This document shows, in pieces, positions 1 to 64,000 of a DNA stretch of 64,000 bases. A program made the position numbers and the translations under genes. The notes under the pieces were generated by a model. The model ran no database searches. It had not been told where the DNA came from and saw nothing but the letters and a program-made list of their open reading frames with translations. This stretch comes from Streptomyces sp. NBC_01298 (lineage in GTDB: Bacteria; Actinomycetota; Actinomycetes; Streptomycetales; Streptomycetaceae), in assembly GCF_035978755.1 (NCBI RefSeq), contig NZ_CP108414.1:1736001-1800000 (forward strand). Direction: 5' to 3'. The stretch's first letter is position 1. Each line of letters opens with the position of its first letter.

Positions 1-64
1 CAGGGCCCGAGGCAACGCGGCGAGGCTGGCAACCGCCACGGGTTGCCGGGCAGCCGTGCGTTCG

Positions 65-3000
65 TCAGTCAACAAGGTAGTGGGCTTCGATGTAGGCAAC
101 GGTCGAGTCGTACGGCTCCCCTACCGGCTTCAGCGTGTACCGGCGGAAGACCGCGGCGGTGGCGCGACGGGCGCCTCGGTTACGAGCGTCAGCGTTGTCC
201 CATGACCGGCTGAGGGTGCGGGTGACCACCTGGTCGATCTCCTCGGCCAAGTTTCTCTCCGTGACTGTGAGGCCGGACGGTGCATGGTCGTGGATGATCC
301 GCGATAGGACACCCACGTGGTCGTCGTCCAGCACGACGACGGCTTCGTCGGGGTGCTTCTCGGCGTTCACGATGGCGCGGGCAACCCGGAGTGCTTCGGA
401 GAGGAACTCCAGGGCGTCCTGGGCGTTCTGGATGATCCGGTCCCGCAGCTGCTTGATCCGCTCTGCGAGGGCTGTGTACTTCACGGACCCTGGTTCGACG
501 CCCTTTTCGAGGGCCGCCTTGATGTGGTCCAGGATCGCCGCTGCGGACGGCGGCGTCTTGTCCTCGCCGTCGCCCTTGTCGGGCTTGGGGCGGACGAGGG
601 CCAGCAGCTCCTTGAGTATGGCGATGCCCTGGGCGTCCAGGACGAGGGCTTCCTCCTGAGAGGCGGCCACGGAGAAGGAGTGGACGTGGGTGTTGATGAT
701 CTCCAGGACCATCGGCCCCAGTTCGGCCAGCCGTTCCTTCCTCTCCTCGTCGGAGGACTTCTTAAACAGGGTCGTGTACACAGACCCGAACAGCCCGAAG
801 CCGTCACGATACTTGGCGACCCGCTTGTCAGTGTTGATCAGTGGGTACAGACGGGCCAGGAGCCGGTAGTTCTTGGTGAACACCTCAGCCACACCAGGGT
901 TGGTGTCCAGGAAGACGTTGATGGCTCGAACGGACTCATATCCGTGGACTGTGAGGTCCAGGCCGTCCACGTCCACGAGGAGGTCTTCGATGCGGGCGAA
1001 GGTGATACGGAACTCGTCGACCAGCTCGGACAAGTCGGTGACGAACCCGCCTCCCTTGCCGGCCGCCGCCGAGGTGGGGTCGACGACGGCCCGCTGGACA
1101 TCTTCGGCGAGGCCGATGTAGTCCACGACCACGCCAGAGGTCTTCACGAACCCGGTCGGGGACACCCAGGTACGGTTCGGGCGCGTGATCGTCTGGAACA
1201 AAGTGTGGGCCTTCAGCGGCTTGTCCAGGTAGAGGACGCCCTCGTTGGGGGCGTCGAACCCAGTCATCAGCTTCGCGGTCACCACCAGGAAGCACAGCGG
1301 GTCGTCCGGTGTCAGGAACCGCCGCTTCTGCTCCTCCTCGTCGGCCTCCGAGAGCTGGAACACCCGCATGGCCGGGTCTTCTTCCTTGGAGTCCGAGACG
1401 GAGATGTTCACCTCGGCGGTGATCCGGTCATGCTTCCCGACCTCGGCGAGCACCTGTGACGACTCGAAGCCTGCCAGAAGCTCGTTGAGCTTGTCCGTGT
1501 ACGCCACGGCCAGCTCACGGTTGTAGGCGACGACCTGGGCCTTGAGGCCGTTGCGGTAAGCGCCGGCCAGGTAGTGGTCCACGATGTCCTGGCAGACCGC
1601 GTGTATGCGATCGGGGTTGGCGAACACCGAGGTGAGCCGCCCGAACTTACGGGACAGGGCCTCACGGTCGGGGTCGTCGAGGTCGAAGTCGTCGGCGAAC
1701 TGGTCGAACTCGGCCTGCAACGCAAGGTCGTTTATCTCGAAGGCGACCGGGCGGGGGTCCAGCATGACCGGGACGGTCGCCTCGTCCAGCAGAGACCGGG
1801 ACACCGAGTACCGGTGCAGCACCCTGCCCGGGTCGGTCTCCTCACCGAAGAGGGCGAAGGTGTCGGTGGCGAGGTTCCTGACGGGGGTGCCGGTCATGCC
1901 GAAGAACTTCGCGTGCGGCAACGCAGCACGCATCTGCCCAGCTAGGGACTTCGACCTGGCGGACTGAGTGCGGTGTGCCTCGTCGACCAGCACGACGATG
2001 TTGCCCCGAGTCGACAGGTTCTTGCCGGCGTCGGCGAACTTGTGGACGGTCGTGGAGATGATGCCGCGCACGTCGTCGGCCAGCAAGGCGCGCAGTTCGG
2101 CACTCGTGGCGGGCTGGTGGAAGTAGGTGTCCCCCATCGCGGAGGTGAACACCCCGGAGGTCTGCCGAACAAGCTGGGTCCGGTCCGAGAGCAGGATGAT
2201 CGTGGGCGACTCGGTGCGGGTGTCAGCCAGCAGCAGCGAGGCGGCGAACACCATCAGCAGCGTCTTCCCGGACCCCTGGTGGTGCCAGATCAGGCCCTTC
2301 GACCCGCCCTCCAGGACCCGTTCGTGGATCAGGTGCGCGGCCTCCATCTGTGGGTAGCGGGGCAGGTATTTCTTGTCCGCCCCACCTCCGGAGGTGTCGA
2401 AGAGGGCGAAGTTAGCGAGCATGTCCAGGACGGTTGCCGGATTGAGCAGCAGCTCGACGGAGCGCTTCACGTCGGCCTGCCCGGACAGGTTCTCGTCGTC
2501 GGCGGTGGACCGGAACGGCTGCCACAGGTTCGTGGGCGCACCAGCGGTGCCGAAGCGCAGCTTCAGCCCGTCGGAGGCCACCGCGAAGACGTTGGGGGTG
2601 AAGAACCACGGGTACTCGGTGGCGTACACATTGTTGATCTCGCGGGCGGCATCGGCCCACCCGGACTTCGCATTCGGCGACTTCACCTCGACTACTACCA
2701 GGGGCAGGCCGTTGACCCAGTACACGAGGTCGAACCGCCGGGAAGTCTTGCCTGGGACGGCGATGGTTACCTCGTCCGACACGACCAGCGTGTTGGCGGT
2801 CGGGCGCTCGAAGTCGATGACCTTCAGGGCGTGCCACACGCCGTCGGCGTCCCGGAACTCCTTGTGCCCGCGCAGCAGGCGCAGTACCTGCTCGTTGGCC
2901 CGCACCAAGCCGCCCTCGACCGCGTTGACCGTGGCGACGATCTCCTCGACCACCGCGTCCACGTCGAACCCGTCGATCACCCGAGGGTTGAGCCGGACAA

Positions 3001-3142
3001 TGGCGTCGCGCAGCTGGCCGACAACCACCGTCTGCGTCGTCTCACGCGCCAGTAACCTGCCCGCTGTGAAGTCCCAGCTCAGCGGGAGAGACCACTGGAT
3101 CATCAGGTTCTGGAACTGACGTTCCCGAATGCCCTTCGCCAC
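65..3142 (-). CDS. hsdR: Type I restriction enzyme, HsdR motor/nuclease subunit
   Basis: ATP-dependent translocase and endonuclease subunit of a type I restriction-modification complex, acting with HsdM and HsdS on unmodified foreign DNA. The 1025-aa protein has a PD-(D/E)xK nuclease signature (D138, then E152-V-K154 in VVVEVKSP), a Walker A motif at about residues 288-294 (GSGKT) and DEAH at 387-390, followed by helicase motifs including the QTITRPNR region and a long helical C-terminus. Length and domain order are normal for HsdR. It starts with GTG only three bases after the hsdS stop codon, so hsdM, hsdS and hsdR form one minus-strand operon. The gene itself appears intact, but the system may be inactive because hsdM upstream is split by an insertion sequence. 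Confidence 0.95.
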   Translation of the reverse strand: MAKGIRERQFQNLMIQWSLPLSWDFTAGRLLARETTQTVVVGQLRDAIVRLNPRVIDGFDVDAVVEEIVATVNAVEGGLVRANEQVLRLLRGHKEFRDADGVWHALKVIDFERPTANTLVVSDEVTIAVPGKTSRRFDLVYWVNGLPLVVVEVKSPNAKSGWADAAREINNVYATEYPWFFTPNVFAVASDGLKLRFGTAGAPTNLWQPFRSTADDENLSGQADVKRSVELLLNPATVLDMLANFALFDTSGGGADKKYLPRYPQMEAAHLIHERVLEGGSKGLIWHHQGSGKTLLMVFAASLLLADTRTESPTIILLSDRTQLVRQTSGVFTSAMGDTYFHQPATSAELRALLADDVRGIISTTVHKFADAGKNLSTRGNIVVLVDEAHRTQSARSKSLAGQMRAALPHAKFFGMTGTPVRNLATDTFALFGEETDPGRVLHRYSVSRSLLDEATVPVMLDPRPVAFEINDLALQAEFDQFADDFDLDDPDREALSRKFGRLTSVFANPDRIHAVCQDIVDHYLAGAYRNGLKAQVVAYNRELAVAYTDKLNELLAGFESSQVLAEVGKHDRITAEVNISVSDSKEEDPAMRVFQLSEADEEEQKRRFLTPDDPLCFLVVTAKLMTGFDAPNEGVLYLDKPLKAHTLFQTITRPNRTWVSPTGFVKTSGVVVDYIGLAEDVQRAVVDPTSAAAGKGGGFVTDLSELVDEFRITFARIEDLLVDVDGLDLTVHGYESVRAINVFLDTNPGVAEVFTKNYRLLARLYPLINTDKRVAKYRDGFGLFGSVYTTLFKKSSDEERKERLAELGPMVLEIINTHVHSFSVAASQEEALVLDAQGIAILKELLALVRPKPDKGDGEDKTPPSAAAILDHIKAALEKGVEPGSVKYTALAERIKQLRDRIIQNAQDALEFLSEALRVARAIVNAEKHPDEAVVVLDDDHVGVLSRIIHDHAPSGLTVTERNLAEEIDQVVTRTLSRSWDNADARNRGARRATAAVFRRYTLKPVGEPYDSTVAYIEAHYLVD

Positions 3143-3145
3143 GGC

Positions 3146-4282
3146 TCAGACCTCCAACTCGGCGGACTCGATGTCGATGGTGCGGTCCAGCAGCCCCGAC
3201 AGCAGGCCCGCCCGGACTCCACGGAGACGGGCGGACTCCGCGCGGGTTGCCTCCAACGCAGACTCCATCGCGTCAAGTTCCACCGCCATCTCGCGTTGGC
3301 GGTCGAGTGACGGTAGGCGCACGGCCATGCCCTTCGACCGCTTGGCGCTGATGTGCTTGATGTTGGTGCCACCCGCGACGTCGAGGAAAGCTCTGGACTC
3401 GTAGGCCCACATGCTCCAGTGGAAGACGAACTCAGGGATGCAGACCCCTTCCAGCGCCCGGAGTCGGAGCAGGGTCATCTGAGTGCAGACAGGTGCTGCC
3501 AGCTCGTCTCGCCACATGGCAGGCATCCCGACGGCATTCGCGCTTGCGCTGCCCTCTGACACCAAGACGTCGCCGTAGCGGAGACCGAACTTCTCGCGCT
3601 CCGCTGGGTCGTAGTTCATCTCGAGTACGTCGGACAGGTCGAGCGTCCCGTAGCCGACGTTCGCGGAACGGAGGTAGGGCGTCATGTACGGGCCGGTCGC
3701 CCTGTCAGGTGTCCGGCGAACACCCGTGGAGAAGTCGAAGGCGTGCTCGGCCCTCACGGCTTCAACCGAGTCGTCGGTGATGAGGTCGGCTCGTCTGCGA
3801 CGCAGAACCGCATGCATCGCCTCTGACTCAGCGTCGAGTGCGGTGATTTGGTCGTCTACAGCACCGATGATCTCTACGATCTGCTCCTGCACTGGCAACG
3901 GGGGCACGGTGACTCGAGCTTCGTATGCCCTGCTACGCGACAGCCCGGGAACTCCAGTCTGGGTAGTAAGCTCCGTCAGCTTCGCGTTGGCGAGGAGGCA
4001 GTAGGTGAACTCCATGCCCATGTCGGAGGGGTCCTTGATCGACACGTAGAAGGCGGTGTCGATGGGCGAGAAGTCGCCTTCACTGAACGTGACGACCCCC
4101 GACGAGCCCTTTCGTCCAACGACAACACCAGGCCCCTTCACCAGTGCCTGAGAGTGAAAGCCGACGATGCCGTTGCTCCCGTAGACGGGGAATCCTTGGC
4201 CGTCCCGAGCGTTCTCGGGAAGCGGCTTGCCGTACTCAAGGATCAGCAGTTCACCGATCGACACCCGGCGCCAGTCACGCAT
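3146..4282 (-). CDS. hsdS: Type I restriction-modification specificity subunit HsdS
   Basis: DNA sequence-recognition subunit; 378 aa when started at ATG 4282 (MRDWRRVSIGEL). It shows the two-target-recognition-domain layout: an N-terminal TRD, a central helical region (PVQEQIVEIIGAVDDQ), a second TRD and a C-terminal helical repeat (LPSLDRQREMAVELDAMES). The open frame continues upstream to 4546, but that part is the antisense-like shadow of hsdM codons. ATG 4282 matches the family N-terminus and overlaps the hsdM stop by 8 bases, which fits translational coupling. Confidence 0.9.
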   Translation of the reverse strand: MRDWRRVSIGELLILEYGKPLPENARDGQGFPVYGSNGIVGFHSQALVKGPGVVVGRKGSSGVVTFSEGDFSPIDTAFYVSIKDPSDMGMEFTYCLLANAKLTELTTQTGVPGLSRSRAYEARVTVPPLPVQEQIVEIIGAVDDQITALDAESEAMHAVLRRRRADLITDDSVEAVRAEHAFDFSTGVRRTPDRATGPYMTPYLRSANVGYGTLDLSDVLEMNYDPAEREKFGLRYGDVLVSEGSASANAVGMPAMWRDELAAPVCTQMTLLRLRALEGVCIPEFVFHWSMWAYESRAFLDVAGGTNIKHISAKRSKGMAVRLPSLDRQREMAVELDAMESALEATRAESARLRGVRAGLLSGLLDRTIDIESAELEV

Positions 4283-5672
4283 CGAAGCCTCCAATCCCGG
4301 CGGCAGCGAGGACCTGCAGCATTCGGGCCTCAACCTTCTGGCGCTCCGCTCGGGCGATGTTGTAGGCGTCGATGAGGGTGCCGAGGTCTTCCTGCTCGGC
4401 GGTGGCATGCTTGATGTAGCGGCCGATGTTGAGGTCGTACCCGTTCGCCACGATCTCCGTGGTGGGGACGAATCGCGCCGCGAGCCCGCCTTCTCCGTCG
4501 GGGTCCAGCGGGTTGCCGTCAGCGTCGAATTTCGAGTGGTAGGCATTCACGACGTCCGCGATGTCAGCGGCGGTGAGGATGTTGCGATTCTTGGCCTTGG
4601 TGAACCGCTTGGAGGCGTCGAGGAACAGCACACCGCCCTGCCGCTCCGGGGCCTTGGTGCCGGCTGCACGGAACACCAGGATCGCCGTGGGGATGCTGGT
4701 GTTGTAGAAGAGGTTGGCAGGCAGGCCGATGACCGCTTCGAGCAGGTCGTCATCCAGGACGCGCTGGCGGATGGCTGCTTCCTGGCCGCCGCGGAAAAGG
4801 ACGCCGTGCGGCAGTACGACGCCGGCGCGGCCCTTCTTCGGGCCCATGCTGGCGATCATGTGCTGCACGAACGCCCAGTCCGCCGACGACTGTGGGGCGA
4901 CCCCGCCGACAGCGCGCGGGTCATTGGTCCAGGGCTTCCACTTCAGGCTGTAGGGCGGGTTAGCGATGATCACATCGAACTGCGCGACGGACCCGTCCGG
5001 CTTGTTGAAGCGCGGGTCCTTCAGGGTGTCGCCGACCTCGACCTGGAACTGGGTGAGGTTGTGCATGAAGAGGTTCATGCGTGCCACACCCGCAGTGTCC
5101 TGTACGGCCTCCTGCCCGTACAGGCTGAGCGTGTAGCCACGTCCGCCGTGGGCCTTCAGCAGGTTGGCCGACGCGATGAGCATGCCGCCGGACCCACATG
5201 TCGGGTCGTACACCGACTCGTAGCCCTTGGGGTCGAGGACCTCGACGATCAGCTCGACGACCTCGCGCGGGGTGAAGAACTGGCCGGCACGGGTTCCGGA
5301 CCCGTCGGAGAACCGCTTCAACAGGTACTCGTACGCTCCACCGAGGACGTCGTGGGACATGTTGCCCTCGTGCATTTTTGGAGTACGGTCCATCGCCTGC
5401 ATGACCGCAGCCAACACCTCCCCCGACAGCACCTCTTCGGAGGTCCAGGTCATGGACCCGAACAGACGGGAGAACTTGTCAGGGTTGGCCGTCTCGATGG
5501 CCTGCAGGGAGGCTCGGACCCGCTGGCCGAGGCCGGTCTGGGTGATGGTGGCGAGGATGGAGGACCAAGAGGCGCGACGCTGCTGGACGGTGCCAGGGTG
5601 GATGAGCGGGATCTCGAACGACTGGTAGTCGCGGTACTCGATCTCGCGGGCTTCCTCCGGGGAGAGGTCGTC
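4275..5672 (-). pseudogene. hsdM: hsdM, main 3' portion, severed by an IS5-family insertion
   Basis: Carries most of the type I N6-adenine methyltransferase subunit. The SAM-binding motif DPTCGSGG and the catalytic NPPY motif (IIANPPYSLKW) are both present, and the C-terminus (GGFDA) is intact. The present reading frame can open at ATG 5714 inside the insertion sequence, giving a 479-aa chimeric product that lacks the authentic first 59 residues. If the IS and one CTAG copy are removed, codons 6793-6617 join to 5672-4275 in frame and give a 524-aa HsdM of normal length. Whether the truncated protein retains function cannot be told; the missing segment is the N-terminal helical domain that contacts HsdS and DNA. 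Confidence 0.9.
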
Positions 5673-6619
5673 TAGGGCCTGTTGCGAAAGTGGATCTTGT
5701 TCGTTCATGATCACGTCTTGTGGGACGTGGAGATCTAACGAACGGGCAGTGGGCCCGGCTTGAGCCGTTGCTGCCGCAGGGCATCAAGTCGGGCCGGCCG
5801 CAGGTGTGGACGCGCCGGCAGCTGATAGACGGCATACGGTGGCGGACCCGGACCGGTGCTCCGTGGCGGGACGTGCCCGAAAGATACGGGCCCTGGGACC
5901 GGGTTTACGACCTGTTCCGACGCTGGCAGCGGGACGGAACCTGGGCCGGGATCCTCACCCGGCTCCAGGCCGAGGCGGACGCGAAAGGCCTGATCACCTG
6001 GGACGTGAACGTCGACTCCACCGTCTGCCGGGCCCACCAGCACGCCGCCGGGGCGGCGAAAAGGGGGATCTCCAGAAGGAACCGCCCGGCGGAGTCTTCG
6101 TTGAGCCGTCCGACCACGCCATCGGACGTTCCCGCGGCGGGCTGACCACCAAGATTCACCTTGCCGTCGAGCAGGGACAGAAGCCCTTGTCCGTGGTGAT
6201 CACGGCCGGGCAACGGGGCGACTCCCCGCAGTTCGAGCCGGTCCTGGAAGCGATCCGGGTGCCCCGGCTCGGCCTGGGCAGGCCACGCAAGCGCCCGGAC
6301 CGAGTGCGGGCCGACAAAGCGTACGACTCCCGCAGCAATCGCTCCTACCTGCGCAGACGCGGGATCAAGGCCACGATCCCGGTCCCGGCGGACCGGGTCC
6401 GCAACCGGCTGGGACGCGGCTCGCACGGAGGTCGGCCGCCGAAGTTCGACCGAGACGACTACAAGCAGCGGCACGCGGTCGAGTGCGGGATCAACCGCCT
6501 CAAGCGCCACCGAGCCGTCGCCACCAGGTACGACAAACTCGCCGTCCGCTACGAAGCGACTGTGCTGGTCGCAGCCATCAACGAATGGCTGTGACCAGCA
6601 CTTTCACAACAGGCCCTAG
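5672..6619 (+). mobile_element. IS5-family insertion sequence inside hsdM (with 4-bp target duplication)
   Basis: The element occupies about 5676-6615 (940 bp). Its termini are near-perfect inverted repeats: GGCCTGTTGCGAAAGTG at the left and GGCCTGTTGTGAAAGTG (reverse complement) at the right, one mismatch in 17. The target duplication CTAG flanks it at 5672-5675 and 6616-6619, which matches the YTAR preference of IS5-type elements. It lies opposite in orientation to the interrupted hsdM gene. Confidence 0.92.
5720..6594 (+). CDS. IS5-family transposase, two overlapping frames (orfA/orfB)
   Basis: The N-terminal frame (GTG 5720 to 6145) encodes the DUF4096-type domain ([14 protein letters not shown], then the conserved [22 protein letters not shown]). 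The second frame ends at 6594 and encodes the DDE catalytic part ([41 protein letters not shown]). The frames overlap around an A4G5 run (gcgaaaaggggg, about 6056-6067), a plausible -1 ribosomal frameshift site typical of this IS group. Intact frames, matching terminal repeats and target duplication suggest a recent insertion. Confidence 0.9.
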
Positions 6620-6793
6620 GCCCTCGTTGTCGGCCAGGAACTCCTGGTGGTGGTGCTCCCAGGTGTCCGACAGGTACTTCCAGAACATCAGCGGGAAGAC
6701 GACCGAGGAGTATTGCGCTTCGGGCATCGCCACGCGCAGCTCGTCGGCGGCGTCCCACAAGCGGTTCTCGATCTCCTGCTGGGTCACTGCCAT
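6617..6793 (-). pseudogene. hsdM: hsdM, severed 5' portion
   Basis: Codons 1-59 of hsdM, beginning MAVTQQEIENRLWDAADELR and running through PLMFWKYLSDTWEHHHQEFLADNEGL. This is the characteristic N-terminal helical domain of HsdM, including the LMFLKYLSD-like signature. The frame currently runs into the IS and stops at 6578. ATG 6793 is preceded by AAGGA about 12 bases upstream; a TTG at 6820 is an alternative start. The last codon (CTA) lies inside the CTAG duplication and is shared with the other fragment. Confidence 0.9.
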
Positions 6794-6856
6794 CAGTCGG
6801 GGGGTGTCCTTGCTCTTCAAAGGGTGGCGACCCGAAGGCCGTGGTGATGCTGCGGG

Positions 6857-7473
6857 TCACCCTATTTCGGGCGTGCCCGCCATGTACACGCCTGGCGTGA
6901 CCTGCCGGGGGAACACATGCGGGGCGTCGTGCTCCCTGTGCGGCCAGCTCACCAACGATATCCCTCCCCCGGACCACGAAATACGGCAAACGACCCAAAC
7001 AAACGACGCGGCCATCAGTAGCCAGACGCCCCTCTTGCTGATCTTCTTGCCGATCCTCAGGACGACCCCGGGCAGGCTCCGTCTCCGCTTTCAGGTCGAG
7101 GGAGGAGAGCGGCTCCAATGCCGGATCGCCGAACTCGATCGTCAGCTCCATCTCTCGCTTTGGAGCGATGTCCGGTGCGGCCTCGCGCGACGCGTACATG
7201 GTCTCGGCAAGCGTCAACAAGGCTGAGCGTACGAGCTCGACGCGCTCGTCATCGGTGTACGGGTGCACGGCGATGTCAGTCTTACCAAGGGGCGGCAGCT
7301 CGGCCTCTGCCAGTCGGCTGGCGCTCTTCGCACTCCCCCTCCTGCTTCAGCCGCTGTTCGGAAGCCACTCGGCCCTACCGGACCTCTTGCTTCAGCTGGT
7401 CGGCGAGATCCGGCAACCCCTCTGTGAGCTGTGTCACGATGCGCGTGAAATGATCACTGCCGCCGACAGGCAC
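6857..7473 (-). pseudogene. Decayed gene upstream of hsdM (membrane-anchored protein of unknown function)
   Basis: Three successive minus-strand segments look like one broken gene of about 200 codons. Segment 1 begins at GTG 7473 behind AAGGGAGG (MPVGGSDHFTRIVTQLTEGL) and hits TAG at 7375. Coding continues in the same frame past the stop (VASEQRLKQEGECEERQP), then shifts frame into LAEAELPPLGKTDIAVHPYT and DERVELVRSALLTLAETMYA. A second frameshift near 7075 leads to a segment with strong third-position GC and a hydrophobic stretch (VWLLMAASFVWVVCRI), ending at TGA 6857. I do not recognise the family. An alternative is several tiny overlapping genes. Confidence 0.5.
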
Positions 7474-7668
7474 ACCGCCCTCCCTTATCTCTGATTCAGA
7501 ACTGTAGTCACTCGGTCCGACATCCGCGTCCGTGATCGAGGTCTGGCGATCTACCCGAGCGCCTGCCGAGTTCACTGAAGCGGGGCGTCCGCCCTTTAGT
7601 AGTTCACCACCAACGGCCTTGAACACGCGATCTGTTGGAGTGTCAGCTGACGCTCGTATCGTGGACGG

Positions 7669-8931
7669 ATGGCCAATGGCGTGTGGCACACCGGATATTA
7701 CATAGAGATCAATCTGTCCCTGCCCGACCTCGGTCATCCTGGGCGTCCCGATCTGGTGCGGGAGATCACCGCAAGCGTCGCCGACCGCGATCCGCAGCTG
7801 CTCGAATGCGTCGCCTACCGTGACGGGCGCGAATGCCTGTCTGAGACCAGCGGGAAGTCTCCGTGGATGTTCATCCGCCGAGGCCGCGTCGGAGGCCGTC
7901 GGCCACTCGTCGCCTCGCACCTGCCGATCACGCACAAGGCGACGCCAGCGGAGAGTGAGCAGCACAAGGCCTCGAAGGAGCGGATCGTCGAGACCGCCTC
8001 GCGCTACGGCCTGGGCGCCGAAGCGGAGGTGCCCACGGCGAACCGGCGTAGCATCTCCGACGCCCTCGTCACCGGTCCCGGGGGCATACGGATCGGCTGG
8101 GAGATCCAGTACCACCACCTCAGCCCCAGCAGCGTGCACCGCCGCTCGGTCAACGCCGTGCAGCACGACATCACGCCCCTGTGGGTGGCCAAGGACCGCA
8201 CCGCCTCCTTGATCGACCGCGCGCCCTGGGCCCGCGTGGACGACATGCCGTGGAAGGACATCGCCGGAGGCAAGGAGATGGTGATCCGCGGTGGGTACCG
8301 CTACCTCCAGGTGTGGAAGTGCGTGCCCAGCAGCGACCGGCACTGCCTGCTGTCCGACGGCGCCGGTCATTGTGGCGGTCTTCACTCCGACTGGTTCGTG
8401 CCTGCGCTCTGCGAGCCGGAGAAGAAGGCGGTCCACCTCGAAGACCTCGTACTAGAGAGCGCTACGGGGGAGAGCGTGCCGGTATACGTCCCCAACCGCG
8501 GCAGCGGCCGAGCTGGACGGCACATGTGGGTGCCCTCGGCTGACTGCAAGCGGTGGCGGGAGCTGATCGGCGAGAAGGAACCGCTCCCCGGTTCCCCGGC
8601 GCAGGAAGAGGACGACGAGATCACCTTCGCAGAACAGGAGATAGACCGGACCTGCCGGGCTGGCCATGAAGGCTGGTTCGTCAGCGACGCCCGGCCCATC
8701 CGCGATCTCGGCCAGCCCACCGGCGGCTTCACCCTCCCCCGGATGCCAGCGCAGCGGTCCCGGAACCCGATGCTGATCACTGCCGTCGAGCGGACCGCTG
8801 CCTCCGCCGCGCTGGGCTGCCCACCGTGGGAGCTCGGGCCATGCGCCGAGTGTGGCCAGCTAATGCGCAGGTACGGGCGGGACGCTGCCATGTTCTGTGG
8901 CGTGTGCCGCGTCGTCCTCAACGACCGCTAG
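7669..8931 (+). CDS. CoiA-like nuclease-domain protein with zinc finger
   Basis: 420-aa protein. Residues about 95-165 match the CoiA-like PD-(D/E)xK nuclease fold: a basic helix (HKASKERIVETASRYG), then SISD131ALV and GWE145IQ147YHH, the D and ExQ catalytic pattern of this family. The C-terminus holds CAECGQ and CGVC pairs that would form a zinc ribbon. ATG 7669 has a weak GGACGG just upstream. It is followed by a strong terminator at 8975. Its place beside a type I restriction locus suggests a DNA-processing or defence role; that is inference, and DNA uptake is the other known role of CoiA. Confidence 0.75.
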   Translation: MANGVWHTGYYIEINLSLPDLGHPGRPDLVREITASVADRDPQLLECVAYRDGRECLSETSGKSPWMFIRRGRVGGRRPLVASHLPITHKATPAESEQHKASKERIVETASRYGLGAEAEVPTANRRSISDALVTGPGGIRIGWEIQYHHLSPSSVHRRSVNAVQHDITPLWVAKDRTASLIDRAPWARVDDMPWKDIAGGKEMVIRGGYRYLQVWKCVPSSDRHCLLSDGAGHCGGLHSDWFVPALCEPEKKAVHLEDLVLESATGESVPVYVPNRGSGRAGRHMWVPSADCKRWRELIGEKEPLPGSPAQEEDDEITFAEQEIDRTCRAGHEGWFVSDARPIRDLGQPTGGFTLPRMPAQRSRNPMLITAVERTAASAALGCPPWELGPCAECGQLMRRYGRDAAMFCGVCRVVLNDR

Positions 8932-8974
8932 CTCCGAAGCCACAGCGGAGGGCAACCGCAACTACGGAACAGTG

Positions 8975-9012
8975 AAGGACCCGACCGGCGATGTGGTCGG
9001 GTCCTTCGTTTT
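8975..9012 (+). terminator. Rho-independent terminator after the CoiA-like gene
   Basis: Perfect 12-bp arms AAGGACCCGACC (8975-8986) and GGTCGGGTCCTT (8995-9006) are separated by 8 bases and followed by CGTTTT. Confidence 0.85.
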
Positions 9013-9029
9013 GCTCTGGCGGGCGCGTG

Positions 9030-9088
9030 CGGAGGATACGAGATTCAAACTCGTGAGGGTTAGTTGCCCCCCCAACATGCTTTCCAAA
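9030..9088 (-). tRNA. 3' half of tRNA-Ser(GGA), probable attachment-site remnant
   Basis: Read on the minus strand it runs TTTGGAAAGCATGTTGGGG, an extended variable arm, CTCACGAGTTTGAATCTCGT (T arm) and ATCCTCCG (acceptor). This corresponds to the 3' half of a Streptomyces serine tRNA beginning in the anticodon loop (GGA). No 5' half precedes it, the T loop has GTTTGAATC rather than GTTCGAATC, and CCA is not encoded. Such half-genes are typically left by site-specific integration of phage or conjugative elements into tRNA genes. It should not be counted as a functional tRNA. Confidence 0.7.
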
Positions 9089-9340
9089 TATTCGTACGCC
9101 CGTCCGTCGAGGTCCGCACCCGTCCTGACCTGCGGCGGAGCTCTTGGGTCAGCCTCGTCCGGACGGCACCGGGCGAGGGTGAACGAGACCAGACCTGAGA
9201 CCGCCCGAGCGTCCTGTCTGCCTCGGCGCTATGCCGGCAGAGGCTGCCGGATTGGGGATCCCGTCCGGTCAGGCCGCACCGACGTTCAGCTACCGAGCCC
9301 CCTGATGCCGATCCCGAATTTTCCTCAGAGCTACTCTTCG

Positions 9341-9373
9341 CCCCAGTTGGTTCACGGAGTGAACCAACTGGGG
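9341..9373. promoter_or_regulatory. Perfect 15-bp inverted repeat, candidate operator
   Basis: CCCCAGTTGGTTCAC, GGA, GTGAACCAACTGGGG: 15 bp arms without mismatch around a 3-base centre, 74 bases before the small gene at 9448. There is no T-run, so a terminator is unlikely; an operator for a dimeric regulator or an RNA hairpin is more plausible. The stretch 9089-9340 shows no other support for a gene. Confidence 0.55.
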
Positions 9374-9447
9374 AACGTGGGGAGCGAGCGCAGGCGTGAC
9401 GCGGCTGCTCTTCGACGGGTGTCAGAGCTGTGGGGGATGATCGGGCC

Positions 9448-9789
9448 ATGCTTCAAGTGAGAGACGAGCACGGTCGTCAGGTGAGGAATCCGGGGCCCAC
9501 GGCCTTGAGCCGGATGGTGGCGAACCTCGGCCGGGGCAACGCCTTCGTGATCGTCGAGCGAGTCGACGAAGAGGCGGCCGGTGATTGGTATGTGCAGGTG
9601 TGGCTGAGGGATGACAACACCTATCAGCTGGAGTTCCGTGACGGGACGGCGGCAGAGCACTACCAGACCCGGACGATTTCCCAGGAAAAGGTGATCGTCG
9701 CCCTGAGCGGCTGGGCCAAGGGGCGCCCGGATTGGAAGGACGCCTTCATGTGGAACAACATCGGCGCCTCGTTCGGAAACGCCGGCTGA
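9448..9789 (+). CDS. Small conserved Streptomyces hypothetical protein
   Basis: 113-aa soluble protein (MLQVRDEHGRQVRNPGPTAL). It resembles the N-terminal part of Streptomyces proteins I remember as DUF6891-like: a short strand-rich domain with FVIVERV, YVQVWLRDD and QLEFRDG segments, ending in a Trp-rich tail. ATG 9448 lies 11 bases after GGGGGA; a GTG at 9430 is the alternative start. It stands alone between the palindrome at 9341 and the IS21 element. Function unknown. Confidence 0.65.
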   Translation: MLQVRDEHGRQVRNPGPTALSRMVANLGRGNAFVIVERVDEEAAGDWYVQVWLRDDNTYQLEFRDGTAAEHYQTRTISQEKVIVALSGWAKGRPDWKDAFMWNNIGASFGNAG

Positions 9790-9834
9790 CCCTGCCGCCG
9801 CCGGGGGCCGACAAGGTCAGTGACGTGCGGTCGC

Positions 9835-10164
9835 TCAGCTGCGGCGCATGGGGATGACGTCGGGACTTGCTGCGGGGATGGTGGGCCGCGCGGCCTCGGG
9901 GGTGGCGAGAAGCGCGACGATGGTGACGGGTTTGTCGCAGTGCGGGCAGTTGCGGATAGCTGTGGGCGTCAGGGGTGTGGGTGCCGGCGACTGCCGCGTG
10001 ACCACGTCGGTTTCCGCTGTATTGATGGCTTCATCGCGTTCACGGCGTCGCCGCCTGGCTGCTTCGGCCTTGCAGCGGGGGGTGCAGTAGGTATGGCGGG
10101 TTGCCTGGGGGTTGACCTGGAACTGGGTCCAGCAGATGGGGCAGGCCCGGCGCTCAACCAGCAC
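9835..10164 (-). CDS. IS21-associated zinc-finger protein
   Basis: 109-aa protein with a CPIC...YCTPRC N-terminal cluster and a CPHC near residue 74, joined by a basic Arg-rich segment (AEAARRRRRERDE). It starts at GTG 10164, overlapping the istB stop by 11 bases, so it is co-translated with the transposition genes and is probably an accessory gene carried by the element. Its role in transposition is unknown. Confidence 0.6.
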   Translation of the reverse strand: MLVERRACPICWTQFQVNPQATRHTYCTPRCKAEAARRRRRERDEAINTAETDVVTRQSPAPTPLTPTAIRNCPHCDKPVTIVALLATPEAARPTIPAASPDVIPMRRS

Positions 10165-10960
10165 GTCCGGTCACCCCTTTGCGGAGGTTGTCGGAGTGGG
10201 ACTGGTGCGAGCGGAGACGGTAGGACGGGCCATCGATGCCGACTACGGCGGCTCGGTGAAGCAGCCGGTCGAGCATCGCCGCGGCGACGGTCGCGTCGCC
10301 GAAGGCGCCTGCCCAATCTGCAATACCGACATTGGTCGTGAGGATCGTGCTCGACTTCAGATACCTCTGATTGATCACCTGGAAGAGGGCTGAAGCGCCG
10401 TCGCCCGGCAGCGGGAGGTAGCCCAGTTCGTCGATCACGAGCAGTCGGGGTCCGGCGAAGAACCTCATGATGCTCGACCAGCGGCCTTCGAGTGCGGCCT
10501 TGTGACACTTGGCAGCGAGTTCGGCGGCGGTGGTGAAGTAGACGCGGTGGCCGGCATCTACCGCGGAGCGGGCGAGTGCGACGGCCAGCATCGTCTTGCC
10601 GACGCCGGGCGGGCCGACCAGCAGGACGTTGGAGGCGTTGTCGAGGAACCGCAAGGTGGCCAGGTCGCGGATGAGTTTCTCGTCGACGCCGGGCTGGGCG
10701 GCGAAGTCGAAGTCGTTCAAGGTCCATGGTTCTGGCAGGCAGGCGAACCTCAGTCGAGAGGAGAGTTTGCGGGCCTCGGTCGCCTCCACTTCGATCTCGA
10801 GCAGCTTCTCCAGGGCGGTGGTGAGGGTCATCCGCTCGGCTCGGGCCTGGTCCAGGACGCGGGGAAGGGCTTCGGCGGCGTCGTTGAGTTTCAGATAGGA
10901 CAGGTGTCCTCGCAGTTGCTGGTAGCGGCGGGCCTCGCTCATCGGCATGGTGTCACTCAC
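10154..10960 (-). CDS. istB: IS21-family helper ATPase IstB
   Basis: 268-aa AAA+ transposition helper of the DnaC/IstB family. Walker A is GPPGVGKT at residues 116-123, Walker B is LLVIDEL, and the family motif STILTTN follows (ILTTNVGIADWAGAFGD). It overlaps the istA stop by 8 bases. The reading frame is intact. Confidence 0.93.
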   Translation of the reverse strand: MSDTMPMSEARRYQQLRGHLSYLKLNDAAEALPRVLDQARAERMTLTTALEKLLEIEVEATEARKLSSRLRFACLPEPWTLNDFDFAAQPGVDEKLIRDLATLRFLDNASNVLLVGPPGVGKTMLAVALARSAVDAGHRVYFTTAAELAAKCHKAALEGRWSSIMRFFAGPRLLVIDELGYLPLPGDGASALFQVINQRYLKSSTILTTNVGIADWAGAFGDATVAAAMLDRLLHRAAVVGIDGPSYRLRSHQSHSDNLRKGVTGRAG

Positions 10961-12345
10961 TCTCGCGCTCCTGGTCTTCGTGGGTGGGGGCCTGCCGCAG
11001 CCGGTCGGCGACGGCGGCGTAGCGGGCCAGGTCGATCACGACCCGGTTCGCGACGTCCGATTCAGGTCGGCCGCGAAGCTTTTCGGCTTCCGCCTGGGCC
11101 GCGGCGGATGGTGGCCGGCGGACCTTGGTTCGGCAGGGAGCCTTGTCGGAGAACGAGGCGAGTACCGCTCGTTCGAGGGCGATGACGTGCCCGGCGTCCC
11201 GGACGGTCTGGCCGGCTCCGTCCGGTGCCCGGCGGTGGTGGGCAATGACCGCGCGACCGGCGGTGACGACATGCAGGTCGTCCTCGCCGAGACGGATCCT
11301 GACCGTGACGTGGGCGCCGGTCAGGCCGGGCGGGACGGAGTAGCGGTTGCCGGCGAAGGAGACGAGTCCTTGCGGGCTGACGACGCGGGTCTGCTCCAGT
11401 TCGGCGGGGAACGGCCGGGTCGGCAAGTCCAGCAGCGGTTCGCCTTCGGCGAGCGCGGCGACGGTGGTGGAGGCTCCGTCGAGCTTGCGTTTGCGGCTGT
11501 CCATCTGCGCGGCCAGCTTGTCGACACCGCTCTGACCTGCCTCGATGCTGATGCCGTCCGGGACGGTTCGCCACCAGCGCTGAGCCGCTGAGTGGTTGGC
11601 CTTCTCGACGACACCCTTGCGGTTGCCCGGCCGGGGCGGGCAGAAATCGACGCCGGCTCCGTAGTACTTCGCGACGGCGGCGAAGGTCGGCAGGATCCGT
11701 CCGGTCGGTGGGTGGCAGACGGTGGCCATCCGGTCGAACCGCCAACGGCGGGCCGTTCCGCCCAGCCGCCGCAGCACAGCGTCGATGGACTGCACCAGGT
11801 GCGGGAAGGTCTCTGCCTCGGCAAGCACGGCTCGCCACCGGCCCGAGTGAGCCAGAGCGCCGACGAGGAGATGTGCGTTGGCGCCGACGCCCCACTCCGC
11901 GGGCGGGTCCGGGAGCTCGACCCAGTCGAACTGGATCTCTTCGCCCGGAGGGTGCGCGATGATCGCCACGTCTCGGCCGCTCGTCGCCCGGCAGGGTTCG
12001 CAATGGGGACGTGCTTTGTACCGCCGCAGGGCCCGGGTGAAGGTGGAATATCCGCCTGCATAACCGAGTTCCACGACTTCGTCGAAGAGCGTCGATCCCC
12101 ACAAATGCGGGTCGTCGCTCAGCCGTTGGCGGCAGTACTCCAGGAAGGGCATGAACGCGTCCGGCGACTGGCGGCGATATCCGGAGACTCGCTCGCCGTT
12201 AGGCGCGGATCGTCTTGCGGTCGTGCCCCAGGTGCCGGGCGATCGCCGAGATCGACCAGCCTTGGCGACGCAGTGCGTGAGCGTCCACGTCTTCCTCCCA
12301 GGTGAGCATCCAGGGGCCCTTCAACAGGCCGGACTCTGTGCTCAC
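10953..12345 (-). pseudogene. istA: IS21-family transposase IstA, broken by a 5' frameshift deletion
   Basis: The N-terminal helix-turn-helix part starts at GTG 12345 (VSTESGLLKGPWMLTWEEDV, then QGWSISAIARHLGHDRKTIRA) and stops at TAA 12199. The remainder continues in another frame (GERVSGYRRQSPDAFMPFLE) to 10953, with the retroviral integrase core (QFDWVELPD, RPGNRKGVVEKANHS) and the C-terminal Mu-type domain. Comparison with the expected IRAYLNGERV suggests about 5 bases were lost near 12200. The downstream frame can start at ATG 12152 (399 aa) but lacks the DNA-binding domain. Confidence 0.85.
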
Positions 12346-12502
12346 GCAGGCTCTCCACGACACGCCGGCACCAGTTCGACACGCCGAGAAGGATCACGCA
12401 AAGGGTGGGGAGATCACCTGAGCAGGTTTGGCCACCTCAAGAGCGGCACCTGGGGAGGTTCAAAGAGCGCCATCACCCCTGCTCGATGGCGAGAGGGTGC
12501 GG

Positions 12503-13334
12503 TTACAGGCCGTACAGCTTCAATCCGACGTGGTCGACAACCCACCGGTACCCGTCGCCATCGATGGCGAAGTAGATCCGCCCTACCCGGTCTTTGGTCG
12601 TGTGGTCATCGAGCTTGATGTGGGGCTGCCGGTCCCAGACACGCTCCTCGAACTTGAACTCGTGCAGCTTCTTGATCCGCAAGGGTTCGTCTTCAGGTGC
12701 ATAGGTCAAGGACGTCTGGTTGCCGATCCAGGAGACCAGCGAGTCACCGACCGTGCTTTTCTCTTTTTTCCACGCCTTGGCGAGAGCGGCCAGCGAGTCC
12801 AGAGCCTCCCTCATTCGCTCGAAGTCCTTGTACGAGCACTTGCGCCACTGAGCCTTCGCGTTGGGGGTGAAGACGAGAGCTCCGAAAGATTCCTTGGTCC
12901 ACCGGTCCCAGTCAGAGGAGAAGTCGGGACTGCCTGTGGCTGGGTGGCCTTCCACCTCCGCTGGCTCCGCCGGCAGCGGGGAAGGCTCGGCACTCAGGCG
13001 GGCTTCGAGATTCGCAACGTCGATCTCTAGCCGACCGATCTTGCTCTCCATCTCCTCGTTTGCTTCGAGAAGTTCGAGTGTCTGACTTCGCTCCTCCTCC
13101 AGCTTGGCCACCAGTAGAGCGACCTGCTTGCTCTCAGCTTCCCCTGCAAGGCTTTCGAGGATGGAGTTTGTCTCGGCTGAGCGGACTGCGTCCCAGAGGC
13201 GGTCCCTGCCTCGCGCGACAACGCTAAGCGGAGCGAGAAGCCGCATCATCGTGCGTAGGAGTGCTTCATGGTCGCCGCAGAGTTCGGTGGAACCCCACCA
13301 TGGATTGCGGGCATCAGGGGTGGGCCAGTACAGA
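12503..13334 (-). pseudogene. 3' part of a 514-aa coiled-coil gene interrupted by IS3
   Basis: Codes for the C-terminal 277 residues: YWPTPDARNPWWGSTELCGD, HEALLRTMMRLLAPLSVVAR, a coiled coil (LLVAKLEEERSQTLELLEAN...EIDVANLEARL), a Pro-rich linker, and a C-terminal domain ending VGRIYFAIDGDGYRWVVDHV. A downstream start at 13249 could still yield a 248-aa fragment. Deleting the IS3 element plus one CGTG copy fuses it in frame to 14577-15287. Family unknown to me; the composition suggests a multi-domain actinobacterial accessory protein. Confidence 0.8.
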
Positions 13335-13370
13335 CGTGGGGTCTGATGCAGCGTTGGGTGACAGGTTCAG

Positions 13371-14230
13371 TCACGCGGCCTGAAGAGCCGACGTGGTCAT
13401 GACGGTCTCGTATTCGACGGGGGTCAGGCGGCCGAGGGCGGCTTGTCTGCGGCGTCGGTGGTAGGTCCGTTCGATCCAGGTCACGATCGCGATCCGCAAT
13501 TCCTCGCGGGTGGACCAGGTGCGTCGGTCGAGGACGTTCTTCTGCAGCAGGCTGAAGAAGGACTCCATGGCCGCGTTGTCGCCGGCCGCCCCGACTCTTC
13601 CTATCGAGCCGACCATCTGGTGGTGGCCGAGGGCCCGGACGAGCTTCCGAGAGCGAAATTGTGATCCTCTGTCGCTGTGCAGGATGCATCCGGCGACGCT
13701 CTGTCACCGGGCGACGGCGTTGTCCAGGGCGGTCACTGCCAAGCGGGACTTCATCCGGGCGTCGATGGAGTAGCCCACGATGCGGTTGCTGAAGGCGTCC
13801 TTGACCGCGCACAGATACAGCTTGCCCTCACCGGTGGCGTGTTCGGTGATGTCGGTGAGCCACAGGCGGTTCGGGCCGTCGTCGTGGACCGCCGGGCCCG
13901 CCTTCTTGGCCCGGCCGCGTTTCTTGCCGAACACGCTCCACCACTGGTTGTCCCGGCAGATCCGCCAGGCGGTGCGGTCAGCCATGCCTGCACCCGCGTC
14001 GCGGGCCTCGTCGGCCAGGAAGCGGTAGCCGAACTCCGGGTCGTCGCGGTGCGCGGCGAACAGCGCCTGCGCGCGATGGGCTTCCTCGACCTCGGCTGCG
14101 GTCACCGGCTCGTCGAGCCAGCGGTAGTAGGGCTGTCTGGCGAGCTTCAGCACCCGACACGCGACCGTGACGGGCACCCCGTCGCCGGCCAGCTCCTTCA
14201 CGAGCGGGTAGATCCTTTTCCCGGCAGGTT
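13371..14230 (-). pseudogene. IS3 transposase OrfB with an internal nonsense codon
   Basis: DDE integrase-type transposase. It begins in the -1 frame relative to OrfA (KELAGDGVPVTVACRVLKLA), with the first Asp in RLWLTDITEH, the second in ILHSDRGSQF and the Glu in DNAAMESFFS. An in-frame TGA at 13704-13706 (after LDNAVAR) separates the first Asp from the other two. The frame is otherwise open on both sides of it, so one base change would account for the loss. Transposition would need readthrough. Confidence 0.85.
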
Positions 14231-14506
14231 CGCCTGCGACAGATAGGCCGCCGCCCGCCGCAGGACCTCGTTCTCCTGCTCCAGCAGCTTGATCCGCCGA
14301 CGCGCTTCCCTCAGTTCCGCGCTCTCCTGGCTCGTCGTCCCGGGCTTCACGCCGTCGTCGATGTCCGCGCGGCGCATCCACTTCCACAACGTCATCGCGT
14401 GGACGCCGAAGTCGGCGGCCACCTGCTCGACCGTGACGCCCGGACCGCGGTTCCTCGCGACCCGCACGACGTCTTCGCGGAACTCCTGGGGATAAGGCTT
14501 GGGCAC
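14198..14506 (-). CDS. IS3-family transposase OrfA
   Basis: Helix-turn-helix protein of about 102 aa starting at GTG 14506 (PKPYPQEFREDVVRVARNRG) with GGAAGGA 7 bases upstream. The HTH is VEQVAADFGVHAMTLWKWMR, followed by a leucine zipper (LREARRRIKLLEQENEVLRR) ending in AAAYLSQA. In IS3 elements a -1 frameshift near the end of this gene produces the OrfAB transposase. Confidence 0.88.
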   Translation of the reverse strand: MPKPYPQEFREDVVRVARNRGPGVTVEQVAADFGVHAMTLWKWMRRADIDDGVKPGTTSQESAELREARRRIKLLEQENEVLRRAAAYLSQANLPGKGSTRS

Positions 14507-14576
14507 AGCGACATCCTTCCCACCTACCCGACAGGGCAAGCCAGTTCAGATGTCACCCGATCGTGCGGCAGACCCG

Positions 14577-15287
14577 TGCGCCGTCCCTGGGTAGGAGGTT
14601 CCGCTCCAGGTTTGCGTTGAAAGAGTCGAAGGCCAGCCAGCCGGAAACAACCACCACATGGGCCAGACCTGCAAGGCGGCGGGCAGCCTTGCGGGCGAAG
14701 GCATCCGGTGGCCCCATCATCCGGATCGATGAGACGGCGAGGACTGGCAGGCGCCGCTGTGGGCTGTCCAGATGCTCACGAACCGCGGGAACTTGGGCGG
14801 CAAGGACTGGCGTCACAGTGGCGTTGACGGTGTCAGAGCCGTCCGTACGGCGAAGCTCAGGATCGCGCATGATCGCGTTGAGGGCGCGAGGAGGCTTCAG
14901 TTCCTCCACTGTCGCGGGAGCGAGCAGGCCACCGCTCTTCCGCCCCATTACAACGCGGAACCCGGTCCTGCCATCACACACTGACGAGGTCAACTGGCAA
15001 ACGAACCGGCCCCCCTTGGGGAGCTCTTGCTCGATCTCCATCCGCAGGGCATGTGCGCTGTCGCTGCCAGTAAGCGGGACCCAGCTCACGTGCTGAGCGG
15101 GCCGCCCCGGACCGTATCCAGGAATCACGACCTCGCCCTTGCCGGCCATGAAACCTGCCGCAGACAAACCAGTCGTACTTGGAGAGAGGTGCTCCTCCAT
15201 GTGAGACAGGAGCCGGTAGAAGACGGACGTCGTGTCACAGCCGTCCAAACTCTCTACCTCAAAGCCGACGACATACAACTGCTGCAT
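14577..15287 (-). pseudogene. 5' part of the 514-aa gene interrupted by IS3
   Basis: Encodes the first 237 residues (MQQLYVVGFEVESLDGCDTT ... LERNLLPRDGA). The N-terminal region contains a pattern of strands with an Arg-rich middle (LPVLAVSSIRMMGPPDAFAR, then AHVVVVSGWLAFDSFNANLE), which looks like an enzyme-like or NTP-binding fold I cannot assign. The frame currently ends within the IS at 14553. ATG 15287 is the only sensible start; the 15288-15581 interval upstream is non-coding apart from a hairpin. Confidence 0.75.
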
Positions 15288-15533
15288 GGAGTCCCCTCAT
15301 CCCGCTCGTGCATTCAGTGCGATGAGGGTGGCCCTCTCACGCTGAAACCGGGGCAGCATGGTGGCACAGCATCACCCACAAGGCGCAGTCACCTTAAGTA
15401 GACCGTGACCGATCTCGACAGCCGGGGCGATCCGCGCCAGCCGAACACGCAGGACGCAGGCGTACTACAGGTGAGCCCCGTCTCGCCGTCGCGGAGCCTC
15501 TCCCTAGCAGCCGCGAGTCGCAGAGGAACAACG

Positions 15534-15571
15534 ACGGGCCCGGCCGAGGCGGCTGCCGGGACCCGTCGAAG
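15534..15571 (-). terminator. Hairpin downstream of the small membrane peptide gene
   Basis: CGACGGGCCCGGC and GCCGGGACCCGTCG form a long GC stem with one unpaired base around a short loop, 10 bases beyond the stop codon at 15582. A weak T-rich stretch (TTGTTCC) follows on the minus strand. Confidence 0.6.
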
Positions 15572-15581
15572 CTAGTGAGGG

Positions 15582-15716
15582 TCACTCCTCCTGCTTCTCG
15601 TCGTCGTGACGGGTCTGGCGAGCCTCTCGGCGGGCACGGCGGACCTCGAGGGTCATGGTGAGCGAGGCGCCGATCACGGTGAGGATGTCTGCTGCGATGG
15701 AGAGGATGTCGTTCAT
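15582..15716 (-). CDS. Small single-span membrane peptide, 44 aa
   Basis: MNDILSIAADILTVIGASLT continues MTLEVRRARREARQTRHDDE, a hydrophobic helix followed by a strongly basic then acidic tail. ATG 15716 is preceded by AAGGA 7 bases upstream. It has its own hairpin terminator and diverges from the large HTH/coiled-coil gene at 15888. This arrangement suggests co-regulation with that gene. Function unknown; toxin-like or phage-sensing membrane peptides have this shape. Confidence 0.65.
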   Translation of the reverse strand: MNDILSIAADILTVIGASLTMTLEVRRARREARQTRHDDEKQEE

Positions 15717-15887
15717 GGCTAGTCCTTCGTCCGGTTGGGACCACGCGAGGTGGCTGCTGGGCAGACGATGGCGGCGAGTTGCTTTGTACGGACCCCGTGG
15801 ATCGGACATCGCAGGTAAGTTCCGGACAGGAGGGCAGTTGTCCGGGACAGGCCGGACAATGCAGGGAGCAACTGGGCTGGGGACTGG

Positions 15888-17519
15888 GTGGCAGAGCCGA
15901 GGAAACAGGGCCGCAGGTGGGCAGAGATCCAGCAGGGCAACGATCAAGCCCGCCGCCTCGCCATCTTCCTGCGGGCGCAGGTGGACGCCTCCGGGAAGAC
16001 TCTGGCCGTTCTGGCACCCGAGGTCGGGTACTCCAAGAGCATGGTTGGCACCCACCTGAGTGGGCGGATCCCGCCCGAACGGTTCGTCACCGCCCTGATC
16101 AGGGCCACCGTGCCCCCGCATCTGCGGGAACGCCGCGAAGCGGAGGCGCTGAAGCTGCTGTCCGACACTCGGCACCCGCCCCGCACCAGCACCCCCCGGG
16201 TGCCGTCACAGGCGCCAGGGGCCGGTATCGCTGCGATGCAGACGCGGCAGATCGAGACCTACGAGCGGCTCACCCGTGCGCTGGAGCAGCAGGCTGAGCT
16301 GCGACAAACCGTCGAGAACTCCGCCCGCCTGATCTGGGTGCTGCTGAGCATGATCCAGAAGCTGAACGAGCGGGTCGGCGTCCTATGCGAAGACCGTGAC
16401 CAGCTCGCCCAGAGTGCGGGGCGTGAGGCGCTGGAAGCCGCCGAGCACAAACTGAATCGAGCCCGTGCCCAGCAAGCGAAGGCATTGTCGCAGGCGGCGC
16501 GGGCCGAGGAGAAGAAGCGCCAAGCCGAACATCTCGCCGCCCGCCTCCAAGCGCAGATCGAGGAGCTCACCGACGAACTCGGCCGTCTGAGTGGCGACGA
16601 CCCTTCAGCGCACGACAAGTTCCCCCGCCCGACCGTCCCGGTCCAAGCCAGCCGTACAGACAGTCGTGATGCAGAGGCGGACGACTTCGACGCCGCTCTT
16701 GCACGCGCCGAGGCGATCAATGACACCGACACCGACACCATCGACCGGATCAGCACCGAAGTGATCGGCGGACCCGCTGCCTCGATCCCGGATAACTCTG
16801 TCACCAGGATGGACGCACCGGACACGGCCATTGCACCAGCGGCCAGGGACACAACGGACTGGACCGGGGACCTGTCCCTCGACGTGCTCCGAGCCCAACT
16901 CGAAGAGGCGCGCCAAGAATCCTTCCTGTACCTGGAAGAGGCACTCAACACCAGGGAGGAGGCCGACCGAGCCCGCGCCGAGGCGGCCTTGCTACGTTCG
17001 CAGCTGTACCAGGCTGGCCGCCACGAGGACGCCGTGGTCACGGAGGATCCCGAACGCGAGCCTTCCTCGTACGAAGAGCTTTGGCAACGCCTCGACGCCT
17101 TCTCTGGTCTTATGGTCACAGCGGACCCAGCCGTCGCCGCCGGACTGGGTCAGCATCCCCGAGCCCGAGTCTGGGCGGCGAAGACCTGGCATGCTTTGCA
17201 GGCGCTGGACTCCTACGCTCACGAAGCCAAGAAAGGCTTCAAGGGCACCTTCTACGACTACTGCAAGGCCGGGCCGGCCGGAGCGTCGGGCTGGCCTGTC
17301 AAGCAGGTCGCCGTCTCCAGGGACATGAAGACTCCGCATATCTTCCCCGTGCCGACGTCAGTGGCCCCGTCAGGAGTGGCGGTGATGAAGGCCGGCCTGG
17401 TCATCGACCGTGCAACCGCTGTGTCTCCGCGTCTGTACTTCCTTGACGACGCCAAGGGCGCTACAGGCAAGATCATCATTGGCTACATCGGACCGCACCT
17501 GAGCGCCGCGATGCGGTAA
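15888..17519 (+). CDS. HTH / coiled-coil / uncharacterised C-terminal domain protein
   Basis: 543 aa. The N-terminus (residues about 15-70) is an XRE-like helix-turn-helix (LAVLAPEVGYSKSMVGTHLS). Residues about 115-240 form a long coiled coil (NSARLIWVLLSMIQKLNERV; AARAEEKKRQAEHLAARLQA), a second one lies at about 320-375, and a globular domain follows (RVWAAKTWHALQALDSYAHE ... KIIIGYIGPHL). That last domain recurs in Streptomyces proteins with varied N-termini, which suggests a sensor or effector module. Start is GTG 15888. No catalytic motif was recognised. Confidence 0.7.
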   Translation: MAEPRKQGRRWAEIQQGNDQARRLAIFLRAQVDASGKTLAVLAPEVGYSKSMVGTHLSGRIPPERFVTALIRATVPPHLRERREAEALKLLSDTRHPPRTSTPRVPSQAPGAGIAAMQTRQIETYERLTRALEQQAELRQTVENSARLIWVLLSMIQKLNERVGVLCEDRDQLAQSAGREALEAAEHKLNRARAQQAKALSQAARAEEKKRQAEHLAARLQAQIEELTDELGRLSGDDPSAHDKFPRPTVPVQASRTDSRDAEADDFDAALARAEAINDTDTDTIDRISTEVIGGPAASIPDNSVTRMDAPDTAIAPAARDTTDWTGDLSLDVLRAQLEEARQESFLYLEEALNTREEADRARAEAALLRSQLYQAGRHEDAVVTEDPEREPSSYEELWQRLDAFSGLMVTADPAVAAGLGQHPRARVWAAKTWHALQALDSYAHEAKKGFKGTFYDYCKAGPAGASGWPVKQVAVSRDMKTPHIFPVPTSVAPSGVAVMKAGLVIDRATAVSPRLYFLDDAKGATGKIIIGYIGPHLSAAMR

Positions 17520-17599
17520 ATCTGGCGTGCCGGTCCCCGTACCAGCACGCCATGCCCTCGTTGACCCCAGCCGCAGGGGCCAGCGCGTAGCGCCTCCCC

Positions 17600-17785
17600 A
17601 GACGCCGACGATCTCCGCCACCCGCTCCGGAGCGGTCGTCCGCTTCCTATCGGCCGTCGTGGTCATGTCGCAGTACACGAGCGGATCCACCGGCCGAGGC
17701 TCCAGCAACGGGAACCCGGCCTCAAGCCTCTCCCCGAGCCCACGCTCCTCGGCTTCCAACTGAGCAAAAGAATGGTGCGGCTCCG
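17600..17785 (-). pseudogene. HD-domain phosphohydrolase remnant (C-terminal)
   Basis: Minus-strand translation HHSFAQLEAEERGLGERLEA, GFPLLEPRPVDPLVYCDMTT and APERVAEIVGVWG resembles the C-terminal section of actinobacterial HD-domain hydrolases (usually ALTYCDMTTGPDG, then RLAEI). The N-terminal metal-binding part is absent. The rest of 17520-17885 holds no gene I can support. Confidence 0.5.
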
Positions 17786-17885
17786 TCGTCGATCCGCTGC
17801 GATGGGCCACTCAGCACGCCCTTCATCGACGAATCCATCGGTGAATCAGCAACGACCGTGAACGCACCCTAGAGAGGTACCGGAG

Positions 17886-18350
17886 ATGACGATCACCAAG
17901 CGCAACGCCAGGGCCATCCTTCTGGACAGCGACGAGCTCGTTCTCATCAAGCGGACCAAGCCCGGCCGGGACGCGTACTGGGTGACCGTCGGTGGCGGCG
18001 TCGAGGCCGAGGACGCGAGCATTGAGGACGCCCTGCACCGCGAGGTGTTCGAGGAGATCGGAGGCAAGCTGAGCAAGGCTGAGCTCGTGCACCTGATCAC
18101 CGACTCGCTGGAGGACGGCCTGGGTGTTCAATACATCTTTGCCGCGCGCCTGGAGCAGATGGACATCGCGGCCCGTACGGGCACCGAGTTCGACAAGCCC
18201 GAGCGGGGCGGCTACGAGGTCGTGCACGTACCGTTCACCGCAGTGGCAATCCGGCAGCTCGACCTGATGCCGCCGGCGCTGGCCGAGTTCATGGCCAGCA
18301 ACGTCGAGGCCATCACGGCCGTGCTCGACGCCCAGATCAGCGCCTCCTGA
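17886..18350 (+). CDS. NUDIX hydrolase
   Basis: 154-aa NUDIX protein. The box lies at residues about 37-60 (GGVEAEDASIEDALHREVFE, then EIGG); the REVFEEIGG core is complete, though the first box Glu is displaced relative to the consensus. ATG 17886 follows ACCGGAG. The substrate is unknown, probably a nucleotide derivative. It lies 8 bases from the truncated kinase gene and so may form an operon with it and with the phosphotransferase at 18820. Confidence 0.88.
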   Translation: MTITKRNARAILLDSDELVLIKRTKPGRDAYWVTVGGGVEAEDASIEDALHREVFEEIGGKLSKAELVHLITDSLEDGLGVQYIFAARLEQMDIAARTGTEFDKPERGGYEVVHVPFTAVAIRQLDLMPPALAEFMASNVEAITAVLDAQISAS

Positions 18351-18358
18351 CCGTCGTC

Positions 18359-18757
18359 ATGTTCCTCAGCCTCAACGGCCCGGACAACGCCGGCAAGACC
18401 ACGCAGCTACGTCTGTTCGGCGCTCGCTCCCCCAGCATCCAGCTACTCGGCTCCGCTCACGAGCACGATGCCGCTTCGTGGGAGCGAGTCGCCAGTGAGG
18501 ACTACGCCGCGTGGTGGTTCGAGCACTCGACCACCGCCGAGCTGACCGCTCTGCTCCTCACCAGTTCCAAGAAGCAGGCCGCTGCGCTCGAGCCCCGCTG
18601 CGTCGGTCCCCTCGACCGAGGGATGCCGATGCTGATCGCCGTGAGCGCGGCCACTGCCTCGGTCAAGAAAGACTCGTCCACCGCGGACGGCGTGGGCGAG
18701 GCGGGCACCATTCTTGCAACGGCCGACGACAGGGGAGGTTGCGGTGCTCCGTGTTGA
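18359..18757 (+). pseudogene. Truncated thymidylate-kinase-like P-loop protein
   Basis: 132 aa with a clear P-loop start (FLSLNGPDNAGKTTQLRLFG) and an LDRG motif typical of the dTMP-kinase fold, but no lid or C-terminal helices; family members are usually over 200 aa. The tail (TILATADDRGGCGAPC) looks out of frame. It is therefore probably a deletion or frameshift derivative, although a shortened protein could still be made. Confidence 0.55.
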
Positions 18758-18819
18758 CGGACGGATCGTGTCGGCGGGGCTCTTCCTGATATGGTCGCCC
18801 GTTCGCCGAGGAGGTCGTG

Positions 18820-19677
18820 ATGACTGGTTCCCTGCCTGTCGCTGCCCAAGTGGATCTACGCCGTCAGTCGGTGGACGACGTAGTGGGGCGCGTGGAGGAG
18901 GCTCTGCACGTGCGATTGGACCGGCAAGAGCTTGTACGCAAACGGCGTTCCCTGGGCGGTCGTACGGACCGGGGGACGTGGGTGCGCATCGAGCGGCGGG
19001 GATTTGAGCGGATCGGCCCGCAGGGTTGGAACGGGACCGAGGCCGCTGCCGTGCTGCAAGGGGTGGCGATGCCTGAGTGGTACCAGGGCGTGGCGTGGCG
19101 CGAGCCGGGCGAGCCGGTGATGTGGCGCGCGGATGAGCTGGAGCTGATTCCGTCGCCGTCTGTCGGCAAGGGTGCCCTGGTGCTCGAAGACCCGGGCTTG
19201 CCGGACAAGTGGTGGGAGGCGTTGAACGCTTCGCTGGACGCGCTTGCCTCACAGCAGACGCCGCGGATCGCGACGCCGGACACGGTGACGATCACGCAGG
19301 AGCAGGTAACCCAGACCCTAGCGACGGTTTTCCCTGGGGTGGCCGATACGCGGATTGAGCGGTGGGCGCCGGCTCATGCGGATCTGACGTGGGCCAACGT
19401 GATGGGACCGGAGTTCTCCCTCATCGACTGGGAGGACTGGGGCATGGCGCCCCGGGGTCTGGACGCCGCAACGCTGTGGGGCAACGCGCTTGCCGTCCCG
19501 GGGCTCGCGGACCGTGTCCACCGGGAGCGGCGTGTGGACTTGGAGAGCCGGGACGGCAAGCTGATGTCGCTGTTCTTCCTGTCGAAGATCGTCGGACCCT
19601 ATGCGTACGAGGAGGACCCGCTGCTGGCGCCGGCCCGGAAGGAAGCGGAGCGCCTGGTGGCCGAGCTTCAGCTCTGA
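18820..19677 (+). CDS. APH-fold phosphotransferase-like protein
   Basis: 285-aa protein with the C-terminal catalytic signature of the aminoglycoside phosphotransferase/choline kinase fold: HADLTWANVMG (catalytic loop) and FSLIDWEDWG (Mg-binding DFG equivalent). The N-lobe is weakly conserved. ATG 18820 lies 5 bases after GAGGAGG. It follows the NUDIX and kinase-like genes, suggesting a small nucleotide or sugar salvage set. Substrate unknown. Confidence 0.75.
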   Translation: MTGSLPVAAQVDLRRQSVDDVVGRVEEALHVRLDRQELVRKRRSLGGRTDRGTWVRIERRGFERIGPQGWNGTEAAAVLQGVAMPEWYQGVAWREPGEPVMWRADELELIPSPSVGKGALVLEDPGLPDKWWEALNASLDALASQQTPRIATPDTVTITQEQVTQTLATVFPGVADTRIERWAPAHADLTWANVMGPEFSLIDWEDWGMAPRGLDAATLWGNALAVPGLADRVHRERRVDLESRDGKLMSLFFLSKIVGPYAYEEDPLLAPARKEAERLVAELQL

Positions 19678-20513
19678 CGGTGTGAGTGGAGGGCGCGGAG
19701 ATACTGACTGACGGCGGCGGTGTCCACCTCCGTGCCCAGGGCCTGGAGCAACTGGGCCAGGTGCCTGGGGTCGTCGGTGCCGACCGCCATCGCGGAGGCG
19801 GTGGGCAGGTGGAACGCGGTCCGGAACGCCGCCTGTACGCGGGACAGATCTCCGTGACGCGGTCCCAGAAACGGCCGAGGGTCGAACTCTTCCCACACCT
19901 TCCCGTGGCCGCCACCGAAGGGGCTCATGCCCCAGGTCGCGCCCGCCTGCCAGGCCGTGCGCAGGACGGTTGTCGCGTCGAGGAGGTCGATGCCCACGAG
20001 GAACCCGGCCCTGACCATCAAGACGTCCGGAGACGGCAGGTCGTCCACCTGAACCTTGCCGAGCGGCCTGGTGTCCCAGGAGGCCACACCCCAGGCGCGG
20101 CACAGACCGTCGCGGGCGGCGTCGGCCAGAGCGGTGCAGGCGCTGCCGAGGAGGGCGTGGCCATCGGCAGTGGACAGGCCCGCGAGGGTCCGTTCGGGGT
20201 TGTGGAGGAGCACGGTGTCAGGTTCCCTGCCGAGTTCCCGGGCCGCTCGCTCGACGGCCAGCCGCAGCCGGACCGGATCAAGGGAGTGCTCCGCACCTCC
20301 AGCGCTCGGGAAGAAGCCCACCTTCGTGGAGAGGGTGAACCTCGGCAGCAGATCGGCGGCCGTCTCGGCCAGCACCGTGTGCGAGCGGAAGCCGAAGTAG
20401 GGAGCCGCAGTGTCCAGGGCGGTGACGCCGAGGTCGAGTGCGGCCGTCAGGATGTCGCGGTGGTGACGAGACCGGTGTAGGCCGAGGACAAGGCGGGGGT
20501 CAGCTCCGTGCAC
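19668..20513 (-). CDS. Aldo/keto reductase
   Basis: 281-aa NADPH-dependent oxidoreductase of the AKR fold. The catalytic tetrad is visible: D in ALDTAAPYFG, Y in the same motif, K in LSTKVGFF and H in LLHNPERT. GTG 20513 was chosen because AAGGAGGA lies 3 bases upstream and the family N-terminus (RLVLGLHRSRHHRDILTAAL) begins there; longer upstream extension is only the shadow of the JmjC gene. It overlaps the 3' end of that gene by 67 bases, indicating coupled expression. It would reduce a carbonyl on the product of the oxygenase, by inference. Confidence 0.85.
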   Translation of the reverse strand: MHGADPRLVLGLHRSRHHRDILTAALDLGVTALDTAAPYFGFRSHTVLAETAADLLPRFTLSTKVGFFPSAGGAEHSLDPVRLRLAVERAARELGREPDTVLLHNPERTLAGLSTADGHALLGSACTALADAARDGLCRAWGVASWDTRPLGKVQVDDLPSPDVLMVRAGFLVGIDLLDATTVLRTAWQAGATWGMSPFGGGHGKVWEEFDPRPFLGPRHGDLSRVQAAFRTAFHLPTASAMAVGTDDPRHLAQLLQALGTEVDTAAVSQYLRALHSHRQS

Positions 20514-21658
20514 AGTTCCTCCTTCAGCAGGATGTCGGCGAGCTGTTCCACGTCCAGGCCCGTCTTCTCGGCGGCGACGGCGATGTCGACGGGGTGGCCG
20601 CTCAGCAGCAGGGCGAGAGCGGGGTACGCCTTGCCGGCGAACGTAAGCTTCTTGCCCGCAGCGAGGACGTCCACGATGTCGCCGTGCTGTTCGATCACGG
20701 GCTCGAAGTCGGTGACGCACACGACGGCCACGGGCTTACCGAACAGGCCGGTGGCCGGGACATGCCGGGCGGCCAGGCGTTCCCGCTCGCGGGCATCGAA
20801 GAAGTCCTGTGGGGTCAGCTTCGTAGCCATCTCGGCGACGGCGTCGGCCAGGAGCTGCTGCTGTCCCTCCCACTGGCCGGGGGAGTTCCAGCGGTCCAGG
20901 TCGTACCGGAACAGGTCCTGCGTGCGGGCCTGGTCGGCGAGCCAGGCCAGCCAGTTCACGCCGACGCGCTTCACGATGCCGAAGGTGGCGTGGAGGCTGT
21001 AGCCGTCGCCCTGGTCGTCGCGGGTGGCCTGGTGCCAGAAGCCGCGCGGGATGTGCATCACGTCGCCGGGCTCCATGACGCCCTGCCACACGATTTCCTC
21101 ACTGGGCTCGGCATTGGGGGCGGAGTCGCGGTACATCGGAACCTCGCGCGAGGTGCCGCGGACTTCCCAGCTCTTGCGGCCGGCGAGCTGGACGATCACG
21201 GTGTCGTGGTCGTCCCAGTGGAGCTTGAAGCCGCTGGCGTCCTGGGTGGTCAGGTAGGCGTTCACCTGCACCAGCTCGTGGGCCCACCACTGGAGCGCAC
21301 GGCAGGTGGCTTCCATGGCCGGGTCGAAGAAGTCGACCTCGTCCAGGACCATGGTGCAGCCCTCGCGCATCAGCCCGCCGACGCGGCGCATGTCGGCCAT
21401 GGGGATGGCCTGTCCCCGCCGGGTGACGGAGGGCTGGATGTAGCGGCCGGGGTGCAGTTCGGCCCCGTCCTGGAAGATGCGGAACTGGGGCGTGGTGACG
21501 CTGCGGCGCATCACCAGGTCCAGCAGCTTCCTGGGATTGAGCAGGCGATCGAGCAGATCAAGGTCCCCGATCGTTCCCCGGGCGAAAGAGGCTCCGAGTG
21601 CACCGGGCCCGTCCCAGCCGAGGGCCTTTTCAAGTGCGGTGACGAAGTGGTGGTCCAC
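20447..21658 (-). CDS. JmjC-domain 2-oxoglutarate/Fe(II) oxygenase
   Basis: 403-aa JmjC protein of the MINA53/NO66/YcfD ribosomal-oxygenase type. The Fe-binding triad is H147-x-D149 (KLHWDDHD) with H209 (IPRGFWHQAT), preceded by the conserved VNAYLTTQDASGFKLHWDDH core and followed by a winged-helix-like C-terminal domain (PVDIAVAAEKTGLDVEQLAD). Members hydroxylate side chains of proteins or peptides. Start is GTG 21658 with GGAGGA 5 bases upstream. A 51-aa peptide gene sits immediately upstream, which makes that peptide the natural candidate substrate. Confidence 0.87.
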   Translation of the reverse strand: MDHHFVTALEKALGWDGPGALGASFARGTIGDLDLLDRLLNPRKLLDLVMRRSVTTPQFRIFQDGAELHPGRYIQPSVTRRGQAIPMADMRRVGGLMREGCTMVLDEVDFFDPAMEATCRALQWWAHELVQVNAYLTTQDASGFKLHWDDHDTVIVQLAGRKSWEVRGTSREVPMYRDSAPNAEPSEEIVWQGVMEPGDVMHIPRGFWHQATRDDQGDGYSLHATFGIVKRVGVNWLAWLADQARTQDLFRYDLDRWNSPGQWEGQQQLLADAVAEMATKLTPQDFFDARERERLAARHVPATGLFGKPVAVVCVTDFEPVIEQHGDIVDVLAAGKKLTFAGKAYPALALLLSGHPVDIAVAAEKTGLDVEQLADILLKEELCTELTPALSSAYTGLVTTATS

Positions 21659-21749
21659 GTGTTCCTCCGGTCGGCGTCATAGCGGGTGAAGGCCGGGGGC
21701 CCGCCGTGGATGACGAGCCCCCGGGTGGTGCTGTGGCGTACTGGCGGGG

Positions 21750-21905
21750 CTACTCCTGCGGGAGGTTCAGGCCGTCGCGGTTCTCGCCGTCGTCGCCCGC
21801 GGAGGTGCCGGTGGAGTCGGACTCCGCCGCCGCGGCGGTGAAGCGGTCCTGGACCTTGATCAGGCTCTCGACGCCGATCAGCAGGTCTTCCTTCTGCGCT
21901 GCCAT
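21750..21905 (-). CDS. 51-aa precursor-like peptide
   Basis: MAAQKEDLLIGVESLIKVQD, RFTAAAAESDSTGTSAGDDG, ENRDGLNLPQE. ATG 21905 has GGAG 6 bases upstream. The amphipathic leader-like N-terminus followed by a Gly/Ser/Asp/Asn-rich tail without Cys resembles a RiPP precursor. It lies 91 bases before the JmjC gene in the same orientation. The annotation as a precursor is inference from size, composition and context; it may instead be a small accessory protein. Confidence 0.6.
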   Translation of the reverse strand: MAAQKEDLLIGVESLIKVQDRFTAAAAESDSTGTSAGDDGENRDGLNLPQE

Positions 21906-22067
21906 GTGTGTCTCCATTCCTGGAAGTCCAGGGCCGACGGATGCCGGCCCAGCCCCGATGGGGCGTGCCTCACCAGCCCCTTTGTTCCCGGGCCGGTGAG
22001 GAGATGGGGGTGGCGCGAGGCCACGGATCGAGCGAAGGCGGGATTCGTGCCGGAAGCCGGTTGCCGG

Positions 22068-22211
22068 TCAGCGGCCGGGGTCACCAGCGATGGCCAGAGT
22101 GACCACCAGGACGGTGACGACGGCGGCGTAGAGGAGCACGGCGAGCTGTTGGCGCCAGCCCCGCGGAGCTCGACCACGTACCCGGGAATCCCGTTCTAAA
22201 GGAGCTTTCAA
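22068..22211 (-). CDS. Possible one-helix membrane peptide
   Basis: Ends GWRQQLAVLLYAAVVTVLVV, TLAIAGDPGR, a convincing transmembrane segment after a basic stretch. The start is uncertain; TTG 22211 gives 47 aa but has no good ribosome site. It lies between the Cys-containing protein and the peptide gene on the same strand. Confidence 0.4.
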   Translation of the reverse strand: MKAPLERDSRVRGRAPRGWRQQLAVLLYAAVVTVLVVTLAIAGDPGR

Positions 22212-22227
22212 CGTCGGAAGGCGGCCA

Positions 22228-22527
22228 CTACGCCGACCCCGGCGCGATGGATGCCGGCTGAAGGGCACGGACCGACGACGAGGTACCGCCACAGCGGGGG
22301 CATTCGCACGGTGGGTAGCGGCCGGGGTTGGAGAGGATGTCGAACGGGTCGCCTTCCAGGACCCGCGAGCGCGGCGACCATGTCCGGCCCGAGTCCCGCG
22401 ATACCCGGATGCTCATCAGGACGCGGGGCTCTATGCCCAGGTCAGGAGTTGCCCCGAGGGCCGTTCGCTCTGTGTCAGGAGTGCCCGCCGAATCGTTCAA
22501 GGCGGTCGTCCTCGGTCGCTGCGCCAT
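22228..22527 (-). CDS. Small Cys-motif protein (conserved Streptomyces type)
   Basis: 99 aa. A pattern VLMSIRVSRDSGRTWSPRSR, then PPCECPRCGG, is familiar from small Streptomyces proteins encoded near XRE regulators. The CxCxxC could bind metal. ATG 22527 faces the regulator gene at 22650 across the palindrome at 22576. Function unknown. Confidence 0.6.
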   Translation of the reverse strand: MAQRPRTTALNDSAGTPDTERTALGATPDLGIEPRVLMSIRVSRDSGRTWSPRSRVLEGDPFDILSNPGRYPPCECPRCGGTSSSVRALQPASIAPGSA

Positions 22528-22575
22528 GTCCAGAAGGATCGCGATCAGGACGACGAGCCAGAAAGGCCCAGCGGA

Positions 22576-22592
22576 TTACCCAACTTGGGTAA
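22576..22592. promoter_or_regulatory. Palindromic candidate operator in a divergent promoter region
   Basis: TTACCCAACTTGGGTAA, two perfect 8-bp arms around one base, centred between the divergent starts at 22527 and 22650. A likely binding site for the XRE-family regulator encoded at 22650. Confidence 0.6.
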
Positions 22593-22649
22593 CATCACGG
22601 TTGGTTAAGACTTTGAAGCGATCCGTAGTCTTCCTCCGGAGCGTGCGCG

Positions 22650-24008
22650 ATGCCCGAGACACGTCGTACGAAGGAACTACCAGTAAGTCTGCTCACCGAG
22701 CCCGAGATGATCGACGCGTGCCGTGTGCGCGACTTTGCGAGGGTCTTTCGCCTGGTCAAGACTCGGGCAGGCATCTACCCGTCGATGATCGCGCGGCAGT
22801 GCGAGCTGACGCCGAGCCGAGTGGGTGAGGTGATCGCGGGTCAGCGACAGCTCCTCCACATGGAAGTGATCGAGCGGATCGCCGATGGATTGCGTATCCC
22901 GGGGCACATGCTCGGGCTTGCCCGCCGTACGTGGGAGACGCCGGCTGTCTTGGCCGTGGCCGAGCGGGAACGGCCGGAGTTCGGTCACGTGCCCGTTGAG
23001 CCGAAGCTCCTCAGCGTCTTACCGGGCGTGGAGGTGGACAGCATCCTGGCCCTGGCCGCCGGGACCAACCCGAGCCCATCCACATTGCACGCTCTGCGTT
23101 CTTCGATCGAGGACTACTGGCGTCGCGACGACGAGCACGGGGGCGAGACTCTTCGACCTGCTGTCGTCGGCCAGCTTCGATATGTCGAAGGGCTACTGAA
23201 GGACCAGCGGCCCGCGCCGATCCAGCACGGCCTGTACGGCATCGCGGCGGAGCTGGCGCGGTTGACCGGGTGGACGTACTTCGATGCCCGGCAGTACCAC
23301 CAGGCTCGCGCGTACTTCTCGGAGGCTCTGCAACTGGCCCGGGAGATTGACGACCACTCGTTCATGGCGAACGTGTTGGCGTGCATGAGCCTGCAAGCGA
23401 CCTACCAGGACAAGCCGGCGGACGCGCTTGCACTGGTGTCTGCCGCCCAAGACCAGGCCCGAGCGGCCATCGGCACGACGCCGAGAGTCCGGGCCATGCT
23501 GGCCATGCGTGAGGCCTTCGCCCACGCGACCTTGGGTGACCGGACAGCGACCCACACCGCGATCTCCGAGGCGCACAGTCAGTACGGCCGAATCAAGGCG
23601 GACGACCCGGACCCGGCATGGGTGACGTACTTCGACGAGCCGAAGCTCATCGTGGACACGGGCATTGCACACGGCCGTCTCGGCGAGGCGGCGATTGCCG
23701 AACCGTTGATCGCGGGTGCGCTAGAGCGGGAGGACCCCGCGAACCAGCGGGGTCGGGCGTTCCACGCCTTCTGGTTGGCCCGTACGCAGCTCCAGCGGGG
23801 CAAGCTCGACCAGGCGTGCCACACGGCGATCGAGGCACTGGTACCCGCCGCAGCCGTGTCGTCCGAGCGGGTGACCGGGCACCTTCGCGAGTTCTACGAG
23901 CAGCTTGCGCCGTACCGCGAGGTGCCGGCCGCGGTCGCCTTCGAGGCACGCCTGCGAGCGATGTTTCCGCCGCAGGGTCAGCGAGCCCCTTCGTCCATCA
24001 GGACGTAG
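22650..24008 (+). CDS. XRE-family regulator with TPR-like domain
   Basis: 452 aa. N-terminal helix-turn-helix at residues about 28-85 (IYPSMIARQCELTPSRVGEV ... IADGLRIPGHML), then a long helical-repeat domain (ARLTGWTYFDARQYHQARAY; FSEALQLAREIDDHSFMANV), the layout of Streptomyces SARP-unrelated XRE/TPR regulators. A TTA leucine codon at 23019-23021 (codon 124) would make translation dependent on bldA tRNA. It diverges from the JmjC locus and is the likely local regulator. Its 3' end overlaps the convergent NUDIX gene by 31 bases. Confidence 0.8.
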   Translation: MPETRRTKELPVSLLTEPEMIDACRVRDFARVFRLVKTRAGIYPSMIARQCELTPSRVGEVIAGQRQLLHMEVIERIADGLRIPGHMLGLARRTWETPAVLAVAERERPEFGHVPVEPKLLSVLPGVEVDSILALAAGTNPSPSTLHALRSSIEDYWRRDDEHGGETLRPAVVGQLRYVEGLLKDQRPAPIQHGLYGIAAELARLTGWTYFDARQYHQARAYFSEALQLAREIDDHSFMANVLACMSLQATYQDKPADALALVSAAQDQARAAIGTTPRVRAMLAMREAFAHATLGDRTATHTAISEAHSQYGRIKADDPDPAWVTYFDEPKLIVDTGIAHGRLGEAAIAEPLIAGALEREDPANQRGRAFHAFWLARTQLQRGKLDQACHTAIEALVPAAAVSSERVTGHLREFYEQLAPYREVPAAVAFEARLRAMFPPQGQRAPSSIRT

Positions 24009-24511
24009 AGGAGGCCGACGAGTGAGCCGCTGCTGACGATCTCGCGGCGGTCGATCATGCCGCGGATGTTCGCCAGGGGGATCCACTCGATCCGGTCCGA
24101 CTCGTTCTTCTCGGTCGGCGGTCCGTCGTACGCGGCGCCGTCGGCGCGGAACAGGTGGTGCTGGGAGTCGGTGATGCCGTTCGCCGGTTCGGCGTAGATC
24201 AGCGGCTTCATCGGGCCGGGACGCCAGCCAGTCTCTTCGAGGACTTCACGGGCGGCAGCCTCGCCGGGGGTCTCGTCGGCCTCCACCAGGCCCATGGGCA
24301 GCTCCCAGGCCCACGCGTCCGTGATGAAGCGGTGGCGCCACATCATCAGGACCTCTTGGCGGTCGTTGATGACAGCAGCCACGGCCAGGTGGCGGAGCTT
24401 GACGACGTGGTGTTCCCAGCGGTGACCGTCCGGGGTTTCGATGTCGGTGAGCCACAGGTTCACCCACTTGTTTTCGTAGATCGGACGTTCCCCGTGGATC
24501 TTCCACTGCAT
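23978..24511 (-). CDS. NUDIX hydrolase, ADP-ribose-pyrophosphatase-like
   Basis: 177 aa starting MQWKIHGERPIYENKWVNLW at ATG 24511 with GAGAGG upstream. The NUDIX box is textbook: G-LVEAD-E-TPGEAAA-REVLEETGW. The N-terminal strand dimerisation region is that of ADPRase-type enzymes. Often found beside XRE/TPR regulators in Streptomyces. Confidence 0.88.
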   Translation of the reverse strand: MQWKIHGERPIYENKWVNLWLTDIETPDGHRWEHHVVKLRHLAVAAVINDRQEVLMMWRHRFITDAWAWELPMGLVEADETPGEAAAREVLEETGWRPGPMKPLIYAEPANGITDSQHHLFRADGAAYDGPPTEKNESDRIEWIPLANIRGMIDRREIVSSGSLVGLLYVLMDEGAR

Positions 24512-24587
24512 CGCTGCGGCCCCTCTCGATCGACCTCCAGCATCGCAGAGCCAGGATGAACTATGGTCGGGTACAGGCAAATTCACG

Positions 24588-24870
24588 TCATAATGACGAA
24601 TAAGGGCGCGGCCCTTCGGAGCTGCCGGCATTGGCACGGCTCGTCGTCAGCGCGGCGATGCCCTCCAGAACCCGTGCCACGTCTGCGAGGGAGTCGAATA
24701 CAAGGTCGGCGCCGGCCTCGGTAAGTTCGGCCTTGCCCGATGCGATACCAATGATGGGGGCACCGCCCTCAAGGCCCGTTCAAAGATCCTCCAACGAGTC
24801 CCCGACGATCACAGCATCCGAGCATGTGAAGACCATGCCGTACTTGGCCTGGGCGCGGTTCTGAGCGGAC
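24588..24870 (-). pseudogene. HAD-family hydrolase remnant with internal stop
   Basis: C-terminal piece of a HAD phosphatase: FTCSDAVIVGDSLEDL, an in-frame TGA, then TGLEGGAPIIGIASGKAELT, EAGADLVFDSLADVARVLEG. The GDSxxD-type motif IV is recognisable. The N-terminal nucleophile half is missing, and the upstream boundary abuts an IS256-type fragment. Confidence 0.75.
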
Positions 24871-24949
24871 GAACGCTAGCCGGTGGTGGTCGCCGGAGGC
24901 GAATCCGCCGATCTCGAAGTCGAGGAGGCCGTCGAGCTAGAAGGCGGGC

Positions 24950-25280
24950 TTGAGTAAGACGGTCGTCACGGACGTCGGGCCGGTCGAGATCGAGGTGCCG
25001 CGAGGGAGCGTTCGAGCCGCAGATCGTCAAGAAGCGTCAGCGCCCGCTGACCGGCGTGGACGAGATGGTCCTGTCGCTGTCGGCGAAGGGTCTGACCCAC
25101 GGCGAGATCTCCGCTCATCTGGCCGAGGTCTACGGAGCCGAGGCCGCCAAGCAGGCCATCTCCACGATCACCGATTCGGTGATGGAGGGCATGGCCGAAT
25201 GGCAGGCCCGCCCGCTCGACCACGTCTATCCGGTCGTGTTCATCGACTGCATCAACGTGAAGATCCGCGACGGCCAGGTT
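24950..25280 (+). pseudogene. IS256-family transposase fragment
   Basis: LSKTVVTDVGPVEIEVPR, a frameshift, then EPQIVKKRQRPLTGVDEMVL, SLSAKGLTHGEISAHLAEVY, and ARPLDHVYPVVFIDCINVKI. This matches the mutator-type transposase around the first catalytic Asp. Both ends are missing. Bases 25281-25445 continue an open frame (VPIAGASAVVDLPDGRPLRP) of unclear origin. Confidence 0.75.
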
Positions 25281-25444
25281 GGCTGCATAGGTGAGAGGTG
25301 GGCCAAGGCGCTGGGCCGGGTCCCGATCGCCGGCGCCTCGGCGGTGGTGGACCTGCCCGACGGGCGGCCGCTGCGGCCCGGCGGGACGGCGGAACAAGAT
25401 CGTGACCGTGCTGGTGGAGCCGGTGGCTCCCGCGGAGGACTCGG

Positions 25445-26400
25445 ACGGGGAGACGGAATTTGGGGGTAGTTGGGCAACTATCCGATGTGATGAACGGGGT
25501 TCAGGTCGCGGATCTTCTACTGCCGGGTGTCGCGGTGGAGGTCGACCAGTTGGTACTGACAGATGCAGAGGTCCGGGTCGCCGTGCGGTCAGGGTCCGTG
25601 GCGGCGGCCTGTCCTGGATGCAGGCGGAGATCTTCGAGAGTGCACTGCTACTACCAGCGGACTCTGGCAGATCGTCCGGTCGCTGGCCGGCGTGTGCGGA
25701 TCGAGCTACGGGCGCGTCGCCTCGTGTGCGGGAACGGGCAGTGTGACCGTCGGACGTTCGCCGAACAGATACCTGGCCTGACGCATCGCCACGCACGCCG
25801 CACCGACGCACCCACCGCCCAGCTCACCGACGTGGCCCTGTTCCTGGGCGGCCGACCAGGCGCTCGGGAAATCCAGCGCCTGGGCTACCGCGGCGACGTC
25901 AACACCGTCCGCCAGCACCTGAAGCCCTATCGCAACGGCGCGATCCCGGTCTCCGCTCCCTTGCCACACCTGACCGTCCGCGGGGCACCGACTGGATCAT
26001 GCGCCGACCCGAGCGCCTCACCGATGTTGAGCAAAAGGAACTCGCCGAGTTGTGCGAGCGGAACCCCGCGCTGGCCACGACCGTCGAGTGCGCACGCCGC
26101 CTGGCACTCATGATCCGCGACCGCCGCAGTGAACACCTCGCTCTCGACGTCTGGATGGCCGACGTCCGCCTCGACGGACAACGCGAACTGCGCACCCTGG
26201 CCAATGGCATGCGACGCGACCACGCGGCCATCCAGGCCGCCCTCACCACGACCTACACGTCCGGGGCAGTCGAGGGCAACGTCACCAGGATCAAGCTCCT
26301 GAAGAGACAAATGTGCGGTCGCGCAAACTTCGATCTCCTACGACGCCGCATCCTGCTCTCACCATGATCAAGAGACCCCTACCCCCAAATCAGCGACAGA
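25445..26400 (+). mobile_element. ISL3-family element, internally deleted
   Basis: Inverted copies of ATTTGGGGGTAG lie near both ends (about 25458-25469 and, reversed, about 26375-26386), consistent with terminal repeats. The right end continues to a GGGCTCTGTCGCTG-type terminus; the left end seems trimmed. Confidence 0.65.
25460..26367 (+). pseudogene. ISL3-family transposase with deleted catalytic core
   Basis: The N-terminal zinc-binding part is present (CPGCRRRSSRVHCYYQRTLA; CGNGQCDRRTFAEQIPGLTH). At about residue 130 it jumps to a late segment (IQRLGYRGDVNTVRQHLKPY), then changes frame near 25990 into the C-terminus (RRPERLTDVEQKELAELCER ... SSGAVEGN-type motif GAVEGNVTRIKLLKRQM). The DDE core of roughly 200 residues is missing, so the element cannot encode an active transposase. 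Confidence 0.8.
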
Positions 26401-26527
26401 GCCCAAGTTCTGTGCCAGAACCCACAAACCATGAACAAAGCCACTGAGCCTACAAACCAGCCCAGTTACACCGAAAACTTGGCTCTTACAGCATTTTCGT
26501 AGGCGTTGATCGCTGTAGATGCTGGGG

Positions 26528-26785
26528 TCAGCTGAGCAGGAGGCGTTGGCGTAGAAGGGGGTGTCCGGCGCGGCCTGAGGTCTGACGTTTAATCAGTTTG
26601 ATCTTGTTGTTGACGCCTTCGGTGCGGCCGTTGTGCCAGGGAAAGGTCAGGGTGGCGTCGACGGCCGCGCGGTCGCGTTCGAGTCTGGTGGTGTAGGGAT
26701 GGAGGAAGGGCAGGTTCTCTGCCCGGACTCGGGCGATCCAGCCGGTCAGCGCCGCGGCGCTGTCGGGCGCCGGGGTGAGCATCGT
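26528..26785 (-). pseudogene. Second ISL3-family transposase C-terminal fragment
   Basis: AALTGWIARVRAENLPFLHP, then HNGRTEGVNNKIKLIKRQTS and HPLLRQRLLLS. This is the C-terminal helix and Glu-containing TEGVN motif of an ISL3 transposase of a different subtype from the element to its left. It is fused in frame to a hydantoinase fragment. Confidence 0.8.
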
Positions 26786-26920
26786 GGCGAAGTCGATCGC
26801 GATGCCGTTCTCCGAGTGCATCATGATCAGCCCGCCGTTACCCGACGCCCGCTGCATCACCAGCAGGATCTGGCCGTCGTCGCCGTAGAAGATCCCCGGG
26901 TAGACCATGAACAGCTTCAC
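26786..26920 (-). pseudogene. D-hydantoinase/dihydropyrimidinase fragment (middle)
   Basis: MKLFMVYPGIFYGDDGQILL, VMQRASGNGGLIMMHSENGI, AIDF matches the mid-section of dihydropyrimidinases (the metal-ligand MMHAENG region). It now reads straight into ISL3 transposase codons. Confidence 0.75.
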
Positions 26921-27024
26921 TCGACGAAGAATCCTCTTGAATCAATCAAGGACCCTCAACTGCCAAGTCGAGCAGTCAGCGGCACCCGAAACCGGCGCAG
27001 CTGCCTGGCCGCGCACCTGGGGCT

Positions 27025-27260
27025 TCAGGAGTCCAGTCGGCGTGCGGATTGTAGAGGACGATGTCGACATCGGAACCTGGCGCGATCATGCCCTTCTGCG
27101 GATCGAGACCGAGCATCTGGGCCTTGCTCGCGCAGGCATTGCAGGCCCACCAGCGCTGGCCGATGCGCCCGTCCACGACGGCCTGATACAAGAGATCGAT
27201 GCGGTTCTCCACCCCTGGCAACTCGTTCACGAATGGCCAGGTCACGCGAGGCACGAAGAG
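27025..27260 (-). pseudogene. D-hydantoinase/dihydropyrimidinase fragment (C-terminal)
   Basis: LPGVENRIDLLYQAVVDGRI, GQRWWACNACASKAQMLGLD, PQKGMIAPGSDVDIVLYNPH. This is the C-terminal PGVENR...GxIAPGSDADIV region of the family. It lies upstream (minus-strand sense) of the mid fragment at 26786, the reverse of the order in an intact gene, so the locus has been rearranged. Confidence 0.75.
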
Positions 27261-27352
27261 GGCGCCCATTTGCCTGGCTCCCGAGGTGAGGATGGTCGAC
27301 TGTGGCCGGGGGCCGCGGAGGGAACCTCCCCACGACCGACCGGCCACGGCTG

Positions 27353-28195
27353 TCACACCCCGGGCAGGATGTTCCGGTCGGGAGAGCCCAGCGCACGGAT
27401 GCGCTCCTTGGCCACCTCAATGACATCACCGGACAGGTCGTTGCACGACCACCGGCGCCCCGACAACTCCGCGGCCACTGCCGTGGAGCCGATGCCGACA
27501 AACGGGTCGACGACGTGCTCCCCCTCCCTGGTGAGCAGTTCCATGAAGTAGGTAGGGAGCGCGACGGGGTAGCGATCGATGTGGGGTTCGGTGCCCTCGG
27601 CGGCACAGTGGTCCAGATACTGGAGATCAGTGTACGAATCACCCATCGTCAGAAGGTTCCCGAAGGGATGGGTCAGGCTGCTCTGGAACATGCGCACCTT
27701 TGTGGTGTCCACAGGGACGTCCTTGGCCCGAGAGAACCAGTACCAAGTGCTCACGGAGTCGTGCATTCGGATGCGCTGCTCATCCACCCACTCCTCGCGC
27801 GCGTACAGGAGCTGCGGGTTGTACCAGTAGAACTCCTGCAGCAGGTGCCACTCTCCCTCTTCCAGAAGATCGGCCAGCGCGGCGTAGTTCTGGATGGTCC
27901 TGACAGGACCGTCGCTCGCCCAGGTGCACCCCATCTCCAGGACGACGCTCCCGTCGGGCAGTAGCACGCGCTCGAACTCCTTCATGAAGCGGCGGAACCA
28001 CTCGCTGAAGGGCCGACAGGTCGGGTCGTCGGACGTGATGTCGTACGGTCCTGTGAACCACACGGACGAGACGATAAGGCGGACGCTGGCGTCAGGCAGG
28101 GTCCGCAGGAAGTCGACGGCGTCTCCCCTCGTCAGTCGTCCGTGGTCGGTGCTGATGACGCAAGTCACGTCCGATTCCTTCGTCTCCTGGCTCAT
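27353..28195 (-). CDS. DNA-methyltransferase-like protein coupled to an NRPS gene
   Basis: 280 aa with the beta-class amino-methyltransferase layout: N-terminal catalytic region (LTRGDAVDFLRTLPDASVRL, IVSSVWFTGPYD), a variable middle, and a C-terminal SAM-binding motif (VVDPFVGIGSTAVAAELSGR). The usual catalytic (D/N/S)PP(Y/F) is replaced by SSVWF, followed by GPYD. ATG 28195 overlaps the stop of the adenylation-thiolation gene by 4 bases (ATGA), so it is translated from the biosynthetic operon. It may be an orphan DNA methyltransferase or one recruited to methylate an amine of the product; the altered motif favours altered activity. Confidence 0.75.
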   Translation of the reverse strand: MSQETKESDVTCVISTDHGRLTRGDAVDFLRTLPDASVRLIVSSVWFTGPYDITSDDPTCRPFSEWFRRFMKEFERVLLPDGSVVLEMGCTWASDGPVRTIQNYAALADLLEEGEWHLLQEFYWYNPQLLYAREEWVDEQRIRMHDSVSTWYWFSRAKDVPVDTTKVRMFQSSLTHPFGNLLTMGDSYTDLQYLDHCAAEGTEPHIDRYPVALPTYFMELLTREGEHVVDPFVGIGSTAVAAELSGRRWSCNDLSGDVIEVAKERIRALGSPDRNILPGV

Positions 28196-30018
28196 ATGCG
28201 TTCCTTTCCTGCCGGGGAATCAAGGGTGGGGAGGGTGGTCGCGGCGTCCAGCAAGGTATCGATCACGGCAGCGAGGTCCCCCAGACGGCTGTTGACCAAG
28301 ACGTCGTCCAGCAGGACGTTGGCGCCGAGGTCTCTCTCGATGCCGCGCTGTACCCGGAAGGCCAACAAGGAGTGCCCGCCGAGTTCGAAGAAGTCGTCGT
28401 CGGCCCCAATTCGGTCCATCAACAGCAGTTCCTCCCACAGCCGGGCCAGGTACTTCTCGGCGTCCCCCGCCGGCTCGACGTACCGGTCGCGGCGTTGCGT
28501 GTCCCGCTCGACCAGGCGGTTCACGGCTGCGAGATCCCGCTTGCCGTTGTGGTTCTCCGGTATCCGCTCGCTGACGAGGATCTCGCTGGGCACCATGTAG
28601 TCGGGCAGCCGGAGCCGCAGATGGGTGCGGAGTTCCCTCGGGGCTATCGGTTCGCGCACCACCACGACGGCGACGAGCCGACGGTCCTCGCCGGGACCGG
28701 ACGGGACCACGACGGCATCACGGACGAGAGGATGCTCAACGAGCAAACCCTCCACCTCGCCGGGCTCGACGCGGTATCCGCGGATCTTGACCTGGCGGTC
28801 CACCCGTCCGACGAAGTCCACCAGCCCGTCGGCGCGACGGCGCACCAAATCACCCGTGGCGTACATACGTCCGGTTCCCGTGAACGGATCCGGCAGGAAG
28901 CGCTCCCGGGTCAGCTCAGGAAGCCCCAGGTAGCCGCGAGCCACTCCCGCGCCGCTCACGTTCAGCTCGCCCACGGTCCCGTCGGGCACGGGCGCACCGC
29001 TGCCGTCGAGGATGTACGCGGTCACACCAGACAGCGGTCGGCCGATGGGCACATGACCTGCGCCCAGGCTGGTCTCAGTGACCTGATATCCGAAGCACAT
29101 GGCGGTGGTTTCCGTGGGCCCGTACCCGTTCACCAGGTGGCCCTGGAAACCACTGCTCAGCACATCGGCGCAGGCAGCCGGTGAGAGCACGTCCCCACCG
29201 ACGAGCAGCACCCGGATCGTGTTGAACGCTTCTGCATCCTCCCGAACAACTTGGTTGAAGGCCATGGTCGGGAAGAACATCACCGTGATGCGGTGACGGC
29301 GCAGTTCTTGGGCGAGGTCCAAACCCAGCAGTTCCCGGACGGAGGGCAGGACGACTAGTTCGGCGCCGGCGTCGAAGCAGCACCAGACCTCGAAGATGAA
29401 GGCGTCGAAGGCGATGCTCGACGACTGGGACACACGGTCGTCGGTCTCAATGTCGGGCAACCCAGTGTTGCGCACGAAGGCGAGCACGTTCCTGTGCTCG
29501 ATCAGGATGGGCTTGGGGCGGCCCGTGGAGCCGGAGGTGAAGTACACGCATGCGGCGTCGCCAGACGCAGGGAAGGCCGTGGGACTCCCGTCGAAATCCG
29601 GGAGCCCGATGATGCCACCCCAGACCGTGACCCCGCATCCTTCGGGCGGATCGAAATCCTCTGCCCGTTCCGCGTCCGTGACCAAGAGCTGGGCTCCGGT
29701 GCTACGAATCATCAGGTCAGCCCGGTCGGCTGGATGGCGGGTGTCGATAGGGATATAGGCCGCACCCGCCTTCAGGATCCCAAGGAGTACGGCGAGCAGT
29801 TCTGCCGTGCGCGGCAACCGAACCGCGATCAGGTCCTCCGGCCCGATGCCGCGTGCCGTCAGCTGCCCCGCAAAGGCGTCGGAGTAGCGGTCCAGTTCGT
29901 CGTACGTGATCCGCGCACGACCGTCACTGACCGCGGGCCGCGACCCGTGCCGGCGAGCAGTCTGGGTGAACAACTCCACGAGAGAAATCGTGTGCGGGCG
30001 GGTCGACGCATGTTCCAT
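28192..30018 (-). CDS. NRPS adenylation-thiolation didomain protein
   Basis: 608 aa. Adenylation core motifs in order: VYFTSGSTGRPKPILIEHRN (A3), AFDAFIFEVW (A4), NGYGPTETT (A5), ATGDLVRRRADGLVDFVGRV (A7/A8), RQVKIRGYRVEPGEVE, and NHNGKRDLAAVNRL (A10 Lys). A carrier domain follows with the phosphopantetheine site FFELGGHSLLAFRV. ATG 30018 has GGAGGA 4 bases upstream. It activates an amino acid as an acyl-adenylate and loads it on its own carrier. The specificity pocket begins D-A-F; I cannot assign the substrate safely. It diverges from the ATP-grasp gene across a 200-bp promoter region. Confidence 0.92.
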   Translation of the reverse strand: MEHASTRPHTISLVELFTQTARRHGSRPAVSDGRARITYDELDRYSDAFAGQLTARGIGPEDLIAVRLPRTAELLAVLLGILKAGAAYIPIDTRHPADRADLMIRSTGAQLLVTDAERAEDFDPPEGCGVTVWGGIIGLPDFDGSPTAFPASGDAACVYFTSGSTGRPKPILIEHRNVLAFVRNTGLPDIETDDRVSQSSSIAFDAFIFEVWCCFDAGAELVVLPSVRELLGLDLAQELRRHRITVMFFPTMAFNQVVREDAEAFNTIRVLLVGGDVLSPAACADVLSSGFQGHLVNGYGPTETTAMCFGYQVTETSLGAGHVPIGRPLSGVTAYILDGSGAPVPDGTVGELNVSGAGVARGYLGLPELTRERFLPDPFTGTGRMYATGDLVRRRADGLVDFVGRVDRQVKIRGYRVEPGEVEGLLVEHPLVRDAVVVPSGPGEDRRLVAVVVVREPIAPRELRTHLRLRLPDYMVPSEILVSERIPENHNGKRDLAAVNRLVERDTQRRDRYVEPAGDAEKYLARLWEELLLMDRIGADDDFFELGGHSLLAFRVQRGIERDLGANVLLDDVLVNSRLGDLAAVIDTLLDAATTLPTLDSPAGKERI

Positions 30019-30218
30019 AAATTCCTCCAGGCGCGACGTGCCATAACAGGGCGACCCTACGCGGCCGCCGACGCGAACCGAAACACCAAACCGTGAACTT
30101 GAACACTTCTCCAGAGCACTGGACAGGCAGCCCACCGTCGGGTAAACCGTTTTCGCGCGCCACTAAACGATGGCGCATGCCGGATTCGGCATTAATATTT
30201 CAACGTGAGGTGTGATTG

Positions 30219-31496
30219 ATGCCCACACGAGGGCTCGCTGTGGTGATCGGCCAAGGATCAGCCACTCCCCTGGAGGTGCTCTCCAGCCTTTATCCGAGCA
30301 TTCCGGTGACATTTATCGCCGATGCGGCCATCCCCCGCGGAGGCGTCGTCCCCGAACTCTCCGGGATGGCATCGCTGCTGGTGAACAGCACTGGGTACCA
30401 AGCTCTACTGAGAGAAGTGAGATCGACCCGGCCCGCAGGTATCACGACGTTCAGCGACGCCATGCTGCCCGTCACCGCACGCCTTGCCCATGACCTCGGG
30501 CTGCCCTACCACAGCAGGAAATCCGCCGAGTTGCTAACCGACAAGCACGCCCAGCGGCGACGCCTGGCGTCCGCCGGGCTCGACTCCGTCCGGTGCTGTA
30601 CATTCTCCAATTTCAATCAGTGGCGGCAGGCCGCCACCGAGGTCGGATTCCCGATGGTGGTCAAACCCGTCCGGGGAATGGGCAGCAAGCACACGCATCC
30701 GGTGGCCGACGAGCGGAGCGGTGAGCGTCTCGTCTCGCTTCTTTTCGCGGACACGAGCCACCCGACGAACGAACTCACCTTCATCGCCGAGGAGTTCCTG
30801 CAGGGCCGTAATACGCACCCGTTCGGGGATTACGTGTCGGTCGAGAGCCTGGTACAGGACGGCCGGGTGACGCACATAGCGGTGACCGGAAAGTTTCCAC
30901 AGCGCCCCCCTTTCAGAGAAGTGGGAGACTTCTGGCCGGCGTACGGCACGGAGACCGAGCTCGCCGCAATTCGCGAACTTGCCGAAAGCGCGATCCGGGC
31001 GCTGGGGGTCTCCGTCGGGATCTGCCACACAGAGATCAAGCTGACGACCGCCGGCCCCCGCATCATCGAGGTGAATGGGCGGCTGGGCGGCTACATCTCG
31101 ATCATGGCGCGTCAGGCACTCGGCGTCGACATGGTGGACCTGGCCGCCACGCTGGCCTTGGGGGGGCCCGTTCCAGACACGTTCCCCGAACCATCGTCAG
31201 TGCACTTCCAGTACTCGAACGTGGCCCCAGTCCATGCCTTCCGACTCGAGGCCGTCAACAGCACCAGGTCGGTACGCGAGCACCCGAACGTACGGGCCTA
31301 CCGTCAGTACATCCGGGTCGGCTCCTCGCTACCGGACGGTGTCGAGACACGGCGCTTCGACCTCGTCAGCGGTGTAGCGGACGACCACACGGACATGATC
31401 CGCGTACTACGGGGCGCGCTCGCGGAGCTGAGTTTCAGCCTCGACACCGCCCAAGGGCTTACCGAGCTTGAGGCGCTGTCCCTCCTCGACGGCTGA
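30219..31496 (+). CDS. ATP-grasp ligase
   Basis: 425 aa. ATP-grasp features include GFPMVVKPVRGMGSKHTHPV (ATP-binding lysine and glycine loop), FIAEEFLQGR and the Mg-binding GPRIIEVNGRLGG. Such enzymes form amide bonds through acyl-phosphates, commonly joining amino acids. ATG 30219 is preceded by GAGGTG; an adjacent TTG is the alternative. It is transcribed away from the adenylation gene. In the cluster it may ligate an amino acid to the amino-cyclitol or elongate a peptide. Confidence 0.88.
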   Translation: MPTRGLAVVIGQGSATPLEVLSSLYPSIPVTFIADAAIPRGGVVPELSGMASLLVNSTGYQALLREVRSTRPAGITTFSDAMLPVTARLAHDLGLPYHSRKSAELLTDKHAQRRRLASAGLDSVRCCTFSNFNQWRQAATEVGFPMVVKPVRGMGSKHTHPVADERSGERLVSLLFADTSHPTNELTFIAEEFLQGRNTHPFGDYVSVESLVQDGRVTHIAVTGKFPQRPPFREVGDFWPAYGTETELAAIRELAESAIRALGVSVGICHTEIKLTTAGPRIIEVNGRLGGYISIMARQALGVDMVDLAATLALGGPVPDTFPEPSSVHFQYSNVAPVHAFRLEAVNSTRSVREHPNVRAYRQYIRVGSSLPDGVETRRFDLVSGVADDHTDMIRVLRGALAELSFSLDTAQGLTELEALSLLDG

Positions 31497-31519
31497 GCTG
31501 TGCCCGCATCGCGGGAGGA

Positions 31520-31547
31520 GCCGCGGTCCGGCTGTCCGGGCCGCGGC
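31520..31547. terminator. Bidirectional hairpin between ATP-grasp and P450 genes
   Basis: GCCGCGGTCCGG (31520-31531) pairs with CCGGGCCGCGGC (31536-31547) across a CTGT loop, with one wobble pair. It sits in the 72-bp gap between two convergent genes. Confidence 0.6.
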
Positions 31548-31568
31548 CTTCCACGTCTTCCGACCACG

Positions 31569-32750
31569 TCACCTGGCCCAGCGAACCTTCGCCGGCATAC
31601 TCACGATCGTCCGCTCGCTCGGCGTGACCCGGCGTTCCACCGGTCCAGTGATCTCGTACTCCACCATGCGTTCCGCCAAGGCCCGGAACAGGGCCTGAAG
31701 TTCCATCCGTGCCACACCGGCGCCGAGGCAGTGATGGATGCCAATGTTGAAGGAGAGATGACGCTGCACCGGGCGGTCCAGAACCAGTCGGTCGGCGTTT
31801 TCCCACCTCCGCTCGTCGCGGTTCGCCGACGCCCAGATGAGGATCACCCGTTCACCAGCGGGAATCCGCGTCCCGTGCAGTTCCACTTCGCGCGTGGTCA
31901 CCCGCTTGAACCAGTGGAACGGTGCATCGAAACGCAGGAACTCCTCCACAGCCGAGGGGGCGACGTCAGGGTTCCGCCGAAGCAGTCGCCACTGGTCCGG
32001 TGCGTCGCGCAGGTGAAACAGCGCGCTCGCGATGATCGCGTTGGTGCTGACGATTCCGGCGTCGAAGAGAAACAGGACATTGGCCAGCGCCTCGTCCTGG
32101 GTGAGCTCGCCGGCGAGCTGTGCCCGTGCCATCACGGACAACAGGTCGTCGCGCGGACGGGCGCGGCGATCGGCCAGCTCCCTGTCCAGGAACTCCCACA
32201 TCTCGTCTCGGGCGGCCGTGGCCCGCTCCGGGAGCTCCATCATCCCGGGGCTGCGTTCCAGCATGACCGAGTGCCAGCGTCTGAGCTGGTCGTGATCATC
32301 CTCAGGGAAGCCCAGCCAGTCGCAGATCAGTCCGGCCGGCAGCGGGTAGGCCAACTCGTCCGCGAAGTCCACGACCTCCTGCCCGGCCAGCCGGTCCACT
32401 GCCGCTTGGACCTTTCGCTGGATGACCGGGCCGAGCCGGGCACGTATCACCGCAGGACTGAACTCCTTGCGCAACGCGCCTCTCATCCGAGTGTGCCGCG
32501 GCGGGTCGGCGCAGTCCATCGCCGGGGCTGGGCCGAACAGCAGACCGGTGTCGTCCAAGTCGTTGCCCTCAGCGGAGGAGTACGTCTCCCAGTCGAGAGC
32601 AGCCGCCTCAACGTCGTCGTATCGCGACAGAGCCCAGAACGTCACGCCTTCTGCGGTCTGCCCATGATAGACGGGGGCCTCGGCCCGCAGGTTTCGGTAC
32701 ACCGGATAGGGATCGTCGGCCAACTGCAAAGGGTCATAAGAAAGGTTCAA
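31569..32750 (-). CDS. Cytochrome P450
   Basis: 393-aa soluble bacterial P450. Heme ligand Cys341 lies in FNIGIHHCLGAGVARMEL, and the E-R-R set and PERF-like RRWENADRLVLDRP region are present. The I-helix reads LFDAGIVSTNAII, lacking the acidic residue of the usual AGxE/DTT, so oxygen activation may be atypical. Start is TTG 32750 with AAGGAG 7 bases upstream. Probably hydroxylates the amino acid or cyclitol; substrate unknown. Confidence 0.93.
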   Translation of the reverse strand: MNLSYDPLQLADDPYPVYRNLRAEAPVYHGQTAEGVTFWALSRYDDVEAAALDWETYSSAEGNDLDDTGLLFGPAPAMDCADPPRHTRMRGALRKEFSPAVIRARLGPVIQRKVQAAVDRLAGQEVVDFADELAYPLPAGLICDWLGFPEDDHDQLRRWHSVMLERSPGMMELPERATAARDEMWEFLDRELADRRARPRDDLLSVMARAQLAGELTQDEALANVLFLFDAGIVSTNAIIASALFHLRDAPDQWRLLRRNPDVAPSAVEEFLRFDAPFHWFKRVTTREVELHGTRIPAGERVILIWASANRDERRWENADRLVLDRPVQRHLSFNIGIHHCLGAGVARMELQALFRALAERMVEYEITGPVERRVTPSERTIVSMPAKVRWAR

Positions 32751-32796
32751 GAAGAACTCCTTGGCGCGTCAACTGGGGAAGATCTCTGGTTGCACA

Positions 32797-33996
32797 TCAT
32801 TCGGACGGGGCCATCGAACCCTTCGGTTCCAGTTCCATGTCGTTGACATGGCGCCGAACCCAAGAGGGGGCTGTACCTTCTCCGTTCACTCCCTTATCGA
32901 TGAAGACGATGTTGTGGTAGAGGTGAATCCCGATGACTGACCTGTCGATTTCTGATGCAGCACGGGCCTCCACATCGACTTGGTCCTGATGATGCAGTCC
33001 GTCGATGAGTCGCTTCACGAACCCGATCCAGGTGGCCTGGTCCGTGAAGTCCTGCCGGTTCCCGTTCCAACCGGGCCAGTACGAGGTCTGCACATCCTCG
33101 ACCACATAGACACCGCCGGGCTTGAGCAGCGGGAAAAGTGTCCTGAACGACGTGATGGTGTCCTCGCTGACGTGGCTGCCGTCGTCGATAATCACATCGA
33201 GTTCGCCAATTCCCCTCGCCACCTCGGTGAGCGATGCATGGTCGGACTGGTCGCACTGTACGGTCCGCATCCGCGGGCGTGTGAGTGGGGACTTGTCGAA
33301 TATGTCCATCCCGAAGATCAACCCCCTGCGGAAATACGACTTCCACAGCCGCAGGGATTCACCGCCCGCATCCGGCGCCTCGAATCCGCCGACACCGATC
33401 TCGAGGACCTTTACGCGCCGGTCGCGGTACTTCTCGAAGTGCTTCTCGTAGTGCGCGGCGAACCAGTTCTCCCCCCACTTGTCGGACGTTGCCCGCATGG
33501 CGAGTTCGCGCACCCTGGGCCGGTACGGGGAGCACGCACCCGCCGCCTGGCCGGCCGCCCGCGTGGCCGCCTGCCACCGTACGAGCCATGGGTCGTCAGG
33601 GGCGTCGGACGCCGGGCCGGGCTCACCGTTGACGGAGATGATCCGGGTGGCGTCGTAGTCCGGACCGGGCGGGCCGTACAGAGCCCGCACCAGCTCGTCG
33701 AGGTCCTGGCGGATCGTCACCTGTGGCTCCAGAACCCGTCCCGGGCGCGCGACACCTTCACCGGAAGTGACCTCGACCACGAACTCCAGCACGATGCCGT
33801 CGGCGGACAGCTCGAATTGCACGTCCACGGGCAGGGCGGGGCCGTCGAAGAGACCCAGCCGAAAGGCGACTTCCTCCAGGGCGACCGCCGCCACCTGGTG
33901 CGGGTTCTCCTTTCTCAAAAGTTCACGGCTCTCGCCGCCGGTGCCGTCTACTATCGCCAGGAGGCGTTCTGGCAGGTCTAGTTCAAGGTTACGCAT
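32797..33996 (-). CDS. MycE-like SAM-dependent O-methyltransferase
   Basis: 399 aa. The C-terminal half is a Rossmann methyltransferase (VKVLEIGVGGFEAPDAGGES ... LDVIIDDGSHVSEDTITSFR ... GGVYVVEDVQTSYWPGW) matching the MycE/CmcI-type group, in which two Asp residues and a His bind metal. The N-terminal 180 residues form the substrate-binding domain seen in MycE. ATG 33996 is chosen over 34038 because the sequence preceding it is unlike the family. MycE methylates a macrolide sugar, so a cyclitol or sugar hydroxyl is the likely target. Confidence 0.82.
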   Translation of the reverse strand: MRNLELDLPERLLAIVDGTGGESRELLRKENPHQVAAVALEEVAFRLGLFDGPALPVDVQFELSADGIVLEFVVEVTSGEGVARPGRVLEPQVTIRQDLDELVRALYGPPGPDYDATRIISVNGEPGPASDAPDDPWLVRWQAATRAAGQAAGACSPYRPRVRELAMRATSDKWGENWFAAHYEKHFEKYRDRRVKVLEIGVGGFEAPDAGGESLRLWKSYFRRGLIFGMDIFDKSPLTRPRMRTVQCDQSDHASLTEVARGIGELDVIIDDGSHVSEDTITSFRTLFPLLKPGGVYVVEDVQTSYWPGWNGNRQDFTDQATWIGFVKRLIDGLHHQDQVDVEARAASEIDRSVIGIHLYHNIVFIDKGVNGEGTAPSWVRRHVNDMELEPKGSMAPSE

Positions 33997-34070
33997 ACCT
34001 CTGTAGCCTTTCTTGACGTGAGCGAGCCGGATTCTCAATCATCTGACATGACGAACGGAAGGAGCAGGAG

Positions 34071-34322
34071 ATGGTTTTCCCCACGACAGCCGAACTGGTG
34101 AAGGAAATATGGCAAGAAGTCCTGGGCATCGAGGTAGATAGGGAAACGGACTTCTTCGAGACGAGTGGCGATTCCCTGTCTGCTATGCGCATCTACGCAA
34201 AGCTTGCCGAAACCCTCGAAGTTTCCCTTCCGCTGGCGGCCCTCTTCGATAACCCCCGCTTCGGGGATTTCACAGCGGTGGTCAGGAACGAAATTTCGAC
34301 TATGAACCGCAACGCCGAGTGA
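34071..34322 (+). CDS. Stand-alone acyl/peptidyl carrier protein
   Basis: 83 aa with the 4'-phosphopantetheine attachment site at S35 (FFETSGDSLSAMRI). The helix pattern and length fit a discrete carrier protein. ATG 34071 follows GGAAGGAGCAGGAG. It diverges from the methyltransferase gene and precedes the exporter genes. A second carrier beside the one fused to the adenylation domain implies a dissociated assembly line with the free condensation domain at 41233. Confidence 0.9.
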   Translation: MVFPTTAELVKEIWQEVLGIEVDRETDFFETSGDSLSAMRIYAKLAETLEVSLPLAALFDNPRFGDFTAVVRNEISTMNRNAE

Positions 34323-34384
34323 TCTTACCTGCCTGTGTATGATCTGGGCAGTCATTGACGTCAACTCGCACGCCGACGCCTTGC

Positions 34385-34419
34385 ACTGTGCAAGTGCGGG
34401 GATTCCCCGGTTGCACAGT
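34385..34419 (+). promoter_or_regulatory. Long hairpin between carrier protein and exporter genes
   Basis: ACTGTGCAA (34385-34393) and TTGCACAGT (34411-34419) pair perfectly, with an inner CGGGG/CCCCG stem and ATT loop. No T-run follows, so it is more likely an attenuator, RNA-stability element or protein site than a simple terminator. It lies 28 bases before the GTG of the ABC exporter. Confidence 0.55.
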
Positions 34420-34446
34420 CGGCACCTCAGGATAGGCGACAGACAG

Positions 34447-36348
34447 GTGAAATCGTTGTTTTTCTTATCGAACAAGGTCGTCCTCCTGCGGGTTCTCCGC
34501 GGGGTCGGCGGGCCCACAGTCGGCCTTCTCCTCGTGGCCCTGGTCATAGAGAGTCTGACTCCCGCGGCCACGGCTCTCGTACTCGCTGAACTCGTCGACG
34601 CGCTCACCGCCGGCACAGCCCAGCCCGACTTCTTCCGCGCCGCGATACCTGGCTTACTAGCCTTCGCCGGCATCCTCCTGGCGAACAGCCTCGCCGAGGC
34701 CTCCGATGGCCCTCTGGTGTTCCGGGTCACAGCACGTGTCGACGGCGCGCATCGTGCGGAGGTCGCCCGGCTGGCCGCTGGTAGCCGCAGTCTCGCGGTT
34801 CTGGAGAGCCCGGCGGTCCAGCAGCTGCTCAGGGAGGTGACGCTGGATCCGGCCCGGGGCTACGACACCACTCCCGCCGAGGGCGCCCTCGCTCAACTCC
34901 GCTGGGCCGCCGGGCTCCTAGGCATCGCAGCCTCATGTGCCGTGCTCACTTGGTACACCTGGTGGCTGGTCCCTCTGGTGCTCCTGCCTGCCCTGCTCAA
35001 CTGGCGTATCAGCAACCGGCAGAGCGCGCGGCTCGCCGGCCTGTGGCGCGGCGCAATCAAAGGGGAGTTGCACGCGGACGTGTGGCGGCAGGCAGCCGTC
35101 TCCCCCGGCGAGGGCAAGGACATCCGGATCTTCGGATTCGCCCCGTGGATGATCCGCCGGATGCAGCACCACGTGGAAACGGCCAACGAGGCTTTCTGGG
35201 CGTACGTTGCGCACATCGTACGCAGTCAGTGGGGCCAGTTCTCGCTGGCGGCAGTGGGGCTGGTCCCCGCCTACGTCAGCGTCGCGGTCAGCGCGGCTGA
35301 CGGCCGGACCAGGGTGGCCGTCGAAGCCGCGGTGCTGGCGGCGGGCTGGTCGGTCTTCCAGGCTCTAGGGCGCAGCATGGAGCAGTACAAGATGGTCTCG
35401 GCGCTCCGCGTAATCGAAGCGACGCGGAACCTCCGCGCAGCCCTAGATCCGGTGGATGGGCCCGTCGCTCCGCCTGCCTGGGCCGCCACGGCACACTCCG
35501 TCAAGCATGACTCCACGTCAGGCCAGGTGTCGGCAACCGCGGGACTCCCGGCGACCGTCCGGTTCGAGGGTGTCACCTTCACCTACCCGGGCGGCTCCCG
35601 TCCCGTACTCCACGGCCTCGACCTGGAGATCCGGCCCGGGGAGCTACTGGCGATCGTCGGGCTCAACGGAGCGGGGAAGTCGACCCTGATCAAGTTGCTC
35701 GCGGGTCTCTACACGCCGTCCGGCGGCCGGATCACCGCCGACGGACGGAACATCGAGGAGCTGGGCATCGACGACTGGCGCTCGCGCTTGTCGATCGTCT
35801 TCCAGGACTTCGTCCGATACCACCTCAGCGCCGCCGACAACGTATCCCTCGGGCAGGCCCGTAAGGCGCCGGACCCCGTGGCCCTGGAGGGGGCGGCACG
35901 GGAGGCCGGGCTTGACGCCGTGCTGAGCAGATTGCCGAACGGCTGGGATACACCGCTCGCGCGGGTGCGCACTGGAGGCGTCGACCTCTCGGGCGGCCAG
36001 TGGCAACAGGTCGTCCTCGCCCGCGCGCTGTACGCGGTATGGAGCGGCGCCCGGCTGCTGGTGCTCGACGAGCCGACCGCCCACCTCGACGTACGGACAG
36101 AGTTTGACGTCTTCAACCGGCTCGCCGAACGCAGAGGCAGCACGAGCGTCGTACTGATCTCCCACCGGTTGTCCACGGTGCGCATGGCGGACCGCATCGT
36201 CCTGCTCGACGGCGGGCGGATAACCGAGTCCGGCACCCATGACGACCTCATGGCGCTGGACGGCAAGTACGCCGAGATGTTCGCCATCCAGGCCGAGCGC
36301 TTCAACCGCGGCTACCAGGATCGCGTCGAGGAAGGGGAACTACAATGA
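34447..36348 (+). CDS. ABC exporter, fused membrane and ATPase domains (1)
   Basis: 633 aa. N-terminal six-helix membrane domain, then an ATPase with Walker A GLNGAGKST, signature LSGGQWQQV and Walker B LLVLDEPTAHLD with the H-loop LISHRLST. Start GTG 34447. Two TTA leucine codons (codon 7 at 34465-34467 and codon 70 at 34654-34656) would make it bldA-dependent. Overlaps the next transporter gene by 4 bases; the two probably form a heterodimeric exporter for the product. Confidence 0.92.
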   Translation: MKSLFFLSNKVVLLRVLRGVGGPTVGLLLVALVIESLTPAATALVLAELVDALTAGTAQPDFFRAAIPGLLAFAGILLANSLAEASDGPLVFRVTARVDGAHRAEVARLAAGSRSLAVLESPAVQQLLREVTLDPARGYDTTPAEGALAQLRWAAGLLGIAASCAVLTWYTWWLVPLVLLPALLNWRISNRQSARLAGLWRGAIKGELHADVWRQAAVSPGEGKDIRIFGFAPWMIRRMQHHVETANEAFWAYVAHIVRSQWGQFSLAAVGLVPAYVSVAVSAADGRTRVAVEAAVLAAGWSVFQALGRSMEQYKMVSALRVIEATRNLRAALDPVDGPVAPPAWAATAHSVKHDSTSGQVSATAGLPATVRFEGVTFTYPGGSRPVLHGLDLEIRPGELLAIVGLNGAGKSTLIKLLAGLYTPSGGRITADGRNIEELGIDDWRSRLSIVFQDFVRYHLSAADNVSLGQARKAPDPVALEGAAREAGLDAVLSRLPNGWDTPLARVRTGGVDLSGGQWQQVVLARALYAVWSGARLLVLDEPTAHLDVRTEFDVFNRLAERRGSTSVVLISHRLSTVRMADRIVLLDGGRITESGTHDDLMALDGKYAEMFAIQAERFNRGYQDRVEEGELQ

Positions 36349-38153
36349 GGCGCTATCTCACCCTATGGCTTGAACTGTTCGGCGTCTCCTGGCGGGGGGC
36401 GCGTTCTCTGACGGCCGCCTCACTGGCCGCCGTCGTGGGTACGACCGTGGTGTCAGCGGGCGCAGCGCTGGCGCTGCGCGCCGCAGTGGATGCCTCAGCC
36501 TCGGGAACCGTGCGGACCGCCGCCCTGGGCGCAGCAGGGGCAGCGCTGGCCTACGCCCTCACGATGGTCCTCCAGGACGTGACGAGCACGCTGACGAACA
36601 CCGCGGCAGACCAAGTGGGCCGGCTGCACCTGAACCCCCGCATCCATGAGGACATCGCGGAGCTGGAGGGACTTGAACACCTGGAGCGCTCCGACTTCCT
36701 GGACCGCGTCACCGTGGTCCAAGGTGCGGCGGGCAAACTGCTGTCCGTCTTCTGGAAAGCCGTCGTGGCTACCGGAAGCATTCTTCGGATCCTCATTGCC
36801 ATGCTCATCCTGGGCGCGCTGAGTCCGTGGCTGCTGCTGCTCATCGCTTTCGCGGTGGTACCGGTCTGGTGCAACAGCCGCGGCCAGCGCCGCCTCAAGG
36901 AGGCCGAACTGGCAACTGCCGAGGCATTCCGACTGCAGCAGCACCTGTTCGACCTGGCGGTGGACCCGGCCGGCGCCAAGGAACTCCAAATTTCGGGTGC
37001 CTCCGCGACCGTGGCGCGCCGACAGGCCGAGGTGTGGGACGAGTTGATGGCACACCGTGGCCACGCTCAGCTCCTCGCAGCCGCCTGGCGGCTGGCCGGG
37101 TGGGCGACCTTCGCCGTGGCCTTCGTGGGCGGTCTCGCGCTGCTGGTACAGAGCAGCGCACCAGGCCACGGCACGGCCGGCGACCTCGTGCTGCTGGTGA
37201 CCACCGCGGCAGGACTGCGCCAGAGCGTCCAGACGGCCGTGACGAGTACCTCCGACACTGCCGGGGCAGCCCGGATCGTGGAGCCCTACCTTTGGCTGAG
37301 GGAATACGCCGCCGCTCACCGGAAGGCCGACGCAGGCTCGCTGGAGACACCGAAGCGGCTGCGTGAGGGCCTCATCCTGCAGGACGTGAGCTATCTCTAC
37401 CCCGGCACGGAGCAGCCCGCGCTCGACCGGTTGAGCCTGAGTGTTCCGGCCGGTTCGGTGGTGGCGGTGGTCGGCGAGTACGGCTCCGGGAAGACGACAC
37501 TGGTCAAGCTGCTCTGCAAGTTCTACCGTCCCGACGCAGGGCGGATCCTCGTCGACGGGAAAGACCTCAACGATCTGGAGACATCCGGCTGGCGGGCGCG
37601 TTCCAGTGCGGCGTTCCAGGACTTCGGCCGGTTCCGTACGACGTTCTCGGAGACGGTCGGGCTAGGCGACCTCACCCACATCAGTGACCGCGAGCGCATT
37701 GAGGAGGCGCTGCACGCGGCCGACGCCATGGATCTCGTGTCCCGGCTCCCCCATGGGCTCGACACACAGTTGGGCGTCGAGCTCGGCGGGGTCAACCTCT
37801 CGGAGGGCCAGTGGCAGCGCACGGCTCTGGCCCGGGCCTCGATGCGCAGGGACCCCCTGCTGTTCGTGCTGGACGAGCCGACTGCGTCGCTTGACGCACC
37901 CAGCGAGCAGTCGATCTTCGAACGCTACATGACGCGGGCTCGCGCTCTGGCCTCGACGACTGGTGCCATCACGATCATCGTGTCCCACCGTTTCTCGACG
38001 GTCACCGACGCCGACCTCATCCTGGTCCTCGACAAGGGGCGCCTCGTGGAAAGCGGCACACATGACGAGCTCATGCGGGTCGGCGGCCGCTACGCGGATC
38101 TCTACGGCATCCAGTCCACCGCGTACTCCACTGCGGGTAAGCGCCCGGCATGA
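36345..38153 (+). CDS. ABC exporter, fused membrane and ATPase domains (2)
   Basis: 602 aa. Membrane domain of five to six helices, Walker A GEYGSGKTT, signature LSEGQWQRT and Walker B LFVLDEPTASLD. The GQW variant of the signature shared with the first exporter supports a paired heterodimer. Begins in an ATGA overlap with it and is followed after 13 bases by the YqcI/YcgG gene. Confidence 0.92.
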   Translation: MRRYLTLWLELFGVSWRGARSLTAASLAAVVGTTVVSAGAALALRAAVDASASGTVRTAALGAAGAALAYALTMVLQDVTSTLTNTAADQVGRLHLNPRIHEDIAELEGLEHLERSDFLDRVTVVQGAAGKLLSVFWKAVVATGSILRILIAMLILGALSPWLLLLIAFAVVPVWCNSRGQRRLKEAELATAEAFRLQQHLFDLAVDPAGAKELQISGASATVARRQAEVWDELMAHRGHAQLLAAAWRLAGWATFAVAFVGGLALLVQSSAPGHGTAGDLVLLVTTAAGLRQSVQTAVTSTSDTAGAARIVEPYLWLREYAAAHRKADAGSLETPKRLREGLILQDVSYLYPGTEQPALDRLSLSVPAGSVVAVVGEYGSGKTTLVKLLCKFYRPDAGRILVDGKDLNDLETSGWRARSSAAFQDFGRFRTTFSETVGLGDLTHISDRERIEEALHAADAMDLVSRLPHGLDTQLGVELGGVNLSEGQWQRTALARASMRRDPLLFVLDEPTASLDAPSEQSIFERYMTRARALASTTGAITIIVSHRFSTVTDADLILVLDKGRLVESGTHDELMRVGGRYADLYGIQSTAYSTAGKRPA

Positions 38154-38166
38154 GAAAGGGAACGTC

Positions 38167-38937
38167 ATGACAGACACAGGGCCGGAACCCGCCCCGGACG
38201 TCTCCTATCACGCGTACGACGAGGGCCAGTTGAAGAAGGGAGGGGCGCACCCAGGCCCCGCCGACCCAGTCGCCCTCCTGGTGCACAGCCAGTTCCGGGC
38301 GATGATGCTCAGCGAGGCATACACCTGCATAGGCGGGGCCTCGGCCGTCCGGCGAGGCACGTACCGGTTCGGGGTGTTCCCCGAGCTGGCCACGCCGGCG
38401 GCGGTGGAACAGTCCCGAGCGGCGCTCGGCGAGTTCCTCCACGAGTTCCCGGAGGAGGAGAACGCCGTAGCGGTGTTCGTGGCCTCCTTCGAGGGGCCCG
38501 TGATCGACAGCGAGGCCAGCTTCGAGCAACTGCTATGGCAGCAGTTGCAGGGTCTGCACGATCTCGACACCCAGCCCGTGTGGTGGGATCCCACCGGTCT
38601 CGAGGAGTGGAACGACGAGCTCGGCTTCGTCTTCGGCGGCCGGAACTTCTTCGTCGTGGGTCTGCACCCCGCCGCTTCGCGGTGGTCACGCCGGTTCGGC
38701 TGGCCCACTCTGGTCTTCAACGCCCTTTCCCATGTACGGCCCCTGGAGCGGGCTGACCAGTTCGCGCGGATGCAGAGCAAAATCAGGGCACGAGACCACC
38801 GGCTGCAGGGCTCGAACAATCCGAGCCTGGACCAGTCCCAGGTGGCACAGTTCTCAGGGCGTGACGTGGAAGCCGACTGGGAGTTTCCGCTGCGGCCCCG
38901 GGGGCACGAGACCGGCTGCCCTCGTTCACGACCCTGA
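38167..38937 (+). CDS. YqcI/YcgG (GntA-like) family oxygenase
   Basis: 256 aa. Family hallmarks: YTCIGGASAVRRGTYRFGVF, FVASFEG, FEQLLWQQLQGLHDLD, FFVVGLHPAASRWSRRFGWP, TLVFNALSH and RDHRLQGSNNPSL. The family includes GntA of guanitoxin biosynthesis, an N-oxygenase acting on a cyclic guanidine. An amidinotransferase in this cluster would supply a guanidine, so N-hydroxylation of it is a reasonable inference. Its last 155 bases overlap the convergent phosphatase gene. Confidence 0.85.
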   Translation: MTDTGPEPAPDVSYHAYDEGQLKKGGAHPGPADPVALLVHSQFRAMMLSEAYTCIGGASAVRRGTYRFGVFPELATPAAVEQSRAALGEFLHEFPEEENAVAVFVASFEGPVIDSEASFEQLLWQQLQGLHDLDTQPVWWDPTGLEEWNDELGFVFGGRNFFVVGLHPAASRWSRRFGWPTLVFNALSHVRPLERADQFARMQSKIRARDHRLQGSNNPSLDQSQVAQFSGRDVEADWEFPLRPRGHETGCPRSRP

Positions 38938-39715
38938 GAGCGGGAGCGTGCAGCAGCCCGTTCGACGTCAGGACCGCCTCTCCGGCGCGGTTCGGGTGGC
39001 CGTCCATCGAGGTCAGGCGGCCACCCGCCTCCGTGACGATCAGTTCCAGCGCCATGACGTCCCACGGTTCGCCACCGTCGCCGGACGAAGCAAGCTCGTA
39101 GGTACCCTCCGCAACCAGCATGTGCGGCAGGAAGTTCCCGAAGCCGCGGGCCCTGCGACAGGCTCGGATCAGCCGGACGAAGCCCTCGGTCCGCAGCCCG
39201 TAGTCCCGAAGCCCTCCGTAGCCGATCCGTGCCTCCGCCAACCGCGACACGTCCGAGACGCTGAGCCGCCGGCCGCCTTCGAAGGCCCCCTGCCCGGCCG
39301 CCGCCCACCATCGTCGGCCGAGCAAGGGCGCGCTGACCGCCGCGAAGAGCGGCCGGCCGCTCCGCACATAACAAATCATGTGGGCATATATAGGCACACC
39401 CTCGATGAAGTTTGCAGTCCCGTCGACCGGATCGACAACCCAGAGGGAATCGGCTTCCGCACTCCCGCCCAGCTCCTCTCCGAGCATGCCGTCGCTGGGG
39501 AACGCCGCCCGGATCCGGCGACCCATCTCCCGCTCGATGGCGACTTCCATGTCGACCATGGGTGAGCCGTCCGCCTTGTACGAGACCGTGTATGCCCGGT
39601 TCCGGAAGGCCTGCGCCGAGAGGGCGTCCGCGACGTCCAAGCACTCCCACGCCACCCGGAACCGGGTGGGTTCCGTGCCCGAGTCAGGTGCGGCGCCGCC
39701 CACGGGCCCCGTCAT
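38783..39715 (-). CDS. Inositol-monophosphatase-family phosphatase
   Basis: 310 aa with both Mg-binding motifs: LWVVDPVDGTANFIEGVP and WDVMALELIVTEAGG, plus GEELGG for the first Glu. The C-terminal 45 residues after RVVNEGSRS are low-complexity and may reflect the antisense overlap. It starts in an ATGA overlap with the GMC oxidoreductase gene. In aminocyclitol pathways such enzymes (StrO-type) remove the phosphate needed for guanidinylation or self-protection; that role fits here. Confidence 0.88.
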   Translation of the reverse strand: MTGPVGGAAPDSGTEPTRFRVAWECLDVADALSAQAFRNRAYTVSYKADGSPMVDMEVAIEREMGRRIRAAFPSDGMLGEELGGSAEADSLWVVDPVDGTANFIEGVPIYAHMICYVRSGRPLFAAVSAPLLGRRWWAAAGQGAFEGGRRLSVSDVSRLAEARIGYGGLRDYGLRTEGFVRLIRACRRARGFGNFLPHMLVAEGTYELASSGDGGEPWDVMALELIVTEAGGRLTSMDGHPNRAGEAVLTSNGLLHAPALRVVNEGSRSRAPGAAAETPSRLPRHALRTVPPGTGPGSDCSSPAAGGLVP

Positions 39716-41223
39716 CGGTACTCACCGGCCAGGACCGCCGCGAGCCGGTGGGCGAGGGCCAAGGTGGTCAGCGACGGGTTGGCAGCCCCCATGCGTGGGA
39801 AAGTAGCCGGCCCGGCTGCATAGAGCCTGGCCACGTCACGGAACTCGTGCCGTTCCGTGAGGACGCGGCCGAGGGGCAGGGTGCCGCCCTCGTGGTCCTC
39901 GGTGCCAATGAACCCGGACCACGTCATCGGGATTCCCGCCGGGACGTCGTTCATGGACTCCGGCAGGACGAAGCTGTTGGTACGAGCCGGACTGTCGAAG
40001 TCACCGAACGTGAGAGCGCTCGGCATAAGCCCGGCGTCACGGGCAAACCCGTCCCAGAGGGCCTTGAGACGCGCCTGCTGTGCGCGGAGAACCTCTTGAT
40101 CCGCGTCCGTGACGCGGCTGTGCACGACGAGAGCCCAGCGGCCTGCGGCGTCCCGTGTGCACTCGACCCGGTTGCCGTCCGAGGGCAGCTGCTCCCCCGT
40201 CAGCTGGACGTCGACGAGGACGGAACCGTCCAGCAGGTGCTGCACGTGGACGAACACGTTGGACCGACAGGAGGGCTCATACGAGGCGTAATACGAGCCC
40301 GGCGGAAACGCCTCCAGCGTCCGGGCGGCCACAGCACCCTCGAGCCGGACGAAGAAGCCCTGCACCATGTGGTCGTACAGCCCACCCAGTTGGTTCACCG
40401 GCTGTGGGCCAGCCTCTGACATGGCCTCGATCGCCAGTGCCGTGCCGGCTATCGTCCCGGCGGCCAGCACGACCGCTTCGGCCCCAACCTCCCGCTCGAC
40501 GCCGTTCGCCGTATCTCGGACAACAACCCCGCTGGCCCGGCCCGCACGCACCGCCACGCGGACGACCTCCGCACTGGTACGGATCCGCACGCCCACCGGG
40601 GTGCGCAGCGCTGTTCCGGTTCGTGGGTCACGCCAGTCGTCCAGAGGCGTGTATGCCGACCAGCGGCCGCGGCCGCCAGCACCGGGTCGAACAGCGAGCG
40701 GAACCGGGGCCAAGGTCACGCCGCCCATCGGCCGGGACGGCGCTCGGCCCACCAAGCCTGTGCCGGTCCATGCCTCCAGTCGGGCTAGCGTCCGTTCGTA
40801 CAAGGAGGCTCCGCCACACCAGGTCTCCCGCAGGTCCTTGATGACCGAGGCCGGCCACCACGGCTCGGCCAATGCCCACGGCTCCATCGGGAGTACCACC
40901 CCGTACCAGTACAAGGACCGACCCCCGAGCCGCCGCCGGATTCCCGAACCACCAGTGAAATGAGGAGGGTTCGCAGAGCTCCAAGGTCGGCGGAAGTACG
41001 GATCGGTGTCGGGCAGGAGCCACTGACGCAGGGCGAGGTCAGGGCCGTAGGCCTGGTTCACGTGCCGCAAGTCGTCCGCCGGACCGGCCTCCAGGACGAG
41101 TACATCGTCGACACCCAGCGCCTCCAGCCCCCGGGCCGTCTCGAGACCTGCGAGCCCACCGCCCACCACGATCACAGTGCTATGCCGCGGCAGGGGTCCT
41201 TCGTCAGTGATCACAGCTGTCAT
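39712..41223 (-). CDS. GMC-type FAD oxidoreductase
   Basis: 503 aa. FAD-binding VIVVGGGLAGLETARGLEAL near the N-terminus, AVVLAAGTIAGTALAIEAMS mid-protein, and the C-terminal ARLYAAGPATFPRMGAANPS motif of glucose-methanol-choline oxidoreductases. GMC-like enzymes oxidise hydroxyls in aminoglycoside pathways (NeoG/BtrQ type), so a ring alcohol is the likely substrate. It is 9 bases from the condensation gene and overlaps the phosphatase gene. Confidence 0.85.
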   Translation of the reverse strand: MTAVITDEGPLPRHSTVIVVGGGLAGLETARGLEALGVDDVLVLEAGPADDLRHVNQAYGPDLALRQWLLPDTDPYFRRPWSSANPPHFTGGSGIRRRLGGRSLYWYGVVLPMEPWALAEPWWPASVIKDLRETWCGGASLYERTLARLEAWTGTGLVGRAPSRPMGGVTLAPVPLAVRPGAGGRGRWSAYTPLDDWRDPRTGTALRTPVGVRIRTSAEVVRVAVRAGRASGVVVRDTANGVEREVGAEAVVLAAGTIAGTALAIEAMSEAGPQPVNQLGGLYDHMVQGFFVRLEGAVAARTLEAFPPGSYYASYEPSCRSNVFVHVQHLLDGSVLVDVQLTGEQLPSDGNRVECTRDAAGRWALVVHSRVTDADQEVLRAQQARLKALWDGFARDAGLMPSALTFGDFDSPARTNSFVLPESMNDVPAGIPMTWSGFIGTEDHEGGTLPLGRVLTERHEFRDVARLYAAGPATFPRMGAANPSLTTLALAHRLAAVLAGEYR

Positions 41224-41232
41224 GTGTCCGCC

Positions 41233-42501
41233 TCATATCCGGTCGAGCAGATCGCCCAGCTCTCGCGTCCAAGACGTGATGGCGTTCGGGTCGATGCGGG
41301 AACGCTGGTAGGTGATGTGCAGCCGGTACTCACCGGGCGCCAGCCGCCATTCGGTGTACACCGGCCGCCAATAGAGGGACGACATAGGCAGGTCCACGGG
41401 GGTGGCGTCGACGCCGGGCAGGTCCAGGGTGGTCGTGTCGAGGGCCTCGGACAGCATGTTGATCTTCAGGACCTCGGGGCGCCCCAGTTCACGCAGAATC
41501 TGGTCAACGTAGGCTTCCTGGAACTGGTCCGCCTCCAGCCAGCTCGTTCGGACCGACCGGACGAGTTCCGCGAAGGGACGCCGGGCCGGCCACGCAAGCG
41601 GGATCAGCCGGGTGTTCAGGCAGAATCCGGCCAGATTGTGCACTGCGGGATCGACGCGGTTGGCCGTGTCGACACCCAGCAGCAGGTGGTCCTGCTCCGT
41701 GACTGCGGCCAGGGTGGCGGCCGTGGCCGGCAGGAGCACCATGAAGGGGGACACCTGGGCGGACCGTGACATCTCGCGGATCCGGGCGACCTGCTTCCTG
41801 GACGCGTCGTAGGTCACGGTGGTCGTGGTGAACGGCGCTGCTGCGGCGTCGCCGGGGCCGGGCCAGGCCACGTCGCTCGGACACGAGGCGGTTGCCTCGC
41901 GCCAGTAGCGCATCACATCGTCCCGGTTCCGGTCCCAGAACTCCCTTTGTCTACAGGTGTACTCGACATAGTCGATCGCCTGCTCAGGCAACTCGGGGCG
42001 CCGCTTCTCGCACCTTGCCGTGTAGATCTCGGACAGGTCGCGCCACAGCACGGAGATCGCCCAGCCGTCGTACAGGACATGATGCAGCGTCAGGACTAGC
42101 AGTACGGAGTCGTCCGTGAGGAGGTGAATCTCCGGCCGAAACAGCGGTTCACCGTCACAGAGTTCCTCGATACCGTAACGTCTGCGCACCAGTCCTGCGG
42201 CAATGTCCACCACAGTCTCGTCCGGCGCCGCCCGCCTGATATCCACGAACTCGGGCCCGGCGGAACCCGCTACGTGCTGCCAGTCCGCACCGTCGCGCAC
42301 CGCCAGGGTCGTGCCCAGGACCCGGTGGTGCGCGACGAGGTCGCCGATGGAGTGAGCAAGCCGGTCAACGTCCACGTCGCCGGTCAGCCGGAAGAGGAAC
42401 GAGTTGTGGTATCGCTGCGCGCAGTCGGGGAAGGCCCTGATGTTGTGGAGCATCTCCTCCTGCTGGAACGAGACCGCGGTCAATTCGTCGGTGCGGGGCA
42501 T
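41233..42501 (-). CDS. Free-standing NRPS condensation domain
   Basis: 422 aa starting at ATG 42501 (PRTDELTAVSFQQEEMLHNI) with AGGAGG upstream. The active-site motif is HHVLYDGWAISVLW, intact HHxxxDG. Length and motifs are those of one condensation domain without adenylation or thiolation partners. It could condense the carrier-bound aminoacyl group with the amino group of the cyclitol, making amide release possible. This is inferred from its position between the kinase and oxidoreductase genes. Confidence 0.9.
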   Translation of the reverse strand: MPRTDELTAVSFQQEEMLHNIRAFPDCAQRYHNSFLFRLTGDVDVDRLAHSIGDLVAHHRVLGTTLAVRDGADWQHVAGSAGPEFVDIRRAAPDETVVDIAAGLVRRRYGIEELCDGEPLFRPEIHLLTDDSVLLVLTLHHVLYDGWAISVLWRDLSEIYTARCEKRRPELPEQAIDYVEYTCRQREFWDRNRDDVMRYWREATASCPSDVAWPGPGDAAAAPFTTTTVTYDASRKQVARIREMSRSAQVSPFMVLLPATAATLAAVTEQDHLLLGVDTANRVDPAVHNLAGFCLNTRLIPLAWPARRPFAELVRSVRTSWLEADQFQEAYVDQILRELGRPEVLKINMLSEALDTTTLDLPGVDATPVDLPMSSLYWRPVYTEWRLAPGEYRLHITYQRSRIDPNAITSWTRELGDLLDRI

Positions 42502-42527
42502 CGTGCTCTCTGCCTCCTGGTACGGGC

Positions 42528-43427
42528 TCACGGACTCGCCATGTACTGGCACAGCCGGCGCCATCGGCCCTGCTGGTCAGGCGTGTCCTCGTGCTCCGCG
42601 GTGAATGTGATCGTGTACTCGGCAATCTCGGCCAGCCGCCACTGCAGGTCGTAAAAGCGGTGCACCAGTGGATCGCCGCCCACGGCAGCCCCCAGTTCAC
42701 GGGTGAGGAAGTATCCGTCCCGCTCGGCAGGGCCGGTCATAGCGCACTGCCAGTCGACGAAGACGAATTCGTCGGCGACACGCAGCACGTTCTCGTCGTT
42801 GAGGTCACCGTGAGAGGTCCCGAAGGTGTGCCTGGCGGCCGCGCATTCCTTGCCGACTGCGGCGATCTCCTGCAGAAGTGCGTCGACGAAGTGGCTACGG
42901 ATCGTGATCATGTCCCGTAGGCGCTCGCTGTACGGACCTACGTCCCGCGCGGGCTCGACCGCCAAGGAGAGTGCCCGTATCAGGCGTTCCTCGAAGGGCA
43001 GACGAAAGTCCTCCACAGGCAGGCCGCTCGGCACCTCGCAGGCGTGCACCCGTTCGGCCAGCTCCACGATGCGGGCTACTTCGCGGCGGGTTAGAGGTGG
43101 GCCCGCGGCGACCTGCTCTCCCTCCAGATAGGGGAACACGGCTACCGGTCGTCCCTGGACCGTGCGCAGGATCCGACCGTCCCGGCCGGCCAGCGGCGCG
43201 AGGACGAAGTCGAGTCCTGCCCGGTTCAGTGCGTGCGCGGTCGCGTACGCCTCGGGGACGTGCCCCAGCAGGTCGCGACGGACGCTGATCCAGAGGCTTC
43301 CACAGCGGTAGGACCAACTGTCCTCGCCCACCGGCTGGAAGACGAGGTCTGGTCCGGCACCCTCGTACTGCTCTCGCACGATGCGCTCCAGTACACGCTC
43401 GTCCAGGTCGCTTTTGCGTTCCAGCAC
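42528..43427 (-). CDS. APH-fold kinase (aminocyclitol-kinase candidate)
   Basis: 299 aa with the catalytic loop SHGDLNDENVLRV and metal-binding FVFVDWQCAM of the phosphotransferase family. Gap to the aminotransferase gene is 6 bases. In streptomycin formation a kinase phosphorylates the inosamine before amidination (StrN), and this gene sits among equivalent functions. It could also be a self-resistance kinase. Confidence 0.82.
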   Translation of the reverse strand: MLERKSDLDERVLERIVREQYEGAGPDLVFQPVGEDSWSYRCGSLWISVRRDLLGHVPEAYATAHALNRAGLDFVLAPLAGRDGRILRTVQGRPVAVFPYLEGEQVAAGPPLTRREVARIVELAERVHACEVPSGLPVEDFRLPFEERLIRALSLAVEPARDVGPYSERLRDMITIRSHFVDALLQEIAAVGKECAAARHTFGTSHGDLNDENVLRVADEFVFVDWQCAMTGPAERDGYFLTRELGAAVGGDPLVHRFYDLQWRLAEIAEYTITFTAEHEDTPDQQGRWRRLCQYMASP

Positions 43428-43433
43428 GCGGGC

Positions 43434-44711
43434 TCAGTCCGGGATCCGGGAAGCGAGGGTGCGGACCTTGGCGACCGCGTGCGCCACGTCCGCCACCACT
43501 TCCTCGTCCGCGAGGAGGAATGGATGGTGCAGCGTGAGGACTTCTTCGTGCGCACGCTGCGCCTCGGGCAGCTTGTACGAGCCGGGGTCGATACGCTTCA
43601 TGTGCTCGTCGCTCAGGTGGTAGCGGCGCTTGGTGTGCGGTCGGTAGAGAGGGTTGTGGTTGAGCGGGGCATAGCTCGGCTGAACCGGGTAGCCGAGCTC
43701 GGCACGCAGGGCCCGGCACACCGCAAGGAGCGGCTTACCCGCGAACTCCTCCAGGTCGAGGCGGATTGCGTAGTGGTAGTACGTGGGCTGGGTTACCGCC
43801 GCTGCCGGGCGGATCGGCCTGACCCCGGGGATCTCTTCCAGATTGCGGGTCAGCAGGGCGGCGTTGCCCGCCCGCCGCTCGTGTTCGGCATCCAATGTCC
43901 CGAGTTGATCGATCAGGAGTGCGGCGCCGAACTCGGAGAGGCAGTAGTTGTTGCCCATCACACTGGAGTTGTCCACGAGTTCCATGTCACGCGGTGCCAG
44001 CGGTCCGGTGGCCAGGCGTCGGCCGTCGGCCCTGAGCTGGAACAGTCGGTCGGCCAGCTCGGGGTCGTCGGTGATCGCGGCACCGCCTTCGCCGGCCGTC
44101 AGCAGTTTGGTCTGTTGCATGCTGAAAGTGCCGATGCTGCCGAGGGTGCCCGCGCGCCTGCCGTTCCAGCGGGCACCGTGCGCCTGTGCGCAGTCCTCCA
44201 GGATCGGCAGGCCGTGCCGGCGGCCGATGGCGGTGATGCGGTCCATGTCCGCCATAGAGCAGTACAGGTGCACGACCGAGATGGCACGCGTGCGGGGCGT
44301 GATGGCCGCCTCGATCGCCGTGGGGTCGATGCAGAGCGTTTCGGGATCGATGTCGACGAGCACGGGAACCGCGTTCACGTTGAGCACCGCGGAGGCCGAG
44401 GCGACCCAGGTCAGTCCGGGTATTAGCACCTCGTCGCCGGCCCCGACGCCCAATGCCTCCAGGGCGATGACGAGGGCGCTGGTGCCGTTGGCCGTGGGGA
44501 CGCAGTGCCGAGCGTCGTTGTACTGGGCGAACTGCTCGGCAAAATCCTGCTCATTGGAACGTGCACCCTTCCACTCGCCGGACAGGGCCCAGCGACCCGA
44601 TGCGAGGGTGCGGGCGAGCCGCTCGTCCGCCTCCTGCTGCGGGCGCGGCCATTGGGGCCACGCGCGGTGGGTGACCGGATGCCCGCCCGTGAGTGCGAGT
44701 GTCTCCGTCAT
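43434..44711 (-). CDS. DegT/StsC-type PLP aminotransferase
   Basis: 425 aa, fold-type I sugar/cyclitol aminotransferase. The PLP Schiff-base lysine lies in FSMQQTKLLTAGEGGA, with the phosphate-binding NGTSALVIAL and the DCAQAHGA motif. It resembles the L-glutamine:scyllo-inosose aminotransferase group (StsC, BtrR/NeoB) and AHBA synthase relatives. ATG 44711 has GAGGAAG upstream. It would aminate the keto-cyclitol produced by the cyclase at 49874. Confidence 0.92.
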   Translation of the reverse strand: MTETLALTGGHPVTHRAWPQWPRPQQEADERLARTLASGRWALSGEWKGARSNEQDFAEQFAQYNDARHCVPTANGTSALVIALEALGVGAGDEVLIPGLTWVASASAVLNVNAVPVLVDIDPETLCIDPTAIEAAITPRTRAISVVHLYCSMADMDRITAIGRRHGLPILEDCAQAHGARWNGRRAGTLGSIGTFSMQQTKLLTAGEGGAAITDDPELADRLFQLRADGRRLATGPLAPRDMELVDNSSVMGNNYCLSEFGAALLIDQLGTLDAEHERRAGNAALLTRNLEEIPGVRPIRPAAAVTQPTYYHYAIRLDLEEFAGKPLLAVCRALRAELGYPVQPSYAPLNHNPLYRPHTKRRYHLSDEHMKRIDPGSYKLPEAQRAHEEVLTLHHPFLLADEEVVADVAHAVAKVRTLASRIPD

Positions 44712-44746
44712 CGTGCTTCCTCCTCAGTTTTCGGTCGCGGCCGCTT

Positions 44747-45766
44747 TCAGGCCATGCGGAATACGGAACGGACGTTGCCCTCGGTACGGTTCAGGGCCAC
44801 GTCCAGCGCGTGCTCGAACTCCGTGAGCGCGAATTCATGGGTCAGGAGGAACTCCACGTCGACCTCCTTGCCGTCCAGCAGGTCGATGGCCTCTTGAAAG
44901 CGGCCACCCGGGCCGAGGATTCCACGCAGGGTCAGCGCCTTGACGGTGGCGACGTTCGGCGACATCGGGCCGGTCTCCTCTACTCGGTAGCCGACCAGGC
45001 AGACCCGGCCTCCGGGGCGCACGATCTCCATCGCCTCCTGGACAGCCGAGGGGTACCCGGATGCCTCGAACACCACATCGGGGCGCAGACGTTCGTTCTG
45101 CTCCACGAGCCGGACGAGTTCGCCCACGCCCGCCGCGGCCACCGTGCGCGCACCGCGCTCCGCGGCCACTATGCGCCGCTCTGCCACCGGCTCCGAGACG
45201 ACCGTCACCTCGGCGCCCCGGTGCCGAGCAGCAGTCATGAGCATCAGACCGATGCCGCCCGCGCCGAGGACGGCCGCGCGTTCACCGGGTTGGAGGCCGA
45301 TCGCATGGATCGCGTGCAGCGCCACCGCCAGTGGTTCCACCTGGCTGGCCAGGCGCAGAGGCAGTGTCTGGGGCAGCCGGAAGAGGTTGCCCACGGGGAT
45401 GGTCATGTAGTCGGAGCACGCGCCGTCGCGGGTGAAGCCGAGCTCCTGAAGGTTCTCGCACAGCACCGGCGTTCCCCGCTCGCAGGGCGGGCACGTGCCA
45501 CAGCTACAGGTCAGGTCCCCGGTGACGTTCGCCCCCACGAGGGCCGAATCCTCCGAGCGGCCGACGCCGACCACGGTCCCCGCCCACTCGTGGCCGGGGA
45601 CCACGGGGTACTGGAATCCGTGCCATACGCCGCGGAACAGTGACAGGTCACTGCCGCAGACGGAGTTGTAAGAAATCCGAACGAGAGCTTCTCCGGACTG
45701 TGGGTCGGGGATGTCCCTCTGCTCCACATGCGCTTTCCCCGGGGAAGAGAATACCAATGCCTGCAT
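44747..45766 (-). CDS. Zinc-dependent alcohol dehydrogenase
   Basis: 339 aa, MDR family. Catalytic zinc ligands in [11 protein letters not shown] and GHEWAG; structural zinc cysteines [17 protein letters not shown]; Rossmann motif [18 protein letters not shown] 45766 ([20 protein letters not shown]) follows AAGGGG, whereas the longer frame to 45868 has no family resemblance. Likely oxidises a ring hydroxyl to prepare a second amination (the NeoA-like step). Confidence 0.92.
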
Positions 45767-45926
45767 TTCAAGAGCCCCTTGTCGCCTGCACTCCGGGAAG
45801 TGCACCAAATGATGCGCGTGACGATAGTCAGAGCTACGCAACAACGTCAAGAAATGTTCATTGACCACCCCGACTCAGAAAATCATCACTTGACGACAGC
45901 CAATAGGGAGTACTTACATACGCAGC

Positions 45927-47102
45927 ATGACCTCCATTCAACTCATAGTTCTGGATGCCACCGGAAGCCGTCGACTGGAGTTTTCCAGCGGGCTTCCGAT
46001 CGTCGAGGTGAAGGATGGTGTCAGCGCGGCACCCGAGGTTCTCGCAGAGGCGATGGGGCAGGAGCTGGGCATTACCGGCACGATCCTGCGAGTTCTGGGA
46101 CGGAATCTTCTGGAAGTCCAGCTGACCGGCTCGGATCGTGTCGACAAGGCCACCCTCGACTGGCGGCCGGTGGCAGACGATCCTGGTCACCGCCTGTGGT
46201 GGCAGCGGCCGGGGTGGATGGAGCTGCTGTCCGGCCCCCTCGACTCCGCACTCGCGGACCGCGGGATCCGGCGCACCGGCCCGCCGGTCCAGGTGCGGTA
46301 CACCAGTGTGACGGGTCTGTTCCAGCTCCCAACAAACCAGGGGACGCTGTGGCTCAAGACCGGGCCGCTTCTCTTCGCGCATGAGCCGGCGGTCATCTCC
46401 TGGGTGGCGGACACCGGGGTCGCGGCCGTTCCGGAGGTCGTTGTCCAGGGGCCGGGCTGGTGGGTGGCGCGGACCTTTCTCGAACCCCTGTCAACACCCG
46501 TAGGTGATCCCCTGCGGAGCATGGCCAAGGTCCAGCTCGCCTCGGTCGACCGCACCGCCGAACTTATCCAGCGCGGCTGTCCCGACCTCCCCCTGGAGCG
46601 CCTCCCGGACGACGTGGCCGACCTGGCCGCGCGGCGAAACCTGCTGACGGCCGACGAGAGCGCACGGCTCCGGGCCGTACTGCCGGCCTTGCGGAGCCTG
46701 TGCGCGCAGGTCGGTGCACTCGGCTTTCCACCGGCCCTGGTGCACGCGGACCTTCACCCTCAGAACGTGCAGTGGACGCGGGACGGCTGGCTGCTGTTCG
46801 ACTGGACGGACTCGTGTGTGACCCACCCGTTCGTCGAACTGGCGATGCCGCTGAGCTACGACACCCCGGCCGTCCGCCGCACCCGGGCCGCAGCCTACGC
46901 CGCGGACTGGCGCCGCATCATGCCGGCCGACGCCGTGGCAAGCGCGCTGCGGGCCGCACCCGTCATCGGGGCCGCCCATCTGGCGGTCAGCTATCGTCGC
47001 ATTCTGGAGAGCATTCAGCACCGCCCCGGCGACCTGCCGAGCAGCGACGACATGGTTCCTTGGTTCAAGGACTGGGTCCACACACTCGCCCGGTCGCTGT
47101 GA
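45927..47102 (+). CDS. Second APH-fold kinase
   Basis: 391 aa. The C-lobe carries LVHADLHPQNVQW and WLLFDWTDSCVTHP, the catalytic and metal motifs. An extra N-terminal segment of about 130 residues (QLIVLDATGSRRLEFSSGLP) resembles a Nudix-like or regulatory fold but lacks a recognisable box. It diverges from the dehydrogenase gene. Substrate may be the cyclitol intermediate or the finished product. Confidence 0.78.
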   Translation: MTSIQLIVLDATGSRRLEFSSGLPIVEVKDGVSAAPEVLAEAMGQELGITGTILRVLGRNLLEVQLTGSDRVDKATLDWRPVADDPGHRLWWQRPGWMELLSGPLDSALADRGIRRTGPPVQVRYTSVTGLFQLPTNQGTLWLKTGPLLFAHEPAVISWVADTGVAAVPEVVVQGPGWWVARTFLEPLSTPVGDPLRSMAKVQLASVDRTAELIQRGCPDLPLERLPDDVADLAARRNLLTADESARLRAVLPALRSLCAQVGALGFPPALVHADLHPQNVQWTRDGWLLFDWTDSCVTHPFVELAMPLSYDTPAVRRTRAAAYAADWRRIMPADAVASALRAAPVIGAAHLAVSYRRILESIQHRPGDLPSSDDMVPWFKDWVHTLARSL

Positions 47103-47121
47103 CCGGGGGGGCTCCGAACGC

Positions 47122-47955
47122 TCAGTCAATGCGCGGGACGCTGACCAGCTCCTCGCTCGTCTCCCACAGCCATGCCGCGAGCCCCTGGTCACGCGCCGCG
47201 TCCGACGTCCCGGCCGGCCTGCGATCGGCGTAGTACGGGGCGACGGGTGCCCCGCCTTCGGCGTCGGTGGCCAGCCACACCAGGGTGTCGGCGCCCTTCT
47301 CCGGCGTCGTCAGCAGAAACCGTTCGAACGGCTTTGTCCAGCGCACGAACGGCGAGTCCCGGTTCAGGTCCGTCCGGACAGAACCCGGGTGGACAGCCGT
47401 GGCGGGCAGTCCGGTGCGCCGCGTCAGCTCGGTGGTGAAGAGGATGTTCGCCAGCTTCGAGTTGCCGTAGGCGAGCCGCCCGCTCCACCGGCGGGCCATC
47501 TGGAGGTCCTCCCGGTCGATCCGTCCGGCCGTGTGGGTGGACGACGAGGTGGTTACGACCCGGCCACCGCTCTCGCGCAGTCGCTCTACGAGCAGTTTCG
47601 TCAGCAGGAACGGAGCCAGGTGATTCACGGCGAGGGTCAGCTCGTGCCCGTCGTCCGAGACCCTCCGCCGGCTCGGCTGCACTCCGGCGTTGTTGATGAG
47701 GACATCCACATGCGAATGCCGGTCTAGCACGATCTCCGCAAGCAGTTCCACTTCCTTCATCCTCGACAGGTCAGCCGGTATCGGCGCGGGTACGGAAACA
47801 CTCTCCGGAGCCACCGCCAGCATCTTCTGGCGCACCCCCTGGAGTTTTGCCTCCGAGTGACCCGTCGCCAGTACCTGATGCCCCAGCCTCGTGAGTTCCA
47901 CCGCCGCAGCGGCACCGATTCCCGAACTGGCCCCTGTCAGGATCACAAAACTCAT
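47122..47955 (-). CDS. Short-chain dehydrogenase/reductase
   Basis: 277 aa. Cofactor motif TGASSGIGAAAAVEL, NNAG at LINNAGVQ, and the catalytic Tyr-Lys in RLAYGNSKLAN. It resembles retinol-dehydrogenase-type SDRs. Start is ATG 47955 (MSFVILTGASS); the frame upstream is a shadow. Convergent with the kinase gene with a 19-base gap. Confidence 0.9.
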   Translation of the reverse strand: MSFVILTGASSGIGAAAAVELTRLGHQVLATGHSEAKLQGVRQKMLAVAPESVSVPAPIPADLSRMKEVELLAEIVLDRHSHVDVLINNAGVQPSRRRVSDDGHELTLAVNHLAPFLLTKLLVERLRESGGRVVTTSSSTHTAGRIDREDLQMARRWSGRLAYGNSKLANILFTTELTRRTGLPATAVHPGSVRTDLNRDSPFVRWTKPFERFLLTTPEKGADTLVWLATDAEGGAPVAPYYADRRPAGTSDAARDQGLAAWLWETSEELVSVPRID

Positions 47956-48021
47956 CGCATTGCCTCTCTCATTGCGGGCCCCCATAATCAACAGGGCACC
48001 AAAAACATCGGAAGGGACTCC

Positions 48022-48795
48022 ATGACATACCGACAGAGCTTTGCCTGGTGGTCTTTCACCACGGATGCGGAGAATCCGGCACTTCTGGATTCTGCTGCCG
48101 AAATCGGCTACCAGGGAGTTGATTTCCTGCCCCAGGACCATTGGAACCGGGCGCGGGACGTGGGCCTCGAACTGACGATCATCGACGGCCACATCTCCTT
48201 GGAGGTCGGCTTTAACGACCGCGCCAATCACACCGACCTCGCCGACGAAGTTCGGCGAAATCTCGAACTGGCCGTGAAGGCGGGTGTTCCCGGGCTCGCG
48301 GTCAACGCCGGCAATCGGGGAGCCGCCTCGGACGCTGATGCTGTGGGCATCTGCGCCGAGGGGCTCGCACCGCTGGCGGCCGAGGCAGCTGCGGCTGGCG
48401 TGACGCTGCTGTTGGAACCACTGAACAGCAAGGTCGACCACGTGGGGAACCAGTGCGATCACACCGCCTGGGCGGCCTCGGTGGTCGACGCGGTAGCTTC
48501 CCCCGGCCTCCGGCTCTTGTTTGACGCGTACCACATGCAACTCATGGAGGGTGACCTCCTGCGCACCATGGAGACCCATCTGGACCGCATCGCTCACGTC
48601 CACACGGCGGGCGTGCCGGGCCGGCACGACCTCGACGATAGGCAGGAGGTCAACTGGCGGTCCATCGCCCACCTGTTGCACGATCGCGGCTACGGAGGTT
48701 ACGTCGCCCACGAATTCATTCCGCGCGCCGACCCGGTGGCGGCGTTGCGCACCGCGTACGCGATCTTCGACGAGCCGATGTCGGCTCAGCTGTAG
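48022..48795 (+). CDS. TIM-barrel sugar isomerase (hydroxypyruvate-isomerase-like)
   Basis: 257 aa of the xylose-isomerase-like/AP-endonuclease-2 fold. Metal ligands are suggested in LLLEPLNSK, LRLLFDAYHMQ, HVHTAGVPGRHD and GYVAHEFIP. ATG 48022 is preceded by GAAGGG. It may isomerise or epimerise a keto-cyclitol or sugar precursor. Its end overlaps the convergent amidinotransferase gene by 10 bases. Confidence 0.85.
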   Translation: MTYRQSFAWWSFTTDAENPALLDSAAEIGYQGVDFLPQDHWNRARDVGLELTIIDGHISLEVGFNDRANHTDLADEVRRNLELAVKAGVPGLAVNAGNRGAASDADAVGICAEGLAPLAAEAAAAGVTLLLEPLNSKVDHVGNQCDHTAWAASVVDAVASPGLRLLFDAYHMQLMEGDLLRTMETHLDRIAHVHTAGVPGRHDLDDRQEVNWRSIAHLLHDRGYGGYVAHEFIPRADPVAALRTAYAIFDEPMSAQL

Positions 48796-49826
48796 GTTTC
48801 CAGCGTTCCCGTCCTGCGGACGTCGAGTGTCACACAGTGGAAGCCACCACCAAGGGTTCTGGCGTGCGTCAGCCGAAGCGGCACCACGTCCACGCCGTGA
48901 CGCTCCAGCATGCGGATGAGCTCGGGCTGGCGGTCGTCGACGACCGCCAGCCCGGGACGGACCACCAGCAGGTTCATACCGATCCATACCGAGGCCCTCG
49001 GGTGAGAACCCACGTACCCGACATCGGCCAGTTCGGGGCTGCGCAGCCGTTCCCAGCCCTTGAGGAACTCCGGCATGTTGGAGTCGTTGACCCGCGCAGG
49101 GTTGACCAGGACGAGCCCCGGGCGCAGCGGCACGATGGTCGAGTCGACATGCGTGGAGGCGTACAGGCCCCGGCAGGGGTGCACCTTGTAAGTGTCCCCC
49201 AGCGTGGACTGCAGCCACTGCCAGCCCAGTTCGTTGCCGCTATCCGAGACCAGATACAGGATGTCGGTCCCGAATCTCAGGATGTTCGCCGCATCGAATG
49301 CCGGTTCGAGGTTGCCCAGGCGCTGCCCCGTGGGTGCCGACACGTCGTACATGTCGTCCAGCAGCCTCGGGCGGGGTGCCGCGATCCAACGAGCCCCGCT
49401 GGTGAAGTACTCCGTGAACATCTTCTTGTAGGCGAGCGATTCGAGGAGCCGGGCGCGCAGCACCATCGGCGTCTCGATAATGGTGTTGCCGACCGTCAGC
49501 AGGCCATCGCGCGGGCAGTAATCGTAGAACCCCTCGGTCTCCCAGTCAGGTGTGCTGATCCGCGCCGAGAGGTCCCGGGGCTCGGGGCGCCTCACGGCCA
49601 CCCCAAGTTTACCCAACTCTTGTGCAAGCAGGTCGAGTTCGATTTCGGTCTCCTCGACCACCTGCTGCGAGTAGGGGCCGGAGGGGATGTCCGCAGCGGA
49701 AGCCAGCGTGGAGAACTCCACCCCGTACAGGCTGGTGTCCGGAGCGGGGACTCGCGCGCCGCGCATCGTGCCGACGACGACTTCCTCCAGCGGGTCCCAC
49801 TCGTTGTGTACATCGACCAAGCTCAT
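48786..49826 (-). CDS. Inosamine-phosphate amidinotransferase-like (StrB1 family)
   Basis: 346 aa, the same length class as StrB1. The catalytic Cys331 is in GGGFHCVTLD, the His in YASTHVDSTIV, and the Asp in EPAFDAANILR, so all three active-site elements of the arginine:X amidinotransferase fold are present. It transfers an amidino group from arginine to an amine, here most simply an amino-cyclitol phosphate, supplying the guanidine. Located directly after the cyclase gene in one minus-strand operon. Confidence 0.9.
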   Translation of the reverse strand: MSLVDVHNEWDPLEEVVVGTMRGARVPAPDTSLYGVEFSTLASAADIPSGPYSQQVVEETEIELDLLAQELGKLGVAVRRPEPRDLSARISTPDWETEGFYDYCPRDGLLTVGNTIIETPMVLRARLLESLAYKKMFTEYFTSGARWIAAPRPRLLDDMYDVSAPTGQRLGNLEPAFDAANILRFGTDILYLVSDSGNELGWQWLQSTLGDTYKVHPCRGLYASTHVDSTIVPLRPGLVLVNPARVNDSNMPEFLKGWERLRSPELADVGYVGSHPRASVWIGMNLLVVRPGLAVVDDRQPELIRMLERHGVDVVPLRLTHARTLGGGFHCVTLDVRRTGTLETYS

Positions 49827-49873
49827 GGTGAACCTTTCTGTGGTCGTTCTGGTGACGGACTGGCCAGTTCGGG

Positions 49874-50989
49874 TCAGGAGGCGACGAGAGTGTCGATGGC
49901 CCGATTCACCGTCTGCCGGGGCACAGCTATCAGAGGCCGGCCGTGGGCCTGGGCAGGGCGCCCAAGAGACTCCAACAGCACCATTGCCGCTTCGTCCTGT
50001 TCTAGCGGCAGGTAGCCCCTCTTGTTATCCGTGGTCAGGAGGTTCTTGACCGTCGCCACTGCCACAGTGCGCAAGTGGGTCTTGGTGAGCGACAACGCAT
50101 CGACGAGCCGGTGGTGGGTCTCGACCTCCGCGGCGGAGAGTCCGCAGACCTCGCGCGCCACGTCGGCAGCGGCGAGCATGCCCCAAGCCACAGCCTCACC
50201 ATGGGAGATACGTCCGGCGGAGGCGAACTCGATGGCGTGCCCGACCGTGTGGCCGTACTCGAAGAGAACGGCTTCCTTCCTCTCCCTGGGGTCCACGGCG
50301 AGGAAGGGCGCCTTGGCCCTGACGCCGATGCGCAGCAGGTTGGTCAGGGCCTGATCCGGCGATGCGCGCCGCTGGTCGACGGCGGCGAGAAAGCCCTCGA
50401 TGTCGTCGGGCATGACGGCCAGCACGTTCTTCGCCATCTCGGCGAGCCCGGTGAGCATCTCCCGGTCTTCCACCGTCTCCAGCCAGGCGAGGTCGCAGGC
50501 GATGAGCGACGGCGTGAGGTAGGCCCCGAAGAGATTCTTGCCGCTCTTCAGATTGACCGCCTGCTTCTCCGATATGACGGCGTCGAAGGCGGCGACAGGC
50601 GTTGTGGGCAGGTGTACCAGGGGGAGTCCCCGGAAGAGCATCGCGGCCACGAGCCCGGCCATGTTACCGAGCACTCCGCCCCCCATCGCGACCACGACGG
50701 AGTCCCGGCCCACCCTCCGCTCGATGAGTTGATCGACAATGCTCTCGACGTTGACGAGGGACTTGCCGGGCTCGCTGGTCACCACCCGCACCGGAATGAT
50801 CCTCAGGTCGTTGCCAAGGTTCGCGATCAACTTCTCCGCGTGCTCGTAGACTTCGTCGTCGATCAGGACGGCGACCGACCCGAAGTCGGCCAGTTCCTGC
50901 GACAGGAGACCAGCGATCTGCGCATTGCAGTCGAATCCAAAATAATAGGGTACGACTTTCTGACCGAATTCTATTCGGTGCGAATCCAT
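49874..50989 (-). CDS. Sugar-phosphate cyclase, 2-deoxy-scyllo-inosose synthase-like
   Basis: 371 aa of the 3-dehydroquinate-synthase superfamily. Signature stretches are VVVAMGGGVLGNMAGLVAAM, LFRGLPLVHLPTTPVAAFDA, KQAVNLKSGKN, LFEYGHTVGHAIE and DNKRGYLPL. The KQAVN...GKN and DNKRGY segments are closest to those I remember from BtrC/NeoC, rather than to valiolone synthases. It would convert glucose 6-phosphate into 2-deoxy-scyllo-inosose, the cyclitol ring precursor. The subgroup call is less certain than the superfamily. Confidence 0.85.
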   Translation of the reverse strand: MDSHRIEFGQKVVPYYFGFDCNAQIAGLLSQELADFGSVAVLIDDEVYEHAEKLIANLGNDLRIIPVRVVTSEPGKSLVNVESIVDQLIERRVGRDSVVVAMGGGVLGNMAGLVAAMLFRGLPLVHLPTTPVAAFDAVISEKQAVNLKSGKNLFGAYLTPSLIACDLAWLETVEDREMLTGLAEMAKNVLAVMPDDIEGFLAAVDQRRASPDQALTNLLRIGVRAKAPFLAVDPRERKEAVLFEYGHTVGHAIEFASAGRISHGEAVAWGMLAAADVAREVCGLSAAEVETHHRLVDALSLTKTHLRTVAVATVKNLLTTDNKRGYLPLEQDEAAMVLLESLGRPAQAHGRPLIAVPRQTVNRAIDTLVAS

Positions 50990-51036
50990 GGAGATCTCCT
51001 GTATTGCGGGTCAGGCTCCAGAAATCCCGGTCGGCC

Positions 51037-51783
51037 TCAACAACCACTCACGCTCAGCAGTCTGGCGAGCTCAGCACCAATGACTTCGACCCGACCCGCT
51101 TCGGCCTCGGGGAACAGAACGATTTCTACCATGCCGCGGGTGGCCCCTGTCCATGCCCGCATATTTTCTTGCTCCGTCGCATCGGCATCCTTGTCGACAA
51201 AAACGACGACCGGAAATCCTGGGGCCGGCTCCGGTTTCCATTCGTACAACTCGACGACCCTCAGGTCGGCCCGCAGCACCGGTGTGAAGAACGCGAACCT
51301 GTCGGGGCTGGCCGCGATGTCCGCCGAGACGATCTCGGCTTCCAATAGCGCCGTCCGGAAGCGATCACCCGGCAAGTCGGCCATGGGTGAGGACGTGTCC
51401 CAGGCGCCAGGGGCGACCTGCCCGAGCACACCAAGCCCAGCCGAGGCGGGCCCGTCACGTTCCAATCTCCGCGCCACCTCATAGGCGATGAACGCCCCAG
51501 AACAGTCCCCCAACAGAAGAAAGGGCTTGCTGTGGTCGCGAGCGTGCCGTCCGATGTTCTCCACGCATTCGGCAACGACCGCCTCCATGTCGAGGAGCAG
51601 CGGTTCGGAGAACCTGCTCTCGCGGCCGGGCAGTCGTACGGTGATGAGACTCAGGTCAGCCGGGGCGCCTTGGGCGAGGTCGCGATGGGAAGCGGCGCCG
51701 GACCCCGGCGAGGGAATGGTGTAGACGTAGGCCGTCGACACCCCGTCGGGCGCGGAATGTTGCAGCATCCAGCGCTCACGCAC
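51037..51783 (-). CDS. Type II thioesterase
   Basis: 248 aa, alpha/beta-hydrolase. Nucleophile elbow LLLGDCSGAFIAYEVARRLE (GxSxG as GDCSGA), with Asp and catalytic His regions less clear. GTG 51783 is chosen for AAGGAGG 7 bases upstream. Removes misloaded acyl groups from carrier proteins or releases the product. Part of the StrR-like/thioesterase/cyclase/amidinotransferase minus-strand run. Confidence 0.85.
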   Translation of the reverse strand: MRERWMLQHSAPDGVSTAYVYTIPSPGSGAASHRDLAQGAPADLSLITVRLPGRESRFSEPLLLDMEAVVAECVENIGRHARDHSKPFLLLGDCSGAFIAYEVARRLERDGPASAGLGVLGQVAPGAWDTSSPMADLPGDRFRTALLEAEIVSADIAASPDRFAFFTPVLRADLRVVELYEWKPEPAPGFPVVVFVDKDADATEQENMRAWTGATRGMVEIVLFPEAEAGRVEVIGAELARLLSVSGC

Positions 51784-51845
51784 GAGATCGCCTCCTTGTG
51801 TGGTGGGCTTGAGCAAGTGGCGCACTGCATCAAGCTGTCGGGGTT

Positions 51846-52883
51846 CTAAGGACGCCTGCGAGTCTCCGAGAGCGCCGTGGCGAGTACACCCTCGTCGCCG
51901 GTCGCTTCCCCGCGCGTCTCCAGCTGTCTGGCGAACTGGTACCAGTCCCGCGAACAGGAGTAGGCGACCGCCACGACGGCGTGTTGCCAACGACTGGGAA
52001 TCCACTTGACGAGCTGCTGCCGGCTCCGGGTGTCGGCGACGTGCGCACCGAAGAGCCGTAGCAGGAGCCGGCCTTCCGGGGACATGCGAAGCTGTGGATC
52101 CCTCATGAGCGCCCGTATGGCCGCGTCCCGACCCGGCGCGCCGTCGGCGCCTGCGATCACCGCCGCCTGCTTCCTCTGCACCGCACTCGCCTCGACCCGC
52201 CGCTGCCGGGGCGGAACTGGATCCTCGTTGCGCTGGAGGCGCTGGCGCACGTCACGCACGGTACCCGGCGACACCCCGGCAGCCTTGGCTATCTCCCGGA
52301 GAGAGGCGTCGGGTTTCTCCACGATCAGCTCGCTCGCCAGCCTACGTCCCTCGGCGCTATTGAGGGGACGCGCTTTCCCGTCTCGCCCGACCCGCATGTG
52401 CAACTGGGGATCTTCCCCAGTTGCCGACCGCCGACGGATCGCGGCGACGGTCTTCGCCGCCAACCCGGCCACTCCGGCAATCGCACGATCAGACCATTCC
52501 GGATGGGACATGACGATGCGCCCTGCCGCAGCTGTGCGGTCCGACAGAGACAGCGGTAGGCCGTGCTGCACATTGGACTCCACCGCGAGGATGAATGCGT
52601 CGATTTCACTGCCGTCGAAGAACTTGACATCAATCTCATCCCCTCCCCGAAAAATTGCCGCATGCAGCCGATGCATCCCGTCGATGACTTTCATCGACGC
52701 GCGATGCACGATGATCGGTGGCAATTCGGCTTCAGACTGGGCAAGCATGCGGGCGTGCTCCATATTCTCACCCGCCAGGCGGGGAGAGTCTGCCGTAACG
52801 AGCGCTGCGATGGCGACCTTCTCGACCTCCAACTCCGCTACGCCACTGTTACGAACAGGCCACGCGGGTATGCCTTCCTTCAC
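51846..52883 (-). CDS. StrR-type ParB/HTH pathway regulator (1)
   Basis: 345 aa. N-terminal ParB-like nuclease-fold domain (PPIIVHRASMKVIDGMHRLH; GLPLSLSDRTAAAGRIVMSH), then two HTH-like segments (WSDRAIAGVAGLAAKTVAAI; ASLREIAKAAGVSPGTVRDV). This is the layout of StrR, NovG and KasT activators of aminoglycoside and aminocoumarin clusters. GTG 52883 is chosen because AGGAGG lies 7 bases upstream; the longer frame to 52985 lacks family similarity. Likely transcriptional activator of the cluster. Confidence 0.87.
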   Translation of the reverse strand: MKEGIPAWPVRNSGVAELEVEKVAIAALVTADSPRLAGENMEHARMLAQSEAELPPIIVHRASMKVIDGMHRLHAAIFRGGDEIDVKFFDGSEIDAFILAVESNVQHGLPLSLSDRTAAAGRIVMSHPEWSDRAIAGVAGLAAKTVAAIRRRSATGEDPQLHMRVGRDGKARPLNSAEGRRLASELIVEKPDASLREIAKAAGVSPGTVRDVRQRLQRNEDPVPPRQRRVEASAVQRKQAAVIAGADGAPGRDAAIRALMRDPQLRMSPEGRLLLRLFGAHVADTRSRQQLVKWIPSRWQHAVVAVAYSCSRDWYQFARQLETRGEATGDEGVLATALSETRRRP

Positions 52884-53139
52884 CACACATCCTCCTGCCG
52901 GATCGTTCACGCAAATGCCTGCGTACAGATGATTCAACCCATGAAGTCCGGTTTGGGTCACACTTGGACCCGCGAGCTTTCCCAACCTCGCTCCGAGCCA
53001 GCCAGATACACGCAGGACTGACTGAACGAGGCCAGGTATGCGGGTGGTCGGGCAGAGTCAGCGGAGAGGCACCTGACTCTGAGCCCACAGCGGCGCTTCC
53101 CCCAACGGGATGGGCACCGCCACCGGGTCCACTCCTCAC

Positions 53140-53410
53140 CGCCAGTTCGTCGACGGCCACCAGCACCGTCACGGCGTGAAGCGCCTCGGCAACGCCCTTG
53201 ACCTCTCCCGCTCGAGCCTCCACCACTGGCGCCACGCGGCGGCTGCACGATCGGCCCGGCAGATCCCCGAGGCCGGACTCGCGGCCCGGATACCTAAGGT
53301 CCACCAGAAAATCCGACGCCATCTACAGGTTCCCCAGGAGCACCACCGAGCTCCGGAACGAGGGCTGGCCGGTGGTCAACCACAAACGCGTCGCGAGGTC
53401 TCGGTTTAGC
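53140..53410 (+). pseudogene. IS3-family transposase remnant
   Basis: FVDGHQHRHGVKRLGNALDL, SRSSLHHWRHAAAARSARQI and AARIPKVHQK are the OrfB N-terminal region. A frameshift follows, into IYRFPRSTTELRNEGWPVVN and HKRVAR. Catalytic domain absent. Nothing else is supported in 52884-53434. Confidence 0.7.
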
Positions 53411-53434
53411 AAGCGGCCGGCTGGCCCAGGAGGC

Positions 53435-54517
53435 TCACCGGGCCTCCCGTAAGTTGCTGTTGAGCCGCTCCGTCCGCTGGAGCGTGTCGGCGAGCCGCTC
53501 CCACTCCCTGGCGTAGTGCCGTGCCACCTCGGCGGCGGCCTGCATGCAGTGCGGCGGCACAGACGCCAGCAGACCCTGCCCCACGGCCAGTTCGCCACTG
53601 CGACCGTCGATCCAGCGCAACAGCGCACGCCCCCTGTCAGTGAAGCGAATCGAGGGGTCGCGGTAGAGCGAGACGGCGGCGCGAGGCCGGGTGCGTACGG
53701 TCTCCGTCTCCCCCGGGGGCTCGGCCCGCTCGGAGACGCTCCGCATGGGGCCTTCCTGCCAGGGGTTCGCAACAGCGTCGATCGAAGTCCCCTTCCCCAG
53801 AGCAGGCCCCGAGGAGGAGGCCGGCAGGACCTTTCGACCCTGACCGCTACCCGTGGGTTGAACCGGTGCCGCGTGGCGCATCCGGTGCACCGTGCTGATG
53901 GAGACCCCCGCCTCCTCTGCGACGTCCCGGAGCCTTGCCTGCGGGCGTTCCGCTAGCAGGATGCGGGCCTTCTCGCGGCGCCGCGACATGTCGACGGGGC
54001 GGACCCTGCCGTCCCTGCCGACGCGAGCGGTCGCTCCGTTAGGGTCGTCGCCGTCTTTCGAGTGAGGAGTTTCCTCGCTCGAACATCTCCTTCGGGCGGC
54101 TCCCACGGTCTTGGGAGAGACTCCGCTGACCGCCGCAATGGCCCGGTCGGACCAGTGCGGATGAGAGTCGAGGATGCGGATGACGGCCGCTCTGCGATCC
54201 TTGAGAGTCAGGGGCAGTCCGTGGCGGGTGTTGGCCGCTACGGAGCGGACAAACAGGTCGGCGGACGGCCCCTCGACATAGCGGACGGGCAGGTCGCGCG
54301 CGCCGCGCATTATCGAGGCGCGCAGCCGGTGCATGCCGTCGACTACGCGGCCAGTGGCCCCGTGCACGAGGATCGGTTCGAGCGCCCTGCCGCTCTCGGC
54401 GAGCACCTGCGCATGGTCATGGCACAGGCCCCCCAGACGCGGTGAATCCGACGGCAACAGGGACGCCACAGGCACCATGTGGACCTCTAAGTCCGGTTCG
54501 TCGAACAACTTCCTCAC
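53435..54517 (-). CDS. StrR-type ParB/HTH pathway regulator (2)
   Basis: About 360 aa. ParB-like domain (EPILVHGATGRVVDGMHRLR; GLPLTLKDRRAAVIRILDSH), HTH segments (WSDRAIAAVSGVSPKTVGAA; ARLRDVAEEAGVSISTVHRM), and a C-terminal extension with AAAEVARHYAREWERLADTL. A paralogue of the protein encoded at 51846, sharing the same order of motifs. The start is uncertain; GTG 54517 is the most family-like, and the frame stays open to 54682. Confidence 0.82.
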   Translation of the reverse strand: MRKLFDEPDLEVHMVPVASLLPSDSPRLGGLCHDHAQVLAESGRALEPILVHGATGRVVDGMHRLRASIMRGARDLPVRYVEGPSADLFVRSVAANTRHGLPLTLKDRRAAVIRILDSHPHWSDRAIAAVSGVSPKTVGAARRRCSSEETPHSKDGDDPNGATARVGRDGRVRPVDMSRRREKARILLAERPQARLRDVAEEAGVSISTVHRMRHAAPVQPTGSGQGRKVLPASSSGPALGKGTSIDAVANPWQEGPMRSVSERAEPPGETETVRTRPRAAVSLYRDPSIRFTDRGRALLRWIDGRSGELAVGQGLLASVPPHCMQAAAEVARHYAREWERLADTLQRTERLNSNLREAR

Positions 54518-54665
54518 CCCTCTATAGCTGCGCCGACACGCAATCGCGCCCAGCGGCGGCCTGGAGCGTGTCCACATCCCCGCCATGCGCAAGGACTGTT
54601 TGCCTTCCCTAGGCTCTGTCCGCCGATAGGTTGTCGACCAGCAAGACGCTTCACCCGATCGCACA

Positions 54666-54682
54666 ATGCAAATTATATGCAT
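54666..54682. promoter_or_regulatory. AT-rich inverted repeat upstream of an XRE gene
   Basis: ATGCA-AATTATA-TGCAT, 54 bases before ATG 54737, in an unusually AT-rich stretch for this genome. Candidate promoter or operator. Confidence 0.4.
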
Positions 54683-54736
54683 CTAGCGATCCGATCAAGG
54701 GTCTAAACTGGCCATTCCCCGCACTATGGAGTCCCG

Positions 54737-55615
54737 ATGCCCGAACGCCGCTTTGACGCCTCTGGGTTCCGTAGCGCGCGTGTCGCGAGGGGCATGACCC
54801 AGGCGCAGGTGGCTGCCGCACTCGGAATCAAGGACCCGTCCGTCGTCTCCCGCTACGAGAGCGGGGACGCGTCCCCGCCGCCGGAGAAGCTGCCTCGACT
54901 TGCGGCGCTGGTGGGTGAGCGGGTGGATGACCTGTTCCCGCGGCCCGGCCTTCCGACCCTTGCGGATCTCCGATGCGACGCCGGCATGGCACAGAAGGAC
55001 ACTGCGGCCGTCACACAGACCAGTTCATGCTCACCCGTGCGGGCGGCCGAAGGAGGACGGCGAAAACTAGCCCCTCAGTACACCGCCCCCCTGGCGGAAG
55101 CGTACGGCGTTAGCGTTGAGGAGCTCCTGGCCGCCGAGAAACGCTCCTTCGACGAGGACGCGCCGGCGGTGCCCCGGCCACCCAAGGTCGAGCAACCTAG
55201 CGGGCCGCACACCATCGCGAAAAAGATCGCCGTCCTACTCGAAGGCGCCGCCAGGCAGGAGCGCCCCACGGACGCTGAACTCGCCGACCTCGGAAACGCG
55301 CGGTTGGGGCGAAAGATCCTAAACGGCCCCCTCGTGACAAGCCTCCGTCTCGGCCGGGCAGCGCACACCACCCCCGAGGTTCTGGAGGCACTGGCGGCCG
55401 CGCTTGACGTCCCCGCCATGTTCTTCGAAACCGGCGACGCAGAAGTCGCGGCCGTCGTCGCGAGCCTGAGATCTGCACGCATAGGCCTTACTGCCATGGC
55501 CGCTCGGGGAGCTGAAGGTGAGCCCCAGAATGCTGAGCTCATGCGCTGGGTCGCCGACATGTTCGGGGGGAGACCTCAGAGTGGTAGCACCTCTCCTCCC
55601 CAGACCAGGAGCTGA
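54737..55615 (+). CDS. Multi-HTH XRE-family protein
   Basis: 292 aa. The first helix-turn-helix is canonical (ARGMTQAQVAAALGIKDPSV ... VSRYESGDASPP). A second, partly degenerate HTH spans about residues 75-130 (LADLRCDAGMAQKDTAAVTQ ... AYGVSVEELLAAE). A third HTH-like part (LGRKILNGPLVTSLRLGRAA) lies near 190-230, followed by a helix. It begins a plus-strand set with the regulator at 55971 and the peptidase at 56691. Confidence 0.75.
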   Translation: MPERRFDASGFRSARVARGMTQAQVAAALGIKDPSVVSRYESGDASPPPEKLPRLAALVGERVDDLFPRPGLPTLADLRCDAGMAQKDTAAVTQTSSCSPVRAAEGGRRKLAPQYTAPLAEAYGVSVEELLAAEKRSFDEDAPAVPRPPKVEQPSGPHTIAKKIAVLLEGAARQERPTDAELADLGNARLGRKILNGPLVTSLRLGRAAHTTPEVLEALAAALDVPAMFFETGDAEVAAVVASLRSARIGLTAMAARGAEGEPQNAELMRWVADMFGGRPQSGSTSPPQTRS

Positions 55616-55862
55616 CTCCACCGGCCCCGAGACCTTGCCGCCGGGACAATCCGCGTACGACGGGCATCCGTCACACTGGCCCCTCCGCAAGGTTCTGCCG
55701 AGTCGCCAGCCGCCGAAGAAATTAGAGATTGCGCGCGCGGATCATCATCTGTCCACGAAGTCCCGCTCCACCTGGGAGCGTTATCGGGCATTAAGGCGCA
55801 ATCGGACCCGCCCGCGCGGGGTAGCCACGCGACCCCAAAACGACGCCTGCTAACCTGCCTCG

Positions 55863-55878
55863 TGAAACGATCATTTCA
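55863..55878. promoter_or_regulatory. Near-palindrome upstream of the second HTH gene
   Basis: TGAAACGATCATTTCA, palindromic at 14 of 16 bases, 93 bases before GTG/ATG of the gene at 55971. Candidate operator. The surrounding 55616-55970 has no gene I can support. Confidence 0.4.
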
Positions 55879-55970
55879 TTGCGGATCTGACCGTTCCGTG
55901 ATCTAGTAACGGCGGGGGCTGCGGGCCCATTTCAACCACAAGTCCGCCTTCCAGCCTACCGGGAGGGTCC

Positions 55971-56606
55971 GTGAGCGACGGGTACGAGCACCTCGCCAGG
56001 ACTGTGAGAGAGGTCGAGGAGCTCCAGTCGGAGGCGGGACTCGACCGAGCATCGGTCTTCAACCTACGAGACCTCTCCTTCCACAGCTCCCTTCCAGAGA
56101 CCGACATCCGGCGGCTGCTCGACGGCGAACTCGTCGAAGCGCCGAAGAGCACCGCGGCAGAGCTGGCCCGCCGCATCGTGTTCCTCAGGGAAACCCGGCT
56201 GATCGTGGACAAGCACACAGGTAGCCGACGTCAGTACACAACCGCCGAGATCGCCGCTGGCAGTGGGATGACCCCGCAGTGGCACGGCAAGTTGCTGAAC
56301 CACAGCACGCCCAACATCTGGCATGGCGCCGGCCTCGCTAGGTTCTTCGACGTCCCCATGGAGTACTTCACCCAGACGGCACCGGAGGCAGTGAAGCGGG
56401 TTCTGGACAGCAAGGTCATCCCGCACCTCACGTCGTTCATCAGGAACCCCTCCGAGGCTGTGAGGAATCGTCACGCCATGCAGGTCCAGCTCCGTCTCGG
56501 CAACAAGGAGCTGTCCCCGAGCCTGGAAACGGCTTTGCTCTCCTTCATGGACGCGCTCACTCGAGAAGACTCCGGGCCCGAAGCCCGGTCCGGACGCAGC
56601 GACTGA
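55971..56606 (+). CDS. Transcriptional-regulator-like protein partner of ImmA peptidase
   Basis: 211 aa. An N-terminal HTH-like region (VFNLRDLSFHSSLPETDIRR; LLDGELVEAPKST) precedes an arginine-rich helix and a second HTH-like part (YTTAEIAAGSGMTPQWHGKL, then GLARFFDVPMEYFTQ), similar to ESX-1 regulator EspR-like and actinobacterial XRE proteins found next to ImmA/IrrE peptidases. Start GTG 55971. In ImmR/ImmA systems the peptidase cleaves the regulator, which is the obvious hypothesis here. Confidence 0.7.
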   Translation: MSDGYEHLARTVREVEELQSEAGLDRASVFNLRDLSFHSSLPETDIRRLLDGELVEAPKSTAAELARRIVFLRETRLIVDKHTGSRRQYTTAEIAAGSGMTPQWHGKLLNHSTPNIWHGAGLARFFDVPMEYFTQTAPEAVKRVLDSKVIPHLTSFIRNPSEAVRNRHAMQVQLRLGNKELSPSLETALLSFMDALTREDSGPEARSGRSD

Positions 56607-56690
56607 CCTGATCTTCAGCTACCAGTAGCAGCAGGGCGGGACACGTCTACACCGCCCATTCGGAGGGGAACTCAAAGTGGGGGCATTCGG

Positions 56691-57356
56691 ATGAACGAGG
56701 GGAAGATGGCAGGCTTTCACAAGGGGGTACTCGCGGGTCTCGACAGGCTGCCCTCCTATCAGGGCTTGCTCGCCGCACCAAGAGCCCACCTGGCCCGGCG
56801 TTCCACCACGCGGAGGGTCGCGAAGTTCTGCGACGCTGTACTCGCGGGTCTCGACAGGCCGATTCCCTCGGATCCGGACAGCCTGTTCGCGGTGATGAGG
56901 GCTGACGTTGAGCGGCGCTTCAACGAGGACCGTGCAGCGCTCCCATTCCACCCGGTCGTCCTTTACTTCCGCGAGTTTCCCGAGGGGACCGCCAGTGGCC
57001 TCACGGCGCGGTTCGAGGACCGGATCGTCATCATCGTCGAAAGTCAGACGACCACGCTTCACCAGTTCGTGATCTTCGCACACGAGATGTGGCATGCGTT
57101 GATGGGCGATTGCCTGTCCCACGGGGCCCACGACGACGTTGCCGCGGCCGCTGCCAGGTCTCTCGGTGGCGAACTCGTAGGCGACGACCTCGTCGCCCTG
57201 GCCGCTAGGAGCCACGCCGACAATCAAGAGGAAAGCGATGCGGAGGAGTTCGGGCTGCAGATGGGAGCACGGCTGCGAGACCTGCAAGGGGCCGACGCCG
57301 TCCCAACATCCGGTTTGCAAGGCCGGATTCAGTCCAGCATGGGTAGAGGCTACTGA
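56691..57356 (+). CDS. ImmA/IrrE-like metallopeptidase (1)
   Basis: 221 aa with zinc-binding HEMWH (VIFAHEMWHALMGD) and a downstream AEEFGLQMG helix that can supply the third ligand. The N-terminal 40 residues look anomalous: a 22-base sequence (GTACTCGCGGGTCTCGACAG...) occurs at 56727-56748 and again in frame at 56838-56859, so VLAGLDR appears twice, and the second copy aligns better with the peptidase at 62669. Stops 2 bases before the membrane protein gene. Confidence 0.83.
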   Translation: MNEGKMAGFHKGVLAGLDRLPSYQGLLAAPRAHLARRSTTRRVAKFCDAVLAGLDRPIPSDPDSLFAVMRADVERRFNEDRAALPFHPVVLYFREFPEGTASGLTARFEDRIVIIVESQTTTLHQFVIFAHEMWHALMGDCLSHGAHDDVAAAAARSLGGELVGDDLVALAARSHADNQEESDAEEFGLQMGARLRDLQGADAVPTSGLQGRIQSSMGRGY

Positions 57357-57358
57357 GC

Positions 57359-58567
57359 ATGACCGGATCTGACTACTACATTCCCGCCGTCGTCCTGGCG
57401 ATTGCTTTGGCGGTGAAGGCTCCTTCGTTTTGGCGCAGTTGGCACTCGCCGATGTCGAATGCGATTTTTGTGATTCTCGCGGCCTCGGCGGCAGGTTTCG
57501 TGTTCGGCGCTCCGCCTACGATCGAGCGGGTCAACCGGTTCACCGGCGTGCCAAACGTCTCGGCGCTCATCGTCTACTGCATCCTGTCGTGCCTGTCGTG
57601 CGGCTCGATTGTGCTCCTCATCCACTGGCGAGGGGGGCCCGAGGAGATCCTCCGGAAGCACACTAGGACATGGATCGCGGCCACCGCCGTAGTAATCGCG
57701 ACGTTCTGTGTTCTCTTCTCGCTCAGCAGCGTACCCATCGAGCAGCAGCGCGACTTCGACACTTTCTACGCGAACACCCCGTACGTGCGGGAGATGATCG
57801 TGCTCTATCTGACCGCGCACTTCGCCATGAGCCTCGTGGTGGCGACGAAATGCTGGCGGTGGGCCCGTGAGCTTCGAGATCTCCAGGCAGCGTGGACCCA
57901 CTGGGGCCTGCTCATACTCGTAGCCGCGTTCGGCATCGGCTTGTCGTTCGCCCTGCTCAAATTCCTGGCCGTCGGTGCTCGCTGGGCCGGTACGGACAGG
58001 TGGGACTCCCTCAGCACCGACATAGCCCCTCCCCTGGCAGGGCTGGGAGCCGGCCTGACGACAATCGGCTTCCTGGTGCCGGTTGTCGGGCCACGGCTCG
58101 GGTCGATGTGGGAGGCCTGGCGGGCCTATCGGGCGATGGAACCCCTCTGGCGTGCGCTCGAACCCTTCGCGGGACCCGGAAAGCCCACCTGGATTCGCCT
58201 TACCTCGTCACCGGAGATCCGGGCAATGGCCAGGTCCACCGACATTTCCGATCGACTGCTCAACCTGGCGCCCTACCTGGACAGCAGCCGCCGCGAGGCA
58301 GCCGAGCGCTACGCCTCATCACAAGGCTGCGAACCGGAGGCAGCTCTCATCTTCGCCGAAGCGACAACGATCCATGCCGCCTTGGCCACTGTGGAGGTCG
58401 CCGGGAAGCTGCCACCCGGGCCGGTTGCCATCGCTGCCGAAATGGGCGCCACCATCGACACTCGTGTGTCAGGGACAAATGGCCTTGCCCGACTGAGTAT
58501 TCAGTTCGCCAAGATCCGCCACTCCGGCTCGTCCATTGGCGACGCTGCCCACTCAGAGGGCAAATGA
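57359..58567 (+). CDS. MAB_1171c-like multi-span membrane protein (1)
   Basis: 402 aa. Seven or eight hydrophobic helices occupy the first 245 residues (AVVLAIALAVKAPSFW; AIFVILAASAAGFVFGAPPT; SALIVYCILSCLSCGSIVLL and so on), followed by a cytoplasmic C-terminal domain (YRAMEPLWRALEPFAGPG ... EAALIFAEATTIHAAL). The family is annotated as a putative transporter, usually next to ImmA-like peptidases in Streptomyces. Coupled to the peptidase gene. Confidence 0.83.
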   Translation: MTGSDYYIPAVVLAIALAVKAPSFWRSWHSPMSNAIFVILAASAAGFVFGAPPTIERVNRFTGVPNVSALIVYCILSCLSCGSIVLLIHWRGGPEEILRKHTRTWIAATAVVIATFCVLFSLSSVPIEQQRDFDTFYANTPYVREMIVLYLTAHFAMSLVVATKCWRWARELRDLQAAWTHWGLLILVAAFGIGLSFALLKFLAVGARWAGTDRWDSLSTDIAPPLAGLGAGLTTIGFLVPVVGPRLGSMWEAWRAYRAMEPLWRALEPFAGPGKPTWIRLTSSPEIRAMARSTDISDRLLNLAPYLDSSRREAAERYASSQGCEPEAALIFAEATTIHAALATVEVAGKLPPGPVAIAAEMGATIDTRVSGTNGLARLSIQFAKIRHSGSSIGDAAHSEGK

Positions 58568-58607
58568 TCATGCCTACTCTCCCCCACGAGGCTCGCGGGA
58601 GTCGTCG

Positions 58608-59795
58608 GTGAACGCGGGAACGGTGTACCTGTCCGTAGCCGTCGGCTTCTTCGTCGCCACCGCCGTCAAACTCTGGGCGCTGCGGAAGAACCCCCGAAAC
58701 CCCCTCCTGTGGGCCGTCACCGCGACTCTTTTCGTGGCTGCATTTCTGTTCGTCACAGCCGCTCCACCGAGTCTCGCGGTCATCAACGAATTGCTCGGCA
58801 TACCGAACATTGCAGCGCCCATCGTGTATTCGATCCTGACGGCGTTCGATGGCATCAGCATCGTGTTGCTGATCCACTGGCGAGGCAACGAGGATTCGCG
58901 CGTCACCCTCCGGCAGACCCGGCTGTGTCTGACTGCCTACGGCATGGTGATGATCGCCATATACGCCCTGTTCGTGCTAGGCGACGCACCAGTCGAGCGC
59001 CTCCGGGACCTGGATACCTACTACTCCAGGACGCCCTGGATCCGCGAAATGATCCTTCTCTACCTGGCGGCGCACACGGTAGCGGCCGTCACCATGATTT
59101 TCCTCTGCCTGCGGTGGTCGAGGCAGGTCCCGGGCATCTTGAGAGCCGGCCTGCTGCTGATCACCACCGGGGCGGTGTGTATGTTCGGCTATGACCTCTT
59201 GAAGTTCACCGCGATCGTCGCCCGCTGGCTAGGCCACAATTGGGACTCGCTGAGCAGCCCCGTCGCCTTCTACCTAGCCGGTTTCAGTGCCTTTCTCTTT
59301 TCCGCCGGCTTCATGCTCCCGCCCATCGGGCAAGGCGTGGGCTCCCGGTGGCGGGCACTTCGCCGCTTTCGCCGACTACAGCCTCTCTGGTTGGAGATCC
59401 GCCGGGAGATCCCTCCTACGAGTCCGCCGCCGATGCCGTGGTGGCAGCCAGTGGAGCGTCGGCTCATGCAGCGTGAGAGGGACATTTTCGACGCGGTACT
59501 TCGACTGATGCCCTGGTTCGACCGGTCGATCGGCACGCAGGTCTACGCACTCGCCTTGGCTGAGCACTCCGAGATCCGCCGTGCCCGCGGTGAGGCCGAT
59601 GCCTGTGTCATAGCCCGCGCGGTCATCCAGAAGGGGTACGCCGTACCCGCCCTCCCTTCGGAGCAACGGTGGACGGTCAGCTCCATCGAGGATCCCGAAG
59701 ATCTCATCGACATGTCTACCGCCATGCTGCAGTCCACACGGGTTGAAGTGACACGGCAGTCCAACGCGTCGGCCGAACACAGTGCACGACCGTAG
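58608..59795 (+). CDS. MAB_1171c-like multi-span membrane protein (2)
   Basis: 395 aa; paralogue of the preceding protein with the same conserved segments (SLAVINELLGIPNIAAPIVY; STPWIREM-type RTPWIREMILLYLAAHTVAA). GTG 58608 was chosen, with GGGAG 6 bases upstream. The C-terminal soluble domain (LRRFRRLQPLWLEIRREIPP) matches the third copy. No peptidase gene sits directly before it, unlike copies 1 and 3. Confidence 0.82.
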   Translation: MNAGTVYLSVAVGFFVATAVKLWALRKNPRNPLLWAVTATLFVAAFLFVTAAPPSLAVINELLGIPNIAAPIVYSILTAFDGISIVLLIHWRGNEDSRVTLRQTRLCLTAYGMVMIAIYALFVLGDAPVERLRDLDTYYSRTPWIREMILLYLAAHTVAAVTMIFLCLRWSRQVPGILRAGLLLITTGAVCMFGYDLLKFTAIVARWLGHNWDSLSSPVAFYLAGFSAFLFSAGFMLPPIGQGVGSRWRALRRFRRLQPLWLEIRREIPPTSPPPMPWWQPVERRLMQRERDIFDAVLRLMPWFDRSIGTQVYALALAEHSEIRRARGEADACVIARAVIQKGYAVPALPSEQRWTVSSIEDPEDLIDMSTAMLQSTRVEVTRQSNASAEHSARP

Positions 59796-59859
59796 CGAGC
59801 AGTCCGAAAGGCTCCCTGCCCGTACGCCGCACACCGAGAACCATCACGGAGAGATGACC

Positions 59860-61071
59860 ATGGCCACCACACACCCGAAGCACGTCGAAGCCCTCATAAT
59901 CGGCGGGGGGTACGCCGGCCTGCTCGCCGCATCCGTGGTTGCCCTGGCCGGCTACGACGTACTCGTACTCGCAGGCGGCCAACCCGCCCCCCAGCCGCAG
60001 GAGGCGGGTATCGAACCCGCCCAGCACGGCGAAGTCCTCCACGTCGGTGGGATGTGGGATATCAACGATCTGGCCTACGGCTCGGGTGCGATGCTGCAGC
60101 GCCGCGGGGCTCTGGCCTTCCCCTTCCCGGCTGGGGACCACCTGTCCCGGACACGTCCACGAGCCTGGGGGACCCGTGAGCTGGTGACGTGCAGCCGCGA
60201 CCTCTTGACCAGCGTGCTGCGAGAGGTCGTAGTCGCCAATCCCGCACGCGAGCGGGACACCATCATCCTGGATGGTGCACAGGCCGTTGGGCTCATTGGC
60301 GACGAGTCCGCTGTGCTCGGCGCGCGCGTGCGGTTCGGTGACGGGACGGAACAGGATGTCACCGCAGAGCTCGTCGTCGACGCGAGCGGCGCCGATGCGA
60401 GTACGGCAAACTGGCTGAGGGATCTCGGCGTCGCCGCCGTACCGGTCATCTCACGTGGCGCAGCCGGGTTCTCCGCCAGCCGTCTCTACCAGGTACCAGA
60501 CGGGCAGGCGGACACTCCCGTCACCGCTGTGGCGGACGGCGCCCGCAGTGCGGTACTCGTCCCGATCGAGGATGGGCTGTGGGCTGTCACCCAGACCGCC
60601 CCGGATCGTGCACTGATCGCCGACGCGGAAACCTTCGCAGACGCCGCACTGGCTCTATCGGACCCCGCAGTCGGCCGGTTCATCGCCGGGGCGAAACCCG
60701 CGGGCGACGTGGTCGTCACACCCACTTCGGCCCTGCGCTGGTACCGGTACGAGCAAATCCGCGGTCCCCGCGGCATCGTCGTCATCGGGGACGCCCTGGC
60801 TACCTTCAACCCCCTGGACGCACGAGGGCCGCTGGCGACCGAGGCCGCCGCCAGAGCCCTGCGTGAGGCACTCCAGCGTGGCATCGGTCACCCGACAGCA
60901 TCCCGCAGGGCTCAGCAGGCAATCGCCGAAGAGATCGCTCACCTGTGGGCCGATCCCCAGACGGGCCTGATGGGTGGGGGCCGTCACCAGCCCGTCAGCC
61001 CTGGCCTCTCCACACGCCTCTCGCGCGTACGGGCAGCAGCAGGTCGGGTTCTGAAGTCGCGAGCCCGCTGA
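59860..61071 (+). CDS. FAD-dependent oxidoreductase (monooxygenase-like)
   Basis: 403 aa. FAD-binding ALIIGGGYAGLLAASVVALA at the N-terminus and VVIGDALATFNPLDARGPLA near the end (the GD motif of the p-hydroxybenzoate-hydroxylase fold). ATG 59860 has GGAGAG 6 bases upstream; ATG 59854 is adjacent. Similar to flavin-dependent hydroxylases. Lies between membrane protein 2 and an old-yellow-enzyme gene. Confidence 0.8.
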   Translation: MATTHPKHVEALIIGGGYAGLLAASVVALAGYDVLVLAGGQPAPQPQEAGIEPAQHGEVLHVGGMWDINDLAYGSGAMLQRRGALAFPFPAGDHLSRTRPRAWGTRELVTCSRDLLTSVLREVVVANPARERDTIILDGAQAVGLIGDESAVLGARVRFGDGTEQDVTAELVVDASGADASTANWLRDLGVAAVPVISRGAAGFSASRLYQVPDGQADTPVTAVADGARSAVLVPIEDGLWAVTQTAPDRALIADAETFADAALALSDPAVGRFIAGAKPAGDVVVTPTSALRWYRYEQIRGPRGIVVIGDALATFNPLDARGPLATEAAARALREALQRGIGHPTASRRAQQAIAEEIAHLWADPQTGLMGGGRHQPVSPGLSTRLSRVRAAAGRVLKSRAR

Positions 61072-61172
61072 AGCGGAAGCCACGCTGGCCCAGGCTGGGC
61101 ACAGACCGAGAATGGCACCGTACGCGGGCCACAGCCGGACGTCACTCAACGACATCCAGAGGGGAATCTTCT

Positions 61173-62435
61173 ATGCACCTGTCCACACCTCTCGTACTGC
61201 AGAGCGGCACCCGCATTGCCAACCGGATAGCCAAGGCCGCCATGGAGGAGAGCCTGGCCCGCCAACCCGGTCAGTTGCCCGGGCCGGAGATCGAGGAGCT
61301 CTACCGCAGCTGGGCTCGCGGTGGAAGCGGGCTGATCATCACCGGGAACGTGATGATCGATCGGCGTGCCCTCACTTCCCCGGGAACGATCGTGCTCGAC
61401 GCCGAAACCGACCTCGGCCCCTTCCGCCGCTGGGCTGCAGCGGCCGGCTCGGAGGGCGGCCAGGTATGGATGCAGATCAACCACCCAGGCCGGCAGATTC
61501 GGTCGGACCTGCCCGGTGTCGCATGGGCGCCGTCCGACATAGGCGTCAGCATGGGCAAGCACACGAGCACCTTCGCCCGCCCGATAGCGATGACTGAGGC
61601 GGACATCCAGGCCACGATCGGCCGGTTCGCCACAACGGCACGCCTCGCGCAGGAGAGCGGGTTCCACGGCGTCCAGATCCATGCGGCCCACGGCTACCTC
61701 CTCAGCCAGTTCCTCTCGCCTCTGGTCAACCGCCGCACCGACCAATGGGGCGGCAGCCTGGAGAACAGGGCAAGGATGCTTGTGGAGGTGGTACGAGCCG
61801 TTCGCGCGGCAGTGTCCTCAGGCTTCGCTGTAAGCATCAAGATCAACACCGCCGATTTCCAGCGCGGCGGCTTCGACGTCGACGAAGTGGAACAGGTACT
61901 CGCGTCCCTCGGAGACCTCGGCGTAGACCTGGTGGAGCTCTCCGGCGGCAGCATGGAGAGCGCAGCGACCATGGGCCGCACAGCTGATGACAGGAAGCTC
62001 GACCGGGAGGCCTACTTCCTGGCGATTGCCGAGCGGCTCGTCGCGTCCGCGCCCATGCCGCTGATGCTGACGGGGGGCATTGGTCGTCGCGCCTCCGCAG
62101 AGCGAGTCCTGACGAGCGGATTCGCAATGGTCGGGCTGGCCACCGCTCTCGCTCTCCACCCCGACCTGCCCACGCGCTGGCAGGAGGGCGAGGACATCGA
62201 GGTTACCGCGCTACGCCTCAACTGGCGGGACAAGGACATCGCCAGCGCGGGTGTACTTGCCGTCGTACGGGCGCACATGGGTCGCATCTCCCGCGGCCTC
62301 CCGCCTCGCGCCCGGACCTCTGCGTACCTCGCCCTCATCCGCGACACCCTGCGGAATCGAGGAATGACCCGGGCTTACGGGCGGTGGCTTGCCCAGAATC
62401 CCGCGCCAGAGGCCACCATGCCGCTCAGCGGCTGA
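61173..62435 (+). CDS. NADH:flavin oxidoreductase, old-yellow-enzyme family
   Basis: 420 aa. OYE motifs: NRIAKAAMEESLAR, WMQINHPGRQ, GFHGVQIHAAHGYLLSQFLS, NRRTDQWGGSLENRAR and LTGGIGRR. The HxxH catalytic pair is present (IHAAHGY). ATG 61173 has AGAGGGGA 7 bases upstream. Probably reduces an activated double bond with FMN and NAD(P)H; substrate unknown. Grouped with the FAD enzyme by proximity. Confidence 0.9.
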   Translation: MHLSTPLVLQSGTRIANRIAKAAMEESLARQPGQLPGPEIEELYRSWARGGSGLIITGNVMIDRRALTSPGTIVLDAETDLGPFRRWAAAAGSEGGQVWMQINHPGRQIRSDLPGVAWAPSDIGVSMGKHTSTFARPIAMTEADIQATIGRFATTARLAQESGFHGVQIHAAHGYLLSQFLSPLVNRRTDQWGGSLENRARMLVEVVRAVRAAVSSGFAVSIKINTADFQRGGFDVDEVEQVLASLGDLGVDLVELSGGSMESAATMGRTADDRKLDREAYFLAIAERLVASAPMPLMLTGGIGRRASAERVLTSGFAMVGLATALALHPDLPTRWQEGEDIEVTALRLNWRDKDIASAGVLAVVRAHMGRISRGLPPRARTSAYLALIRDTLRNRGMTRAYGRWLAQNPAPEATMPLSG

Positions 62436-62668
62436 CGAGCCGGGGAACACCACAGGATCCTTGGCACAGATGGGGTGGACAGGTCACCTGGAACTGGGGG
62501 CCCTCGCCTGCTGGGGTTTTCTCCGAAACCTCGGCAGCGACGCGGCTCACCCTCAGTTTAATCTTGGACGACGGCCGAGTCCGAAGTGAGCGCAGGTCCA
62601 CTCTGGACCCACTGAGGGATTCGGATCACCGCCGGAGGGCATGAAGTGCGCGGGTGAGGAGTCAGGGG

Positions 62669-63247
62669 ATGAGGATCGTGCGGAATCGGCGGCTGGAGCA
62701 GGAGATGGTCCGGCTGTGTGATGAGTTGTACGTCGGCCTGGGCGAGCCAGCCCCCCGCGACATCACCGAACTGATCGACCGAATAGCCGCGCATCTCACC
62801 GTCTACCGTGGCGATCCCAGACGGCCCGTGCGCGTCGTGCGCCGTGACTTCCCGCAGGGCCTTGGCATCGTTTCCGGGCTCTGGCTCGACCGGGAAACCG
62901 AAGACGTCATCGTCGTCGCGAAGAGCACCAGTCCCTTCCATGCGCTGGTCATCCTGGGGCACGAGATCTGGCACATGATCAAAGGCCACTGCGGTACTTA
63001 CGTCCTGGGTACGCAGGTCGCCACGCGTCTGATCGGTGATGACGTCCTGACGCCGGCGGACCTCGACGAAGCAGTACGCCTCGTCGCCGCGCGGACACAC
63101 GCCGCAGGAGGTGACGAGGCCGAGGCCGAGCAGTACGGCCGTATGCTTGGCCGGCGGTTTCGCCACTTGGTCGACGTCGACTCCACGCAGCGGGTCCTCC
63201 AAGGTCCGGCTGCCCGTATCCAAGCCTCTCTCGGCAACGGTAGATGA
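62669..63247 (+). CDS. ImmA/IrrE-like metallopeptidase (2)
   Basis: 192 aa with HEIWH (VILGHEIWHMIKGH) and EAEAEQYGRMLGRRFR downstream. ATG 62669 follows GAGGAG; GTG 62654 is an alternative. It shares the overall scheme of the peptidase at 56691 but has no HTH gene in front of it; 62436-62668 contains none. Overlaps the following membrane gene by 4 bases (ATGA). Confidence 0.83.
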   Translation: MRIVRNRRLEQEMVRLCDELYVGLGEPAPRDITELIDRIAAHLTVYRGDPRRPVRVVRRDFPQGLGIVSGLWLDRETEDVIVVAKSTSPFHALVILGHEIWHMIKGHCGTYVLGTQVATRLIGDDVLTPADLDEAVRLVAARTHAAGGDEAEAEQYGRMLGRRFRHLVDVDSTQRVLQGPAARIQASLGNGR

Positions 63248-64000
63248 ACGGCTCGGACTACTACATCCCGGCGGCTGCCCTTGGCATCGCGTTCCTCTCC
63301 AAGCTCCCCGGACTCATCCGGCAGTGGGGCAACCCCATGGTCCGGTCCGTCGCGGGACTGCTCCTCATGTCCAGCGCAGGATTCGCATTCGCCGCGCCCC
63401 CCACCATCACGGTGATCAACCGAGCAGTGGGGCTGCCGAACGTCTCCGCGCCGCTGGTCTACGCCATCCTCAGCGTGTTCAACACGTGTTCCATCGTGCT
63501 CCTCGCGTACTGGCGTGAGGGGTTCGGCATCGAGGTGCAACGCCGCGTTCGGCGGTGGTTCGCCGTATGCGGCGTGGTAGTCGCCTCGCTCGCCCTGTGC
63601 TTCGTCCTAGGTGATGCCCCGGAGGAGCGACTCCGGGACCTGGACACCCACTACGCGTCCACGCCCTGGATCCGCGAAATGATCGTCATCTATCTCTCCT
63701 GGCACATCATTGTCGGCACGGTCGTACCGGTTATGTGCTGGCGGTGGTCTCGCGTAGTCGACGGGTGGCTCCGGGCGGGCCTGTTGACCCTCGTGGCCGG
63801 CTTCGTATTCAGCACCGGCTTCGGCCTGGCCAAGGCCGCGGCCGTCGTCGCGCGCTGGACGGGCGGAGACTGGGACTTCCTCAGCACGGACGTCGCTCCG
63901 CCGCTGGCCAGTGCCGGAGCCGTCCTGACCACCTCCGGCTTCCTGCTGCCGCAGGGTCGCCGCCTGGCCGGGGCATGGGAGACATGGCAGACCTACCGGT
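63244..64000 (+). CDS. MAB_1171c-like multi-span membrane protein (3), partial
   Basis: First 252 residues: MNGSDYYIPAAALGIAFLSK, then six or more hydrophobic helices with the conserved GFAFAAPPTITVINRAVGLP, STPWIREMIVIYLSWHIIVG and STDVAPPLASAG segments seen in the other two copies. It begins in an ATGA overlap with the peptidase and continues beyond the window. Confidence 0.83.
   Translation, partial: MNGSDYYIPAAALGIAFLSKLPGLIRQWGNPMVRSVAGLLLMSSAGFAFAAPPTITVINRAVGLPNVSAPLVYAILSVFNTCSIVLLAYWREGFGIEVQRRVRRWFAVCGVVVASLALCFVLGDAPEERLRDLDTHYASTPWIREMIVIYLSWHIIVGTVVPVMCWRWSRVVDGWLRAGLLTLVAGFVFSTGFGLAKAAAVVARWTGGDWDFLSTDVAPPLASAGAVLTTSGFLLPQGRRLAGAWETWQTYR

What the first reader, a model, noticed from the sequence alone, without database searches (positions are those of the whole stretch)
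27353..54517. Hybrid aminocyclitol-nonribosomal peptide cluster, product unassigned
One block contains a DOI-synthase-like cyclase, an StsC-type aminotransferase, a dehydrogenase, two kinases, a phosphatase and a StrB1-like amidinotransferase. It also holds an A-T protein, a lone carrier, a lone condensation domain, an ATP-grasp ligase and a thioesterase, with StrR-type regulators and dedicated exporters. I do not know a described pathway with this set; the predicted scaffold is a guanidinylated aminodeoxycyclitol joined by amide bonds to amino acids.
Basis: partly seen in the sequence, partly recalled or inferred. Interest (0 to 1): 0.8.

Follow-up and report, generated by a model that had tools for sequence, protein, structure and literature searches.

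The report
Orphan guanidino-cyclitol peptide gene cluster
A soil-type actinomycete carries a rare, apparently undescribed set of genes that fuses the sugar-ring chemistry of two classic antibiotic families with a small peptide-making line, and similar sets in a few other actinomycetes suggest a new family of natural products.

Summary
Bases 27353-54517 hold one cluster with a 2-deoxy-scyllo-inosose-type cyclase, cyclitol aminotransferase, deoxystreptamine-type dehydrogenase, StrB1-like amidinotransferase, two kinases, phosphatase, A-PCP, lone PCP, lone C domain, ATP-grasp ligase, thioesterase-like protein, two StrR-type regulators and an ABC exporter pair. Not in the finding: a GntA/YcgG-type guanidine N-hydroxylase (over NCBIfam's cut-off), a StsB-like GMC oxidase, a TIM-barrel isomerase, an SDR, a P450 and a sugar-type O-methyltransferase. 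Twelve genes recur together, shuffled, in 3 of 391 other genomes of the genus searched with the C domain, beside different NRPS/PKS genes: a real cluster family. The cassette joins the start of the deoxystreptamine pathway to the first half of the streptidine pathway; four streptomycin-type stretches match the second part without a cyclase, two deoxystreptamine-type stretches the first part without the amidinotransferase. Best reading: a guanidinylated, probably N-hydroxylated and epimerised 2-deoxy-aminocyclitol, acylated by an amino acid or peptide through a free-standing C domain. No described cluster with this set was found in open-licence papers; the product is inferred. The 'thioesterase' lacks normal catalytic residues.

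The parts
27353..28195 (-). N6/N4 DNA-methylase-like protein, 280 aa; overlaps the A-PCP gene by 4 nt; possible small-molecule N-methyltransferase (guess)
   Evidence: PF01555 66 bits; 53-54% homologue next to a DOIS-like cyclase in G152; found at E<=1e-50 in 1 of 246 genomes of the genus, its own
28192..30018 (-). A-PCP (adenylation plus carrier) protein; hand-read code D-A-F-F-L-G-G-A-M-K, weakly aliphatic (positions recalled)
   Evidence: PF00501, PF13193, PF00550; GGHSL; segments for the code
30216..31496 (+). ATP-grasp ligase, BacD/L-amino-acid-ligase-like
31569..32750 (-). cytochrome P450, heme-Cys motif present
   Evidence: PF00067; FNIGIHHCLGA
32797..34038 (-). TylE/MycE-type sugar O-methyltransferase (start probably 33996)
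   Evidence: PF17843; 8ia9 E 4e-77, 3ssm E 6e-74
34071..34322 (+). free-standing PCP, 83 aa, SGDSL
   Evidence: PF00550
34444..36348 (+). ABC exporter subunit 1 (ORF open from 34339; start uncertain)
   Evidence: PF00005; 54-59% in three sister clusters
36345..38153 (+). ABC exporter subunit 2
   Evidence: PF00005; 58-62% in three sister clusters
38167..38937 (+). YqcI/YcgG heme-dependent guanidine N-hydroxylase, GntA-like (its 3' end overlaps the convergent phosphatase ORF by 155 nt)
   Evidence: PF08892; NF041366 186.8 bits against cut-off 145; homologues in 2 of 3 sister clusters
38783..39715 (-). inositol-monophosphatase-family phosphatase (StrO-like role, name recalled)
   Evidence: PF00459
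39712..41223 (-). GMC-type FAD oxidoreductase, StsB-like (name recalled)
   Evidence: PF05199; 48-51% to the GMC of four streptomycin-type loci and 48-53% in three sister clusters
41233..42531 (-). free-standing condensation domain, HHVLYDG intact
   Evidence: PF00668; 35-38% in sister clusters
42528..43427 (-). APH-fold kinase, StsE-like (name recalled)
   Evidence: PF01636; 43-44% to kinases of four streptomycin-type loci
43434..44711 (-). L-Gln:2-DOI / scyllo-inosose-type aminotransferase; the only one of its kind in the window
   Evidence: 47-54% in sister, DOS-type, streptomycin-type and G152 loci
44747..45766 (-). Zn-dependent dehydrogenase of the DOI-amine (E-type) kind
   Evidence: 58-60% to the dehydrogenase of two DOS-type loci
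45927..47102 (+). second APH-fold kinase, so far seen only in this cluster family; biosynthetic or self-resistance
   Evidence: PF01636; 37-38% in three sister clusters, no match in the streptomycin-type and DOS-type stretches
47122..47955 (-). short-chain dehydrogenase
   Evidence: PF00106; 60-63% in sister clusters
48022..48795 (+). xylose-isomerase-like TIM-barrel isomerase/epimerase
48786..49826 (-). StrB1-like inosamine-phosphate amidinotransferase; the only one in the window
   Evidence: 1bwd E 6e-168; motifs present
49874..50989 (-). 2-deoxy-scyllo-inosose synthase-type cyclase
51037..51825 (-). thioesterase-fold protein with GDCSG instead of GxSxG and no His in its last 27 residues
   Evidence: PF00975; alignments to 7e3z and RifR
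51846..52985 (-). StrR-type regulator 1 (start uncertain, about 52829)
   Evidence: 43% in G533, 47-53% to StrR-position genes in four streptomycin-type loci
53435..54682 (-). StrR-type regulator 2 (start uncertain, 54517 likely); two TTA codons

Best explanation
The region is one biosynthetic cluster for a guanidinylated 2-deoxy-aminocyclitol carrying an amino acid or small peptide. Likely steps, all inferred from homology: (1) the cyclase turns glucose 6-phosphate into 2-deoxy-scyllo-inosose; (2) the aminotransferase gives 2-deoxy-scyllo-inosamine; (3) in this cluster the Zn dehydrogenase plus the same aminotransferase can set a second amine, as in 2-deoxystreptamine; (4) the StsE-like kinase phosphorylates the ring, the StrB1-like enzyme moves an amidino group from arginine to a ring amine, and the IMPase-like enzyme removes the phosphate; (5) the StsB-like GMC oxidase makes a ring ketone, the TIM-barrel enzyme epimerises or shifts it, and the SDR reduces it, as YcjS/YcjR/YcjQ do on glucosides (recalled); (6) the GntA-like heme enzyme hydroxylates a guanidine nitrogen; (7) the A-PCP and free PCP carry an amino acid (perhaps aliphatic, perhaps P450-oxidised) that the free-standing C domain passes to the soluble cyclitol amine, VibH-style (recalled), with the ATP-grasp ligase adding a further amide; (8) the TylE/MycE-type enzyme O-methylates a ring hydroxyl; (9) the ABC pair exports the product and StrR-type proteins switch the genes on. 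Sister clusters keep steps 1, 2, 4, 5, the C domain and the exporter, and swap acyl-making genes.
For: Gene identities. Cyclase residues. Twelve genes (cyclase, AT, both kinases, AmdT, IMPase, GMC, SDR, isomerase, C, ABC1, ABC2) plus an A-PCP-type NRPS in 3 of 3 sister clusters, each within about 30 kb; YcgG in 2 of 3, Zn dehydrogenase in 1 of 3. Four streptomycin-type loci hold AT, GMC, StsE-like kinase, AmdT and StrR with no cyclase match in the 20-40 kb read; two DOS-type loci hold cyclase, AT and Zn dehydrogenase with no match to the window's AmdT or GMC in 20 kb. Sister NRPS/PKS differ. The isomerase has the fold of ketose/keto-glucoside epimerases. YcgG enzymes hydroxylate guanidines (PMC12866846, passages read). 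The trio C, S, E makes 2-DOS (PMC5461906, passages read). Cyclase, C domain and isomerase homologues at 71, 58 and 78% bear one longest-contig length and strain name, Nonomuraea sp. NPDC059023.
Against: The window's cyclase sits in a clade without a member I know to be assayed and apart from the sister clusters' cyclases, so its product is inferred from residues. Zn dehydrogenase and YcgG are not in every sister cluster, so steps 3 and 6 are not part of the shared core; with one aminotransferase and one amidinotransferase the sisters without the dehydrogenase need another source of a free amine, or an ester or acylguanidine. The passages read say that YcgG enzymes act on arginine derivatives, so step 6 could act on arginine instead. 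P450, O-methyltransferase, methylase-like protein and thioesterase have no match in the sister stretches, so their place in the pathway rests on position. The thioesterase-fold protein has lost normal catalytic residues. No StrR box was found within 3 mismatches of the recalled consensus. No tool computed the A-domain code. The C-domain model was too poor to search.
Confidence: 0.62

Rival explanations
1. The cluster makes a true aminoglycoside: the guanidinylated deoxycyclitol is glycosylated by transferases encoded elsewhere, and the NRPS parts only add a side chain, as the AHBA chain in butirosin (recalled).
For: Full set of C, S, E genes of 2-DOS (PMC5461906, passages) and StrR-type control; O-methyltransferase of a glycoside-modifying family.
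Against: No glycosyltransferase family among the 23 cluster genes, 8 right-flank and 10 left-flank genes scanned with Pfam; none recognised in the sister clusters (by eye and homology; only some of those proteins were scanned). The rest of the genome was not searched for one.
Confidence: 0.15
2. The guanidine hydroxylase and NRPS part make an N-hydroxyarginine-type peptide, and the cyclitol genes supply only a second, un-hydroxylated building block.
For: YcgG enzymes in the passages of PMC12866846 act on arginine derivatives; the A-PCP, ATP-grasp and P450 could handle an amino acid.
Against: The hand-read A-domain code looks aliphatic, not Arg-like (segments); YcgG lies beside the GMC gene, and in G446 also the cyclase gene, of the cyclitol cassette in G446 and G533; an amidinotransferase for a cyclitol guanidine is present.
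Confidence: 0.2
3. Two neighbouring clusters: an NRPS cluster (27-34 kb) and a separate cyclitol cluster (34-54 kb).
For: P450, O-methyltransferase and methylase-like genes have no match in the three sister stretches; ATP-grasp and lone PCP have only partial ones.
Against: A-PCP-type NRPS genes lie inside the cassette in all three sister clusters, and the free C domain lies among the cassette genes here and in the others; the extra genes lie between the A-PCP and ABC genes.
Confidence: 0.07
4. The cyclase makes a different ring (for example a C7 cyclitol or an unknown keto-cyclitol).
For: Its clade of 34 sampled sequences is separate from the DOS-type DOI synthases, and I know of no characterised member.
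Against: DOI-synthase residues are kept and the two genes that follow DOI synthase in the 2-DOS pathway are present.
Confidence: 0.12

Closest known systems
Streptidine half of the streptomycin cluster (StsC, StsE, StrB1, StrO, StsB, StrR; names recalled)
   Same: Homologues in four streptomycin-type loci: AmdT 55-70%, GMC 48-51%, kinase 43-44%, AT 50-53%, StrR 47-53%, IMPase 31-33% in 3 of 4
   Different: Ring starts from a DOI-synthase-type cyclase; one amidinotransferase only; adds isomerase, SDR, second kinase, C domain, NRPS, YcgG; no dTDP-sugar family among scanned window proteins
2-Deoxystreptamine pathway (C, S, E genes; PMC5461906, passages read)
   Same: Cyclase, dual-type aminotransferase and Zn dehydrogenase all present; dehydrogenase 58-60%
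   Different: No glycosyltransferase among scanned window proteins; amidinotransferase, kinase, phosphatase and NRPS added; cyclase from a sibling clade
Nabscessins (2-deoxy-scyllo-inosamine derivatives of Nocardia abscessus; PMC11364655, passages read)
   Same: Acylated, sugar-free 2-deoxy-aminocyclitol, proposed to start from a DOI synthase in a set of six ORFs
   Different: No guanidine is described; acyl groups are 3-hydroxybenzoate and 6-methylsalicylate; gene sequences not compared here
GntA/AglA-type YqcI/YcgG heme N-hydroxylases
   Same: 38167-38937 passes the GntA equivalog cut-off
   Different: Known members act on arginine derivatives; here a cyclitol guanidine is the likely substrate (inference)
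VibH-type free-standing C domain acting on a soluble amine (recalled)
   Same: Separate C domain with intact HHxxxDG, separate PCPs
   Different: Proposed acceptor is an aminocyclitol; no direct comparison run

Membership tests
2-DOS aminoglycoside cluster | C, S and E genes (DOI synthase, DOI aminotransferase, DOI-amine dehydrogenase) | tested here: met
2-DOS aminoglycoside cluster | glycosyltransferase(s) in the cluster | tested here: not met
   No glycosyltransferase family among the window proteins scanned (23 cluster, 18 flanking genes); rest of the genome not tested
Streptomycin-type cluster | StrB1-like amidinotransferase, StsE-like kinase, StsB-like oxidase, phosphatase, StrR | tested here: met
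Streptomycin-type cluster | second amidinotransferase and dTDP-sugar genes; ring not from a DOI-type cyclase | tested here: not met
   single amidinotransferase in the window; DOI-type cyclase present; no dTDP-sugar family among scanned proteins
NRPS | adenylation, carrier and condensation domains with intact motifs | tested here: met
NRPS | ordinary thioesterase release | tested here: inconclusive
   nucleophile Ser replaced by Cys and no His near the C-terminus; activity not shown either way
DOI synthase | DOI-synthase residues as in BtrC rather than dehydroquinate-synthase ones | tested here: met
DOI synthase | conversion of glucose 6-phosphate to 2-DOI | not testable with these tools
   needs assay
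GntA-type YcgG N-hydroxylase | profile over curated cut-off | tested here: met
   186.8 against 145 bits
GntA-type YcgG N-hydroxylase | heme-binding cysteine | tested here: inconclusive
   a Cys lies in YTCIGG; not aligned to AglA Cys44 (PMC12866846, passage)

The most novel reading that the evidence does not exclude
The window and its relatives (three genomes of the same genus and, by shared contig length and strain name, a Nonomuraea) define an undescribed family of natural products in which an epimerised, N-hydroxyguanidino 2-deoxy-aminocyclitol, built by a fused deoxystreptamine-streptidine pathway, is capped by interchangeable peptide or polyketide chains through a dedicated free-standing C domain; guanidine N-hydroxylation would here act on a ring guanidine rather than on arginine.
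Probability: 0.38. Interest if true: 0.76.

Novelty: new variant of a known kind. Interest (0 to 1): 0.62.

Why it matters
It would link two textbook aminocyclitol pathways that are normally separate, show a way to make sugar-free, guanidine-bearing cyclitol amides with swappable acyl chains, and give a mining handle (amidinotransferase + DOI synthase + StsB-like oxidase + TIM-barrel isomerase + free C domain) for hybrid molecules that one recent saccharide-mining program says it does not support (PMC12498427, passages read). It also offers a possible substrate outside arginine for the YcgG guanidine hydroxylases.

Tried and rejected

Literature: searches returned no paper; some searches listed 5, 12, 21 and 4 papers, none of which shows this set in the listing; of these only PMC11364655, PMC4426668, PMC5461906, PMC12498427, PMC6804068 and PMC12637814 were opened, for passages (PMC12637814 also for its outline and abstract). 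The claim that no such cluster is in print rests on these searches of open-licence papers alone.


Full report
WHERE. The window is bases 1736001-1800000 of contig 1 of a 9.7 Mb genome.

OBSERVATION. The cyclase is closest to 2-DOI synthase BtrC (E 1e-57; dehydroquinate synthases from 5e-38, the EEVS chain 4p53 at 8e-24). The aminotransferase is closest to three L-Gln:2-DOI aminotransferases. The amidinotransferase aligns over almost its whole length to StrB1 (E 6e-168), although Pfam missed it; it is the only one in the window. Motifs checked by string search (choice of motifs recalled) are present in the amidinotransferase, C, both carriers, aminotransferase, P450, phosphatase and both kinases. 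Several genes were not in the finding: a YqcI/YcgG protein over the GntA cut-off (186.8 against 145 bits), a GMC oxidoreductase, an SDR, a TIM-barrel isomerase, a P450, a TylE/MycE-type O-methyltransferase and a DNA-methylase-like protein.

A FAMILY OF CLUSTERS. A search with the C domain over 392 genomes of the genus matched 4 at 1e-50: the window's own and G435, G446, G533. In all three others the same 12 genes lie together: cyclase 39-42%, aminotransferase 48-54%, StsE-like kinase 38-43%, amidinotransferase 68-69%, phosphatase 31-35%, GMC 48-53%, second kinase 37-38%, SDR 60-63%, isomerase 60-65%, C 35-38%, ABC1 54-59%, ABC2 58-62%, with an A-PCP-type NRPS (33-35%) among them, in shuffled order within about 24-30 kb. 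YcgG is in G446 and G533 but not in the G435 genome at 1e-10; the Zn dehydrogenase is in G446 only at 1e-50. P450, O-methyltransferase, methylase-like protein and thioesterase have no match at 1e-8 in the three stretches (60, 49.5 and 48 kb); ATP-grasp, free PCP and StrR have one each, partial for the first two. The acyl-making genes differ: G435 has a KS-AT-KR-DH-ACP protein and a two-module NRPS with MbtH, G533 a two-module NRPS and a KS protein, G446 extra C and A-PCP proteins. A GMC search over 343 genomes of the genus matched 9 at 1e-60: these 4; G326, G513 and G591, which are streptomycin-type by gene set; and G324 and G350, with other surroundings. A GMC search over 394 genomes of the class matched 2, the window's own and G148, again streptomycin-type. 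An isomerase search over 296 genomes of the class matched the window's own only at 1e-70. These counts are lower bounds, since few candidates per genome are scored. In public proteins, relatives of the cyclase (71%), C domain (58%) and isomerase (78%) bear the name Nonomuraea sp. NPDC059023 and the same longest-contig length, and a partial cyclase (92% over 65% of the query) comes from Streptomyces sp. NPDC052196; their surroundings were not seen. Close isomerase relatives also occur in other public genomes, such as Nocardia brasiliensis (70%) and Salinispora tropica (62%), whose surroundings were not seen either, so the isomerase alone is not diagnostic.

TWO PATHWAYS JOINED. Four streptomycin-type loci (G148, G326, G513, G591) hold homologues of the aminotransferase, GMC oxidase, StsE-like kinase, amidinotransferase and StrR, and three of four of the phosphatase, but no match to the cyclase, isomerase, SDR or second kinase in the stretches read (40 kb for G148, 20 kb for the others). 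G148 also has a glucose-1-phosphate thymidylyltransferase over cut-off and an APH(6) relative at 317.7 bits, just under the cut-off of 325. Two loci that I call DOS-type by gene set (G161, G240, 20 kb each) hold cyclase, aminotransferase and a dehydrogenase 58-60% identical to the window's, and no match to its amidinotransferase or GMC. The window therefore holds the C, S and E genes of 2-deoxystreptamine (PMC5461906, passages read) and the first half of the streptidine route (Sts/Str names and order recalled).

THE CYCLASE. Window, sister clusters, DOS-type loci and BtrC share KQ(A/T)(V/I)N, EYGHT and DNKRGY; the dehydroquinate synthase 3qbd and the genome's own aroB read KTGIN and NYGHT. In a 55-sequence tree the window cyclase pairs with the Nonomuraea one (no support value printed for the pair; 100 for a clade of 7 holding it) inside a clade of 34 (support 100) apart from the DOS-type synthases, while the three sister-cluster cyclases form their own clade (support 100) near those (supports read after re-rooting, so they may be off by a node). 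So the cyclase has been exchanged between relatives of this cluster. Of the ten actinobacterial loci with 44-55% cyclases (L017-L026) 8 have a related aminotransferase and none an amidinotransferase match in the fetched flanks; C-domain proteins lie nearby in at least four, L017, L018, L022 and L023.

ACYLATION. Separate A-PCP, PCP and C proteins suit transfer of an aminoacyl group to a soluble amine (VibH precedent recalled). The thioesterase-fold protein has GDCSG where relatives have GHSMG, its alignments end before the usual His and its last 27 residues hold none, so ordinary hydrolysis is doubtful.

NOVELTY. No paper found or 83 shows this set in its listing, and few of them were opened. 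Nabscessins show that sugar-free 2-deoxy-scyllo-inosamine derivatives exist, with six ORFs including a DOI synthase proposed for them (PMC11364655, passages read). I rate this a new variant of a known kind: known enzymes in a combination shared by a small, apparently undescribed cluster family.

Noticed in passing
window 27353-28195; L114:8069-8878: A DNA-methylase-like protein (PF01555) with an unusual motif IV (SSVW; motif recalled) had no match at 1e-50 in 245 other genomes of the genus, yet a 53-54% homologue lies next to a DOIS-like cyclase and near an aminotransferase in G152; it may be a small-molecule N-methyltransferase.
   Followed up: partly
window 51037-51825: Thioesterase-fold protein with Cys at the nucleophile position and no His near its C-terminus.
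   Followed up: partly
L017, L018, L022, L023: DOIS-like cyclases of a separate clade lie in other clusters with C-domain proteins and, by eye, carriers or AMP ligases; three of these four also have a related aminotransferase, none an amidinotransferase match: possibly other aminocyclitol amides.
   Followed up: partly
L136:8937-14839 and L137:62-2331 (G350): Two GMC oxidases, a TIM-barrel-like protein, a DegT-type aminotransferase and an SDR lie together without an amidinotransferase match: the oxidase-isomerase pairing may recur elsewhere (isomerase and SDR by eye).
   Followed up: no
window 25056-25469 and 26528-26920: Transposase fragments (Mutator and ISL3 types) lie just left of the cluster.
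   Followed up: no
window 53435-54517 and 34444-36348: TTA codons in the second StrR-type gene (2) and, counted from an uncertain start, the first ABC gene (2), which may mean bldA control.
   Followed up: no
L101:16076-18415 (G435): A lantibiotic-dehydratase N-terminal-type protein of 779 aa lies between the phosphatase gene and the PKS/NRPS genes of the sister cluster.
   Followed up: no
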